Origin: Pyropia yezoensis
Lineage: Eukaryota; Rhodophyta; Bangiophyceae; Bangiales; Bangiaceae
Length of the DNA stretch: 64,000 bases
Direction of reading: 5' to 3'
Assembly (NCBI GenBank): GCA_009829735.1
Contig: CM020619.1
Location: forward strand, 17,055,816 to 17,119,815
Of this stretch, positions 1-64,000 are shown piece by piece; the stretch's first letter is position 1; each line of letters opens with the position of its first letter. The notes under the pieces are model-generated. The model was not told the DNA's origin and made no database searches. It was given only the letters and a program-made list of their open reading frames with translations. The position numbers and the translations under genes were made by a program.

Positions 1-276
1 ACCCACGACTGGCCGCGGTGGCTGCCCCCACCCACCTCCCCCCGCTCGCCCGTCCCGTGCCACGTCCGCGGCGCCCCCGCCGCTCAGTTTCCCGCGCAAT
101 TGCACGGCTTTCCCTCGGGTGGGAGCGTAACGTTGCAGCGGGGGCATGATACAATCGGGGAGGGGGGAAAATCCCCGACCCGTCCAACAGAGATGGTGGC
201 GCTACTGCTGGCCGCTTCAGCGCCCGTCGGTGCACCATACGCCTGATGCGACACGTTGCTGCACTTGGCGGCCCGC

Positions 277-1752
277 ATGGATGCCAACAAGGTGGTGTCC
301 GCGCTGCTGGCCGCGTCGGCGCCCGTGAATGTGGCAAACGCGAATGGCGACACGCCGCTCCACCTGGCAGCCTTGGAGGATCACGTGGAGGTGTTGAGGG
401 CGCTGCTGATGGCGAAGGTTCTCTTGAACGCGGTCAACAGGCAACTGAACACGCCCCTTCACCGTGCGGCCGGGGCGGGCCACATGAGGACCGTAGCAAC
501 GCTGCTCAATGCAACGGCTGCCGTGGATGCGGCCAACGCGATAGGGGACACGGCGCTTCACGTGGCGGCCTTGATGAATCACGTGGAGGTGGTGGCGACG
601 CTACTGTTTGCGGCGGCGCCAGTGAATGCGGTGAACAAGAATCACGACACGCTGCTGCTCCGAGCGGCCAGGTGCGGTCGCTCGGAGGCGGTGACGGCCC
701 TGATAGCTGCGTCGGCATCCGTGAGTGCGCGCAACAAGGTCGGTGACACGCCCCTCCATAATGCAGCGGTGTCCGGCAGGATGAAGTCGGTTGAGGCGCT
801 GCTGGCCGCGTCGGCGTCTGTAGACGCGGCAAACAAGAATCACGACACGCCCTTGCATGGGGCGGGGGGCTGCGGTCGCCCAGACCTTGTGTCGGCGCTG
901 CTAGCGGCGTCCGCGTTCGTGAATGTGAGCAACAAGGTCGGGAACACGCCGCTACACGAGGCGGCCAAGTCCGGTCACACGGCGGTGGTGAATGTGCTGT
1001 TGGCTGCGGGGGCGATTGTGAACGCGGCCAACACCGATGGCGACACGCCGCTCGGAATGACGATCAGCAGTATTGAGGCGGGGAGGGTCAAGCCTGTGGC
1101 CCTGAGGAGCACCATTGCGGTACTGGGGGCACGAGGTGCTTCTGTGCCTACGACCCAGGAGGCCGTACGCTCCCTGGCCGGCAAGCGCACGCCCCCCTGG
1201 TCCGTTCCTTCGAGCCCCTTCCTGGCAATGGAACGGGAGCAGGAGGCCGGTGTGCACAAGCAGCGGCGGGTCACCGCGCAGGTGATCCCCTTGGCCGGTG
1301 GGTCACAGATGCCCCAGGAGCCGGGGTCAGATGTTCCCTTCTATGTCCCCGATGAGGAGGCTGCTGCTCGGGAAGGCCGCACAGCCTCCGCAACCTCCAT
1401 CCCGTATCGGACCATTCTCGAAGTTCGAAGCGGCACCACAGCACCGCACGCCACACTGTCATCGGCTGTCCTATTGGAACCCCCTGGTCGCAGCGCAGCG
1501 GCTGGCTCAGGGGGCAACGGCAGCTGTGAACGACCTTCCCCGCAATCACGTGTGGCTGTTGCAGCTGGTGCGCCTGATCTGGCCCCTGCGGCACCTCTGC
1601 CTTTTCTGGCCCATGCGGCACCTCTGCCTTTTCTGACCCATGCTCCTCGAGAGCGACCCTCTGCACAAAGTGGTGAAGCAAGGGAGGAGGGATCGCGATC
1701 ACATTCGCCCCCTGGAGGAGCCGCAACCGTGCATGCTAGTGCCCAACCATAG
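277..1752 (+). CDS. Ankyrin-repeat protein, 5' end damaged or incomplete
   Basis: The protein has eight consecutive 33-residue ankyrin repeats, each with the D/NTPLHxAA...VxxLLxAxAxVNxxN pattern, and a degenerate ninth. A tail of about 220 residues rich in Pro, Ala and Ser follows. Ankyrin arrays are protein-binding scaffolds, and no catalytic domain is visible. The repeat pattern extends upstream of the chosen start: from an ATG at 193 the same frame reads MVALLLAASAPV, then meets TGA at 244-246, and resumes at once with DTLLHLAA. Either the gene was truncated by this stop and starts at the in-frame ATG at 277, or the stop lies in an unrecognised intron; CAG at 188-190 could be an acceptor. 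The repeat class resembles the second ankyrin gene at 61716. The fold is certain; the start is not. Confidence 0.75.
   Translation: MDANKVVSALLAASAPVNVANANGDTPLHLAALEDHVEVLRALLMAKVLLNAVNRQLNTPLHRAAGAGHMRTVATLLNATAAVDAANAIGDTALHVAALMNHVEVVATLLFAAAPVNAVNKNHDTLLLRAARCGRSEAVTALIAASASVSARNKVGDTPLHNAAVSGRMKSVEALLAASASVDAANKNHDTPLHGAGGCGRPDLVSALLAASAFVNVSNKVGNTPLHEAAKSGHTAVVNVLLAAGAIVNAANTDGDTPLGMTISSIEAGRVKPVALRSTIAVLGARGASVPTTQEAVRSLAGKRTPPWSVPSSPFLAMEREQEAGVHKQRRVTAQVIPLAGGSQMPQEPGSDVPFYVPDEEAAAREGRTASATSIPYRTILEVRSGTTAPHATLSSAVLLEPPGRSAAAGSGGNGSCERPSPQSRVAVAAGAPDLAPAAPLPFLAHAAPLPFLTHAPRERPSAQSGEAREEGSRSHSPPGGAATVHASAQP
1588..1641 (+). repeat. Two tandem 27-bp units inside the ankyrin gene tail
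   Basis: Two adjacent 27-bp units, differing at one position, encode AAPLPFLAH and AAPLPFLTH. This is an in-frame duplication in the low-complexity tail, so it keeps the frame and merely lengthens the tail. Confidence 0.8.
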
Positions 1753-1892
1753 CCCTCTCCCTTGCCCCGCCTTTCAAGTGCGGGAAGCTCCCCACTTCCC
1801 CCCGCCTCGAGCGGCTCCCACGAGCCCCCGCCTCCCTGCAGGGCCACCCACATGGGCCCGCTATCAGAGCCCGGGGTCTCCACAGCCGGGCC

Positions 1893-2264
1893 TTTTCGCG
1901 CGACTTTCTTACCAACGTCCTAGCCTGGGGCTGTGACGTCGTGGCCGCCAAGCTGGTGGCCTTTGTGACGGCGGGCTACCCCCCCGACGCACTTGCCTCC
2001 TTTGAGGGCTCCGTCCGCGCCGGAGTGGCGCGGGAATTCCTCAACGGCGCCGCGGTCGTGCACGCCGACGAGGCAGCCGTGGCGGCGGCCATCCCAGCCG
2101 TGCTTGGCGAGTATGGGGTACCCGCCGCGGGCCAGTCGCTTCCGTGCATGCCTTTTTCAGAGAAGCACAGGCGGCTGCCGCCGTTCCGATGGCTGGGCGA
2201 TAGGGGAGGGAGGGTCAGGGTCGGTGGAAGTATTCCGACTGTTTTCAAACGTAAATTGAACTGA
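1893..2264 (+). pseudogene. Unrecognised coding remnant
   Basis: One frame reads like ordinary protein for about 80 residues, including DFLTNVLAWGCDVVAAKLVA, a GYPPDAL stretch and an Ala-rich helix ending near GEYGVPAAG. It then degenerates into basic low-complexity sequence. There is no convincing start codon in the good part, since the first in-frame ATG candidate upstream lies in another phase. It has amphipathic helix character and resembles a short exon or a decayed fragment of a larger gene. I do not recognise the family. No splice sites could be assigned with confidence. Confidence 0.3.
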
Positions 2265-2616
2265 CATTGCGGCGAAGGGGCCGCCACGCGGCCGTCCCGA
2301 CGCCGACCATGACCACCGAGCTCGTCCCCACCCGCCCCTCGCCACCCCCAACCCAACCCGCTTTGACCCTCTGACCGCCGTGAAGGCAAAGAAGAAGAGA
2401 AGGTGGGCCACGCTGCGTAATCCCTGCCCTTACATACATAAGGCTCACCACACTTTTACAACCAGTCCACATGCGCTGAAGACGGGCCGCTGACTTCCCG
2501 CTGCCCCCCCAAAGGCATTCGGGAGTAGTGGCGGGGTAGACGTGGCTCTCTCGTGCTGGGGGCTCTCACCAGGGCAGCGCCGCCAGCATTGCCGCCCGTA
2601 TCATCATGCAGAGACT

Positions 2617-2990
2617 TCATTGGCAGATGTCTTGCCGGACGTGCCGGCGCAGAAGCGCTTTGGCTGGCTGTCCACGAGTGATCCGATCGAGGCGTTGACG
2701 ACCGTCCCCACTTCCCTCCCCGCGCTCCGGTCGCTGCGGCTCAACTGGGAGCTGGTGTCGGGCTTCCGCCGCGACGTGACGATCCCGCCCCTGCTGGAAG
2801 CGCTGACACTTACCGGCGGCATGGCGGGGCCTCACCGAGTTTGCGCCCGTGTTGCCCCGCGACCTCCCTTGCATCATCCCGTCGGCCTGGGGGGAGCCCG
2901 CGGATGTCTGCTAGTGGGCGCTCCTCCGGCTGTGCAAGCTGCACCTGGGCAACACGGTCGTCTGGGGGGCCGCAACAGTGTTGTGGTCGC
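2617..2990 (+). pseudogene. Leucine-rich-repeat-like gene fragment, decayed
   Basis: The first part reads LPALRSLRLNWELVSGF and LLEALTLTGG, which has the spacing of leucine-rich repeat strands (LxxLxLxx). Near 2830 the sensible reading moves to another frame (GLTEFAPVLPRDLPCIIPSAW), meets a TAG, then continues in that frame with LLRLCKLHLGNTVVWGAATV. A frame change and a stop within about 120 codons point to a dead copy or an exon fragment. The LRR assignment is an inference from the pattern alone. Confidence 0.35.
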
Positions 2991-3643
2991 TGAGAGCAAT
3001 GCCGTTCTGGTGGAGCTGCACCCCGGCTTTAAGAGGGGCCGGAGGCGAGAGAAGCGACCGTGTGACAACCGTGAGGACGGCACGCGCTCGCGGCAATGGG
3101 GGCCGCAGGCGCCCGCGGGGAAGAAGCAAAAGCAGGAAGGTGACAGCCCATGGCATGGGGTGGCAGGGCGGTGCGGAAAGAGGGCAAAGAGGACCATGAT
3201 GACGGCCAGGGGGGCGCTGCGCGACGGGGAGGACGGGCAGGCGAGGGGCTGCCCGCACCGCGGAGGCGGTGCAAAGCGGGGTGGATCCGAAATTGGGGAT
3301 GGGCGGGTTCGGCCCCGGCCACGAGTCTCGGGAAACTTCAGCCACGAGGCGGGGAAAAATGGGCCAACCTTGCCATGCGGCTTTTTTTGCTGTTCGGTCG
3401 GCTGTCCGCCGTGACGCCCCCAGACGCACGCCGTGCTCCCTCCCGCCCGCACCCCCCCCTTCCCCCTTCATCCGCTCGGTACGGCGCCCTCCTCTCTGCC
3501 CCCCCGCCATCCTCCCCGGTGCGGACACTGTCACATCGTCGGCGCCGCAGGCGCCGCCGCGTCCGCCGCTGCTGCCGCCGCTACCGCCGCTGCTGCTGCC
3601 GCTGCCGCCGCTACCGCCACCGTCGCCGCCGCGGGAGGGGGAG
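2991..3643. other. Upstream region of the RAD17-like gene; no gene seen
   Basis: It is GC-rich and all frames are open because AT-rich stops are scarce, so long ORFs here on both strands are not informative. The last 200 bases are C-rich and are probably the 5' untranslated or promoter region of the gene beginning at 3644. No TATA box is evident. Confidence 0.4.
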
Positions 3644-4298
3644 ATGGCGCCGCCGGCGCCCCCCCCTCGCGGGTCACGCCGCCCCGCCTCCACCGCCGCT
3701 GCCGTGGCAGCGGCCAACGCGCCAGCGGTGGGGCGGCGTCGGTCGGGGCGCTCTGCCACGGCGACGGCCGCCACCTCCGCCCCCCTCCTTCCCGCCGTCA
3801 GCGCCGATGGGGCCCCTGAACGGCCCCGTCGGTCACGGCGGCCCGGCCGGCGCGACGGTGCCGCCGGCGCAAGCGGCAGCGGCGGCGGTGGCGGCGGCGG
3901 CGGCGGCGGCGGCGGCAGCGTCGGCGGCGGCCGCAGCGGCGGCAGCGGTGGCAGCCGCCGCCGCGCCGCCGGCAAGCGCCCGCGGCCAGTGGCAACCGAC
4001 ACCAACACCTTTGGCGCCTTTGCGTCGTCCTCGTCGGACGGGGAGCCCCCGCCGCCGACGCCACCGCCGCTGCCACCTGTTGCGGCGGCCGCCGTGGCCG
4101 CTGCCACAGCAGCGGCCGCCGCCGCGCGGCGGCCGTTACCCACGGGCGCCGCCGCCGCCGCCACCGGGTCGGCGGCGGTGGTGGTGGCGCGGCGGACGCC
4201 GCGGCGGCGCGGCGGCACCCCCCCCGCGTCAGTGGCGGCCGTGGCGGCCGGCGGCGGGAGCGTCGGCGGCACCCCCGCCTACTGGCCACGCTCCATCA

Positions 4299-4338
<40 letters not shown>

Positions 4339-5231
4339 TGGTGGTAGTGGCAGCGCTGCCAAGCGGCCGCGGCGCGTGCCGCCCGCCCCAGACGGGCGGC
4401 CGTGGCCGGAGAAGCACGCGCCAACGGGTCTGGCTGGCGTTGCCGTCCACCGGCGTACCGTCGGGGCGGTGACGGCCTGGCTGGCCGCCGCGCTTGGCGC
4501 CGCCGCCGCCCCGGCCGGCGGCGACCCGACGGCGGCGGCGGTGGCGGCGGCGGTACCGCGGGTGGCGGTGCTGGTGGGGCCCCCCGGGGCGGGCAAGTCG
4601 ACGCTCCTCCGCCTCGCCGCCGCCGCGGCGGGGGTGGGCGTCGCCGAGTGGACCCACCCGCCGGGCGGCCACGCCACGTCGGCCACCGCGTCGTTGGCCG
4701 AGTTTGTGCTCGCACGGGGGTACCCAGACGTTACCGCCCCACCGGGGGGGATGAGCGGCGGTGGCGGTGGCGGCGGCGGTGGCGGCGGCGGCGGTGGCGG
4801 GGACGCGCGGCGCCTCCGGATCATTGACGACCTGCCCTACTGGGCTAGCAGCGGCGCAGAGGTGGCGCGGCTGCTCGCCGCCGCCGCGGCGGACCCGGCG
4901 GGGGACCCCCTGGCGGTGGTCATCTCGGACCGGGAGCGGGCGGCGTACCTCCGCGCGGTGGACCTGGGCGTGCCCGCCCTGGTCGCCGCCCGCCGGGCGG
5001 TGCGGGTCGAAGTGCGGCCGGTCGCCCCCGGGGCGCTACGGCGGCTGCTGCGGGCGGTGGCCGCCGCGGAGGGCCTCGACGACCCGGGGGGGGCGGCGGT
5101 GGAGGCGGTCGCCGCCGCGTCGGGGGGGGACGCCCGCGCGGCGCTGCTCGCGCTGCAGCTCCAGGCGACGGGGAGCGGGCGGGGGGCGGGGGGGGGGGCG
5201 GGGGGCAGGGGAGGGCGTGGCCGCCTGGTGG

Positions 5232-5262
<31 letters not shown>

Positions 5263-6516
5263 TGCTGCTGCCCCCCCCCGCCCGCCACAGGGGCTGGTGC
5301 CCGGCCTTGGCAGGGACGCGCCAATTGCGCTGCTGCACGCCGTCTCGCGGGTGCTGCACAACAAGGGGGCGGCCGCTGCGGGGCGGCCGCCGGCGGGGCC
5401 CCGCGGGTCCCCATCGCCCACCCCCCCGGCCGCTGGGGGTGGCAGCAGCGCTGGCGGCGCGTGTGTCGGCGCGGGTGTGGGTGGCGGCGGGGCCATGGAC
5501 GCCCCCCCCCCCCTGGCGCCACCCCCCCCCCCCCCCCCCCCGAGGACTACCTCCTGGCGGACGCCTCCATTCCCGGTGCCATCCTCCCCTTCCTCGCCGC
5601 CAACCTCCCCGCCTTTGCCGCGTCCATCCCCGACGCGGCCGCCGCGACCGCCGCCCTCTCCGAGGCCACCGCCCTTGCCGACACGGCCTGGACGGGCGGC
5701 GACGCGGCGGCCGCCGACGCGGGCGCCCGCGCCGTCACCGCCGCGGCGGCGGCGCTGGTCGGCGCCCGGGGCGTGCAGGCGGCGCTCGCCGCCCAGCCGG
5801 CGGCAGGGTGGCGGCCCATCCGGGGGTGCCCGGAACGCCGCCACGTGGCCGCCGGCCGCGCGTGGCTGGCGGGCGTCCGCGCGCACCTGGCGCGCGGGGG
5901 CGGGGGGGGGGGGCTCCGCGCCCGCGCCCTGGCGGTGGACTATGGGGGGTGGGGGGGTGGGTGGGGGTCGGGGGGGGGGGGGGGGGGGGGGGCGCCACCC
6001 CGCCCTGCCCACCGCAGAGGAGGATGGCGACGACGAGCGGGGGGCGGGGGGGGGGGGGAGGAGGCGGGGGAGCTTGAAGCAGAGGACGCGGCGGCGGCGG
6101 CGGCGGCGGCGGTGGCTGCCGCCTCGGCGGCCGCGGCCGCGGCCGCGGCGGCATTGACCGCAGAGGCGACGGGCGGCGCGGCGGCGGGTGGGGCAGCGGA
6201 CCTCGCCGCCGCCGCCGCGGCCATGGACGACGGGGTGGTGGACGTCCTTGGCGCGACCGCCCCCGCCGACGACGGTGATGGCGACGGCGACGGCGACGGC
6301 GACGGCGGTGGCGACGGCGGTGGCGTCGCGGGCGGCGCCGGCGACGGCGACGGGGAGGAGGTGGACAGCGCGGGGGACAATGACAGCGACGGGTGGGGGG
6401 GAGGCGGGGTGGGGGGGGGAGGCGGCGGCCCCCCCGTACCGCCCCCCACCGCCACCGCCACCCGTACGGTGCGGATTGTGCGGCGGCCGCCGCCGCCGGC
6501 GGGGAGGGGCGTGTGA
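3644..6516 (+). CDS. RAD17: RAD17/Rad24-type checkpoint clamp loader
   Basis: In known RAD17 proteins this AAA+ subunit, with RFC2-5, loads the 9-1-1 clamp at damaged DNA in the nucleus. Numbered from the ATG at 3644, a 250-residue disordered Ala/Gly/Pro leader precedes the diagnostic RAD17 entry motif WPEKHAPTGLAGVAVHRR (residue 254). Walker A GPPGAGKS follows at 312-319, an EWTHP segment, a poly-Gly insert, a Walker B-like IIDD at 393-396 (the expected acidic pair), VVISDRE (about 425), a VAPGALRRLL segment, the GDARAALLALQLQ lid (about 496) and RDAPIALLHAVSRVLHNK (about 557), a typical RAD17 signature. The sensible frame changes at a 20-C run (5522-5541), where the C-terminal domain begins EDYLLADASIPG. 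It changes again at G runs 5970-5992 and 6046-6058. Homopolymer length error, small introns or early decay could explain this. An acidic Asp/Gly tail ends at TGA 6514. Confidence 0.82.
5522..5541 (+). repeat. 20-C homopolymer inside the RAD17-like gene
   Basis: A pure run of 20 C encodes Pro in the linker before the RAD17 C-terminal domain. The recognisable reading moves by one frame across it, which makes its true length the deciding fact for this gene. Confidence 0.95.
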
Positions 6517-7333
6517 GTAGCGGGGGGGGGGGGGGGTTGCGCTGCTGGCGCGGCCCGCGGCGTCATCCCCGCACGGCCGGCGGGACGGCGTGGCGCCGTG
6601 GCGCCGTGGCGCTGGAGGAGGGAGGGACCCACCGTGCCCCAGCGGGGATGGGGGCACAGGCGCTCCCCCCCCCCCCCCCCCCCCGCGACGACAAGGACAA
6701 GGAAAAAGCAGAAGAGACGCGGCCGACGGCCCACGTGCGGGTGCGCCGCATCCCATCGCTTGTTACCTATCTACAGAGACTAACCCATTGTCCAAGCACA
6801 CGCCGGGCGGCCGCCGCCGACAGCGTGCGGGCGCCACCACCGCACCTCCCTCTAACTCCTCCCCCCCCCTGCGGCGCGCCGGCAGCCATGCACGCGCAGG
6901 TGGCGGGGGTCTGCTGGGGCAGCGTCGCGGCCGGCGCGGCGGTGTGGCCGCCAAGCGGCCACCGCACGGCTGCCTCCCGCCCCCCCGCACCGTGGCGCGG
7001 GGGGGGGGCGGGCATCCATCCGCCACGGCGCGGCCCCCCCGTCAGCCGCCCCCGCGCCGTGCAGAGGGGCGCACGGGCATGGCCGCGCGCTGCAGGGGGC
7101 GGCCGTTGCCGACCGCCCCTCCCCTCCGTCACCCCCCCTCCCTTGCCCCACCGCTCCTCCGCTAGCAGCAGCCGTGGCCCCACCCGGGCGGGCGCTACCC
7201 CGCCGGGGGGGCGGGCGCTCGCCGCGCGGGGGGCAGCCGCCCCAGCGCGGTCATTGGGCGGGGGGCCTGGCCACCACACCACACACCCCCTTCCCCGGCG
7301 CGGTCCGCTCCCCCGGCCCCGACGCCCCCCTCC
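6517..7333. other. Intergenic space between convergent genes
   Basis: This separates the 3' ends of the RAD17-like gene and the MscS-like gene. It holds G and C runs of more than 10 bases (near 6523, 6664 and 7020) and one short AT-richer patch at about 6755-6800, which could contain 3' processing signals. No supported gene was found on either strand. Confidence 0.5.
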
Positions 7334-8947
7334 CTACGCCGAGGAGGGCGCGTCGGAGCCCCCCCCCCCCCGGCCCGCCGAAACAGAGTCTTGGGGGGGA
7401 GCCCCCCCCCCCCCCCCCCCCGCGCTCGGCGCCACGTCAATGGTGGTCGTGGGAAAGGCAAAGTCCGCACCCGCGTCGGCCACCACCCGCGATATGCCCA
7501 GCAGCACCTCCTGGACGGTGTCGAGGAAGGCGAGGCGGCTCAGCTCAAAAAACGCGACGGCCTCAATGTCCAGGCTCGACGGCGCGTAGCGCACCCAGTG
7601 GACGATGATGCCCTTGGACGGGTCCACCCCGGGGGTGGCCACGAGCAGCTGCCGGATGCCGTCCACGACGCGGGGCACCCGCAGGGCGTCGGCGTAGCGG
7701 AGGCCAATCGTCTGGCGGAACCGCCGGTGGCGGAGGCGGCTGAGGTTGGTCACCGCCGCGGCGGAAAAGACGCTGTTGGGCACCGTCGTGGGCACGCCGT
7801 CAAAGCCCACCACCGACGAGTTGACCAGCCCCACCCGGCGGATCACCCCCTCCACCGCCGGCGGGCCCGACCCGCCCTTGCGCGCAATGATCGCGTCGCC
7901 GGGGGAGAATGGGGCGGTGACGCCCAGGAGGAGGCCGCCAACCAGATTTTCCGCCGCCTCCCGGGACGCCAGGCCCAGCGCAATGCCGCCAAAGCCACCC
8001 AGCGTCAGCGCCGACTGCAGCGGGATGCCCACCGCGTCGAGGACGGAGCCGCCCGCGACGGCCAGGATGGCCACGTCCCCCACCCGGTTGAGCAGGAACC
8101 GCGCCTTGGCAGACCCAAGCGGGCCCCGGCCGTCCACCGACCGGTCCACCACCCCGGCCTTGATGCGCGACAGCAGCCACCCCGCGTAGGCCGCGTGGGC
8201 GGCACGGGAAAAGATAGCAGACACCCGAAACGGGTCGGACACGCCCAGCAGGCCTACCGCCGCCACTGCCGCGCGGACGGCAAAGCGGGCGGCGTTCATC
8301 ATCCCAAAGAGGGCCACCTCCCGCTCCAGCCCCGCCCACAGGGACGCCCCGTACTCAATAGACGGGTGGAATAGGCGGCCCCGGTGGTCTGCAAGATGCG
8401 CCACCCACCGCACCACCGCGTGGACGGTGCGGAGGATGACCCGCGGGCGCGCAATGCACAGCACCGCCCACGCCACGTCACCCGGGCCAATGGCGAGGCC
8501 CGCCAGGAAGCGGGCCACCGCCGCCGCCGCCGCCGCCGCCGCCGACCGGCTTGCCGCGGGATCCCGCACCGCCCGCGTGACGACCGCCCACAGCCGCGGG
8601 ATGTCCACGCCGCCCACCGTGGGGGGGAGCGCCGACGGCGGTGGTGGCGCCGCCGCCCCCATCGTGACCGTGGCCGCTGCGGTGGTGGTGGCGGCGGCGG
8701 CGGCGCGGCCACCGCCCTGGCCGCCCGCCACCGCGGGTGCATCGTCCCACCGCTGCCGCCGTGGCCGCCGCAAGCACACGCCAGTGGTCCACCGCGGCGC
8801 TGCCATTGGGTGGCAGCCACCCCAGGCAGCCCCCGCCGCCGACGACACCCCGCATGGATGGCGCACCACGCGGCAGGCCACCGAACCAGCCGCAGGGCTG
8901 GAGGCGGCGGCGACGGGCACGGCGACAAAAGCCGGTGGTGCTCCCAT
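7334..8947 (-). CDS. MscS-family mechanosensitive channel, probably organellar
   Basis: MscS-type channels open under membrane tension and release ions; MSL relatives in plants protect plastids and mitochondria. From the ATG at 8947 the protein has 537 residues. The first 90 are rich in Ala, Ser and Arg with almost no acidic residue, like a transit peptide. Hydrophobic helices follow at about 143-175 and 210-235. The pore segment is at about 288-345, with the MscS-type Gly/Ala-rich run LTLGGFGGIALGLASREAAE, then PFSPGD at 346-351, the usual entry to the beta domain, and VPNSVF at 389-394. A Gly-rich tail ends the protein. The ORF stays open upstream, but the upstream part is Pro/Arg-rich and unlike protein, so the later start was chosen. 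Family assignment is firm; the compartment is inferred. Confidence 0.85.
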   Translation of the reverse strand: MGAPPAFVAVPVAAASSPAAGSVACRVVRHPCGVSSAAGAAWGGCHPMAAPRWTTGVCLRRPRRQRWDDAPAVAGGQGGGRAAAAATTTAAATVTMGAAAPPPPSALPPTVGGVDIPRLWAVVTRAVRDPAASRSAAAAAAAAVARFLAGLAIGPGDVAWAVLCIARPRVILRTVHAVVRWVAHLADHRGRLFHPSIEYGASLWAGLEREVALFGMMNAARFAVRAAVAAVGLLGVSDPFRVSAIFSRAAHAAYAGWLLSRIKAGVVDRSVDGRGPLGSAKARFLLNRVGDVAILAVAGGSVLDAVGIPLQSALTLGGFGGIALGLASREAAENLVGGLLLGVTAPFSPGDAIIARKGGSGPPAVEGVIRRVGLVNSSVVGFDGVPTTVPNSVFSAAAVTNLSRLRHRRFRQTIGLRYADALRVPRVVDGIRQLLVATPGVDPSKGIIVHWVRYAPSSLDIEAVAFFELSRLAFLDTVQEVLLGISRVVADAGADFAFPTTTIDVAPSAGGGGGGAPPQDSVSAGRGGGGSDAPSSA

Positions 8948-9983
8948 GGTGCGATCACCCGCAGAGAGCCCCCGAAGAACGCAGTGGGACGGGGGCGGGG
9001 GGAGCAGCAGCGAGTTCCGGCCGATCGGGAGGGGCGGCAGTTGCGGGCGCGCAGGGAGAAGGAAAGGAGGCTCGGGGAGGGTCGGGGGGGGGGGTGAAAG
9101 GGGGAGAAGGGGTTCCAGAGGACGGGGAGGCGTGATGGGTCCAGGGGTGGGCGAACGACGCTGGGCGGGCGGGAGCGGGGCACGGCGATGCACCACATGC
9201 ACGACGGCCACCATACTAAAGCATGGGGCCTATGCGAGCGAGCTATGAGCGCGACGCCGCTGAGGGTGCTACGCAGCCCCGCCGATGGTCAAGGGGGAGT
9301 CGCGGAGACGTGCAAAACGCAGCACGCATTTGGCCAGGATCCTCCGTGACCCCCGCGTCTGGCACCGAAAACAATGGCACTTGAACTCTGACATCTGTCG
9401 GTAGATTGCTCCTGCATGCTCCTGCCGCGTTGAGCGAGCGACGCTGCACTGTGTATCTCAGGAGAAGAAGGGGCACATTTAGATTATTAAGATACTCCAT
9501 TGAGTATTATGTGAGCCATGAGACACCAGATTTGGTAAACTACAGTTGCAGGACGCCGAGCTCGAGCAGCTGAGCCTCGCACGAGACCGTCACAGATCTA
9601 TCGCCAGCTGCCATGGGCTGCAAAGCGCTGGCAGAGTCGCCCCCCTTGCGGCCGAACGGGTCAGCCAGCTCAGCCGCTTGGCCAGCGGTGCTTGCAGCTG
9701 CTGACACTTCGATCCACCGCAGAGCCGCCGCCGGCTCTGCACGCGCGGGCACCGCCACCCACGCACCGATCGCCGCCGCCGCCAATGTGCCCCGTTGGTT
9801 CTCTCCCCGCGCGGCTCTGACCCGAGCGTGCCTTTTCCCTGAGCCTTCGCGCGTGCGGCCGCACCCCCCCGCCCCCCTCCCCCATCTCCTGCCGCTCCAC
9901 CCGCCCCTGCTCATTCCGTGCATCAATCTCGCCTCATTCCTTACCCCCCCCCCCCCCCCCTCTCCCACGTCACGGTATCAGCC
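8948..9983. other. Divergent intergenic region
   Basis: This region lies between the MscS-like gene (leftward) and the ORF at 9984 (rightward), so it probably holds both promoters. An AT-richer stretch at about 9470-9540 stands out. A C run of about 16 bases sits just before the right-hand ORF. No gene could be supported here. Confidence 0.4.
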
Positions 9984-10556
9984 ATGTCCCCCTTTCGCCC
10001 CCAGCAGCCGCTTGGCGGCCTCCCGCCCTCCCCGCCGGCCGACGGAGTCCAGAGCTCTATGCCGTTGTCATCTGCACCTTCCCCCTCATGTAGTGCCGGC
10101 GACGGCAATACTGGCGGCGGCGGCAGGGGCGTTGGCAGTGACATTGGCCGCGGCGACTGCGGCAGCGGCGGCTTCGGCGGCACGCCCCCCGTACCAACGC
10201 TTCCGCTCCTTCCCCTCCCCAGACCCCCGGGCAGTCGCGGCGAAGTGCCGATGAGCCCCACGGACACGGTATTTTCGCCTGTCACCGAAGCACTAGGCCG
10301 TGGCGGCGGTGGTGGGTGGGCACGTTCTCTGCTGGGGCGGCGGGCGGGGGGCGGGGGGGGGAGCGGCGGTTGGGAAGCGGGGGAGCGTGGTGCCGCTGGT
10401 CTAGGGGGGGAGGAAGAGGACACGGCGGGGGGGAAGGGGGGGCGAGGCGCCTGGAGTGTGGTGCCTGGGGCGGGGGCAGCACCTGCCGCCCATGGGCTAG
10501 GAGGGGGGGGGAGGGCGGGAGGTGGGGCGCCAGGGGGGAAGCCGCTGTCAGAGTAG
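9984..10556 (+). CDS. Hypothetical Gly/Pro/Ser-rich protein
   Basis: The ORF encodes 190 residues from the ATG at 9984, chosen because the in-frame codons before it read through a C run. The N-terminal half is Pro/Ser-rich and includes MSPFRPQQPLGGLPPSP and MSPTDTVFSPVTEALG. The second half is almost all Gly, Ala and Arg. No domain, signal peptide or membrane segment is visible. The opposite strand is also open over most of this stretch. The protein would be intrinsically disordered. It may be real but nothing recognisable supports it. Confidence 0.3.
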   Translation: MSPFRPQQPLGGLPPSPPADGVQSSMPLSSAPSPSCSAGDGNTGGGGRGVGSDIGRGDCGSGGFGGTPPVPTLPLLPLPRPPGSRGEVPMSPTDTVFSPVTEALGRGGGGGWARSLLGRRAGGGGGSGGWEAGERGAAGLGGEEEDTAGGKGGRGAWSVVPGAGAAPAAHGLGGGGRAGGGAPGGKPLSE

Positions 10557-11211
10557 GCGTGGGCATTTCTGGAAGCGGAGGAGGGGCGACGGGGGGGGTG
10601 GGGGGTGGGAGGGGAACGAGGTGTCGTCGACGCAGAGGCGGTGAGGGCCGGCCTCTTGCACATTCAAAGTATGGCGCTCTTCTCACTCGTGTACCGTGTT
10701 CATATGTAATCTAATTGTGTGAGGCTCGTTGGCTCTCCCAGGCGAGGAGCGAGTACTGGTGGTGGAGATTTGTCTCTCGCGCGACGCGCGCGTGCTGACC
10801 GGCTACGGGCGCGGGCGGGGCGGGTGAGCGCGGAGGTTACGCCCCGTCGGCCGGGATGCCTGTGGTGTGGGGGGGAAAGCGGGCCGGCCGTGCCGCGCTC
10901 ATGGTCCGGAGGAGGTGGCTGCTGGCCGCTATCAGCGGCTTTGTAGCTGAGCCTGTCGCTCGTGGGCGGGGAGGCGGCGAGCGGAGATAGCTAAGCTTTG
11001 ACCCCCCGTCCACCCGACACTGGCGAAGCATGCGGCGTTGCGGGTTCGGCGGCATCACGTCTCGGTGGGCCTCAGCAGCTGCGGGCGACAGCTGGCAGAC
11101 CTTTGCGGGCTGAGTCCGTTTCTGATGCGACACACACTTCGCCCCCCCCCCGCCTTCTCTGCCTGCGCTTGAACGACGGCGACGACCTCCCCCGGCGGGC
11201 GGAACGGACAG
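10557..11211. other. No gene seen
   Basis: Mixed composition with a short AT-rich patch at about 10670-10730. Only short, unconvincing ORFs occur on either strand, and no recognisable RNA gene is present. Confidence 0.4.
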
Positions 11212-12074
11212 ATGCGGGGCCTGGTGACCGTGGCGGACGCCGCACCCGGCGTGGACATTAGCCTATTTGTGCGTTGAGCAGCGACGCCCTGCCAGCGGGG
11301 GGGGACGGCGCCCCGCAAACGGGTCGGCGGGTGGGTCGGCTGGAGGGTGGACGTGTTTGGTGCGCGGCCTGGAGGTGTGCGACGCGGGGTTGGGTCCCTG
11401 CTTTTGCCGTCTGTGGTGGAGTGGGCTTGCCGTCGCCAGACAAGGGACGTGGGTGATGGACCGTGCTGACGACTCCTCGCCCGCTGTGTCACCGGGTCTC
11501 GGTGGCAGCGGCGGCCGCCTTTGCTTTTGCTTGTTCGTTTCCCCCTTCCCCCCACCCTCTCTGCAGCTGTCTGACCCGTCGGGCAAGGTCATCATCCACG
11601 GGGCGACCGTCTCGGAGCTCGCCTTTGCCTTCCACACGCCCGCGCACCTCCCCCCCCTCCCCGGGCGCCCCCCCCCCCCTCCTCATCCCCTACAAGCTCT
11701 GCCTCCGCGCCTCCCGCGTGTCCCTCCGCGGGCGCGACCACGACGGCGCGGCGCCCACCGCCCGGCGGGTGCGGGTGCGCCTCGGCCGCGGGGGCGCCCC
11801 CCCCTCCCCCCCCCCCCGGCTTCCTCGTCGACACGCACGCCGTGGCGGTGGCGAGCCCTTGCGGTCCTCGCCAGCGCGCGACGACGAGCGCCACGTTCTC
11901 TTTTGGGGGACGGCAACGCCACAGTCATTGGCGTCGGCGAGGCGCTCTGCCAGCGCCGCGCCCGCCACGGGGGGAGGAGCGCCGACACAACTGCCGTCGC
12001 CTGGAGGGATGTCGGCCAGCGTCAGCACCTCGTTCTTCTGCCGCGGCCGCGTCGCCGCTGGCAAGCGGGCCTAG
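11212..12074 (+). pseudogene. Spliced gene of unknown function, probably a remnant
   Basis: A short exon (11212-11268) reads LVTVADAAPGVDISLF and ends at a GTGCGT donor. A 298-bp interval then ends in a strong polypyrimidine tract and CTGCAG at 11561-11566. The next exon opens in phase with LSDPSGKVIIHGATVSELAF, giving smooth protein across the junction. Downstream the sensible reading moves frame at a C run near 11680 (LIPYKLCLRASRVSLRG) and becomes unclear after the C run near 11810. The beta-strand-rich character suggests a globular protein, but I do not recognise the family. The opposite strand also has a protein-like stretch at about 11925-12064, so the 3' part is uncertain. The right end abuts the TIR element. 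Confidence 0.35.
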
Positions 12075-12133
12075 CATCGCGTCGAAGACGTCGGCGACAT
12101 CGGCCGCCACCCCCCCCCCCTGCCCCCCCCCCT

Positions 12134-12164
12134 GCGCAGTGCGGCTTAAAGCGGTGTCACGGAA
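12134..12164 (+). repeat. Left terminal inverted repeat
   Basis: 31 bp beginning GCGCAGTGCGGCTTAAA, inverted copy at 13761-13791 with one mismatch. Confidence 0.8.
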
Positions 12165-13788
12165 TCGTTGCTCGGGCCTGTTTTTCTTTGCTCAGACTTG
12201 CTCAGTCGCCTCGGCACAGTTGTAAGAACGAGAAAGTCAATCTGTACAAACCAACAGAATTCTTGCTCAAACGCGCAAGAAAAGCTATTGTCCCCGCACG
12301 AGAGTGCAAATCTCCGACGGCTTTTCACCCAATGAAATCATGAGAGGTCCTTGCACAAAACGACTACGTACTGCCATGGACGTCACACAAATCCAAAGAC
12401 AACAGATTAACTGAGCAAGTGCCAATCGTCTATGGACGAGTTACGGAATGATCGGCATAGGCTGCTTCCTGGGGCTCTCTCGGCTTCAGTGAGTCCCGAG
12501 AAAATAGTTTGCTGGAGGAACACGACCCATGTGACCAACTTGTGCTTCACACTGTGCACTCTCCACGAAGAACAACCATGCCGACGCGTCGCCTCAAGGG
12601 CAAAAAGACACCCCCCTGTCCTAAGCACCCACCATCCACAGGTCCCTTTGCACAGCCCCCCCCCTTTCCCACCGCACTCCACCCGTCTCCCGAACTAGCC
12701 ACCCGCCCACAAGAGAAGTCGGCTGCATCCCCCCCCGAGTTCGATTCACTTGCACCCACTATCCATAGCTTGAGTTGTACGAGGTGTGAGAAAGGGTGGT
12801 CTTGTTGCTACCGGACCTCATCCCGGTCGTCCCTCTCCCTCGTCTACAAAAATAATCATGCTGTCCGTCTGGACATGCTTGGCCGCCTATCCGTTCGTCG
12901 TCTGTGCACTAGTCCCGACGGCCCAGCTCTCCTGCCGATTTTCATGTCGTCCCGTGGCACATGTGCTTCCTGGTGTCGCGGCAGTCGTGGTACTGTCGCC
13001 ATGGTCCACGCCGGGCGGGCTTGGCGTCATTGGCTTGCCCTCCAGTTCCCAGGAGGCCGCCCCGTGCCTGGCGGGGACGGCGGCACTACCTGCAGGAAGA
13101 AGCAGAATGGTTGAGCAGCCATCGCTGAGGCCCACACAGACGTGCAGCGGAACCTTGGTCACTCACAAACCAAGCAGAAGCAACAGCCATTAAGCAGCTC
13201 AAGTAGGCGGCTGCAGCTAGCTGCAGGTGGCAGGTGCTGACGCGCAAGTACGCATCTCATTCAAAGTAAGACTCTGGAAATGGAAAAAGATTTGTATATG
13301 CTAGGTCACAGTTGGAGACAATGAGTCTACGCAATCAGTTTCCGCATGACCGGCCGCGGCCGCTGCAGACATGAGGACGCGGCGTTCTTCCTCGCCAGCG
13401 AGTCAGCAATCACTGCTAAGCCTTCAACAAGCACTACCTTAATAATGAGATATTGTCAAAACTGTTACGCGAAGCTGCATGGTTTTGCACTTTTTTTTAC
13501 GCGTTTGTGCAAGCTCCCTTTTTGTCTACTTGCTTAAATTTGCCGAGCGGTATAGTTGCACGACGGCCATGTGCTCAAAGCACATCATCAGAGAGGTCTG
13601 ATGATGACGCTTCACGTCGTGTATCGTGAGCACGTGGCCTCCGTGCGGAACCTGTCCGAACAAGTCATACAAAAAAAAAAGCTGATTTGTAGGCTTCCAG
13701 CATACCATACGGAGGGGTTGCAAGAAATGGTCAACAGATCTGAGCAAGAAATCGGGCCGTTTCCGTGACACCCCTTTAAGCCGCACTG
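12137..13788. mobile_element. TIR-bounded DNA element, non-autonomous
   Basis: A 1.65-kb segment is bounded by 31-bp inverted repeats matching at 30 positions, whose outer ends read GCGCAGTGCGGCTTAAA. Just inside each end lies a TTGCTCAGA-type motif, a possible transposase-binding repeat. The interior is AT-richer than the flanking host DNA. It has no ORF that looks like a transposase and no DDE or RNase-H-like motif. The best internal ORF (12509-13114) gives no recognisable domain. No clear target duplication can be called: CG flanks both sides if the element starts at CAGTG. It is probably a deletion derivative moved in trans, and the superfamily is unknown. Confidence 0.6.
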
Positions 13789-13791
13789 CGC
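13761..13791 (-). repeat. Right terminal inverted repeat
   Basis: Inverted partner of 12134-12164. Its outer edge directly touches the LTR of the Copia element at 13792. Confidence 0.8.
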
Positions 13792-14395
13792 TGTGAGTAT
13801 CGGCGAGGATGTGGAGAAAAACGCAGTATATCCCACGAGACAGACACGGGCGACCCGACACCCCGGCGTGGGATGGCGAGTTCCAATGTCAAGTCTGCCG
13901 GGCCAAGGGCGCCCGGCACTCAGGTGTACGGCCGGGTGCTCTTATACCCCCCCCCCCCGCCGCACGCGTGTACGCAGCACGTTGCGGCGGGCGCACTCGG
14001 CACGCCCACAGACGCAAAATCAAGCCCCCCTCCGCCACACTACCGCAGGCCCACGGATGTGGAAGATAACCCGCCAATCGCCCCCTTCCACACAAGCAAC
14101 AACAATGCATAAACCCGACCAATCACGGTCTAGTGAAACACACAATCGAACCAATCTGGCCCGACACAGTCAGTGAAACAAGTCGACCACCGCCGAGGTT
14201 TGACCAAACATTGTCGATGTTTGGCCCCACCCCGTCGAAGGCTAACCAATCCCAAACGTCGTAACCTCCACAATCTTGTTAGGGTCAGGTCCAACGTCCA
14301 ATCCCCGATCGCTTGTCGGGTTCCCCGTCTCGCCCCGTCGCGTGGCACGAGGGTGGGGCTCAGTAGGTGCCCCCCCGCCTGCCAGCGTATTCACA
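13792..14395 (-). repeat. 3' LTR of the Copia element
   Basis: On the minus strand it runs from TGTGAATA to TACTCACA, which are imperfect inverted ends. A purine-rich tract (about 14396-14413) lies directly before it, as expected for second-strand priming. A TATAA box on the minus strand lies near 13945. Its left edge abuts the TIR element. Confidence 0.65.
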
Positions 14396-14455
14396 CTCCC
14401 GGATTTTTTCCGCACCCGAGTGCCGCGGCGACGCATTGGTGCGTGTTATCAACTG

Positions 14456-15811
14456 CTACACAGGGTTGACGTCCATAGCCGTCCGCATCATCTTACTCAG
14501 CGCCGCACACTGCCCCGGCTTGGTGAGCCCATCGGCGATGTTGTGCTCAGACAGCACCAGCCCAACGTTGGATATCTCGCGACGGTTGTAAGCCTCTCGT
14601 GCTGCAGCCACATCAATCATCAGCCGCTTCTCCGTGGTGTGGGGCGCCCTAGTGATGACGTCGAACATCTGCTTCGAGTCGGTGAGCATCACGAGCGGTA
14701 TGCGCTGGTGATAGATGCGCTGTAGATCGTGCTTAAGGATGAAGGCGGTGTCGAACGCGTCAGCAAAGGCGTAGACCTCCCCTGCCATAATACTCCCTAC
14801 GACACGGCGCGCTTTCTTACTCGAGTAGCTCAGTACGTGGCAGTTGTTGTTCCCATCGCACAGCATCACGATATACCCCACCTGCAAAGAGAGGTCGTCA
14901 TTGTTGGCAAAGGATGCATCGGCGTAAGCGCGGATGTGCAGCGTCTCTTGGTCCAGCGGGCCGTAGGTCCGCACCAAGTCCTTTGTGTCATGGGCGTACT
15001 TGACGGCCTTGTTGAGCTCCTTAATATGACGCTCTCAGAAGGATTCGGCCGTCACCTGTGCAGCTCTGGTAATGGCGCAGCAAAGGTCAGGTCGGCTGTG
15101 CGCCAGCCATCCAAAGATAGCGCGGGCCGACACGAACGCGTCGAAGGTGATGTCCATTGGCAGCTTGCGCGCCGCAGTGATGTACGATTCTTGGCTTAGT
15201 GTAAAACTCCGCGGCGCTCCCGGCAGCGTCTTGATGAACACCCCGACGACCTCGACGTTGTCCCAGACCCTCGGCTTGGAATCGAAGGTCTGCAGCGTCC
15301 GCTCCTTCAGCGCCTGGAAGGAGTCGTTGCGGCTATTAAGTAGTTCGTCGACGTAGCCACCGAGAAGGCCCACAGTGCGCTCATCATCCTCCTTCATAAA
15401 GAGGGACTGGTCTCCAATCAAAGAGACCATGCCGAGGTCGCCCTTCACATGGCTTGCAAGCGTCACGGCCCAGTAGTCGCCAGCATCGCAGATCCCGTAT
15501 AGGGGCAGAAGCAGCAGCAGCAGCTCATCCTCCTGAATGCGAAAGAGCTTGGCGTCCTCCGGTCGAGGCTGAAGGCAAATGGTGCGCGTAAGTCCATCTT
15601 TGCTTTGCAAGTACGCCTGGTTGACGTCGTGGGAGAAGACCCGAGAGTTGAGCACAGCACTGGTTGACAATATAATTTTCGTGGAGCTCTGCCGCAATGT
15701 AGAGATGTTGTGAGCGATGAACGGCTTCTCTCTGCCCTTGTGCCCTTGCAGAACATAACGCGACTTGAACTTGGGGTGAGATGTCTCGACGTGCTTGACG
15801 GCGTCCACCAA
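14456..15811 (-). pseudogene. Copia reverse transcriptase and RNase H region
   Basis: The reverse transcriptase part reads FSHDVNQAYLQSK and PLYGICDAGDYW, both Copia-type, with a YVDE-like active-site block. The RNase H part has YADASFA, VMLTDSKQ and the terminal HNIADGLTK motif. The region is broken and no longer a working gene. Confidence 0.8.
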
Positions 15812-15848
15812 GCGACCCTAGAGAATAGTCGCACCGTCGGGCACCTCC

Positions 15849-16211
15849 TGTAGCAATATGGTTGGCCGTATTGTAACCCTAATATTAGGGGGGCTACTTC
15901 TAACCCTTAACTTTCAATTTGGGAGTCCGTATTGGTCACGGTATCTATAAGTTACGTATGACCAGAGGGACTTGCATCTTGGGGTGGAGGGTAGTTAGTA
16001 GTGTCTCCGAGGGTTTATAACGTGGGGGCCGGCGGCGAATCCACCGCCGGCCAAGGTAGAACAACAAACCCCTCCCATTTGGGCTCCCATCTTGGTCCCG
16101 TGGCTTGCGCTCCAAGGACAGCAACCTTGGCCTCCCGGTGACGTTGGTGCCGATCCCCCTTGGTGAGTGTTCCCTGAGAGTGGACGTGCGACGGATACCT
16201 ATTGTGCTACA
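15849..16211. repeat. Solo LTR inserted in the Copia element
   Basis: A 363-bp segment begins TGTAGCA and ends TGCTACA, and is flanked by a perfect 5-bp duplication, CCTCC. No internal region is present, so it is the product of recombination between the two LTRs of an insertion. A TTTATAA box near 16013 is followed by a strong hairpin with 9-bp arms GGCCGGCGG and CCGCCGGCC. It does not match the LTRs of gypsy-1, -2 or -3 beyond the terminal bases. Confidence 0.8.
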
Positions 16212-16282
16212 CCTCCTCGCAGCGCACCTTCGTGAACGCGCCACGCTTCATAAGTCCATCAACCTCCTGCAGCCTTGCAGCC

Positions 16283-17987
16283 TTAACCTCCGCGCCGGAT
16301 GCCCGTGAGTCCCCTGGCTTGAGCACCTCGGTCTTGACAAGTCTTTTGGGGTGTCTCCACCTCAGCATGAGTGTCGCGGTACGCCTTCTCTTGTATGGAG
16401 CCAAAGCGCTGGCCAACGTTGCAGAGCAAAGTGTCTCCCGCAATGATGGCGTCGACCACGCTGCCCATGTCTGGTTCGCTAGGAGGATCAACGGTCGCCA
16501 CCGCAGCCGCCACCGCGCCAGCCTCCAGTGGGGGTAGGTACTCCTTAATCTTGTCGATGGAAAAGAGCTTGAGGCGGTCGTTGATGTCCAGCCAAGCGTG
16601 CTTCCCATCGTGCCCATGTACGGTGTACGGGCCTTGCCATTCGTCGATGGGCTTCTCGCGGTAGACGAGGACTCGCATGCAAGGGTGAATCTCGTTGTCG
16701 GACGCTTTAGGCACGTTGCGTCGTAGAGCCGTGCTTAGTCGTGCTCGGGCAACATGCCTCACCATGTTCGTGCCCGCCTCCACCAACGCCTTGCTCCGCT
16801 CCCGCTGCAATTGCAGGTCCACAGGGTTCATAGGTATACGAGGGTTGATGCCAAATACGAGCAGGGTAGGTGAGATCCCCGTTGGGCCCGCAGTCTGATT
16901 CATTCCCCACACAGACAACGACAAGGCTTGACTCTTGTCAATGCTTAGGTGAGCCGCACGCACGCGCCGAGAGATCTGGCGTAGGAACGCGTGATAGCGC
17001 TCACCGGCACCAAGGGCGTTGTGGCTTTCGACTCCGGAGTCACGCTGCTTCATGCTTGCCGCTTCCTGTCGCGCCCTCGGTTGTGGCCCTTGCAGCTTTG
17101 GCCCTTGGTCGACGTGCATCTCTTGGGGGTACCCGACGTATGCGGTTACCCAGATCTTGACGAACATGTTCCACGTGGCATCGACCGTCTGGCACTCGCC
17201 CATAAAGCCAGCCGCACTCCAGAGGGTGTCACAGTCCACCACGTGCAGGACGGCATCCCTTTCAAAGAACATTAGGTCGAGCAAGACCAATCGGTTGAAA
17301 CATACATCGTCCGGAGAGAGCCACTCGGAATCGGCAGGATTCCTTGAACAGGCGCTGGCAAGCTATGCATGCGTCCACGACATCTTGAAGCTGCTTCAGG
17401 GCTAGAGGCACAGCCTCGTCTACCTTGGCGCGTCGTATGAGCGCGTACAATCTCTCGGGGATGGCATGGAAGAAATGCTTGTGGATGCGCTGCAGCTCTG
17501 GGAAGGTGTAAAGGATGACCGCCCCCCATTCGAAGAAAATGTGTCCCGTCTTGCGCACCAGCGGCACTTGAATGCCCTCGTTTACGCATACCAGCATGTT
17601 GGTCGTATTGTTCACGTACATCTTGTGCTCGTCGAGGAAGTCCAGGCCCAGAATCAGGGGCACGTTGATATCCACGACGTCGACCTCAATCAGGATCATA
17701 AAGCAATCGGTGATGGGTATGCGCATGGCTACGGTCCCAATGCATGCATGCCGTCCACAACCAAACCGGTACACTATTCCTGTCTTGCTACGCAGGGTTG
17801 CGCCCGGGTTGTGGCTCGCCATGTAGGCCTCTGCCTGGCGCTTGCCAATGACGGTTTTCTCCGCCCTGATGTCCATGCAGGCACCCGCTAAGCTTTCGGC
17901 CGCATTTAGTGACGTAAGAATTTCCTTGTCCACAGGTATGTCGGGTGGACGCTTCAGTCTTGTCTTGAGGGAAGGCCGACTAGTCAA
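16283..17987 (-). pseudogene. Copia protease and integrase region
   Basis: The right-hand part contains LGLDFLDEH, a retropepsin-like end motif after a hydrophobic strand, preceded by Cys/His-containing sequence. The left-hand part contains integrase-like blocks (VVDCDT, then GVESHNALGAGERYHAF, the glutamate block) and a C-terminal stretch with DEWQGPYTVHG and AWLDINDR. It is broken in several places. Confidence 0.7.
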
Positions 17988-18432
17988 TCCCTCGCAGCAA
18001 AAACTTGCCCGACGCTACCATCCTCATCACCATCAGTAGCTGTCGAACCGTGGACGAGCGTCGCGAAGAGCGTGTCCGCCTCGGCCTCATCATGCTGCTT
18101 GGTGGCGTTAGCATCCGTGTCCGCCTCCTGGGCGCCCTTAGATGTCGACTCGTTCATCTGCGTGCAAAGCTCAAACAGAACTTGGGAGGTAGCGTCACGA
18201 CCGGCCTTGCGCTTGGAAAGGTACTCGAGCCGCTTGAGGGCAGCGCGAGCGACGTCATGCGGAAGCGGGCAATCGTTGATGGTGTGCTTAGGGTCGTCAC
18301 AATTGAAGCAACGCATGATTGACAGGGGATTGAATCGCCTGGTCGTCGTGCCAGCAGCACGGTTCCAAACGCCGACGTGCTTGCGCTCGTACCTCCCTTG
18401 GCCTTGATAGTAGGTGCCAACCTCCTCGTCGG
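17984..18432 (-). pseudogene. Copia gag fragment with zinc knuckle
   Basis: A CCHC knuckle reads CFNCDDPKHTINDC (CX2CX4HX4C), the nucleic-acid-binding motif of gag. The fragment stops where the LTR of gypsy-1 begins. Confidence 0.75.
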
Positions 18433-18900
18433 TGTGGCAAAAACCACTCACACGCGCGGCACCCAAGTTGGTGCGGTGCGCAAGGGCTGCCTCCGGTGTC
18501 GGGGGAACCGGAAGAAGTGCAAGTCGCACACACACTGTCCCTGTTGTGGGGCAATCCCCCCACTGACAAACAAGAAGATGGTGTGTGGGCCAACAGTTTC
18601 TTGGTCGGAACGGGGAAGCGAGGCCAAGCCCCGCTGTCCCTCCCCTTATCCCCCCAGGGTCCCCTCAGAATCTCGCCACTCAGAATCTCCCACCCCAGCA
18701 CCTGCCCACCGGGCCACACGAAAATTCAAGACGATAAATGCAGAAGACCCTCAAATCCACGTTGGATTTACAACTAAGCTAACTATCCCAGACTTAGAGA
18801 ATATGGACCCAAATGCAGGGGGAAGAACGGGTCAGGCTAGTGGCCTGCGCCCCTTGCATGGAACGTGTTGCCCCCCTACATGGGGGTCAATACTGCCACA
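18433..18900 (-). repeat. 3' LTR of gypsy-1
   Basis: Inverted ends TGTGGCA and TGCCACA. A purine tract (GGAGAGGGGAG on the minus strand, 18901-18911) directly precedes it in the element's own direction. Confidence 0.9.
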
Positions 18901-19235
18901 CTCCCCTCTCCTCAGTTCCGACCGACCCGGTCGGCCCTGCGAGGGGGCGTAGAATCGCACATCGCGGCGTTGGGGGCGCGACTTGCTGTCCCCCCGGTAC
19001 GTCACGTGGACGTGGAGGCGGTCACGTTGACCGCCCCTCTCCTCAAGCTTGCCCACTTGGCAGCTTGCTCTTATCGGTACTCACCTCACCACCACCAACA
19101 CATCCTCTTCACCTTACCCTGGGCCGCCCCACGCTGGGGAGGCCACCCATCTACGCGCGATCCGAGCCCCCCTCAACTCGAGGTGGGTGTCGTGCAACTG
19201 CAACCAGGTCGTCTCTCCCTAACTTGGGGTGAGCC

Positions 19236-19937
19236 ATGGTGACCCCGGGGGTGGAGACTGACTCCTTGGACGAACGTATGGAGGACACTTCCTACGATGC
19301 AGCGCCCGCTGGGACTTCCGGCGGGGGCTCCGCGGTCGCTCCGGGGGATGGGATACCCGCGTCACCCGGCTTTGGGTTGGCGGCGGGATCTTTCCCGGAG
19401 ACGGGCCGCGTTGTTCCACGGGAGGCCCTGGGGCGGTGGTTTTACCCCGCTTGGCCTCTGTATGAGGAGGGGTTGACGGTTCTCCGCTGTGGCCGACTTG
19501 GCACAGCGATGAGTCGCGTATGGGACCGCCTACGGGAGAAGTTCTCCCGTAGGGTCGGGTTTCCTCCCGACTTCAGGACGGACCAGTTTGCCTTCCTGGA
19601 TGAGGACGAGGTCGAAGACGTGCAGCGGGCCAAGGCCATGGTGGACCGCGGGGGTACTATCTCGCGCACTGGCGACGTGCAAACCTTCACTCGGGAAGCG
19701 GTGGCAACTCGCCCCCCGTACCTTCGCGACGTCGATCCGGACACTCATCACTTTGACGTGCGGATGGAGAAGGACTATCGGCGAGGTCCCTACTTGGTGA
19801 CCTCGGCTCAACTAGAGTTTCTGCAGCAGTCGCCTGCAAGCAAGGAGCAATGCTACCCCAAGAAGCCCGAGTGGTGGCCTCAAGTCGAGGTCCCCTACGG
19901 GTTTCCGGCGTTACTACCACGGTTGCTCGACCACTTC
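19236..19937 (+). pseudogene. Antisense ORF of gypsy-1, first segment
   Basis: It lies on the strand opposite to gag-pol, between pol and the 3' LTR. From an ATG at 19236 it encodes about 234 residues up to the insertion point of gypsy-2. The first 60 residues are Gly/Pro/Ser-rich. A more globular part follows, with the shared block CYPKKPEWWPQVEVPYGF at residues 206-223. The same block, with the same spacing between YP and EVP, occurs in the antisense ORF of gypsy-2, and a weaker version in gypsy-3. Function unknown. It is interrupted, so it is no longer a whole gene. Confidence 0.75.
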
Positions 19938-20631
19938 TGTAGGGACCCTATGGGCCCTCCACGTGGGGGGACCTCGTAGAGATCGCGTGGTACCCCTGCG
20001 CCCACCTTCCTAATGAGGAGGACGGGGCCGACTTGGCCCCCCGGGATTTTACTGGCTTCCGATTGGTCCCCTCCTATGGAGGCGGAACCGGGTCGCCATT
20101 GACTCTGGGGCCCATTTTGGGATTCCCAGTGTATGGGATTTTCCCCTGACCGGAATTGGCCTTTGGCCAATAATCCGGGATGGGATGCATTTGGGGTTTG
20201 GAGTGTGATTGTGTATTTTGCGTAATTGTGAGATTGGGGAGATCTTGAGTGTTGGCACTGATGTCCGGCGCGGCTCTTCTCCCCCGTATCCTGGAGATTC
20301 CTGCCCCGCTGGCAGGGATGATCCGTGGGGGAGGGGGCCCTGTCTGGACATGTTGGAGGGTTTTGATTGGCCCGCACGTGGCCCGGTGTGGAGGGTTGCT
20401 GGGTGCGGGTGAGAGAGGGTAACAGTGTGCGTGGGGGTGCGCGTTGCTTCCCCCCTCGAAAAAAAGACAGACTTGCGTGTGCTTGAACAATGTCGTCCTG
20501 GTCGCGGATCCCCGCGTGAACCAGCCAGGCGGTCGGCGATTCTGTATCTCTCCGGTCTCCCCGCGTTCTTGGCGGGTCGGTTCTCTGTGTGTTCTCGGTG
20601 CTAGGCGCCTAAGGTACGTAAAAACACTACA
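19938..20631 (+). repeat. 5' LTR of gypsy-2
   Basis: Begins TGTAGGGACC and ends CACTACA. The near-identical copy is at 28988-29680. Confidence 0.95.
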
Positions 20632-20650
20632 TTTGGTGGCTCAGCGGGGG
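20632..20650 (+). promoter_or_regulatory. Primer-binding site of gypsy-2
   Basis: TTTGGTGGCTCAGCGGGG directly follows the 5' LTR. TGG followed by a GC-rich stretch is the form expected for pairing with a tRNA 3' CCA end. The tRNA was not identified. Confidence 0.6.
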
Positions 20651-20747
20651 AGGGGACTAGGTTCCTTCTGGCCAAAGGGGTCTACCCCTTCTTCGTACTC
20701 TTTCTGTTGTTGTGCTCTGTCTTCCCTAAGGGAACGCGGTTGTTGTG

Positions 20748-22469
20748 ATGTTAGATAACAAGCGGAATCCTCCTCGGGGGGAGACGGGAGTCCTTGAGGG
20801 CGGCTCGTCCGTGACGAGGGAGAGCGCGACGGGAGCTGCTCTTCCGACTCACGCCCTCGGGGCTGGACTGGACGACCTGGCCACCCATAGGGTGACCACA
20901 CGTCTACCCTCGCTGGAAATCGGTTCGGAGGGCCCATTGGGCGAACCTTTCTTCCCACCGCGGACGGGACGCGAGGGGGGGAATTCAATCGGCCTCGGCG
21001 ACCTCCCTGGGGTCCATCCCGTGGCGGGGATAGGTTCTGAGGGAGCGCCCACCCCTCCTGTTCCCGCTGTGGGGGCATCGTCTCCTAAGGAGACCCCCCG
21101 AGCGTTTGTGGCTCCTGGATCGGATACTCCTACGGAGGAATGGAAGAAAGCGATGGTAGAAGCTGTTAGCGGCCTCCTGACCCCGCTCAACCAACGGTTG
21201 AGTTTTGTGGAACGAAGTGTGACGAAGCGAGAGCGCCAGCGTGGCCGGCGTCCCAGCTCGTCATCTGAGTCGACTTCGGATTATTCCGGAGGGGAGGCTT
21301 CGCCTCCCGAGCGCCGTCGGCGCTCGCGACCTGTCGTCCGAGCGGTTTCCGCTCAGGCAGGACCGGGGAGAGCCCCCCTACGGGAGATTCCCCCCAAGAT
21401 TATTCCGGCTGATGACCGCTATGCGAGTCTTCTGGATTGTGAGACCTATGCTCTCAAGAACAAGGACAACCGAGTATCGAGAACCGAGGCCAAAGGCCTG
21501 GGTAAGAAGCGTAAGGACCTGTCCAGCATATGTGGTCGTGATTGTGAATGGGGGGGAGACCCTCCTCTGGGAGTCTTCGAATTCCTCAACCGCTTCGTGA
21601 AGGCGGCGAATGATAACGGCCTCTCAGAGGGGCGAGCTTTGCTCCTCCTCCCCGAATTTACTAAGGATCCCTTGAAGAGAGACCTTTATCGAATCCGCCC
21701 GTCCGTCGATCACGGCCGGCGTACTGGGGAAGTGACTTCCTATTTGGAACTTGTGAACTGGCTTCTGCGCACGTACGCACATGAGCATCTCCTGAATGAA
21801 CAGGAGGCCATTTTTAATGGCGCCTCCCAAGAGGAGGATGAGACAGAGACGGGGTTTCACCGCCGTCTCATGGAACTCCACGCTAAGTGTGGATACATAC
21901 AAACCCCGGGCCAGGTCCGAGCACGCTTTATGCAAGACACATGGTGGGAGATTCGGCATGAGGTGCGGAACTACGTAGCTGACCACCCTCATGTTCCTAT
22001 TGAGCTGGTGAAGCAATATGCCCAACGGGCAGGGGATTTTCGACGGCGGATTCAGGCCGCCGCCGCAGAGCTTAAGGTTAAGGAAGACGCAGAGCGCCAC
22101 GCCCGTCGTATGGCGCGTCGCGCTCTGGCAGCCGTTACGTCGTCCCACCTGGAGGTGGGGGAGGCGTCTGCTTCTTCCTACAGGGAATCACGACCCTCTG
22201 GGGGGTCACGGGGGACGGACGGGAAACGAGAGCCCTTCCCCTGCCATATCTGCAATAGTACTTCACACTGGATGGCAGATTGCCCTCACCTCCCTGAGGA
22301 GACTCGGAACCGGATGACCAAGGCACGCGCCGAGCTCAGAGCGGCTCGAGCCGCTGCTCTTGCGAGTGGGGCGGTTGCTGCTGTCGTACCCTCCCCGACG
22401 GGGAAGGAAGAGCGAGCGAGTTCCCTTAAGGGGAGCTCGTCTGAGTTATCGACTTCGGGAAACGCCTGA
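20748..22469 (+). CDS. gypsy-2 gag
   Basis: A gag polyprotein of about 573 residues forming the particle shell of the retrotransposon. The first 210 residues are low-complexity and Pro/Ser/Glu-rich. A capsid-like helical core is visible at about 220-420 (YALKNKDNRVSRTEAKGLGK, VFEFLNRFVKAANDNGLSEG, EVTSYLELVNWLLRTYA). The nucleocapsid-type knuckle CHICNSTSHWMADC (CX2CX4HX4C) follows near residue 500. The same capsid blocks occur in gypsy-1 and gypsy-3. Gag and pol are in different frames. Confidence 0.9.
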   Translation: MLDNKRNPPRGETGVLEGGSSVTRESATGAALPTHALGAGLDDLATHRVTTRLPSLEIGSEGPLGEPFFPPRTGREGGNSIGLGDLPGVHPVAGIGSEGAPTPPVPAVGASSPKETPRAFVAPGSDTPTEEWKKAMVEAVSGLLTPLNQRLSFVERSVTKRERQRGRRPSSSSESTSDYSGGEASPPERRRRSRPVVRAVSAQAGPGRAPLREIPPKIIPADDRYASLLDCETYALKNKDNRVSRTEAKGLGKKRKDLSSICGRDCEWGGDPPLGVFEFLNRFVKAANDNGLSEGRALLLLPEFTKDPLKRDLYRIRPSVDHGRRTGEVTSYLELVNWLLRTYAHEHLLNEQEAIFNGASQEEDETETGFHRRLMELHAKCGYIQTPGQVRARFMQDTWWEIRHEVRNYVADHPHVPIELVKQYAQRAGDFRRRIQAAAAELKVKEDAERHARRMARRALAAVTSSHLEVGEASASSYRESRPSGGSRGTDGKREPFPCHICNSTSHWMADCPHLPEETRNRMTKARAELRAARAAALASGAVAAVVPSPTGKEERASSLKGSSSELSTSGNA

Positions 22470-22522
22470 AGGGCGGTTCCCCTACAGTTTCCCCCAATGC
22501 GTCCAATGATGAGGGGAGACCG

Positions 22523-25500
22523 ATGAGGGTATTGCGCCGCCCTCGGACGAATAAGCCTGCATTACTGGCACTCCCCAAGGGGGTGAAACGGGAAAATGTT
22601 ATTTGCGCGTTTATGCCATCATCCAGCTATCAGCTGGCTGTACACTTGTTTGCTACTGAAGGGTTAGAGCATGCTCTACACGATGTCCTGGATACCGGCA
22701 GCGGGCCCTCCCTGATTCGAAGCTCATTGCTCACTAAGGGATTGAGGCTCCAGCCCCTAGGGGAGCTGGAGAACATATTATACTTTGACCTGAATGGGGG
22801 GTGGCTCCCCATTCGAGGAACTGTGCGCTTAGGCGTAGAAGTGGGAGACCAAGTTTCCTACGTCTGCTTCGGAGTGATCGATAATCTGGCGGTACCCGCC
22901 ATATTAGGTAACTCCTTCGGAGATACCGAAGTGAAAACCATCTCCTGTGAGGACCAAACGGTCACCCTCTAGACAGGGATGGTCGTCCCCATCCTTCGGG
23001 ATATGGAGGACGTGGAATCCGGCCCCATTAGGTGGAGCTCTGTGTGCGCTTGTCCTAAGGCCAAGACCGCTAAGCTCAGGTTGTGCCACAAGCTGAAGCT
23101 GAAGCCTGGGGTTATCTCCCACGTGAAGGTGAGAGGGCAGTTCCAGGGCCACGGGATTATTTCCGGGCAGCCCCGGATTGCCTCCAGGTATGGGGTTCAC
23201 GTGGCCAACGGCCCTGCGGAGCTCACTCGGGACGCCCCGTACGCCGTGCAAATGATGAATCCTACGCCAAGGATTGTCCGCCTCCCCGTTGGGGCGGTGG
23301 TGGCGTCAATCTCCTCCTATCAAGGACCTATACTGAGTGTCTCTCAAGAAGAGATGCAGAAGCTGAGCGAAGGTCCCGCGGCGAAGCCGGAGGGCGCCCA
23401 TTCCGAGGTGGACCTAGGAGAGGTCCCTGAAGCCCTACGTGGCCAGCTCTTGGAGCTGGTGGAGAAATGCAAATCCCTATGGGATGGTACTCTTGGGCTC
23501 ATCAAGAATACCGCACATCGTATCCGCTTAAAACCCGGGGCAACCCCGGTAAGGCAACATCCCTACAAGGCAGGGCCCAAGCACTGCCAGCTGGAAGGGG
23601 AACAAGTGGAACAAATGCGAAAACTGGAAGTTATTGAACCCGCCAAAGGCGAGTGGGCTAGTCCCGTGGTGATCGTCCCGAAGCAGGACGGCACGCCCCG
23701 GTTTTGTACTGACTACTGGCGGCTCAACCTCGTCACGGTGAAGGACGTGTATCCCATCCCAAGGATGGATGAATGTTTGGACTCCCTAGGGGAGGCCAGG
23801 GTGTTTAGCACCCTAGATTGCAACGCCGGATATTGGCAAATCCCAATTGCCCCAGAGGATAGGCACCTGACGGCCTTCACGTGCCATAAGGGCACGTGGC
23901 AATGTACGCGGTTGCCCTTTGGGCTCTGCAATGCTCCAGCGACTTTTCAACGAGCCATGGATATTATCCTGGCCGGCGTGAAGTGGCAGACGTGCCTAGT
24001 ATATCTAGACGATGTTATCGTCTTCTCTCGCTCGGACGAGGAGCATCTGCACCACCTGGAGCACGTTATGAGCCTTCTCAAGGAGAACGGCGTATCGCTG
24101 AAAGCGTCCAAGTTTTACCTCTTCCAGAGGGGGGTCGAATATCTGGGACATGTCATCCGCCCAGGGCGGGTGGCCGTGAATAAGAAGAACACCAAGGCCC
24201 TGAAGGGGCTACATTGTCCGCGTACGCAGACGCAACTGAAGAGTTTTTTGGGCATGTGCGGGGTATACCGAAGGTTTGTCCCCAATTTCGCCCGTATCGC
24301 TCGGCCGCTGAATATGCTGACTAGTACGCATCTGGCCAAGGAACTACCTCCTCCTACGGAGGAGACTCAAGCGGCGTTCGAGGAGCTCCGCGACTGTCTT
24401 CTGAAGCCTCCCATTTTGGCCATCCCTCGGGAGAGAGCCCATTATATTGTGCAGGTGGATGCCAGCTATGAGCAACTGGGCTGTGCCCTGCTGCAGCAGC
24501 AAGAGGACGGGGAGTATCTCCCCGTTGGGTATTTTAGTCGGGGTTTATCCCCGGCGGAACGGAACTATTGTGCCACAGAAATTGAGGCCCTAGGGGTCGT
24601 ATGGTCTGTGACCTACCTGCGTTCCTTCTTGGAAGGGACCGAATTTCTTGTACGTTGTGACCACTCCGCCCTCACTTCGGTGATGACGAGTAGTAGTCCC
24701 AATCGACGCCTTACGGGCTGGAGACTCCGCTTGGCGGAATATTCGTACCAGATTAAGCACAAGCCGGGTAAGGACCACAAGGTGGCTGATGCCCTATCGC
24801 GCCTTCCTACGGATGGCTTGGATAAGACGCCTCTGAATGATCAAATCCCCGCTCTAGCGGTGACGAGGTCAGCAAAGGCCCTTACGGACCGGAGCCCTAA
24901 GGGCCTCGGCAAGATTACGCTCCGAGAGCTCATTGAGGCCCAGGCTTCGGATGAGTTTTGCAAGCAGCGTCGCTTGGAGGGGCCTATGGTCTCTCCGAAG
25001 GATGCCCGTTGGCAACGCAATGCCTTCTTCTTCGAAGATGACGATGGTGTACTGTGTCGCCATTCCCTCCTCAGGGGGAACAACCAATGGGTCATTCCAG
25101 AGTCGCTTCGAAAGCGTGTTCTGGAAATGTACCATGACGCGCCTACGGCGGGTCACCCGGGGTCTCGGAAGATGTATCGTACGATGCGGCAGTATTTTTA
25201 CTGGCCCGCCCTAGTGGCGGACGTATACGGGTATGTTTATAACTGCCCAGGATGCACTCAGAATCGCATAACGGAAAAGAGGCACACGTCTCCTATGAAG
25301 CTGTTCCCCGCGCGGGAGCCATTCCAAGCCGTGGCGATGGACTTGTTGGGCCTGCTCCCGAAGACGGAGAATGGTCACACCATGCTCCTGGTAATGTGTG
25401 ATCGCTTCACCGAATTGGTGAGGGCCGTCCAACTGTCGGACACCACTGCCCTTGGGGTAGCTTCGGCATTCATTGACTATTGGGTTGCTGCCTACGGCAT

Positions 25501-26476
25501 CCCGGATTCTACGCTCACGGACAACGGACCTCAGCTCGCTGCCGTGTACTTCCAAGGAGTCATGGGGCTCCTGGGGATCGCCACCAACTTCACGACCCCA
25601 TATGACCCCCAGACCAATGGTCAGGTGGAACGGTACAACAAGACGATTATGCGACAGCTACGGACGTACTTGTCCGCGCACCCACGGGAATGGGATCGCT
25701 ATGTGTCCCTACTGACGACTGCATATCATATGCAGGTACATTCGAGTACTGGGGTTGCCCCTCTGACCTTCGTAAGCCCTCGGCGATTGGAGGCCTCGAA
25801 TATTGAACGTTTACCTAAGGTACGCTCAGTGGACACGGAGGAACCCGACGCCGATTCGGCGGCGGTTCAATACGTGAAAGAGTTGCGCAACCTAATCCCA
25901 AGGATTAGGACGAACTTGGATAAGGCCCAACTGGCCTACAAGCGTGTCTATGACGCGGGTATTCGAAAAGACAATGAGGCCATGTCCCAAGGGGATTGGG
26001 TTTATGTGAAATCCTATACTAAGGGGCGGACCAAGATGTCGTCTAAGGCGAAGGGGCCATATATGGTGCTACGCACTGACGGTCAACGATTTCTCATTGA
26101 AGCCCCTACGGGAGAACAGACCCGGAGTAGTGACAATGTCACACGCGCTCCCCCGCCTAAGGCAGGGGATCCAGTGTGGAAGCGGGCGCGGGAAGCCCGT
26201 GACGCATTCAATGAGTGCCCTGAGGAAACCTCGGGGAAGGATGTGTTCGAGCAGATCGTCGGCCACCAATGGGTGGAAGACGACAACGGGAAACCCGACT
26301 TGGACTTCCGGGTCCGTTGGTTTGGCCACGGACCCGAAGGGGATACTTGGCACCTCAAGAAGGGGGTGCCACGAGCAGCCCTCCTGAAGTATGCCCGGAA
26401 GCACAAGCTCCCCATCAAGGGACGGGACCAAGTGTCCCGACTATTCCCCCAAGGGGGGATCGAAGAAGAAGGATAA
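22523..26476 (+). CDS. gypsy-2 pol: protease, RT, RNase H, integrase, chromodomain
   Basis: In order: a retropepsin motif VLDTGSGPSLIRS near the start; reverse transcriptase with PVVIVPKQDGTPRFCTDYW, PFGLCNAPATFQRAM and LVYLDDVIVF; RNase H with VQVDASYEQLGCALLQQ and ADALSR; an integrase zinc finger (HDAPTAGHPGSRKM, CPGCTQN); a DDE core (MDLLG, LTDNGPQLAAV, QTNGQVERYNKTI); and a C-terminal chromodomain (DFRVRWFGHGPEGDTWHL). Chromodomains in this lineage tether integration to modified histones. The RT-IN order and chromodomain make it a chromovirus. It carries about one break. Confidence 0.92.
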
Positions 26477-26555
26477 CAAACTATCTCCCTCAGGGAACTC
26501 GGTAAAAGAAACAGACTACTACGTGAGACGCCTCTACGAGGCGCCCAACAATGCA

Positions 26556-28346
26556 TTAGTAACCCCGGTGCCCATAGGGCTGGGACCCATCATGGTATCG
26601 AGGGCCATGTCCTCCACCTCCGTATGCGGCTTCGGCTGCACCCCGGAGGGACAAACTCGGGATCTGCAACATGGTATCCATGTTAGCTCTCCCGAGTTCT
26701 CGGTCCAGGCGCTCGGAGAGCGCCGACTGAGATAGTAGTGGCAACGCCACCGGCGGAATATCCCGCCAGTCCCGACGTGTGGTGACAGTTGCCGCCATGT
26801 CGTTAGCCAGGCTCGTGTAGGCCCGACAAAGCCCCAAAACGAGGGAGTCTTCGACGGCATCCCCAAGGGATGGGGGGGGTCGATCAAAGACCCGCCCCAA
26901 TGCCGCTACGGTAGTACCCGGGATAGGTCGAGGCATCGCCAAAGGCGGACCGCCCCAACGGAAGGAGGCCACTGGCTCAGGGACCGTTGCCCGCCGTCCG
27001 CTGGGCGACCGAACCTCCTCACCGGGGGGATAGTTCCCCCGAGGGGGCGCTCCAAAGGAACGCCCAGAAGATGACGCGACTTGAGCACGACTCCCCCTCG
27101 GGGAGTTCGGCCGCATAGACGGGCCATACCGCTCCTGGCCAAACCCTGGGAGACAAGGCCCCTCCTCCTCCATGCGGGGTTCCGGGTTGGGCACCGGCGT
27201 TGCGGCCATTAACCCCGGAGGGTAGGGTAGCTCCTCGTGACCCAACCCCTCTTCCAAGAAGAGAACACCGTCCGCGGACAAAGACTTCGCGCATCGTACC
27301 AATGCACGAGCTCGAAGAGGAAGACCCAGGAAGGAAGGCAAGGTCTTTTGATGGACCTTCTCGATGAGATGGAGAAGTGCACGCAGGTACGCCGCGGAGT
27401 CAGGGTTACCCTGACACAACACGTCAATGGGGCTCTCTAGGAGAGCCCGCAGAAGGGGGATCGGAACAAGCCAAGCATGTCCGTAGTACAACCCCGAAGA
27501 CAGCAAGACGTCGGCTACCTCCACCAGCCAGCAGGCGTTCAGAGCTGCTCTGGCCGCCGAGTCCGGGCCGTCGGCCATCAGCCGACTCCCCCGCACGGCA
27601 ACTAAGTTGCCAATACGCGCGGCCATGCCGCGTGGAACCTCGTAGTCGCTCCACCAAGAGGGGATGACCGGGTACAACTTGAGGCGCTCTCCGTGGGAGA
27701 AGCACTCTACCTCCCGCTGCTCTGCGCAGGCGAAGATGCCATGGCGCCGACGGTGCCGATGCTCCGTTAACGCTTGGCGTAGGAAGTAACCGCGAGGGCG
27801 TCGCCCAATGACCGGTAACGGACCCGGGTAATACGCCAGGTCGAAGACCGGCATTGTCCCCGGTGGTAACGGGGGGCGCGAGCACGCATCGTCCAGCTGC
27901 TGAGCGAGCTTCCAATCCTCCGCAAAGCGGAGCACGGGGTAGTCCGTCGGCGTCCCAATCGGGACCTCGTGGAGGTCCGGGTAGAGATGGCGGAATGTTG
28001 TCCACACCCCCGTCATGCGGCGTGGATCCACCTGAACCCACCGGTCGGTGACCGCGCCGGGATGCGGGTGAGGGTAGGGCCGCTCCTTGTGAAAGGGGAT
28101 GACTTCCCCGAGGGGGCTCGGCCCCCGTGAGTCCGCCGACGGCGGAACAGGTACCTCGGCCGGCGAAGCCGGACCGGCATCACCCCGGCCACTCCCGGCG
28201 TCGTCCATCGGGACGTCGTCGGGAGAGGCGGGTGGCAACCCCGTGTCCGAAGGACCACGGGGGGAGGAAGGAGCCGGAGGGGAAGCGGACCCGCTACCCT
28301 CACTCATGGGAGCGGGGTTGCCCAACTGCCCCGACGGGGTAGCCAT
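26556..28346 (-). CDS. gypsy-2 antisense ORF (accessory gene of unknown function)
   Basis: An uninterrupted 596-residue ORF on the strand opposite to gag-pol lies wholly between the end of pol (26476) and the 3' LTR (28988). It is therefore not a shadow of a sense ORF. The N-terminal 100 residues are disordered (Pro/Ser/Asp). The globular part has a YP...WWSDYEVPRGM block at 225-241, a hydrophobic helical centre, then EEGLGHEELPYPPGL. The C-terminal third is Pro/Arg-rich with a SLVLG block. No zinc finger, protease, envelope-like signal peptide or membrane anchor is visible. Homologous blocks occur in the antisense ORFs of gypsy-1 and gypsy-3. It could be an accessory protein or regulator. 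Antisense extra ORFs have been described in some plant Ty3/Gypsy lineages. Confidence 0.8.
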   Translation of the reverse strand: MATPSGQLGNPAPMSEGSGSASPPAPSSPRGPSDTGLPPASPDDVPMDDAGSGRGDAGPASPAEVPVPPSADSRGPSPLGEVIPFHKERPYPHPHPGAVTDRWVQVDPRRMTGVWTTFRHLYPDLHEVPIGTPTDYPVLRFAEDWKLAQQLDDACSRPPLPPGTMPVFDLAYYPGPLPVIGRRPRGYFLRQALTEHRHRRRHGIFACAEQREVECFSHGERLKLYPVIPSWWSDYEVPRGMAARIGNLVAVRGSRLMADGPDSAARAALNACWLVEVADVLLSSGLYYGHAWLVPIPLLRALLESPIDVLCQGNPDSAAYLRALLHLIEKVHQKTLPSFLGLPLRARALVRCAKSLSADGVLFLEEGLGHEELPYPPGLMAATPVPNPEPRMEEEGPCLPGFGQERYGPSMRPNSPRGSRAQVASSSGRSFGAPPRGNYPPGEEVRSPSGRRATVPEPVASFRWGGPPLAMPRPIPGTTVAALGRVFDRPPPSLGDAVEDSLVLGLCRAYTSLANDMAATVTTRRDWRDIPPVALPLLSQSALSERLDRELGRANMDTMLQIPSLSLRGAAEAAYGGGGHGPRYHDGSQPYGHRGY

Positions 28347-28987
28347 GACTGACCGCTCTCCAATGGGGACGGGGGGGGGGGGAGAGTGTGGATACCACCC
28401 CCACCCTTAGGGTGAGGGCGAGGGAGACGCACGCAGACCGGTGGCAGCGAGGAGGAGTAGCGGGAGTGGTGGGGACGGAGGCCGTCCTCGCGGCGAGCAC
28501 CCGTTGCCACCCCCCTCGCTACGATCCACCCCTCTCGGGTGGACAGGCGGCCCTCTTCTACCCCTCAGTCCCCTGACAAGGGGCCGAGGGGGGGGGTGCA
28601 CAAGAGGCCCCTAAACCCCTCGCTCCCGGCTACACCAGGAGAGCCAGTCCCCTCATGGCCCCACCCTGTACGGGCAGGGCCGTGGGAGGCGACAGGCCCT
28701 ATCCTTGCTGCGTCCCCCACCCCTAAGGTGGTGGTTTTGAGGGGGGGTGTCTCCACATATCCCCCCTCTGTCGTTCGACGGGGGCGGACACGATTGTCTC
28801 CCCAGGGGAGAAAACCATGGGACCGAGCTGACCCAGTGTTATCCACCCCCCCGGTGGGGATGGGTACACTCGGCGGTGGGGACGGCATGCTGCCAAGTGG
28901 CATTGCCTCCACCGCCCGTTTGGCGCTGGGGGGGAGTTTCTCTCAGTGTCCGGGTCGCGGGTCGCAACCCCCTGGAGGTGTGGGAAG

Positions 28988-29680
28988 TGTAGGGACCCTA
29001 TGGGCCCTCCACGTGGGGGGACCTCGTAGAGATCGCGTGGTACCCCTGCGTCCACCTTCCTAATGAGGAGGACGGGGCCGACTTGGCCCCCCGGGATTTT
29101 ACTGGCTTCCGATTGGTCCCCTCCTATGGAGGCGGGACCGGGTCGCCATTGACTCTGGGGCCCATTTTGGGATTCCCAGTGTATGGGATTTTCCCCTGAC
29201 CGGAATTGGCCTTTGGCCAATAATCCGGGATGGGATGCATTTGGGGTTTGGAGTGTGATTGTGTATTTTGCGTAATTGTGAGATTGGGGAGATCTTGAGT
29301 GTTGGCACTGATGTCCGGCGCGGCTCTTCTCCCCCGTATCCTGGAGATTCCTGCCCCGCTGGCAGGGATGATCCGTGGGGGAGGGGCCCTGTCTGGACAT
29401 GTTGGAGGGTTTTGATTGGCCCGCACGTGGCCCGGTGTGGAGGGTTGCTGGGTGCGGGTGAGAGAGGGTAACAGTGTGCGTGGGGGTGCGCGTTGCTTCC
29501 CCCCTGGAAAAAAAGACAGACTTGCGTGTGCTTGAACAATGTCGTCCTGGTCGCGGATCCCCGCGTGAACCAGCCAGGCGGTCGGCGGTTCTGTATCTCT
29601 CCGGTCTCCCCGCGTTCTTGGCGGGTCGGTTCTCTGTGTGTTCTGGGTGCTAGGCGCCTAAGGTACGTAAAACCACTACA
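28988..29680 (+). repeat. 3' LTR of gypsy-2
   Basis: A 693-bp copy of the 5' LTR, preceded by a purine-rich tract (GGAGGTGTGGGAAG) at 28974-28987. Confidence 0.95.
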
Positions 29681-30928
29681 ACTTCGGCTCCATCATGTTG
29701 ACGGCTAGCCCGGACTACCTGGTGTTCGCCATGTTGGCAACCCAGTGGTTCCTCGAGGTCATGTCGACCTGGGTTTCTTGTCTCCAGCGGCGGGGGATGC
29801 TCTGGCGTTTATCCTCCCGGCTTATCCAAGGTTTGGAGCAGCTCACCCCTCAGCTAGTTGCTGAGGGGTGCTCATCGGGACAGCTTACTCTACTTGAGGA
29901 GATGCTGTGCCTCCACAAGCTCATCGAGTGGGAGATCATTGAGCACAAGCTGCGCCGATTCTCCCGCGGGCCCAAGGACGATGGCACACTTCGCCAGTTC
30001 GTCTGGGTCGGTCGTGAACTTCACGACGGCCGTGTGGTACTCCAGGAGGGGCTGGGCATCGGGGACTACCCGTATGCCCCGGGGGTGGAACGCCACACTG
30101 CGCCTCCCCCGGAAAAGCCAATCGTGGTGGCCGTGGCCTCCCACGATGGCTATAAGACTCAACCCACTGCGGGGGCCCCGAGTAGGGGTCGCAGTTACTC
30201 TCGGGCTCCGCCTACTCGGCGAGCCCCTCCGCTTCCTCCTGTCCCATTCCAGCCGCACGGGGACATCCCGATAGGCGTTGCCGTTGAGTCGTCCCCTCCG
30301 GTGTCCCCCAACTTGGGGGCCACCCTCCTCACGGTCTATCCCAAGTTGGTACTGCCGGCCACGCCCTTGACCTCCGAGATGATGGTCACCACGTTGGTGA
30401 GCAACAATTTCTTGGTTGGCCGCGTTGGCTGCAACCCTTCAAGTTTCCGAGACTCCTGAACTCGAGGAGCGCGTTCGTACTGTTGAGGCGACCGCGAGTT
30501 GCGAGTCGGTAGCGGGGTTCATGAAGACCGAGATGGCTCGTATTGGGTCGATTGTGCCCCAGCCAGCCCCACTTGGGCGCGGCAAGCGTCGGGCGAGCCG
30601 GACATACTCGCCTCCTCGCCGTCGTCGCCGTCACACGCGGCGGTCTCCCTCCGTGTCGGAAGACGAGCTGTCTTATTCCGTCTCGGAGTCCTCTACCCCG
30701 TCGGAGACGGAGTCGGTCCGGCGTCTGCGTCGCCAACTTGCGCGCAAGACCAAGCAGAAGAGTAGCCGCGGTCGTCGCCACTTGCGCAACCGTGAGGGGT
30801 GCGACGGTTCCGACTTGGAGCCGCCGCCCCCGCCGACGGGTGGGGAACGTCTTCGGCGTGGGTCTGGCCGCTCGCCTCCACTTGAGAGCGAGGGCCATGG
30901 TGTTGGGGAGTCTAGCATGCGTGCCTAG
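29681..30928 (+). pseudogene. Antisense ORF of gypsy-1, second segment
   Basis: This is the part of gypsy-1's plus-strand ORF lying beyond gypsy-2. It holds a helical, Leu-rich stretch (LLEEMLCLHKLIEWEIIEHK), the block QEGLGIGDYPYAPGV that parallels EEGLGHEELPYPPGL in gypsy-2, a Pro-rich linker and a basic, Ser/Arg-rich end (SPPRRRRRHTRRSPS). It is open in more than one frame and is not a working gene. The Arg/Ser-rich end would suit a nuclear or RNA-binding protein, but that is only composition. Confidence 0.65.
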
Positions 30929-31039
30929 TTGGCAGCTGCCTTTGATGTGAGAGTGTGTGGGTTAGGGCTGTAGTTAAAAGCCACTCGGCGTACCACTTCG
31001 ACTTGAAGCGCTCTCTTGGCGCTGTCATTGGGCCTTCCC

Positions 31040-31711
31040 TCACCTTGAGGGAGGGCAGATAGGGTCGATATCATTCTGGGCGCAGTATGCCCGAACCTTC
31101 TCAGCAGGAAGATCCTCAACGTATTCCCACGTATCATCCTTGGCCTCATAGCCGAACCAACGCACCCTCGACATGAGGCGGTTAGTGTCCTCATCCCACC
31201 CGTGGTCGATGAACTTATCGAACACGTACTCCTGCGGGCCCTGTTTGGCCGCAGGTATCGAAGGCAGGCGCCACGCTTTCAGCGCACGCGCCCGAGCCGG
31301 GTCACCTGCAGGAGGTGGTGCACCTTTTACCACGTCCTGTCCGTTTACTGTGCGGACCCCATCGTCACTTTCGATGGTAAACCGTCTCCCATCGGTACGA
31401 AGGACCTGGTATGGCCCCTTCGTCTTGAACACCAACTTACCCCCAGTTGGGGTGTGTGAGTGAGCCAGCACCCAGTCACCCTGCTCGGGGACGTGCTTAG
31501 CGTTGCGCACCTTCTTGTCGAAAGTACGCTTGTAGCGCTTTTGCGCTTTGTCCATCTCAGCCCTGACTTTAGGAATGAGTTTTTCGAGCCTAGCAGCGAA
31601 CTCCGCCTTACTATCAGTGGTAGTAGGTGTACTGCCATTGGCCTCCCTAGTTGGGAGCGGCCGCCGTACGGCAATAGACCGCACGCGACGGGGGGTCACG
31701 AAAGCGAGGGG
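31040..31711 (-). pseudogene. gypsy-1 pol, distal segment with chromodomain
   Basis: This is the end of gypsy-1 integrase (LAFVTPRRVRSI, DKAQKRYKRTFDKKVRN, GDWVLAHSHTP) and its chromodomain (MSRVRWFGYEAKDDTWEYVE). It is separated from the rest of pol by gypsy-3, whose LTR starts at 31712. Confidence 0.9.
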
Positions 31712-32282
31712 TGTGGTATAAAACTCGATCCTCTCAGACACGTGTCAATATCCCTCGGGGGAAAGGGACAGGTAACACAGAAAGGGGAACTACGAGAATG
31801 GTATGCCTGTTGTCTCACGTGCCTGCTCGCAGAGCAAACAGATACGCACGGTAGTGCACACGGGGAAGAGGAAAGCAAACGCGCAGTTGTCTTTTTCCTG
31901 AGGGCGCGGGCCAAGGGCGCCTCGCTGTCCCTCTTAACGTGCATCTGGGGGAGCCTCGGCACGTTGGCCAGGTAGCCCCCCCATAACCCCGAGTGGCCCC
32001 GACCCGAGTCTAACCTCGTCAGGTCGGGGGCCACTATCACTACTAATTCTATTCCCACTCACTAATCTCACACTCAAATTCTCTCAAATAAAGTCCCTCA
32101 CAAGTATGCAAAAACCCATCAGCAATCCCTCTCTCACGTGTGGATAGCGTAGTCCACCGCATCCCAGTGCCGGGCACGGGCCACGGCCGCCAACCGTCAC
32201 CACACGGCGGGCGTGTTCTGGCACCTGGTGCCCTCTGGTTGTAGTCCCGGGTCGGCGCCAAGTCGGGGCCAGGGATGCTACA
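31712..32282 (-). repeat. 3' LTR of gypsy-3
   Basis: On the minus strand it runs from TGTAGCATCCC to TATACCACA. The copy at 40314-40884 is almost identical. Confidence 0.95.
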
Positions 32283-34107
32283 TAGGTCCCTCCCTAGTCC
32301 GGCACGTCCTCGGGCCGAACCAGGTGCCACCGTGCACAGCCTCGAGCACGTCCACACCGGTGCCGAGGTCGAGCGTCTTCACCCTGGTCACGATCACCTG
32401 CTCCGGTTCTCTGCCCCCCTTCTCCCCTTCGCGCTGGTGCTGGATCTACCCTTGACCGAGCGTCGCGTGTCCGCGTCCGTTCTCCGGTGGCCGGAGGAGG
32501 AAGGGTACGTCCACCGGGCGCTCAAGGTCTGGGACGAGGCGCTCAAGGGGTCGGGGAGCCTGAACTGCGACCCCCGTCCGAGCATGGTCGCTCTGGAGCC
32601 GCCTTTCCTGACCCGGAAGTACTCCAAGTTGTCACCGGCACGGGAGCAAGGCGAGCGACGCGGCCGTCAGCGTGACTTCCTCGTGAGCTGCGACCATCAG
32701 GAGTTCTGGAAGCTGGATAAGGCTAACCGGGCGGCGTACTACCCCAAGGTCATCCCGCAGCAGCAGGAAGTCGAGATCCCGGTCGGGTTTGCTCCTTCCA
32801 GCATTCCCTTCACCTGGTACTTCTTGGACGCCTTGACTCAGGCGTCGATCAAGGGCTTCTTCCACTCGATCCCGTACATGATGTACACGTCCGACATGAC
32901 AGTCTTGGCGGCCAACCACTGGCTTCACGAGGTCTTGGTGTCCAACCGGCTTTGGTTTCTCCCTGACCTCCTGATGGTCTGGATTGTCGACAAGTTGACC
33001 GTCGACTTCCTGTGCAGCCAGGACGAAGAGTACAAGGGGCTCTTCCAGGCGATGATTGACTTCCGGCGTCTGGTGCCGGTGCATGCCCGGAACTTCTTGA
33101 ACGCGATTGCCGACCAGAACCGCCCGCGTCGGGATGGCTTCGGTTGGGCGCAGGTGGTCTACCAGTCTTCTCCGGCCAAGGTGCAGCTGGCGACGCCGCT
33201 TCCGGCGTGGCCGCAGCTAGGTAGCTTTCCTGCCCCGGCCGCCCTTGATCTTCTGCCAGTTGGGCCGCCGGTGCAGGAGTCGGGATGGGCCGTGGCGGTC
33301 GGTCAGGCGTCTGCGGCGGCTCCACTTCCTCCTGTTGCACCTGTCGCCCCGGTGGCCTCACCTGAACCGTCGCCGGCGCGTTCACGCCCTGTTCCGGCTG
33401 TGCCGGTACTTCAAGCTCCTCCGGCACCGCGCCTGTCTGCGGCGAGTCTGGGGGTGACCGTGCCGTCGCCTACCACTCCGGCCGCTCCGCCTCGGACGCC
33501 TTCTTCCAACGCCGGTGGCGCTGTGCCTCCGCTGGAGTTGGGTACTCCGGTTTCGGGGGCCGTTGTGGACCGTCCGGTGGTGTCGTCCTCGGGGCGGTTC
33601 GAGATTCCGGCGCCGACTCTGCGCCTTACCCGCTTCCGGGTGCCTGACTGGTACCTGATCCAAGGTGGTCCGACATGCGACCAGTACGACGTCGGTATGA
33701 TTGAAGACCAGCTGGGTCGTCTTCCGGTGCAGGTTGAAGGCGTTGGGTCCTCCCTGGTGCTGGGTACTTACGCCAGCGTCTTGAACAACGTGGTCGACCG
33801 GGTGTTTGCTTGCGCGGACAGCGGCCAGATGTCGAACAGCCCGGTGGTTGGCGAACTTCTGGCGACCTTGACGCGGCATGGCTTGGCCCAGCAGTGGTCA
33901 GAAACCTTCACTGGCTTCCAGGGGCGCCGACGGGCATATCTGGATGAGCGGGAGCCCCCGGCAACTACCGGTACTACTCCGATGGCGTCATACCGGGATG
34001 CACCGCGTCCACCGCACTACGTCATCCCGTCTTCCTCCGGTTCCCGTCGTGCCGCGGAGGCAGCGCTGGAGGACACTCCCGCGGCTCAGCGTCCGCGCCG
34101 GGAGTAG
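32275..34107 (+). CDS. gypsy-3 antisense ORF (accessory gene of unknown function)
   Basis: An uninterrupted ORF of 610 codons lies on the strand opposite to gag-pol, between the 3' LTR and the end of pol (34253). The first ATG (32275) lies in the last bases of the LTR; a later Met such as residue 104 may be the true start. The shared YP...EIPVGF block is at residues 156-171. A Leu-rich helical centre includes LWFLPDLLMVWIVDKLTVDF. A Pro/Ala/Val-rich linker follows at about 310-440, then a C-terminal globular part with SSLVLGTYASVLNN. There are no recognised catalytic residues. Its position at the LTR edge suggests that an antisense promoter in the LTR could drive it. Confidence 0.78.
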   Translation: MLHRSLPSPARPRAEPGATVHSLEHVHTGAEVERLHPGHDHLLRFSAPLLPFALVLDLPLTERRVSASVLRWPEEEGYVHRALKVWDEALKGSGSLNCDPRPSMVALEPPFLTRKYSKLSPAREQGERRGRQRDFLVSCDHQEFWKLDKANRAAYYPKVIPQQQEVEIPVGFAPSSIPFTWYFLDALTQASIKGFFHSIPYMMYTSDMTVLAANHWLHEVLVSNRLWFLPDLLMVWIVDKLTVDFLCSQDEEYKGLFQAMIDFRRLVPVHARNFLNAIADQNRPRRDGFGWAQVVYQSSPAKVQLATPLPAWPQLGSFPAPAALDLLPVGPPVQESGWAVAVGQASAAAPLPPVAPVAPVASPEPSPARSRPVPAVPVLQAPPAPRLSAASLGVTVPSPTTPAAPPRTPSSNAGGAVPPLELGTPVSGAVVDRPVVSSSGRFEIPAPTLRLTRFRVPDWYLIQGGPTCDQYDVGMIEDQLGRLPVQVEGVGSSLVLGTYASVLNNVVDRVFACADSGQMSNSPVVGELLATLTRHGLAQQWSETFTGFQGRRRAYLDEREPPATTGTTPMASYRDAPRPPHYVIPSSSGSRRAAEAALEDTPAAQRPRRE

Positions 34108-34252
34108 TAGTTGGAGGCAAGGAGGGTGAGGGTCTTGGGAGAAGCGAGGAGGGAAGAGGCGGAGAGAAGGGTTGCCCGAGCGGGTGCTTGTTTTCCTTGA
34201 TTGTTCCATGTTTGTATTGCGTGTTCTCCTTGATATACCCGTTCCCTTCTTC

Positions 34253-37200
34253 TCAATCCTCTTGTTCCGCATCCGTTGCGGATGAACTCGGCTCGTCCCG
34301 AGGGTCTTGGTTGGCCCCATCCTCTTGGTCCTCCTCCGAGTCCGACTCCAGAATCTTGCCGGCTCTGGCCACTGGAGTGCCCTCTATCCCGTTCCGTCGC
34401 GTGTAGGCACAGACATCCGCGATGGGTAGCCGGTTTGAGGGTTCCCAGGTATCATCTGCCGGGTTAAAACCGAACCAGCGTACTCGCAGGTACAGGCGTC
34501 CGTCTCTCCAGGCATGGTCCACAAACTTGACGTAGACATATTCCCGACCTTCTTCTTGGGATAGCCAGGGTACTGCGGCCCGCTTGCGCCGGGTCAAGTC
34601 CCGTTGGCTTGGCGGTGGGGCTCGGGTGACATGGTCGCTGCTCACGCGGTACGGGGAGCCATCCACGTCTAGAAGAAAGGTCCAACCGTCCGTATTCAGG
34701 ATCTCATAAGGTCCATCCGTCTTCGAGTCCAGCTTCCCCCGGGTCTTGCTATGGTTGTCCACAAAAACCCAGTCGCCACCACCCAGTTCCTTGTTCTTTT
34801 CCCGAACGCCCTTGTCATAGCCCCGCTTGTATCGCTCCCGGGTCTTCGAGATTGACTCCTTGACTCTTGGGAGCAGGAGCTTCAGTTGTTCCAGGAACTC
34901 ATCCTTTGCCTTGGGACCTGACTTCAGTGCAGGCTGGAGACCGTCTGGTATTCTTTCCAGGGAGAAGTTGGTCAGCCGCCTTGGGGTGACAAAGTCGAGT
35001 GGAGCGACCCCCGTTGTCCGGTGAACTCGGGAGTTGTAGGCTAGAGTGAGGACAGCCAGGAGCTCGTCCCAGTCTTCTTGGTGCTCCTCCACGTAGTGCC
35101 GTAGCATGTCTACTAGGGTCCGGTTGAATCGTTCCACCTGGCCGTTCGTTTGAGGGTGGTACGTCGTAGTGTACAAGTTCTTGATGCCCATCAGGTCACA
35201 GACTCCTTGGAAGAACAGGGATGCAAACTGGGGACCGTTGTCGGTTAAGACGGAGTCTGGAGGGCCATAGGCAGCTATCCAGTACTCGCAGAAGGCTGAC
35301 GTGACATCCAGAGCCGTGATGGTCCTCAGCGGGATTGCTCGAGTGAACTTGGAGAACCGGTCACATATGATGAGCAGGTATATGTTGCCACTGGATGTTT
35401 CAGGTAGGGGCCCCAGGATGTCCATGCTTAAGCTTGCAAAGGGCTCCGCCGCCGGGAATAGGCGTAGCTTAGAAGTCTTCTTCCTCTGGGACAACCGGTT
35501 CCTTGCACACGAAACACAAGCCTCCAGGTATTTATGGACGTCACTGGCCATGGTTTCCCAGTAATAGTGTCGTCTCATGGAAGCATACATCCGATTGATA
35601 CCAGGATGTCCGGCCTGGGGAGACGAGTGCTCCAGGCGTAGGATGTCAGATCGTAGGCCCCGGGGTACGTAGACTTGAGTGGCCCCATCGAAGGGTGACA
35701 CCCGTACTAGGAGTCCGTCCGTAGACTCGGAGAAACGACTGTTCCGGTTCAGGTCCATTTGGTGGCGAAGCTCCAAGCATTGAGGATCCGTCAGTTGTGC
35801 CTCCAGCATCCGGTGAATGGTCACCGGTTGATGAGCTTCAGGTGTCTCATACAGGGGAGCGTGCCAGCCACGTCCGACATTCGGGAGGATGAAGCAAGGT
35901 ATTTCCTCCGGGATAGGACCGGTATCGGCTGCAGGAGTCTCCAGCCGGGACATGGTGTCGGCGCAGTGGTGCTCCCTCCCTGCTCTGGTGCACACCTTGT
36001 ACTTGAACTCCGAAAGGCGTAGGCGCCACCGGGCGACCCTTCCTTGACTGCTGTCCATGCATAGCAGCCACATTAGGCTGGCGTGGTCCGTCCGGATGAG
36101 GAACTCTTGTCCTTCAAGATATGGCCGTAACAGGAAGCAAGCCCAGACGACTGCCAAGCACTCGCGCTCGGTCGTGGAATAGTTCTTCTCAGCTGGAGTC
36201 AAGACGCGACTGTAGTAGCCTATCGGGAGAAAGTGCCCATCAGGTTGCTGCTGGAGTAGTGAGCACCCCACCTGGACGCCACAGGCATCCGTCTCCAGAA
36301 CAAACTGGCCCTCCCGCTTGGGTAACGCCAGTACTGGAGTGGTGGTCAGGCGCTTCTTGAGCTCTTCGAAGGCCGCGGTCTGCTTCTCGTCGAACACCGG
36401 GAGTTGTGCTGGAAGCTTCTTGCTGGTCAGCTTGGTCAGTGGCCGGGCAATCAGAGCATAGTCCCGTACGAACCGGCGATAGACGTTGCACATACCCAGG
36501 AAGCTCTTGAGTTCCGTCTGGGTTTTGGGTTGCCGTGCATGCCGGAGGGCCTTGATGTTCTTCTCATTGACTCGGAGCTCCCCCGGACTCAGCACATGCC
36601 CCAGATACTCCACCTCAGTCTCAAACAGGTGGCACTTCTCGGCCTTGAGGGTAACTCCAGCCTTGGACAGGAGGGCCAGGACCTCCCGAAGGTGCTCCAG
36701 GTGTTCCGCTGGGGTCTTGGAGAAAACGATAATGTCATCCAGGTAGACCAAACATGTTCTCCACCTTAGCCCGGACAGGATGATGTCGATGGCTCTTTGG
36801 AAGGTCGCCGGAGCATTGGTGAGACCAAAAGGAAGACGCTTGCACCGGAATAGTCCCAGGTGGCACGTGAAGGTGGTCTTGTCCTTGTCCTCGTCAGCCA
36901 GAGGGATCTGCCAGTAACCGGCATTACAATCCAGCGTCGAGAAGAGGGTGGCATCACCAAGAAAGTCGAGGCAATCATCCATCCGGGGTATCGGGTATAC
37001 GTCCTTGACTGTCATCTCGTTCAGGCGCCGGTAGTCAACGCAGAAACGGAAGTGACCGCCGGTTTTCGGGACGACTACCACCGGGAAAGCCCACTCGCCA
37101 TCAGACGGCTCGATAACATCCATCTTGAGCATCTTGTTAACCTGCTTCTCAATCTCATCCCGGCGATGAGGTCCGGCCCGATATGGTTGCATGTGCACTG

Positions 37201-38212
37201 GCTTAGCTTCCGGCTTGAGTTGAATCCGGTGTAGAGTGGCGTCCATCTTGCCCAGCTCTCCCGACCACAGGTGCCGATATTCCTGGAGAAGCTTCTCCAG
37301 TGCCTCCTTCAAGTCGGGAGGGACATTTTCTTGCTTGACCTTCGGCATCCCGGGTGGTGCTTGTTCGGATTTCGGAGTAGCGCTGCCAGCCTGCTCTTGC
37401 TTCGGAGGTACGTCTAAGGCCGTCAAGTTGGATGCCAGTTCTTGTTGCAGGTTCAGGAGGTCTTCCTTGCTCATAGCACGGGCGGATCCCCGGTAAGGCT
37501 CTGCTGTACCAACTCGGGTGCCCTTGGCGAGGGTTATTGGCTTCCGGCTCACGTTGACGATTAGCACCGAGAACGGGGTGTGCCTTTCTACCTTCTTGTG
37601 ATGTCCGTGGGCCAAGTATAACCGGTGTTTCGCCAGAAATTCCTTACGTCCGTAGATCAGGCATTGAACTGCAGTCCGGGTCGTTACTTGAACCTTGGTC
37701 TCCGAGCGAGGAGGTAGGAGCACCGGTTTGAAGAGAGTCAAGGTAGAGGGTGGGATGCGTTCCCTCTTGCTCTTGGCTACACGAACCTTGGCGTCCAGAT
37801 GCTCCAATACCGGTGACACAAACCCATGGTTGAACTGGACCTTCCCTTCTCCGGGTAGGATGCTCTTGACATGCTGCTTCTGGAAGTCCCAGCCTAGGAT
37901 GAGGGGGACTGATAGGGTCTTGACTACTAGAAAGGGAAAAAGCATTGGTTCATTGTTGACATAGATGGCGACAGGAAGACGGCCAAGCGGTCGTAGGGTT
38001 TGACCCGAAGCGTCGACGATATGGGTCCGGGTAGGCGCTCTCCAGGCATGTCGACGCCAGCCCGGAGGTAACAGGTTCTCAGTGATGACGCTTGGTCCGG
38101 CTCCCGTGTCAACCACCGGCGTAACAGCTTGGGGGAGGCTATCCCCCACACGCATACGAGCATTAATCTTGAGGTTTTCTTTACGCAGGACGAGCAATGT
38201 CCCCTTGAACAC
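34253..38212 (-). CDS. gypsy-3 pol: protease, RT, RNase H, integrase, chromodomain
   Basis: A single 1319-residue ORF. In order: retropepsin VVDTGAGPSVITENLL (about 36-51); a linker; reverse transcriptase with FPVVVVPKTGGHFRFCVDYR, LPFGLTNAPATFQRAI and LVYLDDIIVFS; RNase H with LETDACGVQVGCSLLQQ and ADTMSRL; integrase zinc finger and DDE core (MDILGPL, LTDNGPQFASL, QTNGQVERFNRTL); the GDWVFV domain; and a chromodomain (LRVRWFGFNPADDTWEPS). The family signature is complete, and the gene shows no visible break. Confidence 0.94.
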   Translation of the reverse strand: MFKGTLLVLRKENLKINARMRVGDSLPQAVTPVVDTGAGPSVITENLLPPGWRRHAWRAPTRTHIVDASGQTLRPLGRLPVAIYVNNEPMLFPFLVVKTLSVPLILGWDFQKQHVKSILPGEGKVQFNHGFVSPVLEHLDAKVRVAKSKRERIPPSTLTLFKPVLLPPRSETKVQVTTRTAVQCLIYGRKEFLAKHRLYLAHGHHKKVERHTPFSVLIVNVSRKPITLAKGTRVGTAEPYRGSARAMSKEDLLNLQQELASNLTALDVPPKQEQAGSATPKSEQAPPGMPKVKQENVPPDLKEALEKLLQEYRHLWSGELGKMDATLHRIQLKPEAKPVHMQPYRAGPHRRDEIEKQVNKMLKMDVIEPSDGEWAFPVVVVPKTGGHFRFCVDYRRLNEMTVKDVYPIPRMDDCLDFLGDATLFSTLDCNAGYWQIPLADEDKDKTTFTCHLGLFRCKRLPFGLTNAPATFQRAIDIILSGLRWRTCLVYLDDIIVFSKTPAEHLEHLREVLALLSKAGVTLKAEKCHLFETEVEYLGHVLSPGELRVNEKNIKALRHARQPKTQTELKSFLGMCNVYRRFVRDYALIARPLTKLTSKKLPAQLPVFDEKQTAAFEELKKRLTTTPVLALPKREGQFVLETDACGVQVGCSLLQQQPDGHFLPIGYYSRVLTPAEKNYSTTERECLAVVWACFLLRPYLEGQEFLIRTDHASLMWLLCMDSSQGRVARWRLRLSEFKYKVCTRAGREHHCADTMSRLETPAADTGPIPEEIPCFILPNVGRGWHAPLYETPEAHQPVTIHRMLEAQLTDPQCLELRHQMDLNRNSRFSESTDGLLVRVSPFDGATQVYVPRGLRSDILRLEHSSPQAGHPGINRMYASMRRHYYWETMASDVHKYLEACVSCARNRLSQRKKTSKLRLFPAAEPFASLSMDILGPLPETSSGNIYLLIICDRFSKFTRAIPLRTITALDVTSAFCEYWIAAYGPPDSVLTDNGPQFASLFFQGVCDLMGIKNLYTTTYHPQTNGQVERFNRTLVDMLRHYVEEHQEDWDELLAVLTLAYNSRVHRTTGVAPLDFVTPRRLTNFSLERIPDGLQPALKSGPKAKDEFLEQLKLLLPRVKESISKTRERYKRGYDKGVREKNKELGGGDWVFVDNHSKTRGKLDSKTDGPYEILNTDGWTFLLDVDGSPYRVSSDHVTRAPPPSQRDLTRRKRAAVPWLSQEEGREYVYVKFVDHAWRDGRLYLRVRWFGFNPADDTWEPSNRLPIADVCAYTRRNGIEGTPVARAGKILESDSEEDQEDGANQDPRDEPSSSATDAEQED

Positions 38213-38340
38213 ACAGGGTGTCCAGGCGGCTACCGGTTGAGCAGGTAACCGCCGTCCTTTCTCCCGGCACGCAAGGGGAAAACAGGTAGAAGTACCCTGC
38301 CGTCGGAGATTCGGGAAGACGCTTGGGGAGAGCGCCTGCC

Positions 38341-40224
38341 CTACTCGTTTCCCGGGTCCGAGGAGTCCTTAGAGGTTTCGGTCTCCAGGTCAAAGTTCGT
38401 AGGAGCTTCTCTTGCCAGAGCCTCCGTGATTCTCTGTAAGGTTGCCACTCGGATTGCATGTACCTGTGCCTTGTCCATCTTGGAGGGTGCCCGCCGGTCA
38501 GCCCAGTTGACCGCCTTTGCAAACACCAGTCCTTGACGCTTGAGTTTCTCCTGGAGGTCCTTGGGAATGGTCGGGCACTGGTAGGACATGTGATCCTCCT
38601 TCTGGCACAGCCAACAAGACCGGAACCGCTGGTTCTTGACTTGCCTGGGGGCGACCAGGGATGGTTGCTCCTTAGAAACGAAGCCGCCCCACCTGTCCCC
38701 TGGCCCCATGGGTGAGGCCTCGCCAACTGCGAGTACGGGTACAGGGCTATCACCTCCCTTATACTTGTCGGGTCCGGGTCGAACTCGCGACAACGGCTTG
38801 GGAGTTGATACCATGGGAGCTTGGAGGGCCCTGGCTTGCCGGTACTTGCCCTGGGTGTAGGCCATCAACTGCTGGAAGGTATGTTCTTGATGTTCCTGGT
38901 TGTAGTTCTCCGCATCCACTTGAAGATATTCAGGAAGCCCTTCCGAGAAGATCATCTTGAGCCTGTCCTCAGGGTAAACGTTGCCACAAGCATCGCTCAT
39001 CTCCCGGACACGACGGGCGAACGCCTCTGGAGTCTCTTGTCTTTCCATGGTTGCCCGGTTCAGCCTGCCGACTGCTTTACGCAGAGAGTCCGCGTCAGCG
39101 TAGTTGGACAGGAGCCAGTTGACCGCCTCCGGATAACTCGCGACGGTACGTCCGACAATGTGTCCGGCAGAGTCTGGTAGAACCTGTGCAAACCGCTGTT
39201 CCGCTTCTCCGGTCATGAAGTTAACCAGGAGGTAGAGAGCCTTGCCCTCGGACACATCGTTGTCATTGCATGCCTTGATAAACCGGCGCAGGAAGGCAAA
39301 GATAAGCGCCGGTCTCTTCCCGGAAAACTTAGGATGTCCCCCGAAGCTCGGCTGCATTCGCCGGTTCAGGGACGCCATCTTCTTGGCCATCTTCCGGGTG
39401 TAACCTTGGTCTTGGTTCTCCAGCCGGTAGTTACCCCAATACGTGACCTTGTTCAGGGTGGCATCTCCCACTTGGTGGGCAGGGAAGTCAAACTCGACTA
39501 GCCTGCGCCGGGTGGGACCGGGAGATGCATCCCAATCATATCCCTCCTCAGAGCTGGAGGAACTGGTCTCGCTGGTGCTAGAGCGACGGCGATGACGCCG
39601 ACGCCTTCGGCTGCTCCGGTTACCGGTCTTGGAGCTCCCCGCCCCATAGGATGCAAGGGGAGGAAAAGCTTGGCCGGTCCCAGGAGTCGAGGTCTCAGGG
39701 AGACCCGTAGAACCAGTCACAACGGTGCCTCTGGCATCGCTAGTGCCCACAGGAAGAGGTGTATACACCCAGCTGCCATGTGTGGGTCCAGGAGTAAACA
39801 CACCAGGGGCTATCCCTGGAGGTTGAGGAGTAGAACCGACAGGAGGGAGACGTCTGCTGCGAGCGGACTCAAACGCCGTTGACCCCGGGGTGGCTCCCAC
39901 AGGAGGAACAGCCGGAGGAACGGGAGCAGGTGGTGCTTGGCCGCCTGTGGACTCCAGTCCGCTACCGGATGTCACGCCCAGGTCTGCTTCACCCGTAGGG
40001 AGAACGCCGGGTTGGGCACCGTCCCCCGCGGTGACCAGGGATGCGTCAAGGGACGCGGGGTCTACCCCTTCGGGCACCGTCGTGCCAGGAAGGGTAGCCA
40101 TGTTGGTCTCTTGACAGCCACAGTCCAGTTGCCTGCGTGTCCAAAGATCGCCAGACCACAAGAGAGGGGTTGGAGAGCCAGGAATGGGATTCCCGTGAAC
40201 GGGTGCAAATAATTCCCAAACCAC
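38341..40224 (-). CDS. gypsy-3 gag
   Basis: A gag polyprotein of 627 codons. It has a Pro/Gly/Thr-rich leader, a Ser-rich acidic segment with RRRRRHRRRSSTSETSSSSS, a capsid-like helical core (FAFLRRFIKACNDNDVSEGK, TVASYPEAVNWLLSNYADAD) and a zinc knuckle CWLCQKEDHMSYQC. Its core aligns block by block with gypsy-1 and gypsy-2 gag. Confidence 0.9.
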   Translation of the reverse strand: MVWELFAPVHGNPIPGSPTPLLWSGDLWTRRQLDCGCQETNMATLPGTTVPEGVDPASLDASLVTAGDGAQPGVLPTGEADLGVTSGSGLESTGGQAPPAPVPPAVPPVGATPGSTAFESARSRRLPPVGSTPQPPGIAPGVFTPGPTHGSWVYTPLPVGTSDARGTVVTGSTGLPETSTPGTGQAFPPLASYGAGSSKTGNRSSRRRRRHRRRSSTSETSSSSSEEGYDWDASPGPTRRRLVEFDFPAHQVGDATLNKVTYWGNYRLENQDQGYTRKMAKKMASLNRRMQPSFGGHPKFSGKRPALIFAFLRRFIKACNDNDVSEGKALYLLVNFMTGEAEQRFAQVLPDSAGHIVGRTVASYPEAVNWLLSNYADADSLRKAVGRLNRATMERQETPEAFARRVREMSDACGNVYPEDRLKMIFSEGLPEYLQVDAENYNQEHQEHTFQQLMAYTQGKYRQARALQAPMVSTPKPLSRVRPGPDKYKGGDSPVPVLAVGEASPMGPGDRWGGFVSKEQPSLVAPRQVKNQRFRSCWLCQKEDHMSYQCPTIPKDLQEKLKRQGLVFAKAVNWADRRAPSKMDKAQVHAIRVATLQRITEALAREAPTNFDLETETSKDSSDPGNE

Positions 40225-40295
40225 AGAAAAAGACAGAACAGGAACAACCCAACCGCTGCTCCCAAATGTCTCTTCTCAAACACTCCAATCATCCC

Positions 40296-40313
40296 CTGCT
40301 GCTCCACCAAATA
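40296..40313 (-). promoter_or_regulatory. Primer-binding site of gypsy-3
   Basis: On the minus strand TATTTGGTGGAGCAGCAG directly follows the 5' LTR. The same TTTGGTGGAGCAGCAG core follows the 5' LTR of gypsy-1, so the two elements use the same tRNA primer. Confidence 0.65.
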
Positions 40314-40884
40314 TGTGGTATAAAACTCGATCCTCTCAGACACGTGTCAATATCCCTCGGGGGAAAGGGACAGGTAACACAGAAAGGGGAACTACGAGAA
40401 TGGTATGCCTGTTGTCTCACGTGCCTGCTCGCAGAGCAAACAGATACGCACGGTAGTGCACACGGGGAAGAGGAAAGCAAACGCGCAGTTGTCTTTTTCC
40501 TGAGGGCGCGGGCCAAGGGCGCCTCGCTGTCCCTCTTAACGTGCATCTGGGGGAGCCTCGGCACGTTGGCCAGGTAGCCCCCCCATAACCCCGAGTGGCC
40601 CCGACCCGAGTCTAACCTCGTCAGGTCGGGGGCCACTATCACTACTAATTCTATTCCCACTCACTAATCTCACACTCAAATTCTCTCAAATCAAGTCCCT
40701 CACAAGTATGCAAAAACCCATCAGCAATCCCTCTCTCACGTGTGGATAGCGTAGTCCACCGCATCCCAGTGCCGGGCACGGGCCACGGCCGCCAACCGTC
40801 ACCACACGGCGGGCGTGTTCTGGCACCTGGTGCCCTCTGGTTGTAGTCCCGGGTCGGCGCCAAGTCGGGGCCAGGGATGCTACA
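40314..40884 (-). repeat. 5' LTR of gypsy-3
   Basis: A 571-bp copy of 31712-32282, with one visible difference. Confidence 0.95.
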
Positions 40885-43800
40885 AGGGGTACTTCCCTGG
40901 TAGATGAGTGAACCTGCGAATTGTAGGCGGTCGTAAGAATTGAAAAGTATTGGTCCCACGTTTTCACGTGCTCACTCACGTAGTGGCGCAGCTGTCGAAC
41001 AATAGTTTTGTTGAAGCTCTCCACCTGCCCATTAGTTTGTGGGTGGTAGGGGGTGGCATAGTTTGCCTGAACCCCCAACATATCCAGCACTCCCTGAAAC
41101 AGTACGGACGCAAACTGCGGTCCGTTGTCCGACAGTGTACTGTCCGGGATGCCATAGGCGGCAACCCAGTGATCTAGGAAGGCTGACACGACCGACATGG
41201 CCGTGATCTCTGCCAGAGGGATCGCTCGCGTAAGTTTCGTGAAGCGATCGCAGATGACCAGGAGGTACTGGTTGCCATCCTCGATCACTGCCCAAGGATG
41301 TCCATTTCCAACGCGGCAAAGGGCTCCTTGGCCGGGAACAGTAACATAGCCGTGGTGGGCCGCCGTTCCATCAGACGGTTCTGCGCACAACTTGTGCAGG
41401 CAGGCACCGAACTGTAGATGTCGACCACCATGGACGGCCAGTAGTAGCTGGTCCTCAGGGTCTGGTACAGTTTACTAGACCCCAGGTGTCCACCTGTGGG
41501 AGCGTTATGCTCCCTCTCACGGATACTGTCCTTGAGGGATGCGGGGACGACAAGTTGTTCAGTCCCCTGAATTACCCCCCTCCTCAAGAGGAGGCCATCG
41601 TCCCCGACAAAGAACCGCGTCTCCGCCACCGTATCTAGCGTATCCCTCTGCGACTTGCAGAAGGAGTCTTCGGCCCGGGCCTTCACCACCTCGTCCAGGG
41701 ACAGGGGCAAGTACTTCTTGTTCCCTGGCGCCTCAGGGTCCAACGCCTGACCCGAGCGCGTGACTACCCCCACGATGGGGATGTCATCATCGACTGAGTT
41801 AGTTTCCAGCCCCTCGGTAGGTACCCGAGAAAGGCCGTCGGCTAGGGCATGTTGCCTGCCGGGACGGTACTCAATATCAAATTTGAAGGGTGCCAGTCGC
41901 ACCCTCCACCTGTTGAGGCGTGTGTTCGTGCAATCCGTCTTGAATATGAACTGCAACGCGCGGTGGTCACAGCGGATGAGGAACTTCTCACCCTTTAGGT
42001 ACTGACGAAGTGACGTCACCGCCCACACCACTGCGAGTCCTTCCAACTCGGTGACTCCATAGTTCTTCTCAGCCGAGTTCAGCCCCTTGCTGAAGTATCC
42101 TACCGGCAAGTACTCCTTGTCCGGCTTCTGCTGAAGCAACACACAACCAAGTTGGTCGTAGCTAGCATCCACGTCTAAGATGTAGTGGCCTCCCAACCTG
42201 GGAATAGCCAAGATAGGGGGCTTGAGTAGTAGATCCCGCAGAGTCTCAAGGGATTCCTCCTCCACCCGACTTGGGGGAGGCAGGTTCTTCGGTAGCGTTG
42301 AGCTAACTAGCTCATTCAGCGGCTTCGCCACCTTGGCGAAGCCATTGGTGAAACGTCGGTACAAGTTACACATCCCGAGGAAGCTCCTCATCTGGGTCTG
42401 GGTCCGGAGGTACTGAGCCTTACGGATGGCTCTCAAGTTCTTCTCATTGACACTGAGGCGCCCCGTACGGACAACACGTCCCAAGTATTCCACCTCCTGA
42501 GTGAAGAGGTGGCACTTGCTCGCCTTCAGTGACACACCGGCGTCAGCAAGTAGCTGGAACACCTGACCAAGATTGCCAATGTGCTCCTCCGGACTTCGGG
42601 AGAACACAATGATATCGTCTAAGTACACAAGACAGATCTGCCACCGTACTCCGGCCGGAATCATGTCCATGGCGCGCTGGAAAGTTCCCGGCGCGTTGCA
42701 CAGTCCAAACGGTAGTCGTTTGCACTGGTAGGTACCACAGTGACAGGTAAAGGTAGTTTTATGCCTGTCTTCCAGGGCAATTGGAATTTTCCAATACCCC
42801 GCGTTACAGTCTAGGGTAGAGAACACGTTTGCTTCCCCCAGAGCGTCCACACAGTCGTCCATCCTAGGTAGGAGATAACTGTCCTTCACCGTGCTCTCGT
42901 TGAGCTTACGGTAGTCGATACAAAACCGTGGGGTCCCATCAACTTTGGGGACAATGACCACCGGACTCGCCCACTCGGCGTTGCTGGGCTCAATCACATC
43001 GAGGGCCTCCATGCGAGCGACTTGCTCCTTGACGAAGGCCCTTGAACGGGGTCCTCCCCTATACGGTTGTTGACGTATAGGGGGTGCATCGGGTTTCAAC
43101 TCGATCCGGTGTTCAGTAGCTCTCATGAGTTCCAATTGACCATCCCACAACTTCTGATATTGGTCCATGAGACGTTCAACTCGAACCCTCAACTTGGGTG
43201 GAACGTTCTCCATGTTCACATGGGGCCCAGGAGAGGCGGCCGGCTTGGCTTGGTGCTTCTCCTTTCCAGACTTCGGGTCGCTACTCGCGCCCGCGTTGAG
43301 GGTGACCGTTACTACTGGTCCCTCATTATGGTCGATATAGCCGAACTTGCGTCCCGACTTGAAGTACTTGGGCGAAGAGCTCAGGTTCATCACCTGAACC
43401 CTCCACGGGACTCCGGCTTTGGAGTCCATCGTGCCAAGGGCAACATGCCCTTGGTGCTTACGAGCAAGGCGGGGGCTAGGGTGCACCAACCCGTTCCCCG
43501 TATAATCAGTTACAACGTTAACGTGCGCCACCGAGTTGGGGGGCAACGTGACCTTACGGGCTAAACGCAGGGTAGCAGTAAACCCTTCTCTCACGGAGCA
43601 AACAGGCTTCGACTGTGAAACTGTCCCAGGAGCCACAGACTTTCCCTTACCAAGGATGGGGATGGTCTCCCCATTCATCAACTTGACCCAATACTCCGGG
43701 CCACAAATCAGAGGCACTTGTGTTACAACATAAGGGGTACCCCGAAGCAGGGGTACCGATACATTCTCGACTACTCCATAGGTCACGTCGACCTCATGGG

Positions 43801-44194
43801 TTCCCAACCTAGTTGGTAGGGTCACGGCCCCAACAATGGGAAGCACCCCACCATTGATGTCAATCACATGGTCGGCCTTAGACCTCCAGCGTTGGAGCTT
43901 CACCTTCTTGGGTAACAGCGACTTGCGTATCAAAGAGGCTCCTGAACCGGTATCAAGTACGATACGGGCACAACAGGCACGGCCGGGGGCTAGTTGCACC
44001 CGGCCAGCCACCTGGAAGTTCTCACCCGTCAGCACCGCGATGACCCGACGTGGGTTTACGTTCTTGGGGAGCCCAACCCGAGGTGGGCGGACTCCCTTAG
44101 GTCGGCGCAGTATCCGGCAGGGTTGGTTCGTCCTCTTGACCCACTTGGCCGAGGCTGCCGTTGTGAGCTTACGACGGCCAGCTCCAACGGTCAT
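40885..44194 (-). pseudogene. gypsy-1 pol, main segment
   Basis: It carries a protease motif (VLDTGSGASLIRKSLLP), reverse transcriptase (LPFGLCNAPGTFQRAMD, LVYLDDIIVFS), RNase H (LDVDASYDQLGCVLLQQ, ADGLSRV), and the integrase zinc finger and core (LSDNGPQFASV, QTNGQVESFNKTI). The left end is the gypsy-3 insertion site. It is broken in about two further places. Confidence 0.88.
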
Positions 44195-46023
44195 TCGCTT
44201 CCCGCCGACTTGGCGTCGGAATCCGAGGGCGAAGGGGAAGACGACGAGTCCGAGGACGACGTGTCCGCCCCCTCCGCCGAGGGTGTGGCGACCGCCACTA
44301 CCGGTCGAGGTCCACCCTCGCGGCGTGAACGTACTTCGTTCGTAGCCGTCTTCTTACTTGCATTCTTAACGAGTTGTTGAATGCGTTTACTCAACATAGG
44401 GCAATGATATGCCCAGTGTCCATCGGAGTTGCAGTTCCAACACCAATGGTCAGTTCCCGGAGTAGTCTCCCCGACTTGGGAAGTAGATGAGGTACCCTGG
44501 GAAGTTCCCACGGCAGCTACTACCTCATCCTTGCGGATACGGCGTACCTCTCGTGGCTCTCTGGCCTGGCGCGCCTCCTCTCGCTCCTTGGCCAACTCGG
44601 CCTGACGCTCCTGGCGTTGTTCCTCCCTCAACTTGCGGTAGGCCTCACCTCTGCGGTAGGCAAACCTGGCCAACTCGGCTAGGGTCGCACGGGCAGTATT
44701 ATGCTCCCGGGTCTCCATACGGACTGACCAATGGAGTCCCTCCACAAACCAACTCTTCACCACAGCTTGTGGATGAAGAAAGCCTCAAAGATTATTGAGC
44801 TTACGGACCCGCTCCGCAAAGGACAACTCGTCCTCAGTCTCGTCTTGATGAGCTTGCGTAAACTCCTCGACTTGAGAAGCCAACGCGGCTTCATCCAGCA
44901 TAGCTCTCAACAACCAGTTTACGAGCTTCAAGTAGGACGTCACCTCACCAGCGCCTCCACTTGAGGAACTGGGCATGACGGACATGAGTTCTGTCCGTAG
45001 GTCGCCCTTGGTAAACTCCTGTAGCATGTAGAAAGCCATGCTTTCACTTATGGCATTTTCGTAACAGGCTTTTGTGAAACGACGTAGAAGCTCAAAGACA
45101 CGGAGGGGAGGAGTTCCATCCCACTCCGCTTTGTGCCCAAAAGAGTGAAGTGCACTCTTCTTGGGACGACCCATAGCTCGGGCCTGAAGAGGACCGTACG
45201 CCACCGACTTGTTGTGGAGCGCGTAGGTCTCACAGTCAAAGATCCTCTGATAGACCGGGTTGGCGACCTGGATCTTGGGCGGCACCTCACGTTGAGGGAA
45301 AAGCCGCTGAGGAAATGGGGTGAGTTGACCCGCAGTGCCTGTCGTCTGCCGCGGCGAGCTTGGTGTAGCCACCGGCGTTTCCGAGGGGAATTCCCCCGTA
45401 AAGGGCGTGCGCCCCACCGAGAATGGTGTGGCTCCCTCGTTGGGAGTCACAGGGGTCGCCCCCGGTTCGGGGCGACCCGAGACAGGCGTAGGGAGGGATT
45501 CCCCCTGCGTCTGCGGGCTCGAAAGCCCCAATCCGGTCTGGACATTGAGACCTTCTGGCAAGCTCGCCACAATCTGATTCAGAATGGTATTTGTCATCGT
45601 GACCACCAGGTCCGGCAAAGTCTGCCGCAACACATTGGTCGCCTCCCGACGGACAGTTTCCGCGAGGAGTGGATTATGGACTCCAGTTGAGTCTCGGTCC
45701 GCCTCCGGGAGTCCACCTGAGGGGTAACCACGATCCTCAGAGGTCTCAACCGGGGGCATGGGCGCGAGCCCATCGCCGACCAACGGAGGTCCCCCGTCCT
45801 CCGAAAGCCTATTCGGCGACGGCTTCAAGCCAAAGTTGGCTCCAACCCGAGTGGATCCCGCGGGGACAGTCCTCTCACATTGGGACGTTCCCGTTGAGTG
45901 TACCACACGGTGGCCGGACTTCGGCCCACAAACATCAGAAGTGTCACCCGAATGAACTCCCGACTGAGTCGAGGTGGCCTGTCGCCCGCCCGTACTCCCA
46001 GTCCTGTTGGCTTGAGGGACCAC
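44191..46023 (-). pseudogene. gypsy-1 gag
   Basis: It has a Pro/Gly/Thr-rich leader, a capsid-like core (VFELLRRFTKACYENAISES, EVTSYLKLVNWLLRA) and a knuckle CWNCNSDGHWAYHC. The region is split by about one break. Its core is homologous to gag of gypsy-2 and gypsy-3. Confidence 0.85.
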
Positions 46024-46237
46024 CGTCCCTCTGCGACCCCAGGTACACCTACCTGTGTCTCACCAGTATTCAAAGGCACTGAAGTACGTGCGTCACCCGT
46101 GTACTCCCCAGACGACGGGGGGTCCGAACCAGCCATGTCGGCCGACGATCCGTAAGACACGATCCAAATCAACCGTTCCTCTGAAACAGAGGGCCCCCTA
46201 CACCCGGGTGCACCCGGAGGTAAAGTTTACCTCGATC

Positions 46238-46255
46238 CACTGCTGCTCCACCAAA
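46238..46255 (-). promoter_or_regulatory. Primer-binding site of gypsy-1
   Basis: On the minus strand TTTGGTGGAGCAGCAG follows the 5' LTR at once. It is identical in its core to the gypsy-3 site. Confidence 0.65.
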
Positions 46256-46724
46256 TGTGGCAAACACCACTCGCACACGCGACACCCAAGTTGGGGCGGT
46301 GCGCAAGGGCTGCCTCCCGTGTCGGGGGAACCGGAAGAAGTGCAAGTCGCACACACACTGTCCCTGTTGTGGGGCAATCCCCCCACTGACAAACAAGAAG
46401 ATGGTGTGTGGGCCAACAGTTTCTTGGTCGGAACGGGGAAGCGAGGCCAAGCCCCGCTGTCCCTCCCCTTATCCCCCCAGGGTCCCCTCAGAATCTCGCC
46501 ACTCAGAATCTCCCACCCCAGCACCTGCCCACCGGGCCACACGAAAATTCAAGACGATAAATGCAGAAAACCCTCAAATCCACGTTGGATTTACAACTAA
46601 GCTAACTATCCCAGACTTAGAGAATATGGACCCAAATGCAGGGGGAAGAACGGGTCAGGCTAGTGGCCTGCCGCCCCTTGCATGGAACGTGTTGCCCTCC
46701 TACATGGGGGTCAATACTGCCACA
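46256..46724 (-). repeat. 5' LTR of gypsy-1
   Basis: A 469-bp copy of 18433-18900, differing at about ten positions. Its outer end runs straight into the minisatellite. Confidence 0.9.
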
Positions 46725-47007
46725 CCCCTGGGGGCACCATGGGGAGAGGGGCCAGGTGCCCCTGGGGGCGCCATGGGGGGGGGGCTCAGGTGCCCCTGGG
46801 GGCACCATGGGGGGCGGGGGCTAGGTGCCCCTGGGGGCGCCATGGGGGGCAGGCCCAGGTGCCCCTGGGGGCGCCATGGGGGGGGGGCCCAGGTGCCCCT
46901 GGGGGCGCCATGGGGGGGATCCCAGGTGCCCCTGGGGGCGCCATGGGGGGGCGGCCGAGGTGCCCCTGGGGGCGCCATTTGGGGGGGGGCCCAGGTGCCC
47001 CTGGGGG
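46725..47007. repeat. GC-rich minisatellite of 33-35 bp units
   Basis: About eight to nine units share the core GTGCCCCTGGGGGCGCCATG, followed by a variable G-rich stretch. The core contains the palindromes GGGGGCGCC and GGCGCC, and the G runs could form quadruplexes. All plus-strand frames are open (Gly/Pro/Trp-rich), so apparent ORFs here have no meaning. It starts exactly at the gypsy-1 LTR edge. Confidence 0.92.
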
Positions 47008-47544
47008 TGTGCTTGATGGTGTACAAGAAAGCTTGTTTCACTTGCCACGTACTGCCCCTAACCGAGGTGACGTATAGACCACAGCCCGCTCTAAAAGTCG
47101 TTTTTGAAAGCGTCTCCTCGCGCAGTGCGTGTGTTGGCGGATGGCCTCAACGTAGTGTCAAGCAGGACGGACACGCTCCACGACCAGGCGAGGACGCGCT
47201 GCGGCCTTCAAGTGGCCGTAAGTAGCTCCACAACTCCTTCTGGGGCGTGTGCTGGAGGTGCCTCGAGTGCGCGCATGTGCCACCACCCCCCCCCCCCAGA
47301 CGTGCCAAGAACGAAGGTTCTGGTTCTTACTGGGTGCTCCTGGGCGAATATTTTCTGTACTAGATTGGAAGAATACTGTGGAAAAAGGGGGTTAGTACAC
47401 AGATATTCGCGGTCGCGATCTTGTACTGGGGGCCGTTTCAGCCGAAATGAAATCAATCTGGGGTTCGTGGTGCAACGGGCCTCAGCACGCCCCAGTAAAC
47501 AGGGTTGAGAGGTCATAACTGCCATGTCAAAATTATTAAGTAAG
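47008..47544. other. No gene seen
   Basis: Composition falls towards AT-richer from left to right. It holds one C run near 47290. No ORF with recognisable protein character was found. Confidence 0.4.
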
Positions 47545-48023
47545 TTATCGCGAAATTAAACGATCACGAGGCTGCGTGTTCATAATTATCAAACGGTCGA
47601 CTCCGTGTCCCTGGATCCGTGTGAGCCCCCTCCGCTGCGCCATCGTGCTCGATGGGAAAGATGCGATAGCCATGAACGCGACCACCGTGGCGGCGACAGT
47701 CACCTGTGACAGGCATCCTGTCCCCCACTCGAAGGCACTCGCAGCGAAGGCGAGGAGGCGCCTCTCAGCTGCATGGCCACCACCGATGTTGGCGTCCTTT
47801 CCACCGCCGACGTTGTCCCGCGCATCGACGGCCACATCGGCGAACAGGCTGCACTCCGCGCGAGGGCGGCGAGGCCCGACGCCGTGCGCGTGGCAACCTC
47901 CCTGTAGGCGATGCGCCCGTCATCGGCTGGGAAAAAGGGCGCTACGTTGGTGCGAATGTCGGGAGGGCGGTCGCAGTCACCATCAGGCGGCTCATCCTCG
48001 TCACCACGGACGAGGTCAGCCAT
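47545..48023 (-). pseudogene. Possible decayed host gene fragment
   Basis: The upstream part on the minus strand reads MADLVRGDEDEPPDGDCDRP and then ADDGRIAYREVATRTASGLA. Near 47840 the sensible reading seems to move to another frame: DVAVDARDNVGGGKDANIGG, then a helix and a hydrophobic stretch VTVAATVVAFMAIASF. A single membrane segment is possible. The plus strand is also open here, so the call rests on composition only. No family recognised. Confidence 0.25.
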
Positions 48024-48109
48024 CTCCAGTCGGCCTGTGCTTTAATTTGGAACACGTGTCAAGAAACGTGGCGATAGTTATCATTTGATAATTTTATCAA
48101 TATCGCATA

Positions 48110-48349
48110 ATGTTACTCATGATCGATGGTTTCTTGAAATATAACAACCCTGCCAGTAAGCCCCAGTACGAGTGGTACCTTTTCGCGACGATGGCGGAAG
48201 GTCCTCTTGCAACATCCCTGGTACAAAACGAGACCGAGAAACAAGATATCCATCGAGATCTGTTCCTTCTGATTTTCTATTGGCTGAAAGACGATCTCGA
48301 TACGAAACAGCAGAGTCGTTTAGAGGCTCTGTTGATGCTGTTTGAGTAG
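48110..48349 (+). CDS. Small 79-residue protein of unknown function, AT-rich
   Basis: The ORF is complete, ATG to TAG, and ends LEALLMLFE. Its residue mix is balanced and unlike the Ala/Gly/Arg shadows elsewhere, with a likely helical second half (HRDLFLLIFYWLKDDLDTKQ). GC content is much lower than in the neighbouring host genes. An AT palindrome-like stretch (TTATCATTTGATAA) lies 35 bp upstream. It could be a genuine small gene, an exon, or a fragment of a transferred or mobile sequence. I do not recognise it. Confidence 0.4.
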   Translation: MLLMIDGFLKYNNPASKPQYEWYLFATMAEGPLATSLVQNETEKQDIHRDLFLLIFYWLKDDLDTKQQSRLEALLMLFE

Positions 48350-48885
48350 TAGTTGTCCAACTCACCTCGTATTTACTAGCTGCGCTTGGCCTCTGGAAGC
48401 GCTGCGCGGCAAGACTCTGACCGACCACCCTCGGCACGCCAGCGTTCCGCGCCAATCGCCGTTGGCGCGGAACCGGGGCGGCGCGCAAAAGGCCGTGGCA
48501 GCCGCGACCCAAGGAACCCTCCCCCCCCCCCTCCGCCCCATACCTCTACCCCACCTCCGCCGACGAGCGACTGTCGTTGCACGTCAGGCACGCGCGCCGC
48601 TTTTATTCCTCTCACCCTAGTTTTTCTCTTCGTGTGGTTACGTGACTACACCGGCGGCGCCGCTGTCGGCGCACAGGTATGCGCGCGGGCCTCCTCCCGG
48701 CCGCAACCCGGAGCGTGTCGTTGGCATTACGTGGGGCCACCGCAGCTCCCGCCGCCCGCCCGCTTCCGTTTGCGTCCCATTCTCAACGTACGTCTTGGCA
48801 GCTGCGCTGCTCGCTGCGCCGCTTCCACCTGCGCAACAGTCCCCCTGCCCCATCCCTCTCCCCGCCTGTCCTGGCTGCAAGCGCT
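48350..48885. other. Upstream region of the HARE-HTH gene
   Basis: It rises abruptly in GC. An in-frame ATG at 48679 would add 69 residues resembling an Arg/Ser-rich presequence (MRAGLLPAATRSVSLALRG) to the next gene. CAGGTATGC at 48673-48681 could instead be a splice donor within a 5' untranslated leader, with an AG acceptor just before the ATG at 48886. Confidence 0.4.
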
Positions 48886-50910
48886 ATGGCTGTCGGCCGC
48901 GGCGGTCGCGGTCGCGGTCGTGGCCGCGGTCGCGGCCGTGGTCTCGGCCGCGGCGGCCGTGGCGGCGCGGTCGGTGCGCCCCCGCTCTCCACCTCCTCCC
49001 CTTTGCCTGATACTGTTGGTGTGCCCCCGCCTTTCATCCCCCCGCCGGCTGATGATGTGGCGGGGGTGGCAGGGGCAGGGAAGGCGGCAGCGGGCAGCCG
49101 TATCGGCGACGACACTGGTGCAACCTCCCCCTCCAATTCACCCCGCCTCCCTGAGGGGGGCTCGGCCACCGATGCCCGCCCCCCACCTTCCGACGCTGCC
49201 ACCTGTGTGGGCGTTGCCAGTGGGTTGGACCCACAAGACGCGGTGGCCATCTTTGGGGAGTCAGAGGACGAGGAGGAGGCTGCCGCGGTCGCTGCCGCCA
49301 TCCAAGAGGCTGCCCGGTTGTGGGTGGCTGTTGAAAAGGAGCGGCGGGTGGCCGAGGCGGCACGCCGCGCCGCCGACGAGGCTACCCAGACGGCGTCGGC
49401 CGCCGCTGCCGCGGCGGTTGAGAGGCGGCGGCGAAAGCGCAAACGCCGTGGTGGCGGCGGCGGCGGCAGTGGTGACGGTGCCGGCGGCGGGGCAGAAGGC
49501 GCAGGGGAGCGGCGCAAGAAGAAGCGCAAGGAGCGTGGGGAGCGGTCGTCGCGTGACCACGGCAGCGGCAGCGGGCGGGGCCATGTCGGCCGTGGCGGTG
49601 GGGAGGCGGCCGCGGCGGTGGACGGCAGCACCAGGGGGGGAAGGGAGGGCGGCGCGGACGGCGGTTCCGGCTACACGGAGCCTAGGAAGCACGCGCACCG
49701 GCGGCGCGAGGCGGCTGACCTCGATGGGGCCAGCGGCGGTGACGGGGTGCACGCCCGTGCCAAGCGCGCCAAGCGTCGACCTGCCGTCGGCGAGGGAGTG
49801 GACGGCACCCCCAGCGAGGCCGCCGCCGACAATGACCGTCGCGGCCATCGCGTCCACACCCCTGACGGTCACTCCCACCACTCCCGCCACCGCCACGACA
49901 AGTCCACGGCCGAAGGAGAGGCTGCCGCCGTCCCAGCCGAAAAAGGAGGGTCTACCGACGGTGCGGTGTCTGGTGAGACGGCGGGGGGGGGGTCGGCTAC
50001 GCACGGGCGACTGCGACCTCGCGGCCCGCTCGCGTCCTCGGCGCCCCCCACTGACGGTCGCAACCGTGGCAGCCACACCGTGGACGGTGCTGGGGGCTCG
50101 GCGGGCGATAAGGCTGCCGACTGCGGCGTCGGTGCCTCCAATGACCGGGGCTTGGCCGCTGTTGCCGTTACCGCCATCGCTGACGAAGCTGGCAATGGCC
50201 CCGAGAGCGACCCAGCGTCGCCTCGGCGACGCCCGGCCAAGACGGCCGCGCCCTCCCCCGGCGGTCGCCCTCGACGGGAGCGGTCCGTGCGGCAGTCCCC
50301 CGGGGGCGAGCCCGCCCCCGACAATGATGGCGGCGAAGAGGTGGCGGAGGGCGGCTCCGGCAGCGGCCGGGCGGGGGCCCCCCGCGTACGGCGGCGGTCG
50401 TCGTTGGCGTCACCCCCCCTGGCGGCCACCGCGGGCGGGTCGGCGTCCAAGCGCCCCCGGCGGGCGGCCGCCGCGGTCGCGGCCGCCGCAACGGCCGCGA
50501 CGGCGGCTGACGAGCGGGGCGGCCCCGCGGCTGCCACGCCCAGCAGGCGCCCCAAGCGGACCGCCGCTGCCGCAGCCGCAGTGGCCATCCGGGCCGACGA
50601 CGCGGCCGCCGGCGACGACGACGTGGCCGACGCTGACGACGCGTCGCCGCAGCGGGGCGGGCGCCTCTCCCTCCTTCGGATTGCCGAGATTTTGCTGTCG
50701 AGGGAGCAGCAGCCCATGACGGCGCAGCAGGTGATTGACATGGCCATTGCAGAGGGCATGTACAAGACCAAGAGCAAGAAGCCCAAGAACTCGCTGGCCA
50801 CCGTGCTGTCCTCGCAGCGCGCCAAGGTGCGGTCGGGGGAGATCCCGTGCACATTTTTCCACACTGCGGAGGGCGGCAAGTTGGAGTACAACCCAGAGGG
50901 GCGCGGCTGA
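48886..50910 (+). CDS. Nuclear protein with N-terminal RGG box and C-terminal HARE-HTH domain
   Basis: 674 residues from the ATG at 48886. An Arg/Gly repeat (RGGRGRGRGRGRGRGLGRGG) opens the protein, an RGG box that in other proteins binds RNA. A helical Glu/Ala segment with coiled-coil character lies at about 128-172. Several basic clusters suit nuclear localisation (RRRRKRKRR near 179, RRKKKRKER near 209, KRAKRRPA near 295). A long disordered Ala/Ser/Asp region follows. At 594-674 is a HARE-HTH winged helix (LLRIAEILLSREQQPMTAQQ, then IAEGMYKTKSKKPKNSLATV), the domain of ASXL and other chromatin proteins. That domain is intact. A chromatin or transcription role is inferred from it. The upstream in-frame ATG at 48679 is an alternative start. 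Confidence 0.78.
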   Translation: MAVGRGGRGRGRGRGRGRGLGRGGRGGAVGAPPLSTSSPLPDTVGVPPPFIPPPADDVAGVAGAGKAAAGSRIGDDTGATSPSNSPRLPEGGSATDARPPPSDAATCVGVASGLDPQDAVAIFGESEDEEEAAAVAAAIQEAARLWVAVEKERRVAEAARRAADEATQTASAAAAAAVERRRRKRKRRGGGGGGSGDGAGGGAEGAGERRKKKRKERGERSSRDHGSGSGRGHVGRGGGEAAAAVDGSTRGGREGGADGGSGYTEPRKHAHRRREAADLDGASGGDGVHARAKRAKRRPAVGEGVDGTPSEAAADNDRRGHRVHTPDGHSHHSRHRHDKSTAEGEAAAVPAEKGGSTDGAVSGETAGGGSATHGRLRPRGPLASSAPPTDGRNRGSHTVDGAGGSAGDKAADCGVGASNDRGLAAVAVTAIADEAGNGPESDPASPRRRPAKTAAPSPGGRPRRERSVRQSPGGEPAPDNDGGEEVAEGGSGSGRAGAPRVRRRSSLASPPLAATAGGSASKRPRRAAAAVAAAATAATAADERGGPAAATPSRRPKRTAAAAAAVAIRADDAAAGDDDVADADDASPQRGGRLSLLRIAEILLSREQQPMTAQQVIDMAIAEGMYKTKSKKPKNSLATVLSSQRAKVRSGEIPCTFFHTAEGGKLEYNPEGRG

Positions 50911-51353
50911 GGGCGGTGGCGGGCGCCGGTGCGGTTGGCGCGGTACCCGCGCTGCGCGTGTACGGGCGATGGTACATCTGGGGGGGGGGGTGCGTGCGTG
51001 GTGTGTGGGTGTCGTGGGGATGGTGTGGATGTTTGTTTGCCGCCTGGGTTGTTTTGCCTGGCTTACGCCGCAGGCCCCCGACGGTCTACCCAGCTCGTGT
51101 TTTTTTTCCTCTTGTTTCGCTTTGTGCAGAGAGGCCGCGTGGGTGGTGCGTATTGCTGTCGAGCTCCCCCGTTCCTTTCGTGGAACGATCGGTTGGGTGC
51201 CGCTGCGCCGATGCTTTCTTGTTTCGTCTCGGCCCCCTCGCGGGGGGAACCAACAACCTCATGAGGCCCCGGCACCGTCCGTTGCATTTGACACCGTTCG
51301 CGCGTCTGTCAAGGTACGGATAGGAGCTGTGCCCCCACTATCTGTGCGCTGCC
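50911..51353. other. Intergenic space between convergent genes
   Basis: Separates the 3' ends of the HARE-HTH gene and the carbonic anhydrase gene. T-rich patches near 51035-51060 and 51100-51125 on the plus strand could serve 3' end formation of the first gene. No ORF was supported. Confidence 0.45.
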
Positions 51354-53126
51354 CTACCCCCCCTTGGCTCGCCCGTCGTCCTCTGGCTGCCCCATCCGAT
51401 ACGCCTCACCCACCCCCTTGACGCCCGCCACGCTGACGCCTAGGTCCCGCAGCAGCCCGTCGCCAAGCTTATACACCCACCCATGAACGGTCAGGTCGTC
51501 CCCCCGCGCCCACGCGGCCTGCACCGCCCCCGTGGCCGCCACGTTGGCCACCCCCGCCGCCACGTTGAGCTCCACCAGCCGGTCCACACGGGCGGTGTCG
51601 TCGGGGAGGGCGGCCAGCTCGGCCGCCGCCCGCACGCGCACGTCGCGGACGTGGCGGAGCCACGCGTCCAAGAGCGCTCCGTGGCCAGGTGGGTGAAGGG
51701 CGGCGGTAACGCCCGAGCAGGCGTCGTGGCCGACAACGAGGATGTGGCGAACGCGCAGGATGGAGACGGCAAACTCAATGACGGACAGGCAGTTGAGGTC
51801 CTAGGAGGGAGAGATAGATAACGGTTGGGCGATAGCCGACAACAATACAGAAGCGAGCAGATAGGAACATCACGAACCAAACAGCGCGGGTGGCGGGGAG
51901 TAAGAGGAGGCGTCCGAAGGCGTCCGAGCTACCGCAGTCTGACGCGCAAGCACAGTCCCTCCTGCAGCTGGTGGATGTGCCGCAAACCAGCGGCAAGTGC
52001 CAGAGAGCCACCCACACGCCCCCCATCCATCCGAGGAGCAACATGACCGAGGGTTCCACCTCACACTATCCCTCCTTCCCGTCCCCTCAAGAAAACGCAC
52101 CGTGTGGGTGACCACGTTGGCAATGTTGCGGTGCACAAACACCGCGCCCGGCGGGAGGTCGACAATAACATTGGCGGGCACCCGCGAGTCAGAGCCTGCG
52201 CATCACGGCCGTGAGAAGTGAAGATACGACAGGGACAACGACGGCCACAGAAAGGGGGCATGCAGGAGGCAACGCCAGTGCGACGACAGCCACGCCCTTG
52301 AAACAGCTCCACGCTGTCAGTCACCGCAGGGGGCTTCCTCTCACGACTGGCATCTCTCTCCTCTTGCCCATGGCACTACATGTAACCGCGGCGGCAGCAC
52401 CCACGGCGGCCCACCACCACCTTCAGCACCCACTCGCCGACCCGCCCCCCTCCTCAACGTACACCCAATCCATAGGTACTTTGGCCGCTGCAGCGTGGAC
52501 AGCTTTCGAAAGTAGTCAGCGTCGCCATCGCGCATCGCCGCCGCCCAGTGACGGTTGTTTTCAAACAGGTCGTCGAGGCCACCGTCACCTTCGCCGTCGC
52601 CGTCGCCACCACCACGACCGCCGCCGCCAGCCACCGCCGCCGCACCCCTACTCCCCTTCCCCCGCCTCCGACCCGCGGCCATCCCTCGAGGGCCACCGCC
52701 GCCACCCACGGCGGGGCCCACCGTCGCCACCGCTGCCGCCGCCACGGGGCGGGACGCTGCCAGCAGGGACGCCATGCCGAGGGCGCTCGCGGGAACCAAA
52801 CGGCCCGCCACGGCGGTCGCAGCGGCTACGGCACCGCCGCCAGCCGCTGCCGTTGCCACGGGGCCCGCCTGCCAGCCGGCAGCGGCGGTGGCTGCGGCGG
52901 CGGCGGCGGCGGCGGGTGCGGCTACCCCCCCAGGGCCGCCCGTCGCGCCACATCCACACGCGGCCATACCTGAGGTGGGCGCCAGAGGGGTGGGGGTGAC
53001 CAGCCCCCGCGGCGGCGGGCGCCACACCCCCCCCCCCCCCAACCGAGACGAGGTGGCGGTACCACGGCGGAACGCCGCCACGGCGGCGAGCCGCACCGCG
53101 GAGGCAGCGGCGGTGGTGGCGGCCAT
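51354..53126 (-). CDS. Beta-carbonic anhydrase, three exons, transit peptide
   Basis: Beta-carbonic anhydrases interconvert CO2 and bicarbonate with a Cys-His-Cys zinc site, and in algae they feed carbon fixation. Exons read from the sequence are 53126-52463, 52195-52101 and 51800-51354, giving 401 residues. Introns run GTACGT...GCGCAG and GTGCGT...CCTCCTAG, and the reading phase is kept across both. Exon 1 has a 180-residue Ala/Gly/Arg leader (transit-like), then [12 protein letters not shown] and KYLWIG. The junction codon supplies the zinc Cys of C-SDSRVPAN (Asp-Arg dyad present). [10 protein letters not shown] and [14 protein letters not shown] follow, then [13 protein letters not shown] with the zinc His and second Cys, and [13 protein letters not shown] near the end. 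The splice model is my inference, but the match to the family is continuous. The start is the ATG before the leader; the ORF stays open upstream. Confidence 0.9.
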
Positions 53127-53388
53127 GGCGTGGGGGGGGGTGCCAGGCAGGCGTGGCGGGCGGGTACGGAGCTGGGCGGCCAGGGGCGGCGTCGCGGGGT
53201 GGCGTCCCGGCGACGTGACGAAGGAGGCAGGGTGGGGACGGCGGAAAACTGGACTTGCCTTGCAGACGTTGATGCGCCTCTGCCTGGCGAGCGGCACCGC
53301 GGCGGAGATAGACAAGGACCGTGCGTGCGGCATTTGATCCTCGGCACAGCCTGCTGGGATCCGCATCTTCTTGGAGATTTCATCCACG

Positions 53389-53455
53389 GTGCATCTTGAT
53401 TGGATCAATGGAAGCCCCCCTCTCCGAGAGGGGCCTATCAGTGCATCTTGATTGG
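53389..53455. promoter_or_regulatory. Pair of 15-bp direct repeats with CCAAT-type cores
   Basis: GTGCATCTTGATTGG occurs at 53389-53403 and again at 53441-53455, exactly 52 bp apart. ATTGG is the reverse of CCAAT. The pair lies 263-329 bp upstream of the carbonic anhydrase ATG and in the sense of an upstream promoter element. A palindromic CTCTCCGAGAGG lies between the copies. The regulatory role is inferred. Confidence 0.4.
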
Positions 53456-55614
53456 CCAAAAGGAACATTCCATCCAAGCGCGCTGGTGACCTCGCGACCC
53501 CGCCTTCTCTCTTCACGATGACCCGAGAGAAAAAGACTGCCATGCGCCTTTTGCAGGCTGCCCCCACCGCCCGTGGTCGACGCCAAAAAAACAAAGAGCA
53601 CCTGCCCTGCTGGAGATAGAAAGGGACCGAGCATCAGCGGCCCAGTGCCGGCATGGGTGAGGGGGGCAGGAGAGGGCCACAGGGGCCGCGGGGTGGCTGG
53701 AAATGCTGACAAGTGGCCAACCCGTTCTACCGTTCGTAGTAGCACGTGAACGTGAGGGAGTATGGATATGAGGAAGAAGGACCGCCTGCGTATGGCTCGT
53801 ATGGCAAGAAGGTTCGTAACATGTCATCAGACCTGCGCCCCCCGTCCGTTGGCCTGCGGCTACGACCCTCCCCCATTCAATGCACCGGCCTGCTTCTGTC
53901 GCTGGGGAGCTGCCCCTGCAAAGGCTCCCGGGTTAGCGCATGAGGACATACGCGGCGCTATTGTCCCCTCAACCGCCAAGAGCCGCACCTGTGCCTGCAG
54001 ACGACGTCAATGTGTGTGCAGGGAGGACAGATAGGACGGGATCGGTGACGGGGGTCCTCAGTCGGCCGCGGACCCACTGTCGGCGGTGACGGCGGAGGTG
54101 CATGAGTGCAGAGGGGCCCGCTCAAGGGATAGGACGCTTCCACCGCGCTGGCCGCAGCAGAAGAGAAGGCGGCCGCCGTGGTGCGCCGCGGCGGGACTCC
54201 CTTGCCTGCGGCGTCCTTGGATGCAGCCGCGTCTGCGACGGCGGCGCTGGTGAGTGCTGCCGCGACTGGCCACCGTCTCGATGCGAGTCAGAGGGAAGGG
54301 GGCGGCTGTTGCTCGAGACCCGCTGGGACGTATTCACCGACAGCACGACGTGAGTGTCCATCATCGCGATGGACGAGCTGTATACACAGCCTGTGGCCGC
54401 CGCCGCTGTCACTGCTGCCTGAGCTCGCTGCTGCCTGAGCTTGCTGCAGGCGCTCCGCGATGCGATGTCCCCGCTGGGACGGAGGGGGCGCGCGCGAGAA
54501 CCGCTTGCGATACGCAAGAAAAAACACTACAAAAACAGAAAAAATACGAAAAGCGCGGGGGAGCAAGCGTGGTACATACTGTGTGCACGACGGCCGGCGT
54601 AGCGAGAGGGACCGCTCGAGCTGGGGCGCCTCGGACCGCCAGCACCACCCACTCACTACATACCATGCAACATACATGCTGTACAAACGACCGTTCATTA
54701 CATATATATGTATACTTGTCGAAGGCCTCGGGCGCAGCGAGGCGAGCCCCCGGTCGCGCCGTTTCAGTCCCCGGAGGAGAGAGAGCGCACGCCCTCTCCA
54801 GCGGGCGCCTTGCTGTGTCCTCACTGTAGGACAGACTGTCGGCTGCCCCCCACTTCTTGCCAGCACGGCTGTAAACCGCAGGGGGGTCAACGTCAGCAAT
54901 TTGCGGTGTTCCTGTGTCCCCCCCCGCCCCTGAGCACCCTGCGCACACCGCGGGAATGCCCCCAGGTGGCGGCTCTAGCTCCGCCCCTGGCGCCACGCTG
55001 CATCTCCGTCGCCAACGCGAATCGACGCCAGGTGGGGCCGCGTGGCCGGCCCCACGGCGGGACATCCGCCGCCCGCCGAAAGGCGGCCTCAGCGAGACGG
55101 CCCGAAGGCTGGCGTCTCCGGTGGGCCCACGCTGTGCTCCTCTCGGTCCCTCACTGCCGCGGGGGGCGCTTCGGGCGGGGCCCGCCTGTGCTGTCTGCCG
55201 GGAGGGCGATAAATCCAGCGTTGGCAACTCAGCGAGGCCCAGCGGAGGCCCGCCTCGCTGGGACCGGAGGATCCCTTTGGTCGCGCCCGGCGCGCGCGCC
55301 GCGCCCACTTCTGGGGGCTGGCCAGGGCGAGTGCCTTCTGCGCTGAGCCAACCGCCCTTTATAGCTCGTCCCCTCGCCGCGCATGCGGCGTTTGGACCAC
55401 CTCGCCATCAACGCCGTCTGCTCCCCTCCGCCGCGTTCGATCGTCTTCCCCTAAGTCTCCGTTCCGCCGGTAGCCTCTCCCCCTCTGGCCCCCGTCCCTG
55501 TACGCGTCTCGCCCCTCTCAACCACCCATCTGTAGTCACTCGTAACCGCCCCTGCCGGTTGTGTCCCCCTGCACTTGACCCTTCCTGCCCCCCTGTCTGT
55601 GGCGGTGACCCGCC
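53456..55614. other. 2.2-kb region without a supported gene
   Basis: Several long ORFs overlap on both strands (for example 54409-55308 minus and 54914-55819 plus), but each is Pro/Arg/Ala-rich with no protein-like pattern. A lower-GC patch at 54520-54725 contains A-rich runs and the palindromic ACATATATATGT. A 16-bp tandem duplication (CTGCCTGAGCTCGCTG type) lies near 54415-54446. C-rich leader sequence precedes the next gene from about 55480. Confidence 0.45.
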
Positions 55615-55697
55615 ATGTTGCTTCTGCCCCTTACCGTCGCTCACGCGGTGGGCCAGGCCCTCGCGGGCGTCCACGTCCCCGGCCACCATCGGCGCCA

Positions 55698-55729
<32 letters not shown>

Positions 55730-56382
55730 ACGGCGTCCCCCTCCGGCGCGCGTCCATCGATGGCGGCAGCCGGCCGCGGCGGCCGACCGCCGACGCCCGC
55801 CCCCGCCGCCCTTCGGTAGATGACACGCGGCTGCCCCGGCAGCCGCCGCCGCCGTCGTCGCGGCCGCGGCGGTCTTCGATCGACGCACCCCCCGCACGGA
55901 TGCCCATGACTGCCGTGGCCAGCGCCGCGGCGGCCGCCTCTTCCGACCGCCGCCAGAGCGCGGCGGCCGCCGCGCCGCCTCCGCACCGCCCCGCCGGCCG
56001 GCGGTCGTCGGTCGACGGCCGGCCGTCGGCGGCGGGGAGAGGCGGCTGGCATGCGCCCCCGCGACCGGCGGCGGCCCAAGTAGCTGTCGTCGGCAGGCTC
56101 GGGGGTGGCGACGACGGCTCACCCCTGCCCGGCCGCAACTCGTTTGACCGGGCGCCGACCAAGACGGAGGTCCGCGCGTGGGCGGGCGGCCCCGAGCCTG
56201 GCCGCGCCCGCCGGGCGTCGATTGAGGTGGGCGGCGTCGCCGCGGGCCGCGCGCGTGGCGCTGCGACGGCGGCCGCGGCGGCGGCCCCGCCGCCCGCGCG
56301 CCGCACCCGTGGCGCGCGAGCGGCGGCGGCAGTGGCCAGGGGCCGCCGCTTTGTCGGCGGGGGGGGTGGGGTGGTGGCCTGA
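55615..56382 (+). CDS. Small protein with repeated RRxSxD sites
   Basis: 255 residues from the ATG at 55615. The first 20 (MLLLPLTVAHAVGQALAGVH) are hydrophobic and could be a signal or membrane segment. A poly-Gly run follows, then seven sites of one kind: RRASID (S47), RRPTAD (T58), RRPSVD (S67), RRSSID (S88), RRSSVD (S132), GRNSFD (S176) and RRASIE (S202). RRxS with a following hydrophobic and acidic residue is a classic basophilic kinase site (PKA/AGC or CaMK type). The rest is Ala/Pro/Arg-rich and disordered. The recurrence of the whole motif argues that the ORF is real and not a GC artefact. The protein family is unknown. Confidence 0.6.
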
Positions 56383-57281
56383 GCGAGGTGCGTGCCTGCC
56401 GGTGGGGCCCCAGCCGGCATGAGCCCCCGCCCCCCGACGCTGTCTGTGGCTACCCAGAGCGCCGTCGGGGATGTATCTTTTTTGCTGGGCCATTCTGCCT
56501 AGCGCTGGCGGCGAACCGGTTTATTTTCTCTTTGGACTGTGTGAAGCTTCCGTTCGTTACCCTTTACGTGCAGGGCGTCGCTCTTTTCTTGCGTTTTGTA
56601 TATATCCACGGGGCCGCAGGGCGCCAAAGACCATGCACTTTAAGTGGGGCCGCGAGGCGTACATGAAAAGCAAGGCAGGCACCGCGGCGTCGTCTGCCGG
56701 CCCTATGGGCAGGAGCAGAGCACGCCACGGGTTTCCCGCCGATGGCCGTGGGGGCGGCAGAATGAAAGGACGGGGGCCGCGGGGTGTTGCCTGGAAGAGG
56801 AAGGCGGGTTATGTCGTCTTCATGGAGGGGGGGTTCGGGCGCGTCCCCCCCCTGTGCGACGCTTCCTCATAGGCGCACATGCACGGGGGCGGCGGTGAGG
56901 TTTGGGGGCGGGGGGGGTGGGGTCTTGGCGAGTGACTGGATCGGTGTGAGGGAGCGCCGCGCGAGAGGAACACAGCAGAGACGGAGGCGTCTTCGTGCCT
57001 GCGTCGTCTCCTTCGTTCGTTGTCCTACATAGCCATTTAGGCACCTACTTCCACCACTCTTCGTCTCTGACAGCAACGCGGGCCGCGACCGGCCGGCCGG
57101 CCGGGCGGCTTCCCAAAGCCGCTCTCGCGAGGATACGCGCGCTGAGCCGGCTCTGGGGCTAGCCCGTGATCCCTCATGTAGTTCGCCTCCCCAATGGAAT
57201 CACGCGCGCTCCTGCGTCCCGACGCCCGTCCCTTCTCATTGCCTTGGCCCCCCCTCCCCCACCCCCCCCCCCTTCCCCATC
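56383..57281. other. Intergenic region
   Basis: A T-rich stretch at about 56465-56610, just after the RRxSxD gene, is likely its 3' untranslated end. The rest is GC-rich with C runs shortly before the ATG at 57282. No other gene was supported. Confidence 0.4.
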
Positions 57282-59096
57282 ATGAGCGTCCGCCTTTGGC
57301 GACTGCTGGTGGCCGCCGCCGCCGTTGCGGCGGCAGCCGCGGCTGTACGGCAGTCCGCCCCCCCCGCGGCCATTGACGTGGCCCTGGACGCGGTGGCAGC
57401 CGCCCGGTGGGGGTGGCGGCCGCCCCCCCGAGCTCCCCCCCCCCCCCCCACGGCTGCCCGCCCACGCGGTGGTAGCAGCGCTGGCAGCGCCGCTGGTGGC
57501 GGCCACCCCGGGGGTGCCCCCCGTCGTGGCGGGCCTGTCGGTGGTGGTCGTGACGCGGCGGGGGGGGGGGGGGGCGCCGCCGTACCTATCACTTTGGCAC
57601 GACGGGGGCGGTGGGGGGCGGACGAGCCGGGGGGGGGCACGCCCCACCGACACGACCCGCTACGAGCTGGGTTCCATCAGCAAGGTCTTTACGGCCCTGC
57701 TGCTGGCACGGGCGGTGGCGTCGGGGGCGGTCGCCCTCGGCACGCCCGTCAAGGCGCTGCTGCCCGCCGGCGGGGCGCTGCCGCCCCCCCACGGACAGGC
57801 AGTGACGCTCCGGCACCTGTCCACCCACACCTCGGGTCTGCCCCGTATGCCACCCACCACCCCCTGCGCACGCGGGGTGGGCGCCTACTCGACGCGCCGG
57901 CTGCACCTGCCGTCCAACCCGTTTGTCCACCCCCCCGGCACGGCGTTTGAGTACTCCAACTTTGCCCCGTCGGCCTGCTGGGCGTGCTGCTCCCCCGCGG
58001 GACGGGCGCGCCGTCGGTGGCGGTGGCGTTGCGGCACCACCTGTTCGTACCCCTCCACATGCCCACCGCCGCCGTCCCGGTTGTCCGCGGCGACGGCGGC
58101 GGCGCCACGGTGGGCCTCCCAGGCGGTCAGGCCACCCCCCACAGTGCCGACGGGGAGGCGGTGCCGCCCATCCCTTTGTCCAACATGCTGGCCGGCGCGG
58201 GCGCCGTGGCCGCCTCTGTGGCCGACCTCGCCGCGTTTGCCACCTTTGTGTTGAACGCGTCGGCGGTGCCCCCGCACGGCGGCGTCACGGCCGCCGCGGC
58301 CGAAGCGGCCGCCGGCCGGCGCAACGACACGGGCGACCGCGGCGGCAGGGAGGACGCGGCCGCCACACTGCGGGCGGCCCTCCGCCTGACCACCACCCCC
58401 CAGACCTACACGGCGACCGGCCGAGCGGTCCGCGTCTTTGGCCCCGCCCGCCGGGACCGTCAGTGTCTGGGCCTGGGGAGACACCCGCCGGGGCGCCCGC
58501 CCGGGACTGCCGGGGGTGCTCTACCACGCGGGCCGCACCCCCGGCTTGGCCTCCTTCCTGTCAGTGGACGTGCTACGGGAGGTGTCGGTGGGCGTGCTCG
58601 GCTCCACCGCCTCCCCCGCGGTGGCCGCCCTGGCCGCCCACCGCGGGCACCCCGCAGTGGGAGTGGGGTGGGGCATTTGGCGACGGCCGCGGCAGCGGCG
58701 TGCCGCCGACCCCGCCCGCGCCGCCCCCGTCGGTGGTCCAGCCGGCGGCGGCGCTGCACCGCCCCGCCGGCACTTACCGCTACGGCAGCGCCACCGCGCG
58801 GGTGTGGGTGGACGGGCAGCCGCCGGTGCTGTGGGCGCGGCCCGCCGCCGGCGTGGGCCAGCTGCGGCTCTACCCCGCCGACGGTGGCGGCCTGTGCTTC
58901 ACCGCCTGCTCGTCGGGCGCGCGAGTGGCATTTTGGGAGGTGCCCGGCTGGTCCAGTGGTGGGGGGGGCAGTCGTGCGGCAGGCGGGGGTGCCCCTGCCG
59001 CTGTGGTGCCGGAGGGTGGGGGCGGGAGGGGGGAGTGGGTGGCGCGCCCGAGTCGAGGAGTGGGTCGTCGACGCCCTGCTCCGCATCGCTGGTTGA
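57282..59096 (+). pseudogene. Beta-lactamase-related serine hydrolase, frame-disrupted
   Basis: Proteins of this family (class C beta-lactamase, LACTB and esterase relatives) use a Ser-x-x-Lys nucleophile. A signal peptide opens the gene ([20 protein letters not shown]). After a C run near 57440 the reading continues in another frame with YELGSISKVFTALLLARAV (SxxK = SISK), LRHLSTHTSGLPRMP and PGTAFEYSNFA (the YxN motif). Near 57970 it moves again: LLGVLLPRGTGAPSVAVALR, FVPLHMP, then LSNMLAGAGAVAASVADLAAF. Further changes near 58445, 58670 and 58960 lead to YHAGRTPGLASFLSVDV (third motif HAG), then AGTYRYGSATARVWVDGQPP, and VEEWVVDALLRIAG before TAG/TGA at 59096. All catalytic motifs survive, which argues for indel errors or recent decay and against an old relic. 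Some changes are not at long homopolymers. Confidence 0.75.
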
Positions 59097-59708
59097 TTAC
59101 GGACGCCGTGGCTGTGGGTGGCGCTCGACGCGCTCCCTTGCTGTGCCACCCGGATGAGATGGCTCACGTCTGACACGCGCGGGGCCGCGGCGATGCCACA
59201 ACCGACGACGCGCTGGCCGGGGTTCGCCCCTCGTCGGCGCCTGGCACGGCCGCCATTCCATCCACCGCGGGCTCATCGGCATGCTGACAAACTACGTCCG
59301 CTGCAGCCTGCTGATACGCAGCGGGGGGCTGCCAGCCGGTGGGTGCGGGGATGGCTTGTGGGGGCTGGGTGCGCGCGCTGGCAGGGAGCGGGGGGCGGGG
59401 GGTGCGGGGGGCGGCAGCTCCACGGGGGGGACATGCGGCGGTCTCCTTCCCTCACTGGAGCGCCGAAGCTGCCCCGCCCCATAGCAACGAGCCAACAGGT
59501 GCCCTTGTGGCTTGCAGCTGCAGCGCCGCGGGACCGGGCAAAGTCGACAGCGGCGGAGTCCGTCACGGGGCGTCGGCCGGGAACCTCCCGGCGTGTCCCC
59601 CAGGCTGGCGCCCCCGGCCACAGCCGGCGGGGCGCGCGCCCGCCCCACGTCGCCTCCCGCCGCGGGAGGGGCTGACATGCCCTCCCCGTCGCTGCCGCGA
59701 TCCGGGTG
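59097..59708. other. No gene seen
   Basis: Both strands are open over most of this stretch and neither gives recognisable protein. The minus-strand ORF 59273-59962 is mostly Ala-rich helix followed by Pro/Arg-rich sequence. Confidence 0.4.
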
Positions 59709-60431
59709 ATGCCGATCGTTTCCCCTTCTGCTGCTGCTTCTGCTGCTTTTGCTGCTGCCACCATCGGCGCCACCGCCGCAGTCATCGGCTCGCCCACCAC
59801 CGCCCCTGCCACTGACGCTGCCACTCCCGCCGCTGCCACCGCTGACGCTGACGCTGCCGATGCTGCTGCCGCCGCGGATGCACCTGCGATTGTCGGTGCC
59901 ACGCCCGCGGCGGGCGGCGCGGGCGGCAGCGGCGAGGCGGCCGCCACGGTAGCCGCCCCCAACGCCCCCCTGCCCGGCGGGCCGCCGCGCTGGCACGCGG
60001 CCTGGTGGACGGACAGGGTGGCGGGTGGGGGCTGGGGGGGCGGTGGGCTGGGATTGCTGACGAGGGAGGTCCCTGCCGGGATAAGCAGGGGCGGGTGGAG
60101 GGATTTAGTGGGTGGAGGGTTTCAGGAGGCCCCTGCCAGGAAAAGAAGGGGTGTGGGTGGCGGGAGTGAAGACGGCGGGGTGTGCGAAGGCGGGGGAGGG
60201 AGGGAGTGGGGGGGGGGTGATGACAGGGAGGGGAGGTGCGCGGGGGGGCGGTGGGAGAGGACAGGGCGGCCGCCCTCGGCGGGGCAGATGGCGCCGTCGG
60301 GGGCGCCGGCGGCCGCAGCGGTGACGGCGTCACCGTCGAAGGCACCCGCAGCGTCGTCGGCGCGCGGGGGCAGAGGAGCAGGGGGGCGAGGGGGGGGAGG
60401 AGCGCCGCGGTGTCAACCCGTCCATGGCTGA
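59709..60431 (+). CDS. Questionable Ala/Thr-rich then Gly-rich ORF
   Basis: From the ATG at 59709 the first 85 residues are almost only Ala, Thr, Asp, Val and Pro (MPIVSPSAAASAAFAAATIG), followed by Gly-rich sequence. No motif is visible apart from a possible N-terminal hydrophobic segment. The minus strand is open across the first half with a similar Ala-rich product, so the coding strand is uncertain. It is listed because it is the only sizeable candidate between the hydrolase gene and the ankyrin gene. Confidence 0.22.
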   Translation: MPIVSPSAAASAAFAAATIGATAAVIGSPTTAPATDAATPAAATADADAADAAAAADAPAIVGATPAAGGAGGSGEAAATVAAPNAPLPGGPPRWHAAWWTDRVAGGGWGGGGLGLLTREVPAGISRGGWRDLVGGGFQEAPARKRRGVGGGSEDGGVCEGGGGREWGGGDDREGRCAGGRWERTGRPPSAGQMAPSGAPAAAAVTASPSKAPAASSARGGRGAGGRGGGGAPRCQPVHG

Positions 60432-61715
60432 GGCGGGGGGTGTCTCGACCAGACGAGCCGGGGATGGAGGGCGGCCCTCTGTGTGTACATACATACGTAG
60501 GTACCGCTTCGGTGTGGGGCATGGGGGCGGCAGACGGGGAAGAGGGCGGCGCAGCGTAGGGGCCGCAAGGGGCATCGATGCACAGCGGAACCAGTCCACA
60601 CGGTATGAAAAAAGAGGGACCGGCCAAGCAGAAAGGGTGTGGGTTGGCCAACCCACCACGCTGGGGTCCCGGCCGGGGGGGGGGGAGCCCGGTGAGTCCA
60701 GGACGTGTCCGGCTGTGGTTTCCCCCCATCGACGGGCCATCAAAGATGGTGATGAGCACCATGATGCGACGATGGCGACAATGACCACGAGAGCCCCGGC
60801 CAGTAGTCGTGCGATGACGTGGTAAGTGGGGTCCCTGGCGTACAGTGTGCACAGCACACGCCGAGCAGAGTTAGTGGCGGGCAGCCCAACCGATATACGT
60901 ATGTACAGTAGCGCGTCGGCTCCAACAATGACCCCGTCACCCGATGCTGGAAGGAGCTTCCATTGACACGTCCTCGTTCAACCATGAATCGACAGAACAG
61001 CCTCTGGCGCGCCCTCGGCTTGTGATGCGCTGGCGCGCTGGCCAGCCCAGCCGAGAGCACACGGCGCTGAGCGCCGTGGCCTGCCCGCCAGCGCACGCGC
61101 GCCCGGGCGGGCGGGCCTCCCCCCCCCCCCCCTTGTTGCGACAACAGGACGGTACTGTATGTGGCCCGCGCCCGAGGCGCGTCGGGGACGCGGCCACGGG
61201 CGTGTGTGACCAAAGGAGAGGGCCTTGTTTGGCCCCCGCACACAAGGCGGGGTGGGGCACGGCCACGCGCGCCGCGCACCGGCGGCGGTGCCCTCTAAAG
61301 GCCGTTGTGCCGCGACGCCACCCCGGCTGGAGAGGCTGGCCCCCCGACCACCCCCCCCCCCCCCTCACCCATTCCGGTTCTCCCCTCGTCAGCACGCGCC
61401 GTGTGACGACCGCCGGGCGCGCCTGGGTACAGAGTGGCGAGCTGTGGAGGCCGCGTCCTGCTTTGGCGTGGGGGGGCCGGCGTGCGCGCCCCTGACAGAC
61501 GCAGCCGCGGCGTACGCTCGACGGCGGGGGGGGGGGGGGGTGCGGGCGCGTTCGCGTGCCACGAAAACGCTCGCGGCGGCGGCTGGTGGCGGCGGCACGG
61601 TGAGGGGGTGTGGCGAGGGGTGGGTGGGGGGGGACGCGGGGGCGCTGCCGGCAAGGCATCGCGCCAGACACCCTTTTGACCCCGATCGGCGCGGTGTGGT
61701 GCGGTCGGGCACGAC
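60432..61715. other. 1.3-kb region without a supported gene
   Basis: It contains G and C runs of more than 10 bases (near 60676, 61117, 61353 and 61530) and a short repeat of ACATAC near 60490. The last few hundred bases should contain the promoter of the ankyrin gene, but no element is clear. Confidence 0.4.
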
Positions 61716-64000
61716 ATGTTCCGTCGTGGACGTCGTGGCGGTGGCGGTGGCAGTGGCGGTGGCGGTGGCGGTGGTGGTGGCGGTGATGACGGGCGTGCCT
61801 CTTTTGCTGCTGCGGTGCGCGCTGGGGACGTGGCGACCGTGAAGGCGGCCTTGGCCGCCGACTCGACGCTGGGGCGGGGACCTGTTGATGGCGAGGAGAC
61901 GCCGCTCCACGAGGCATCGGAACTGGGCTACACCGATATTGCCGAGGAACTGCTGCGCGTCGGCGCGACCGTGGACGCGGTGGACAAGGACGGATGGTCG
62001 CCGCTGCATTGGGCGGCCAAGTCGGGCCACAAGGACGTGGCGGAGAAGCTGCTGCGCGCGAGCGCGGCGGTGGACGCGGCGGACAAATACGCATCGACGC
62101 CGCTGCATCAGGCGGCCTGCTCAGGCCACAAGGACGTGGCAGAGCAGCTGCTGCTCTCGGGCGCGGCGGTGGACGCGGCGGACGCGGACGGATCGACGCC
62201 GCTGCATCTGGCGGCCGGCTCAGGCCACAAGGACGTGGCGGAGCAGCTGCTGCACGCCGGCGCAGCCGTGGACGCGGTGGACCTGCTCGGATGGACGCCG
62301 CTGCATCGGGCGGCCGGCGCGGGCCACAAGGACGTGGCGGAGCAGCTGCTGGTTGCGGGCGCGGCGGTGGACGCGCGGGACGTCAGCGGACGGACGCCGC
62401 TGCATCGGGCGGCCGAGGCGGTGTTGAGGGTGGCATTCGGTGATGACGGTATCGCTCGCTCTGTGGAAGTCGTATGTGTTCTTGTGGCTTGGGGTGCGGT
62501 CGCTTCTGCAGACGTGCGGCCCAGCGCCGTGAGGGGTGCCACAACCCGCGGCAAGCGGCTTCGCTCTGCGCTGAGCACGACGCGCGTTTTGTCGCCAGAG
62601 GAGATAAGTGACGCCAAGGCTGAGTGGAACGCCGCAGCGGCAAAGGCCAAGGACGAGGTTGCCGTGGTGAGTGCGGCTGCCCGTGCCCTGGCAGAACTTC
62701 AAGTGGTGCACGACGGGTTTGTAGCGGCGCCTGAGACTCTGACGCTGGCGGCCATCAAGGAGGAGCTCGTGCGGAGCCGCATCCGCGACGCGCGTTGCCT
62801 GCAAATCGCACACCGGGTGCTGCTGTTTGCAGACCGGGTGGGTGTGTTTGCTCGTGAGGACGGTGGGGTCACGACTCAGCGGCGCCACGACTTGTTCCAA
62901 CGGGTCTACCAGCCCACCGTGGGGTGGCTGGACACGCCTGGCGACCGCGGCCTGGTAGCGTCTATTGTGCATCACGCTGCCGAGCAGGGCTTGGTTGACC
63001 ATGTGCACTTGTCGATCATGGGCGTGGCGCTTGAGCTGGACCACAAGTTCTCGACGCAGCTGAAGGCGGTGGTGGAGCGGCTCAACCGTCTGGAGTCGGC
63101 AACGGTGAACGCGGGCAAGCTTTTGTGCGACACCGTGCAGGAGCTGCGCGACCTGAAGGAGCACCTCCGCGACAAGGAGGAGCTCGACCGGAAGGTGGCG
63201 CTGGCCAAGTCGGCGGTGAAGATTGGGGTGAGCCTGGCGCCTGTGGTCGGCGCTGCACTCAACGCCAGCGTCGACGTTGTGGCCGCATTTGCCGACGGCA
63301 CGACGGAACTGGCGGTGGTTTGCCGGCACCTGGTGGACCCCGCGGACATTGCCGCGGCCCGGCAGGTCATGCAGCACGTAAGTGACGCCTCAGGCACCCT
63401 GCCTGCGGCGCAACTGGAACAGCTGCAGGCCGTTTTGCACCCTTACACGTCTATCAAAGACGTCAACGAGGCTCTTGCGTTTGTGGAGGAGGCTCTGGTG
63501 GATGAAGGAGTGGAGGACGAGGGCGTTTCTGGGGACATTCCGAAAGTGCAGCTCGACAGTGTGGCCGAAGAGCCCGCCTCGGACGAAGCGGAGGACAAGC
63601 TGGAGAAGTTCAAGGATGTGGTCATTGATGTCGCCATCGAGCATGGTGTGGACGAAATGGCGCCTGACAAGCGTGGCCGCGCGCAGCCGGGGTCTGCCAA
63701 GTCCACCCCGACGCCGGTGGCTACACCAGCTGGTGTGCAAGGCGGCGCCGGCGTGCACGCCCCTCCCTACAACTCCATCGGCCGCTCGCCGCCGGCTCGA
63801 CCAGAGGCTGCTGAGTCGGACGAGGCGGGCACATCCGCGGCGCCGCTGCCGACGCCACACCCCGTGCGGCCGCCGTCATCGCCGGCGCTGGCTGGCGGCG
63901 TGGCGGCCTCTGTCTCGCCCCCCCCCGCGGGGCCCCTCGCACACGCGCCCGGCGAGCTGGTGGGCGCCACGGGTGTGCCCGCCATGGCGCTGCTCCGAGG
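61716..64000 (+). CDS. Ankyrin-repeat protein with long helical C-terminus, runs off the window
   Basis: The frame stays open from the ATG at 61716 to the window end (more than 760 codons), so the gene is incomplete here. It starts MFRRGRR and a Gly run, then a helical cap (SFAAAVRAGDVATVKAALAA). About five ankyrin repeats follow at roughly residues 58-226, four of them nearly identical in the GHKDVAEQLL helix. Next come a long helical region with a probable coiled coil (LKAVVERLNRLESATVNAGK onward, about 445-503) and a hydrophobic stretch IGVSLAPVVGAALNASVDVV. Acidic segments lead to a Pro/Ala-rich tail. The repeats would bind a partner and the coiled coil would oligomerise. Cell role unknown. 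Confidence 0.85.
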   Translation, partial: MFRRGRRGGGGGSGGGGGGGGGGDDGRASFAAAVRAGDVATVKAALAADSTLGRGPVDGEETPLHEASELGYTDIAEELLRVGATVDAVDKDGWSPLHWAAKSGHKDVAEKLLRASAAVDAADKYASTPLHQAACSGHKDVAEQLLLSGAAVDAADADGSTPLHLAAGSGHKDVAEQLLHAGAAVDAVDLLGWTPLHRAAGAGHKDVAEQLLVAGAAVDARDVSGRTPLHRAAEAVLRVAFGDDGIARSVEVVCVLVAWGAVASADVRPSAVRGATTRGKRLRSALSTTRVLSPEEISDAKAEWNAAAAKAKDEVAVVSAAARALAELQVVHDGFVAAPETLTLAAIKEELVRSRIRDARCLQIAHRVLLFADRVGVFAREDGGVTTQRRHDLFQRVYQPTVGWLDTPGDRGLVASIVHHAAEQGLVDHVHLSIMGVALELDHKFSTQLKAVVERLNRLESATVNAGKLLCDTVQELRDLKEHLRDKEELDRKVALAKSAVKIGVSLAPVVGAALNASVDVVAAFADGTTELAVVCRHLVDPADIAAARQVMQHVSDASGTLPAAQLEQLQAVLHPYTSIKDVNEALAFVEEALVDEGVEDEGVSGDIPKVQLDSVAEEPASDEAEDKLEKFKDVVIDVAIEHGVDEMAPDKRGRAQPGSAKSTPTPVATPAGVQGGAGVHAPPYNSIGRSPPARPEAAESDEAGTSAAPLPTPHPVRPPSSPALAGGVAASVSPPPAGPLAHAPGELVGATGVPAMALLR

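What the first reader, a model, noticed from the sequence alone, without database searches (positions are those of the whole stretch)
18433..46724. A conserved antisense gene in three nested chromoviruses
Each of gypsy-1, gypsy-2 and gypsy-3 has, between the end of pol and the 3' LTR, a further ORF on the opposite strand (19236-19937 and 29681-30928; 28346-26556; 32275-34107). None overlaps a sense ORF, so they are not shadows. The gypsy-2 and gypsy-3 copies are uninterrupted for about 600 codons. The proteins are strongly diverged, yet a YP pair is followed by E-[VI]-P-x-G after exactly 11 residues in all three (WW before it in gypsy-1 and gypsy-2). EGLG....PY.PG is shared by gypsy-1 and gypsy-2, and SLVLG by gypsy-2 and gypsy-3. 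Extra antisense ORFs are known in some plant Ty3/Gypsy lineages, but I recognise no match to this protein. It could be a new accessory gene, for example a regulator, silencing suppressor or particle component.
Basis: partly seen in the sequence, partly recalled or inferred. Interest (0 to 1): 0.88.

Follow-up and report, generated by a model that had tools for sequence, protein, structure and literature searches.

The report
Backward-facing accessory gene in nori retrotransposons
Jumping elements in the nori seaweed genome carry an extra gene that faces the opposite way from their other genes, and its sequence shows that natural selection has preserved it, although what its protein does is still unknown.

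Summary
The antisense ORFs are real and form one gene family. A profile of the gypsy-2 protein and seven database relatives finds the gypsy-1 pieces (E 3e-6, 3e-10) and gypsy-3 (E 6e-6); the best of 60 shuffles of each was 0.025. The host is the red alga Pyropia yezoensis. Three queries list 77, 146 and 150 matches in its genome (capped). In 35 of 40 distinct loci read, the ORF sits tail-to-tail with pol. Selection is purifying: dN/dS 0.17-0.18 between gypsy-2 and three diverged relatives, comparable to pol, with silent changes in excess in the antisense frame. Antisense-protein and integrase trees agree for five clades. Against strict need: 25 of 59 nearest pol ends lack a recognisable partner ORF, and the one read directly has lost the core. 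No Pfam, PDB-sequence or confident fold match was found. The position is known from Grande, Retand and Boty; the protein family looks new. Best reading: a trans-acting accessory, probably regulatory, protein made from an antisense promoter at the 3' LTR. That function is inferred, not shown.

The parts
18433..18905 (-). gypsy-1 3' LTR (element on - strand)
   Evidence: self-comparison, 97.9% to 46256-46728; no TSD found
46256..46728 (-). gypsy-1 5' LTR
44785..46059 (-). gypsy-1 gag-like ORF (424 codons)
   Evidence: by position; no Pfam match
41285..44353 (-). gypsy-1 pol: RT, RNase H, start of integrase
   Evidence: Pfam RVT_1 2.1e-32, H2C2 2.1e-13
40686..41471 (-). gypsy-1 pol: further integrase ORF, in another frame, next to the gypsy-3 insertion
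   Evidence: used in the integrase tree
31040..31744 (-). gypsy-1 pol end, parted from the rest by the gypsy-3 insertion
19236..19937 (+). gypsy-1 antisense ORF, first piece (234 codons)
   Evidence: hhalign E 3.1e-6 to the gypsy-2 family profile, controls
29686..30459 (+). gypsy-1 antisense ORF, second piece, same frame, beyond the gypsy-2 insertion
   Evidence: hhalign E 2.8e-10 with the open stretch 29671-30456; frame and TSD
19938..20631 (+). gypsy-2 5' LTR
   Evidence: 99.0% to 28988-29680, TSD ACTTC
28988..29680 (+). gypsy-2 3' LTR
20730..22469 (+). gypsy-2 gag-like ORF with a weak zinc-knuckle match
   Evidence: E 0.04, below cut-off
22973..26476 (+). gypsy-2 pol (RT, RNase H, integrase, chromodomain-like end)
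   Evidence: Pfam RVT_1 3.6e-32, rve 7.7e-9, Chromo 0.044
26556..28346 (-). gypsy-2 antisense accessory ORF, 596 aa, convergent with pol
31712..32283 (-). gypsy-3 3' LTR
   Evidence: 99.65% to the other LTR, TSD AGGGG
40314..40884 (-). gypsy-3 5' LTR
38341..40275 (-). gypsy-3 gag-like ORF with a weak zinc-knuckle match
   Evidence: E 0.019, below cut-off
34253..38368 (-). gypsy-3 pol (weak protease match, RT, RNase H, integrase, chromodomain-like end)
   Evidence: Pfam RVT_1 7.3e-36, rve 1.9e-11, Chromo 7.9e-4, RVP 0.0013
32275..34107 (+). gypsy-3 antisense accessory ORF (first ATG 32275, inside the LTR end; open from 32245), convergent with pol
27177..28079 (-). gypsy-2 ORF residues 90-390: span holding the conserved core; strongest constraint at residues 241-300

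Best explanation
These Ty3/gypsy elements of Pyropia yezoensis carry a true accessory gene on the strand opposite to gag-pol, tail-to-tail with pol and reading inward from the 3' LTR. SHOWN HERE: the ORFs of three diverged lineages are homologous, the reading frame is under purifying selection, the gene sits convergent to pol in most of the loci read, and its tree agrees with the integrase tree, so it was probably in their common ancestor. The protein is soluble-looking, with proline-rich flanks and one constrained core, predicted with moderate confidence to be mostly helical. INFERRED: it is transcribed from an antisense promoter in the 3' LTR or in the stretch between LTR and ATG (about 0.64 kb in gypsy-2), is made apart from the sense transcript, and acts in trans as a regulatory accessory protein on the element's own expression or replication. 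Deletion derivatives may then use the protein of intact relatives.
For: Homology with shuffle, reversal and unrelated-ORF controls. Frame test: gypsy-2 against L012, 254 silent and 192 replacement changes and 0 stops in the antisense frame, against a shuffle mean of 125, 310 and 8.6; the other five frames carry stops. dN/dS 0.17-0.18 and third-position excess, pol in comparable pairs 0.12-0.30. gypsy-3 family: silent variants 31 against 18.9 expected, 0 of 1000 simulations reach it. Convergent pol in 35 of 40 distinct loci, the three window elements included (L023). Same five-clade topology for antisense protein and integrase. No 19-residue hydropathy window above 1.6 in 4 of 4 proteins (highest 1.59, gypsy-3). 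In print (PMC7264820, parts 1 and 2 of 3 read): Grande gene23 has its own upstream promoter and a nuclear product; HTLV has an antisense promoter in the 3' LTR.
Against: No transcript or protein evidence was available. 25 of 59 nearest pol ends lack a recognisable partner, some with pol frames of 1342-1343 codons, so the gene is not kept in each copy. Proteins are near neutral, pI 6.3-7.3 in four element-borne examples, which does not suggest a simple nucleic-acid binder. Very close gypsy-2 copies give dN/dS 0.37-0.68, one group C pair 1.06, and several very close gypsy-3-like pairs exceed 1 on few changes. In one search the absence of stops alone is not significant (185 of 1000 simulations). 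The fold prediction is weak and gave no functional lead.
Confidence: 0.55

Rival explanations
1. The antisense gene encodes a counter-defence protein, for example a suppressor of host silencing, and evolves fast in an arms race with the host.
For: The antisense protein diverges faster than integrase: gypsy-1-like to gypsy-3 path about 3.8 against 1.0 substitutions per site. Convergent transcripts could form double-stranded RNA, a trigger a suppressor would counter (inference).
Against: Overall selection is purifying, no site-level test for positive selection was done, and fast divergence also fits relaxed constraint outside a core.
Confidence: 0.17
2. The protein is a second structural or particle component that works beside Gag.
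For: Long soluble-looking protein with a mostly helical predicted core; loss in some copies with open pol is what a trans-supplied structural protein would allow.
Against: No profile similarity to the three gag-like ORFs of the window; synthesis from the opposite strand is unusual for a stoichiometric particle protein (inference).
Confidence: 0.17
3. The antisense gene is an env-like or membrane protein.
For: Same place in the element as env (between pol and 3' LTR). One gypsy-3 window comes close to the hydropathy limit (1.59).
Against: Opposite orientation; no 19-residue window above 1.6 in 4 of 4 proteins; no Pfam match among 17 relatives reaches E 0.1.
Confidence: 0.03
4. Only the antisense RNA matters and the open frame is incidental, or the ORF is a chance shadow of a GC-rich sequence.
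For: GC-rich DNA gives long chance frames: gag-pol-strand open stretches up to 206 codons lie opposite the gypsy-3 ORF.
Against: Silent changes are concentrated in the antisense frame and no stop is gained between the three diverged pairs tested; protein-level homology across lineages.
Confidence: 0.02
5. The ORF is a captured host gene carried as a passenger.
For: Group D copies (four read; three more listed with similar scores) carry a related ORF, 342 aa in L028, without a gypsy pol nearby.
Against: Congruent trees and spread across five element clades do not look like a recent capture; group D is itself a repeat whose copies show little constraint (dN/dS 0.61-0.87).
Confidence: 0.05

Closest known systems
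Antisense additional ORFs (aORF-3R) of plant and fungal LTR retrotransposons: Grande gene23, RIRE2, Retand, PvRetro13, Boty (PMC7264820, parts 1 and 2 of 3 read)
   Same: Antisense ORF between pol and 3' LTR; kept in many copies; function unknown.
   Different: Different host group (red alga) and, as far as Pfam can tell, a different protein; here shown as one family across five element clades, and not kept in all copies.
TRP28 / Transposase_28 (PF04195) protein of Retand elements (PMC11963269, abstract and passages seen)
   Same: Same place and orientation; shared by most members of its lineage; function unknown, regulatory role suggested.
   Different: PF04195 was not found: none of 17 relatives matched and the own-genome search gave 0 matches. 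Retand is described as a non-chromovirus lineage found in Eudicotyledons and Liliopsida only.
HTLV-1 HBZ and other retroviral antisense genes (HBZ recalled; the HTLV antisense promoter is mentioned in PMC7264820)
   Same: Gene read from the 3' LTR side on the minus strand.
   Different: No sequence relation tested; HBZ is a vertebrate retroviral gene (recalled).
ORF3 genes of bdelloid rotifer LTR retrotransposons (PMC5408684, passages seen)
   Same: Accessory ORFs kept across several element families.
   Different: Those in the passages are enzyme, env-like or transmembrane types; no such domain is found here.

Membership tests
aORF-3R class (antisense additional ORF between pol and 3' LTR) | Antisense ORF between end of pol and 3' LTR | tested here: met
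   Window anatomy; 35 of 40 distinct loci convergent with pol
aORF-3R class (antisense additional ORF between pol and 3' LTR) | Present in most copies of the family | tested here: inconclusive
   34 of 59 nearest pol ends have it; lists are lower bounds since only the best candidates are scored
aORF-3R class (antisense additional ORF between pol and 3' LTR) | Own antisense transcript or promoter, as shown for Grande | not testable with these tools
   No RNA data held
aORF-3R class (antisense additional ORF between pol and 3' LTR) | Nuclear product, as shown for Grande gene23 | not testable with these tools
   Needs localisation
Retand TRP28 protein | PF04195 domain | tested here: not met
   0 of 17 relatives match; 0 matches in the genome (its control set rang only in E. 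coli, below the cut-off, so its sensitivity is unproven)
Ty3/gypsy chromovirus (the carrying element) | RT-RNase H-integrase order of Ty3/gypsy | tested here: met
Ty3/gypsy chromovirus (the carrying element) | Chromodomain after integrase | tested here: inconclusive
   gypsy-3 19.7 bits and gypsy-2 14.2 bits, cut-off 25.1
env-like protein | Transmembrane segments | tested here: not met
   no 19-residue window above 1.6 in 4 of 4 proteins, highest 1.59
Gag / capsid protein | Profile similarity to the elements' own gag | tested here: inconclusive
   no similarity to 3 gag-like ORFs, but a shared fold could be missed; the fold model is weak

The most novel reading that the evidence does not exclude
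A previously undescribed protein family serves as the antisense accessory gene of the Ty3/gypsy elements of nori and probably of other Bangiales; it evolves several times faster than integrase while staying under purifying selection, acts in trans against or upon host control of the elements, and has also left the elements as stand-alone repeat-borne copies (group D).
Probability: 0.25. Interest if true: 0.72.

Novelty: new variant of a known kind. Interest (0 to 1): 0.56.

Why it matters
The review read here knows antisense accessory genes of LTR retrotransposons from flowering plants and one fungal element, and their function is an open question. A family with many recent copies in one genome, in several diverged lineages and with natural copies that have lost the gene, makes the question testable by comparing carriers and non-carriers. 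In the same species 48% of the genome is reported as repeats, with LTR elements predominant (PMC7423979, passages), so a gene that helps them could matter for genome size.

Tried and rejected

Rows dropped before counts: alignment columns within 3 codons of a gap or in windows under 30% identity; columns with over 40% gaps, and B_L017 from the antisense tree (too short). The other 53 rows, below 49% identity and of other pol groups, were not tested.
Full report
WHERE IT IS. The window lies in a 107,475,971-base genome of 11 contigs. The three contigs met here, 43.59, 34.33 and 29.39 Mb, equal the three scaffolds of Pyropia yezoensis, 43.6, 34.3 and 29.4 Mbp, in PMC7423979 (passages seen). A light-harvesting protein of the genome matches best the chain 7y5e_72 (a red-algal complex, as I recall). 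The host is therefore nori.

ANATOMY. Three LTR elements are nested: gypsy-2 (+ strand) sits inside the antisense ORF of gypsy-1 (- strand), and gypsy-3 (- strand) sits inside the pol of gypsy-1. gypsy-2 has LTRs of 99.0% identity and TSD ACTTC; gypsy-3 has 99.65% and AGGGG; gypsy-1 has 97.9% and no TSD found. Pol domains were identified for all three. In each, one long ORF lies between pol and the 3' LTR on the other strand. Pol and ORF are convergent; between their stop codons lie 79 bp in gypsy-2 and 145 bp in gypsy-3. In gypsy-3 the first ATG lies inside the end of the LTR.

ONE FAMILY. BLASTP between the gypsy-2 and gypsy-3 proteins is marginal (19% identity, E 0.001). A profile of the gypsy-2 protein with seven database relatives (A1) aligns with gypsy-3 at E 6e-6, with the first gypsy-1 piece at 3e-6 and with the second at 3e-10, the two pieces falling side by side on the profile. 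These E-values are for one comparison each; hhalign probabilities are 85, 88 and 97%. Controls: 60 shuffles of each gave a best E of 0.025-0.085; reversed sequences and eight other ORFs of the window gave E 0.08 or worse; the stretch 30401-30925 gave 0.5. The shared part is one core. In a 17-sequence alignment P178, R199, E236, P238 and G240 of the gypsy-2 protein are invariant.

COPIES. The gypsy-2 protein has 77 matches in the genome down to 31% identity, 34 of them without an internal stop (counted by eye). A piece of the gypsy-1 ORF has 146 listed matches, 140 without a stop inside the match; a large block has identical scores, many of them with the same 724-codon open frame, a sign of recent amplification. 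A 240-residue part of the gypsy-3 ORF has 150 listed matches, 146 without a stop, at 97-99% identity apart from the window copy itself. The lists are capped, so they are lower bounds. Of 44 loci read, which were chosen by their antisense match, 39 have the end of a pol convergent with the ORF; four pairs of loci are the same place, so 35 of 40 distinct ones, the three window elements included. For L023 the script picked a neighbouring element, but one search shows the right pol. The exceptions are L013 and the four group D loci.

SELECTION. gypsy-2 against three diverged relatives: dN/dS 0.17-0.18, with for example 107, 70 and 254 differences at codon positions 1, 2 and 3. gypsy-1-like pairs, including the second window piece: 0.16-0.47. 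Group C: 0.35-0.60, and one pair, L018/L022, at 1.06; the L022 frame changes near its end, which may explain it. Group D: 0.61-0.87, no third-position excess (all). gypsy-3 against its seven relatives: 0.21-0.33; the pooled set has 31 silent, 31 replacement and 0 stop variants against 18.9, 42.5 and 1.7 expected, with 0 of 1000 simulations reaching the silent count, while 185 of 1000 have no stop either; some very close pairs in that call exceed 1 on few changes. Very close gypsy-2 copies give 0.37-0.68, as expected if drift follows insertion. Pol in comparable pairs: 0.118 (gypsy-2/L012), 0.295 (gypsy-2/L014), 0.13-0.15 (gypsy-1 end against two relatives). The frame test puts the silent excess in the antisense frame in 3 of 3 pairs tested; one sense frame also has a high silent fraction because its third positions coincide, but it has 19-25 stops. 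Along the protein, residues 1-60 look unconstrained (pN/pS 0.8-1.1) and residues 241-300 are the most constrained (0.07-0.10).

AGE. Trees of the antisense core and of integrase agree for the five clades present in both: A (gypsy-2) and B on one side, C, gypsy-1-like and gypsy-3 on the other, with gypsy-1-like and gypsy-3 together. Support for these two splits is 87 and 84 in the antisense tree, 97 and 99 in the integrase tree. One of 15 unrooted trees would match by chance. Other antisense nodes are weak (42, 60). The gypsy-1-like to gypsy-3 distance is about 3.8 in the antisense tree and 1.0 in the integrase tree.

NOT UNIVERSAL. Starting from the pol side, 34 of 59 pol ends of at least 49% identity to gypsy-2 have a convergent ORF match within 3 kb; 25 do not, among them elements with pol frames of 1342-1343 codons. 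In the one read directly (L047), LTR, upstream region and the first 79 residues remain and the core is gone. So the gene is dispensable in cis at least for persistence, or it is supplied by relatives.

WHAT IT MIGHT BE. No Pfam family reaches E 0.2 in 17 relatives; nothing in PHROGs for 5 proteins; no PDB sequence below E 0.5. The core model is mostly helical and moderate (pTM 0.64) with no significant structural match, which neither shows nor excludes a known fold. No clear membrane segment, near-neutral charge in the element-borne examples. Database relatives that look foreign to this species are few: P0005-P0010 come from unnamed contigs and are 32-40% identical; P0004, P0011, P0012 and P0013 are 60-98% identical to the window's own proteins.

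HOW IT LIKELY WORKS. The location matches the class reviewed in PMC7264820 (parts 1 and 2 of 3 read), in which Grande gene23 is transcribed from its own upstream promoter and its product is nuclear. By that analogy, not by homology, I take the nori protein to be a regulatory accessory protein translated from an antisense transcript. That it is a selected protein-coding gene I hold at about 0.95; that its role is regulatory at about 0.55. Counter-defence and particle component are the main rivals.

NOVELTY. The architecture is known; the protein family and the red-algal setting were not seen in the listings searched. A new variant of a known kind.

Noticed in passing
L025-L028 (G000 C3:25777060, C3:23182231, C1:43417565, C1:35257807) and three more places with similar scores: Group D: a repeat of several kb with a relative of the antisense core (342 aa in L028) but no gypsy pol nearby; long aligned stretches between copies are 88-97% alike, little sign of constraint between them. 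L026 and L027 also share a stretch which in L026 holds a copia-like RT (recognised by eye).
   Followed up: partly
L047 (G000 C2:2941340-2943340): An element with a pol frame of 1342 codons in which the antisense gene is cut down to its first 79 residues while LTR and upstream region remain.
   Followed up: partly
window 31712-32420 against L042: The window's gypsy-3 matches its relative L042 at 98.9% only from 32421 on; its LTR and the start of its antisense ORF differ, so the copy may be chimeric, and its N terminus differs from the database relative P0011.
   Followed up: partly
L012 against window 28346-29680: LTR and adjoining upstream region are 88.8% identical to gypsy-2 while the antisense ORF is 75% identical: the ends and the coding part seem to have different histories.
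   Followed up: no
window 14456-17362, - strand: Remains of a Ty1/copia element (RVT_2, E 8e-9 in 15035-15817).
   Followed up: no
window 46725-47007: Tandem repeat of about 34 bases directly beside the gypsy-1 LTR; no target-site duplication was found for gypsy-1.
   Followed up: no
G000: A gypsy-1-like relative with many near-identical copies and a 724-codon antisense frame, longer than gypsy-1's: a recent burst.
   Followed up: no
window 4001-6000: G+C reaches 83% in this 2-kb stretch.
   Followed up: no
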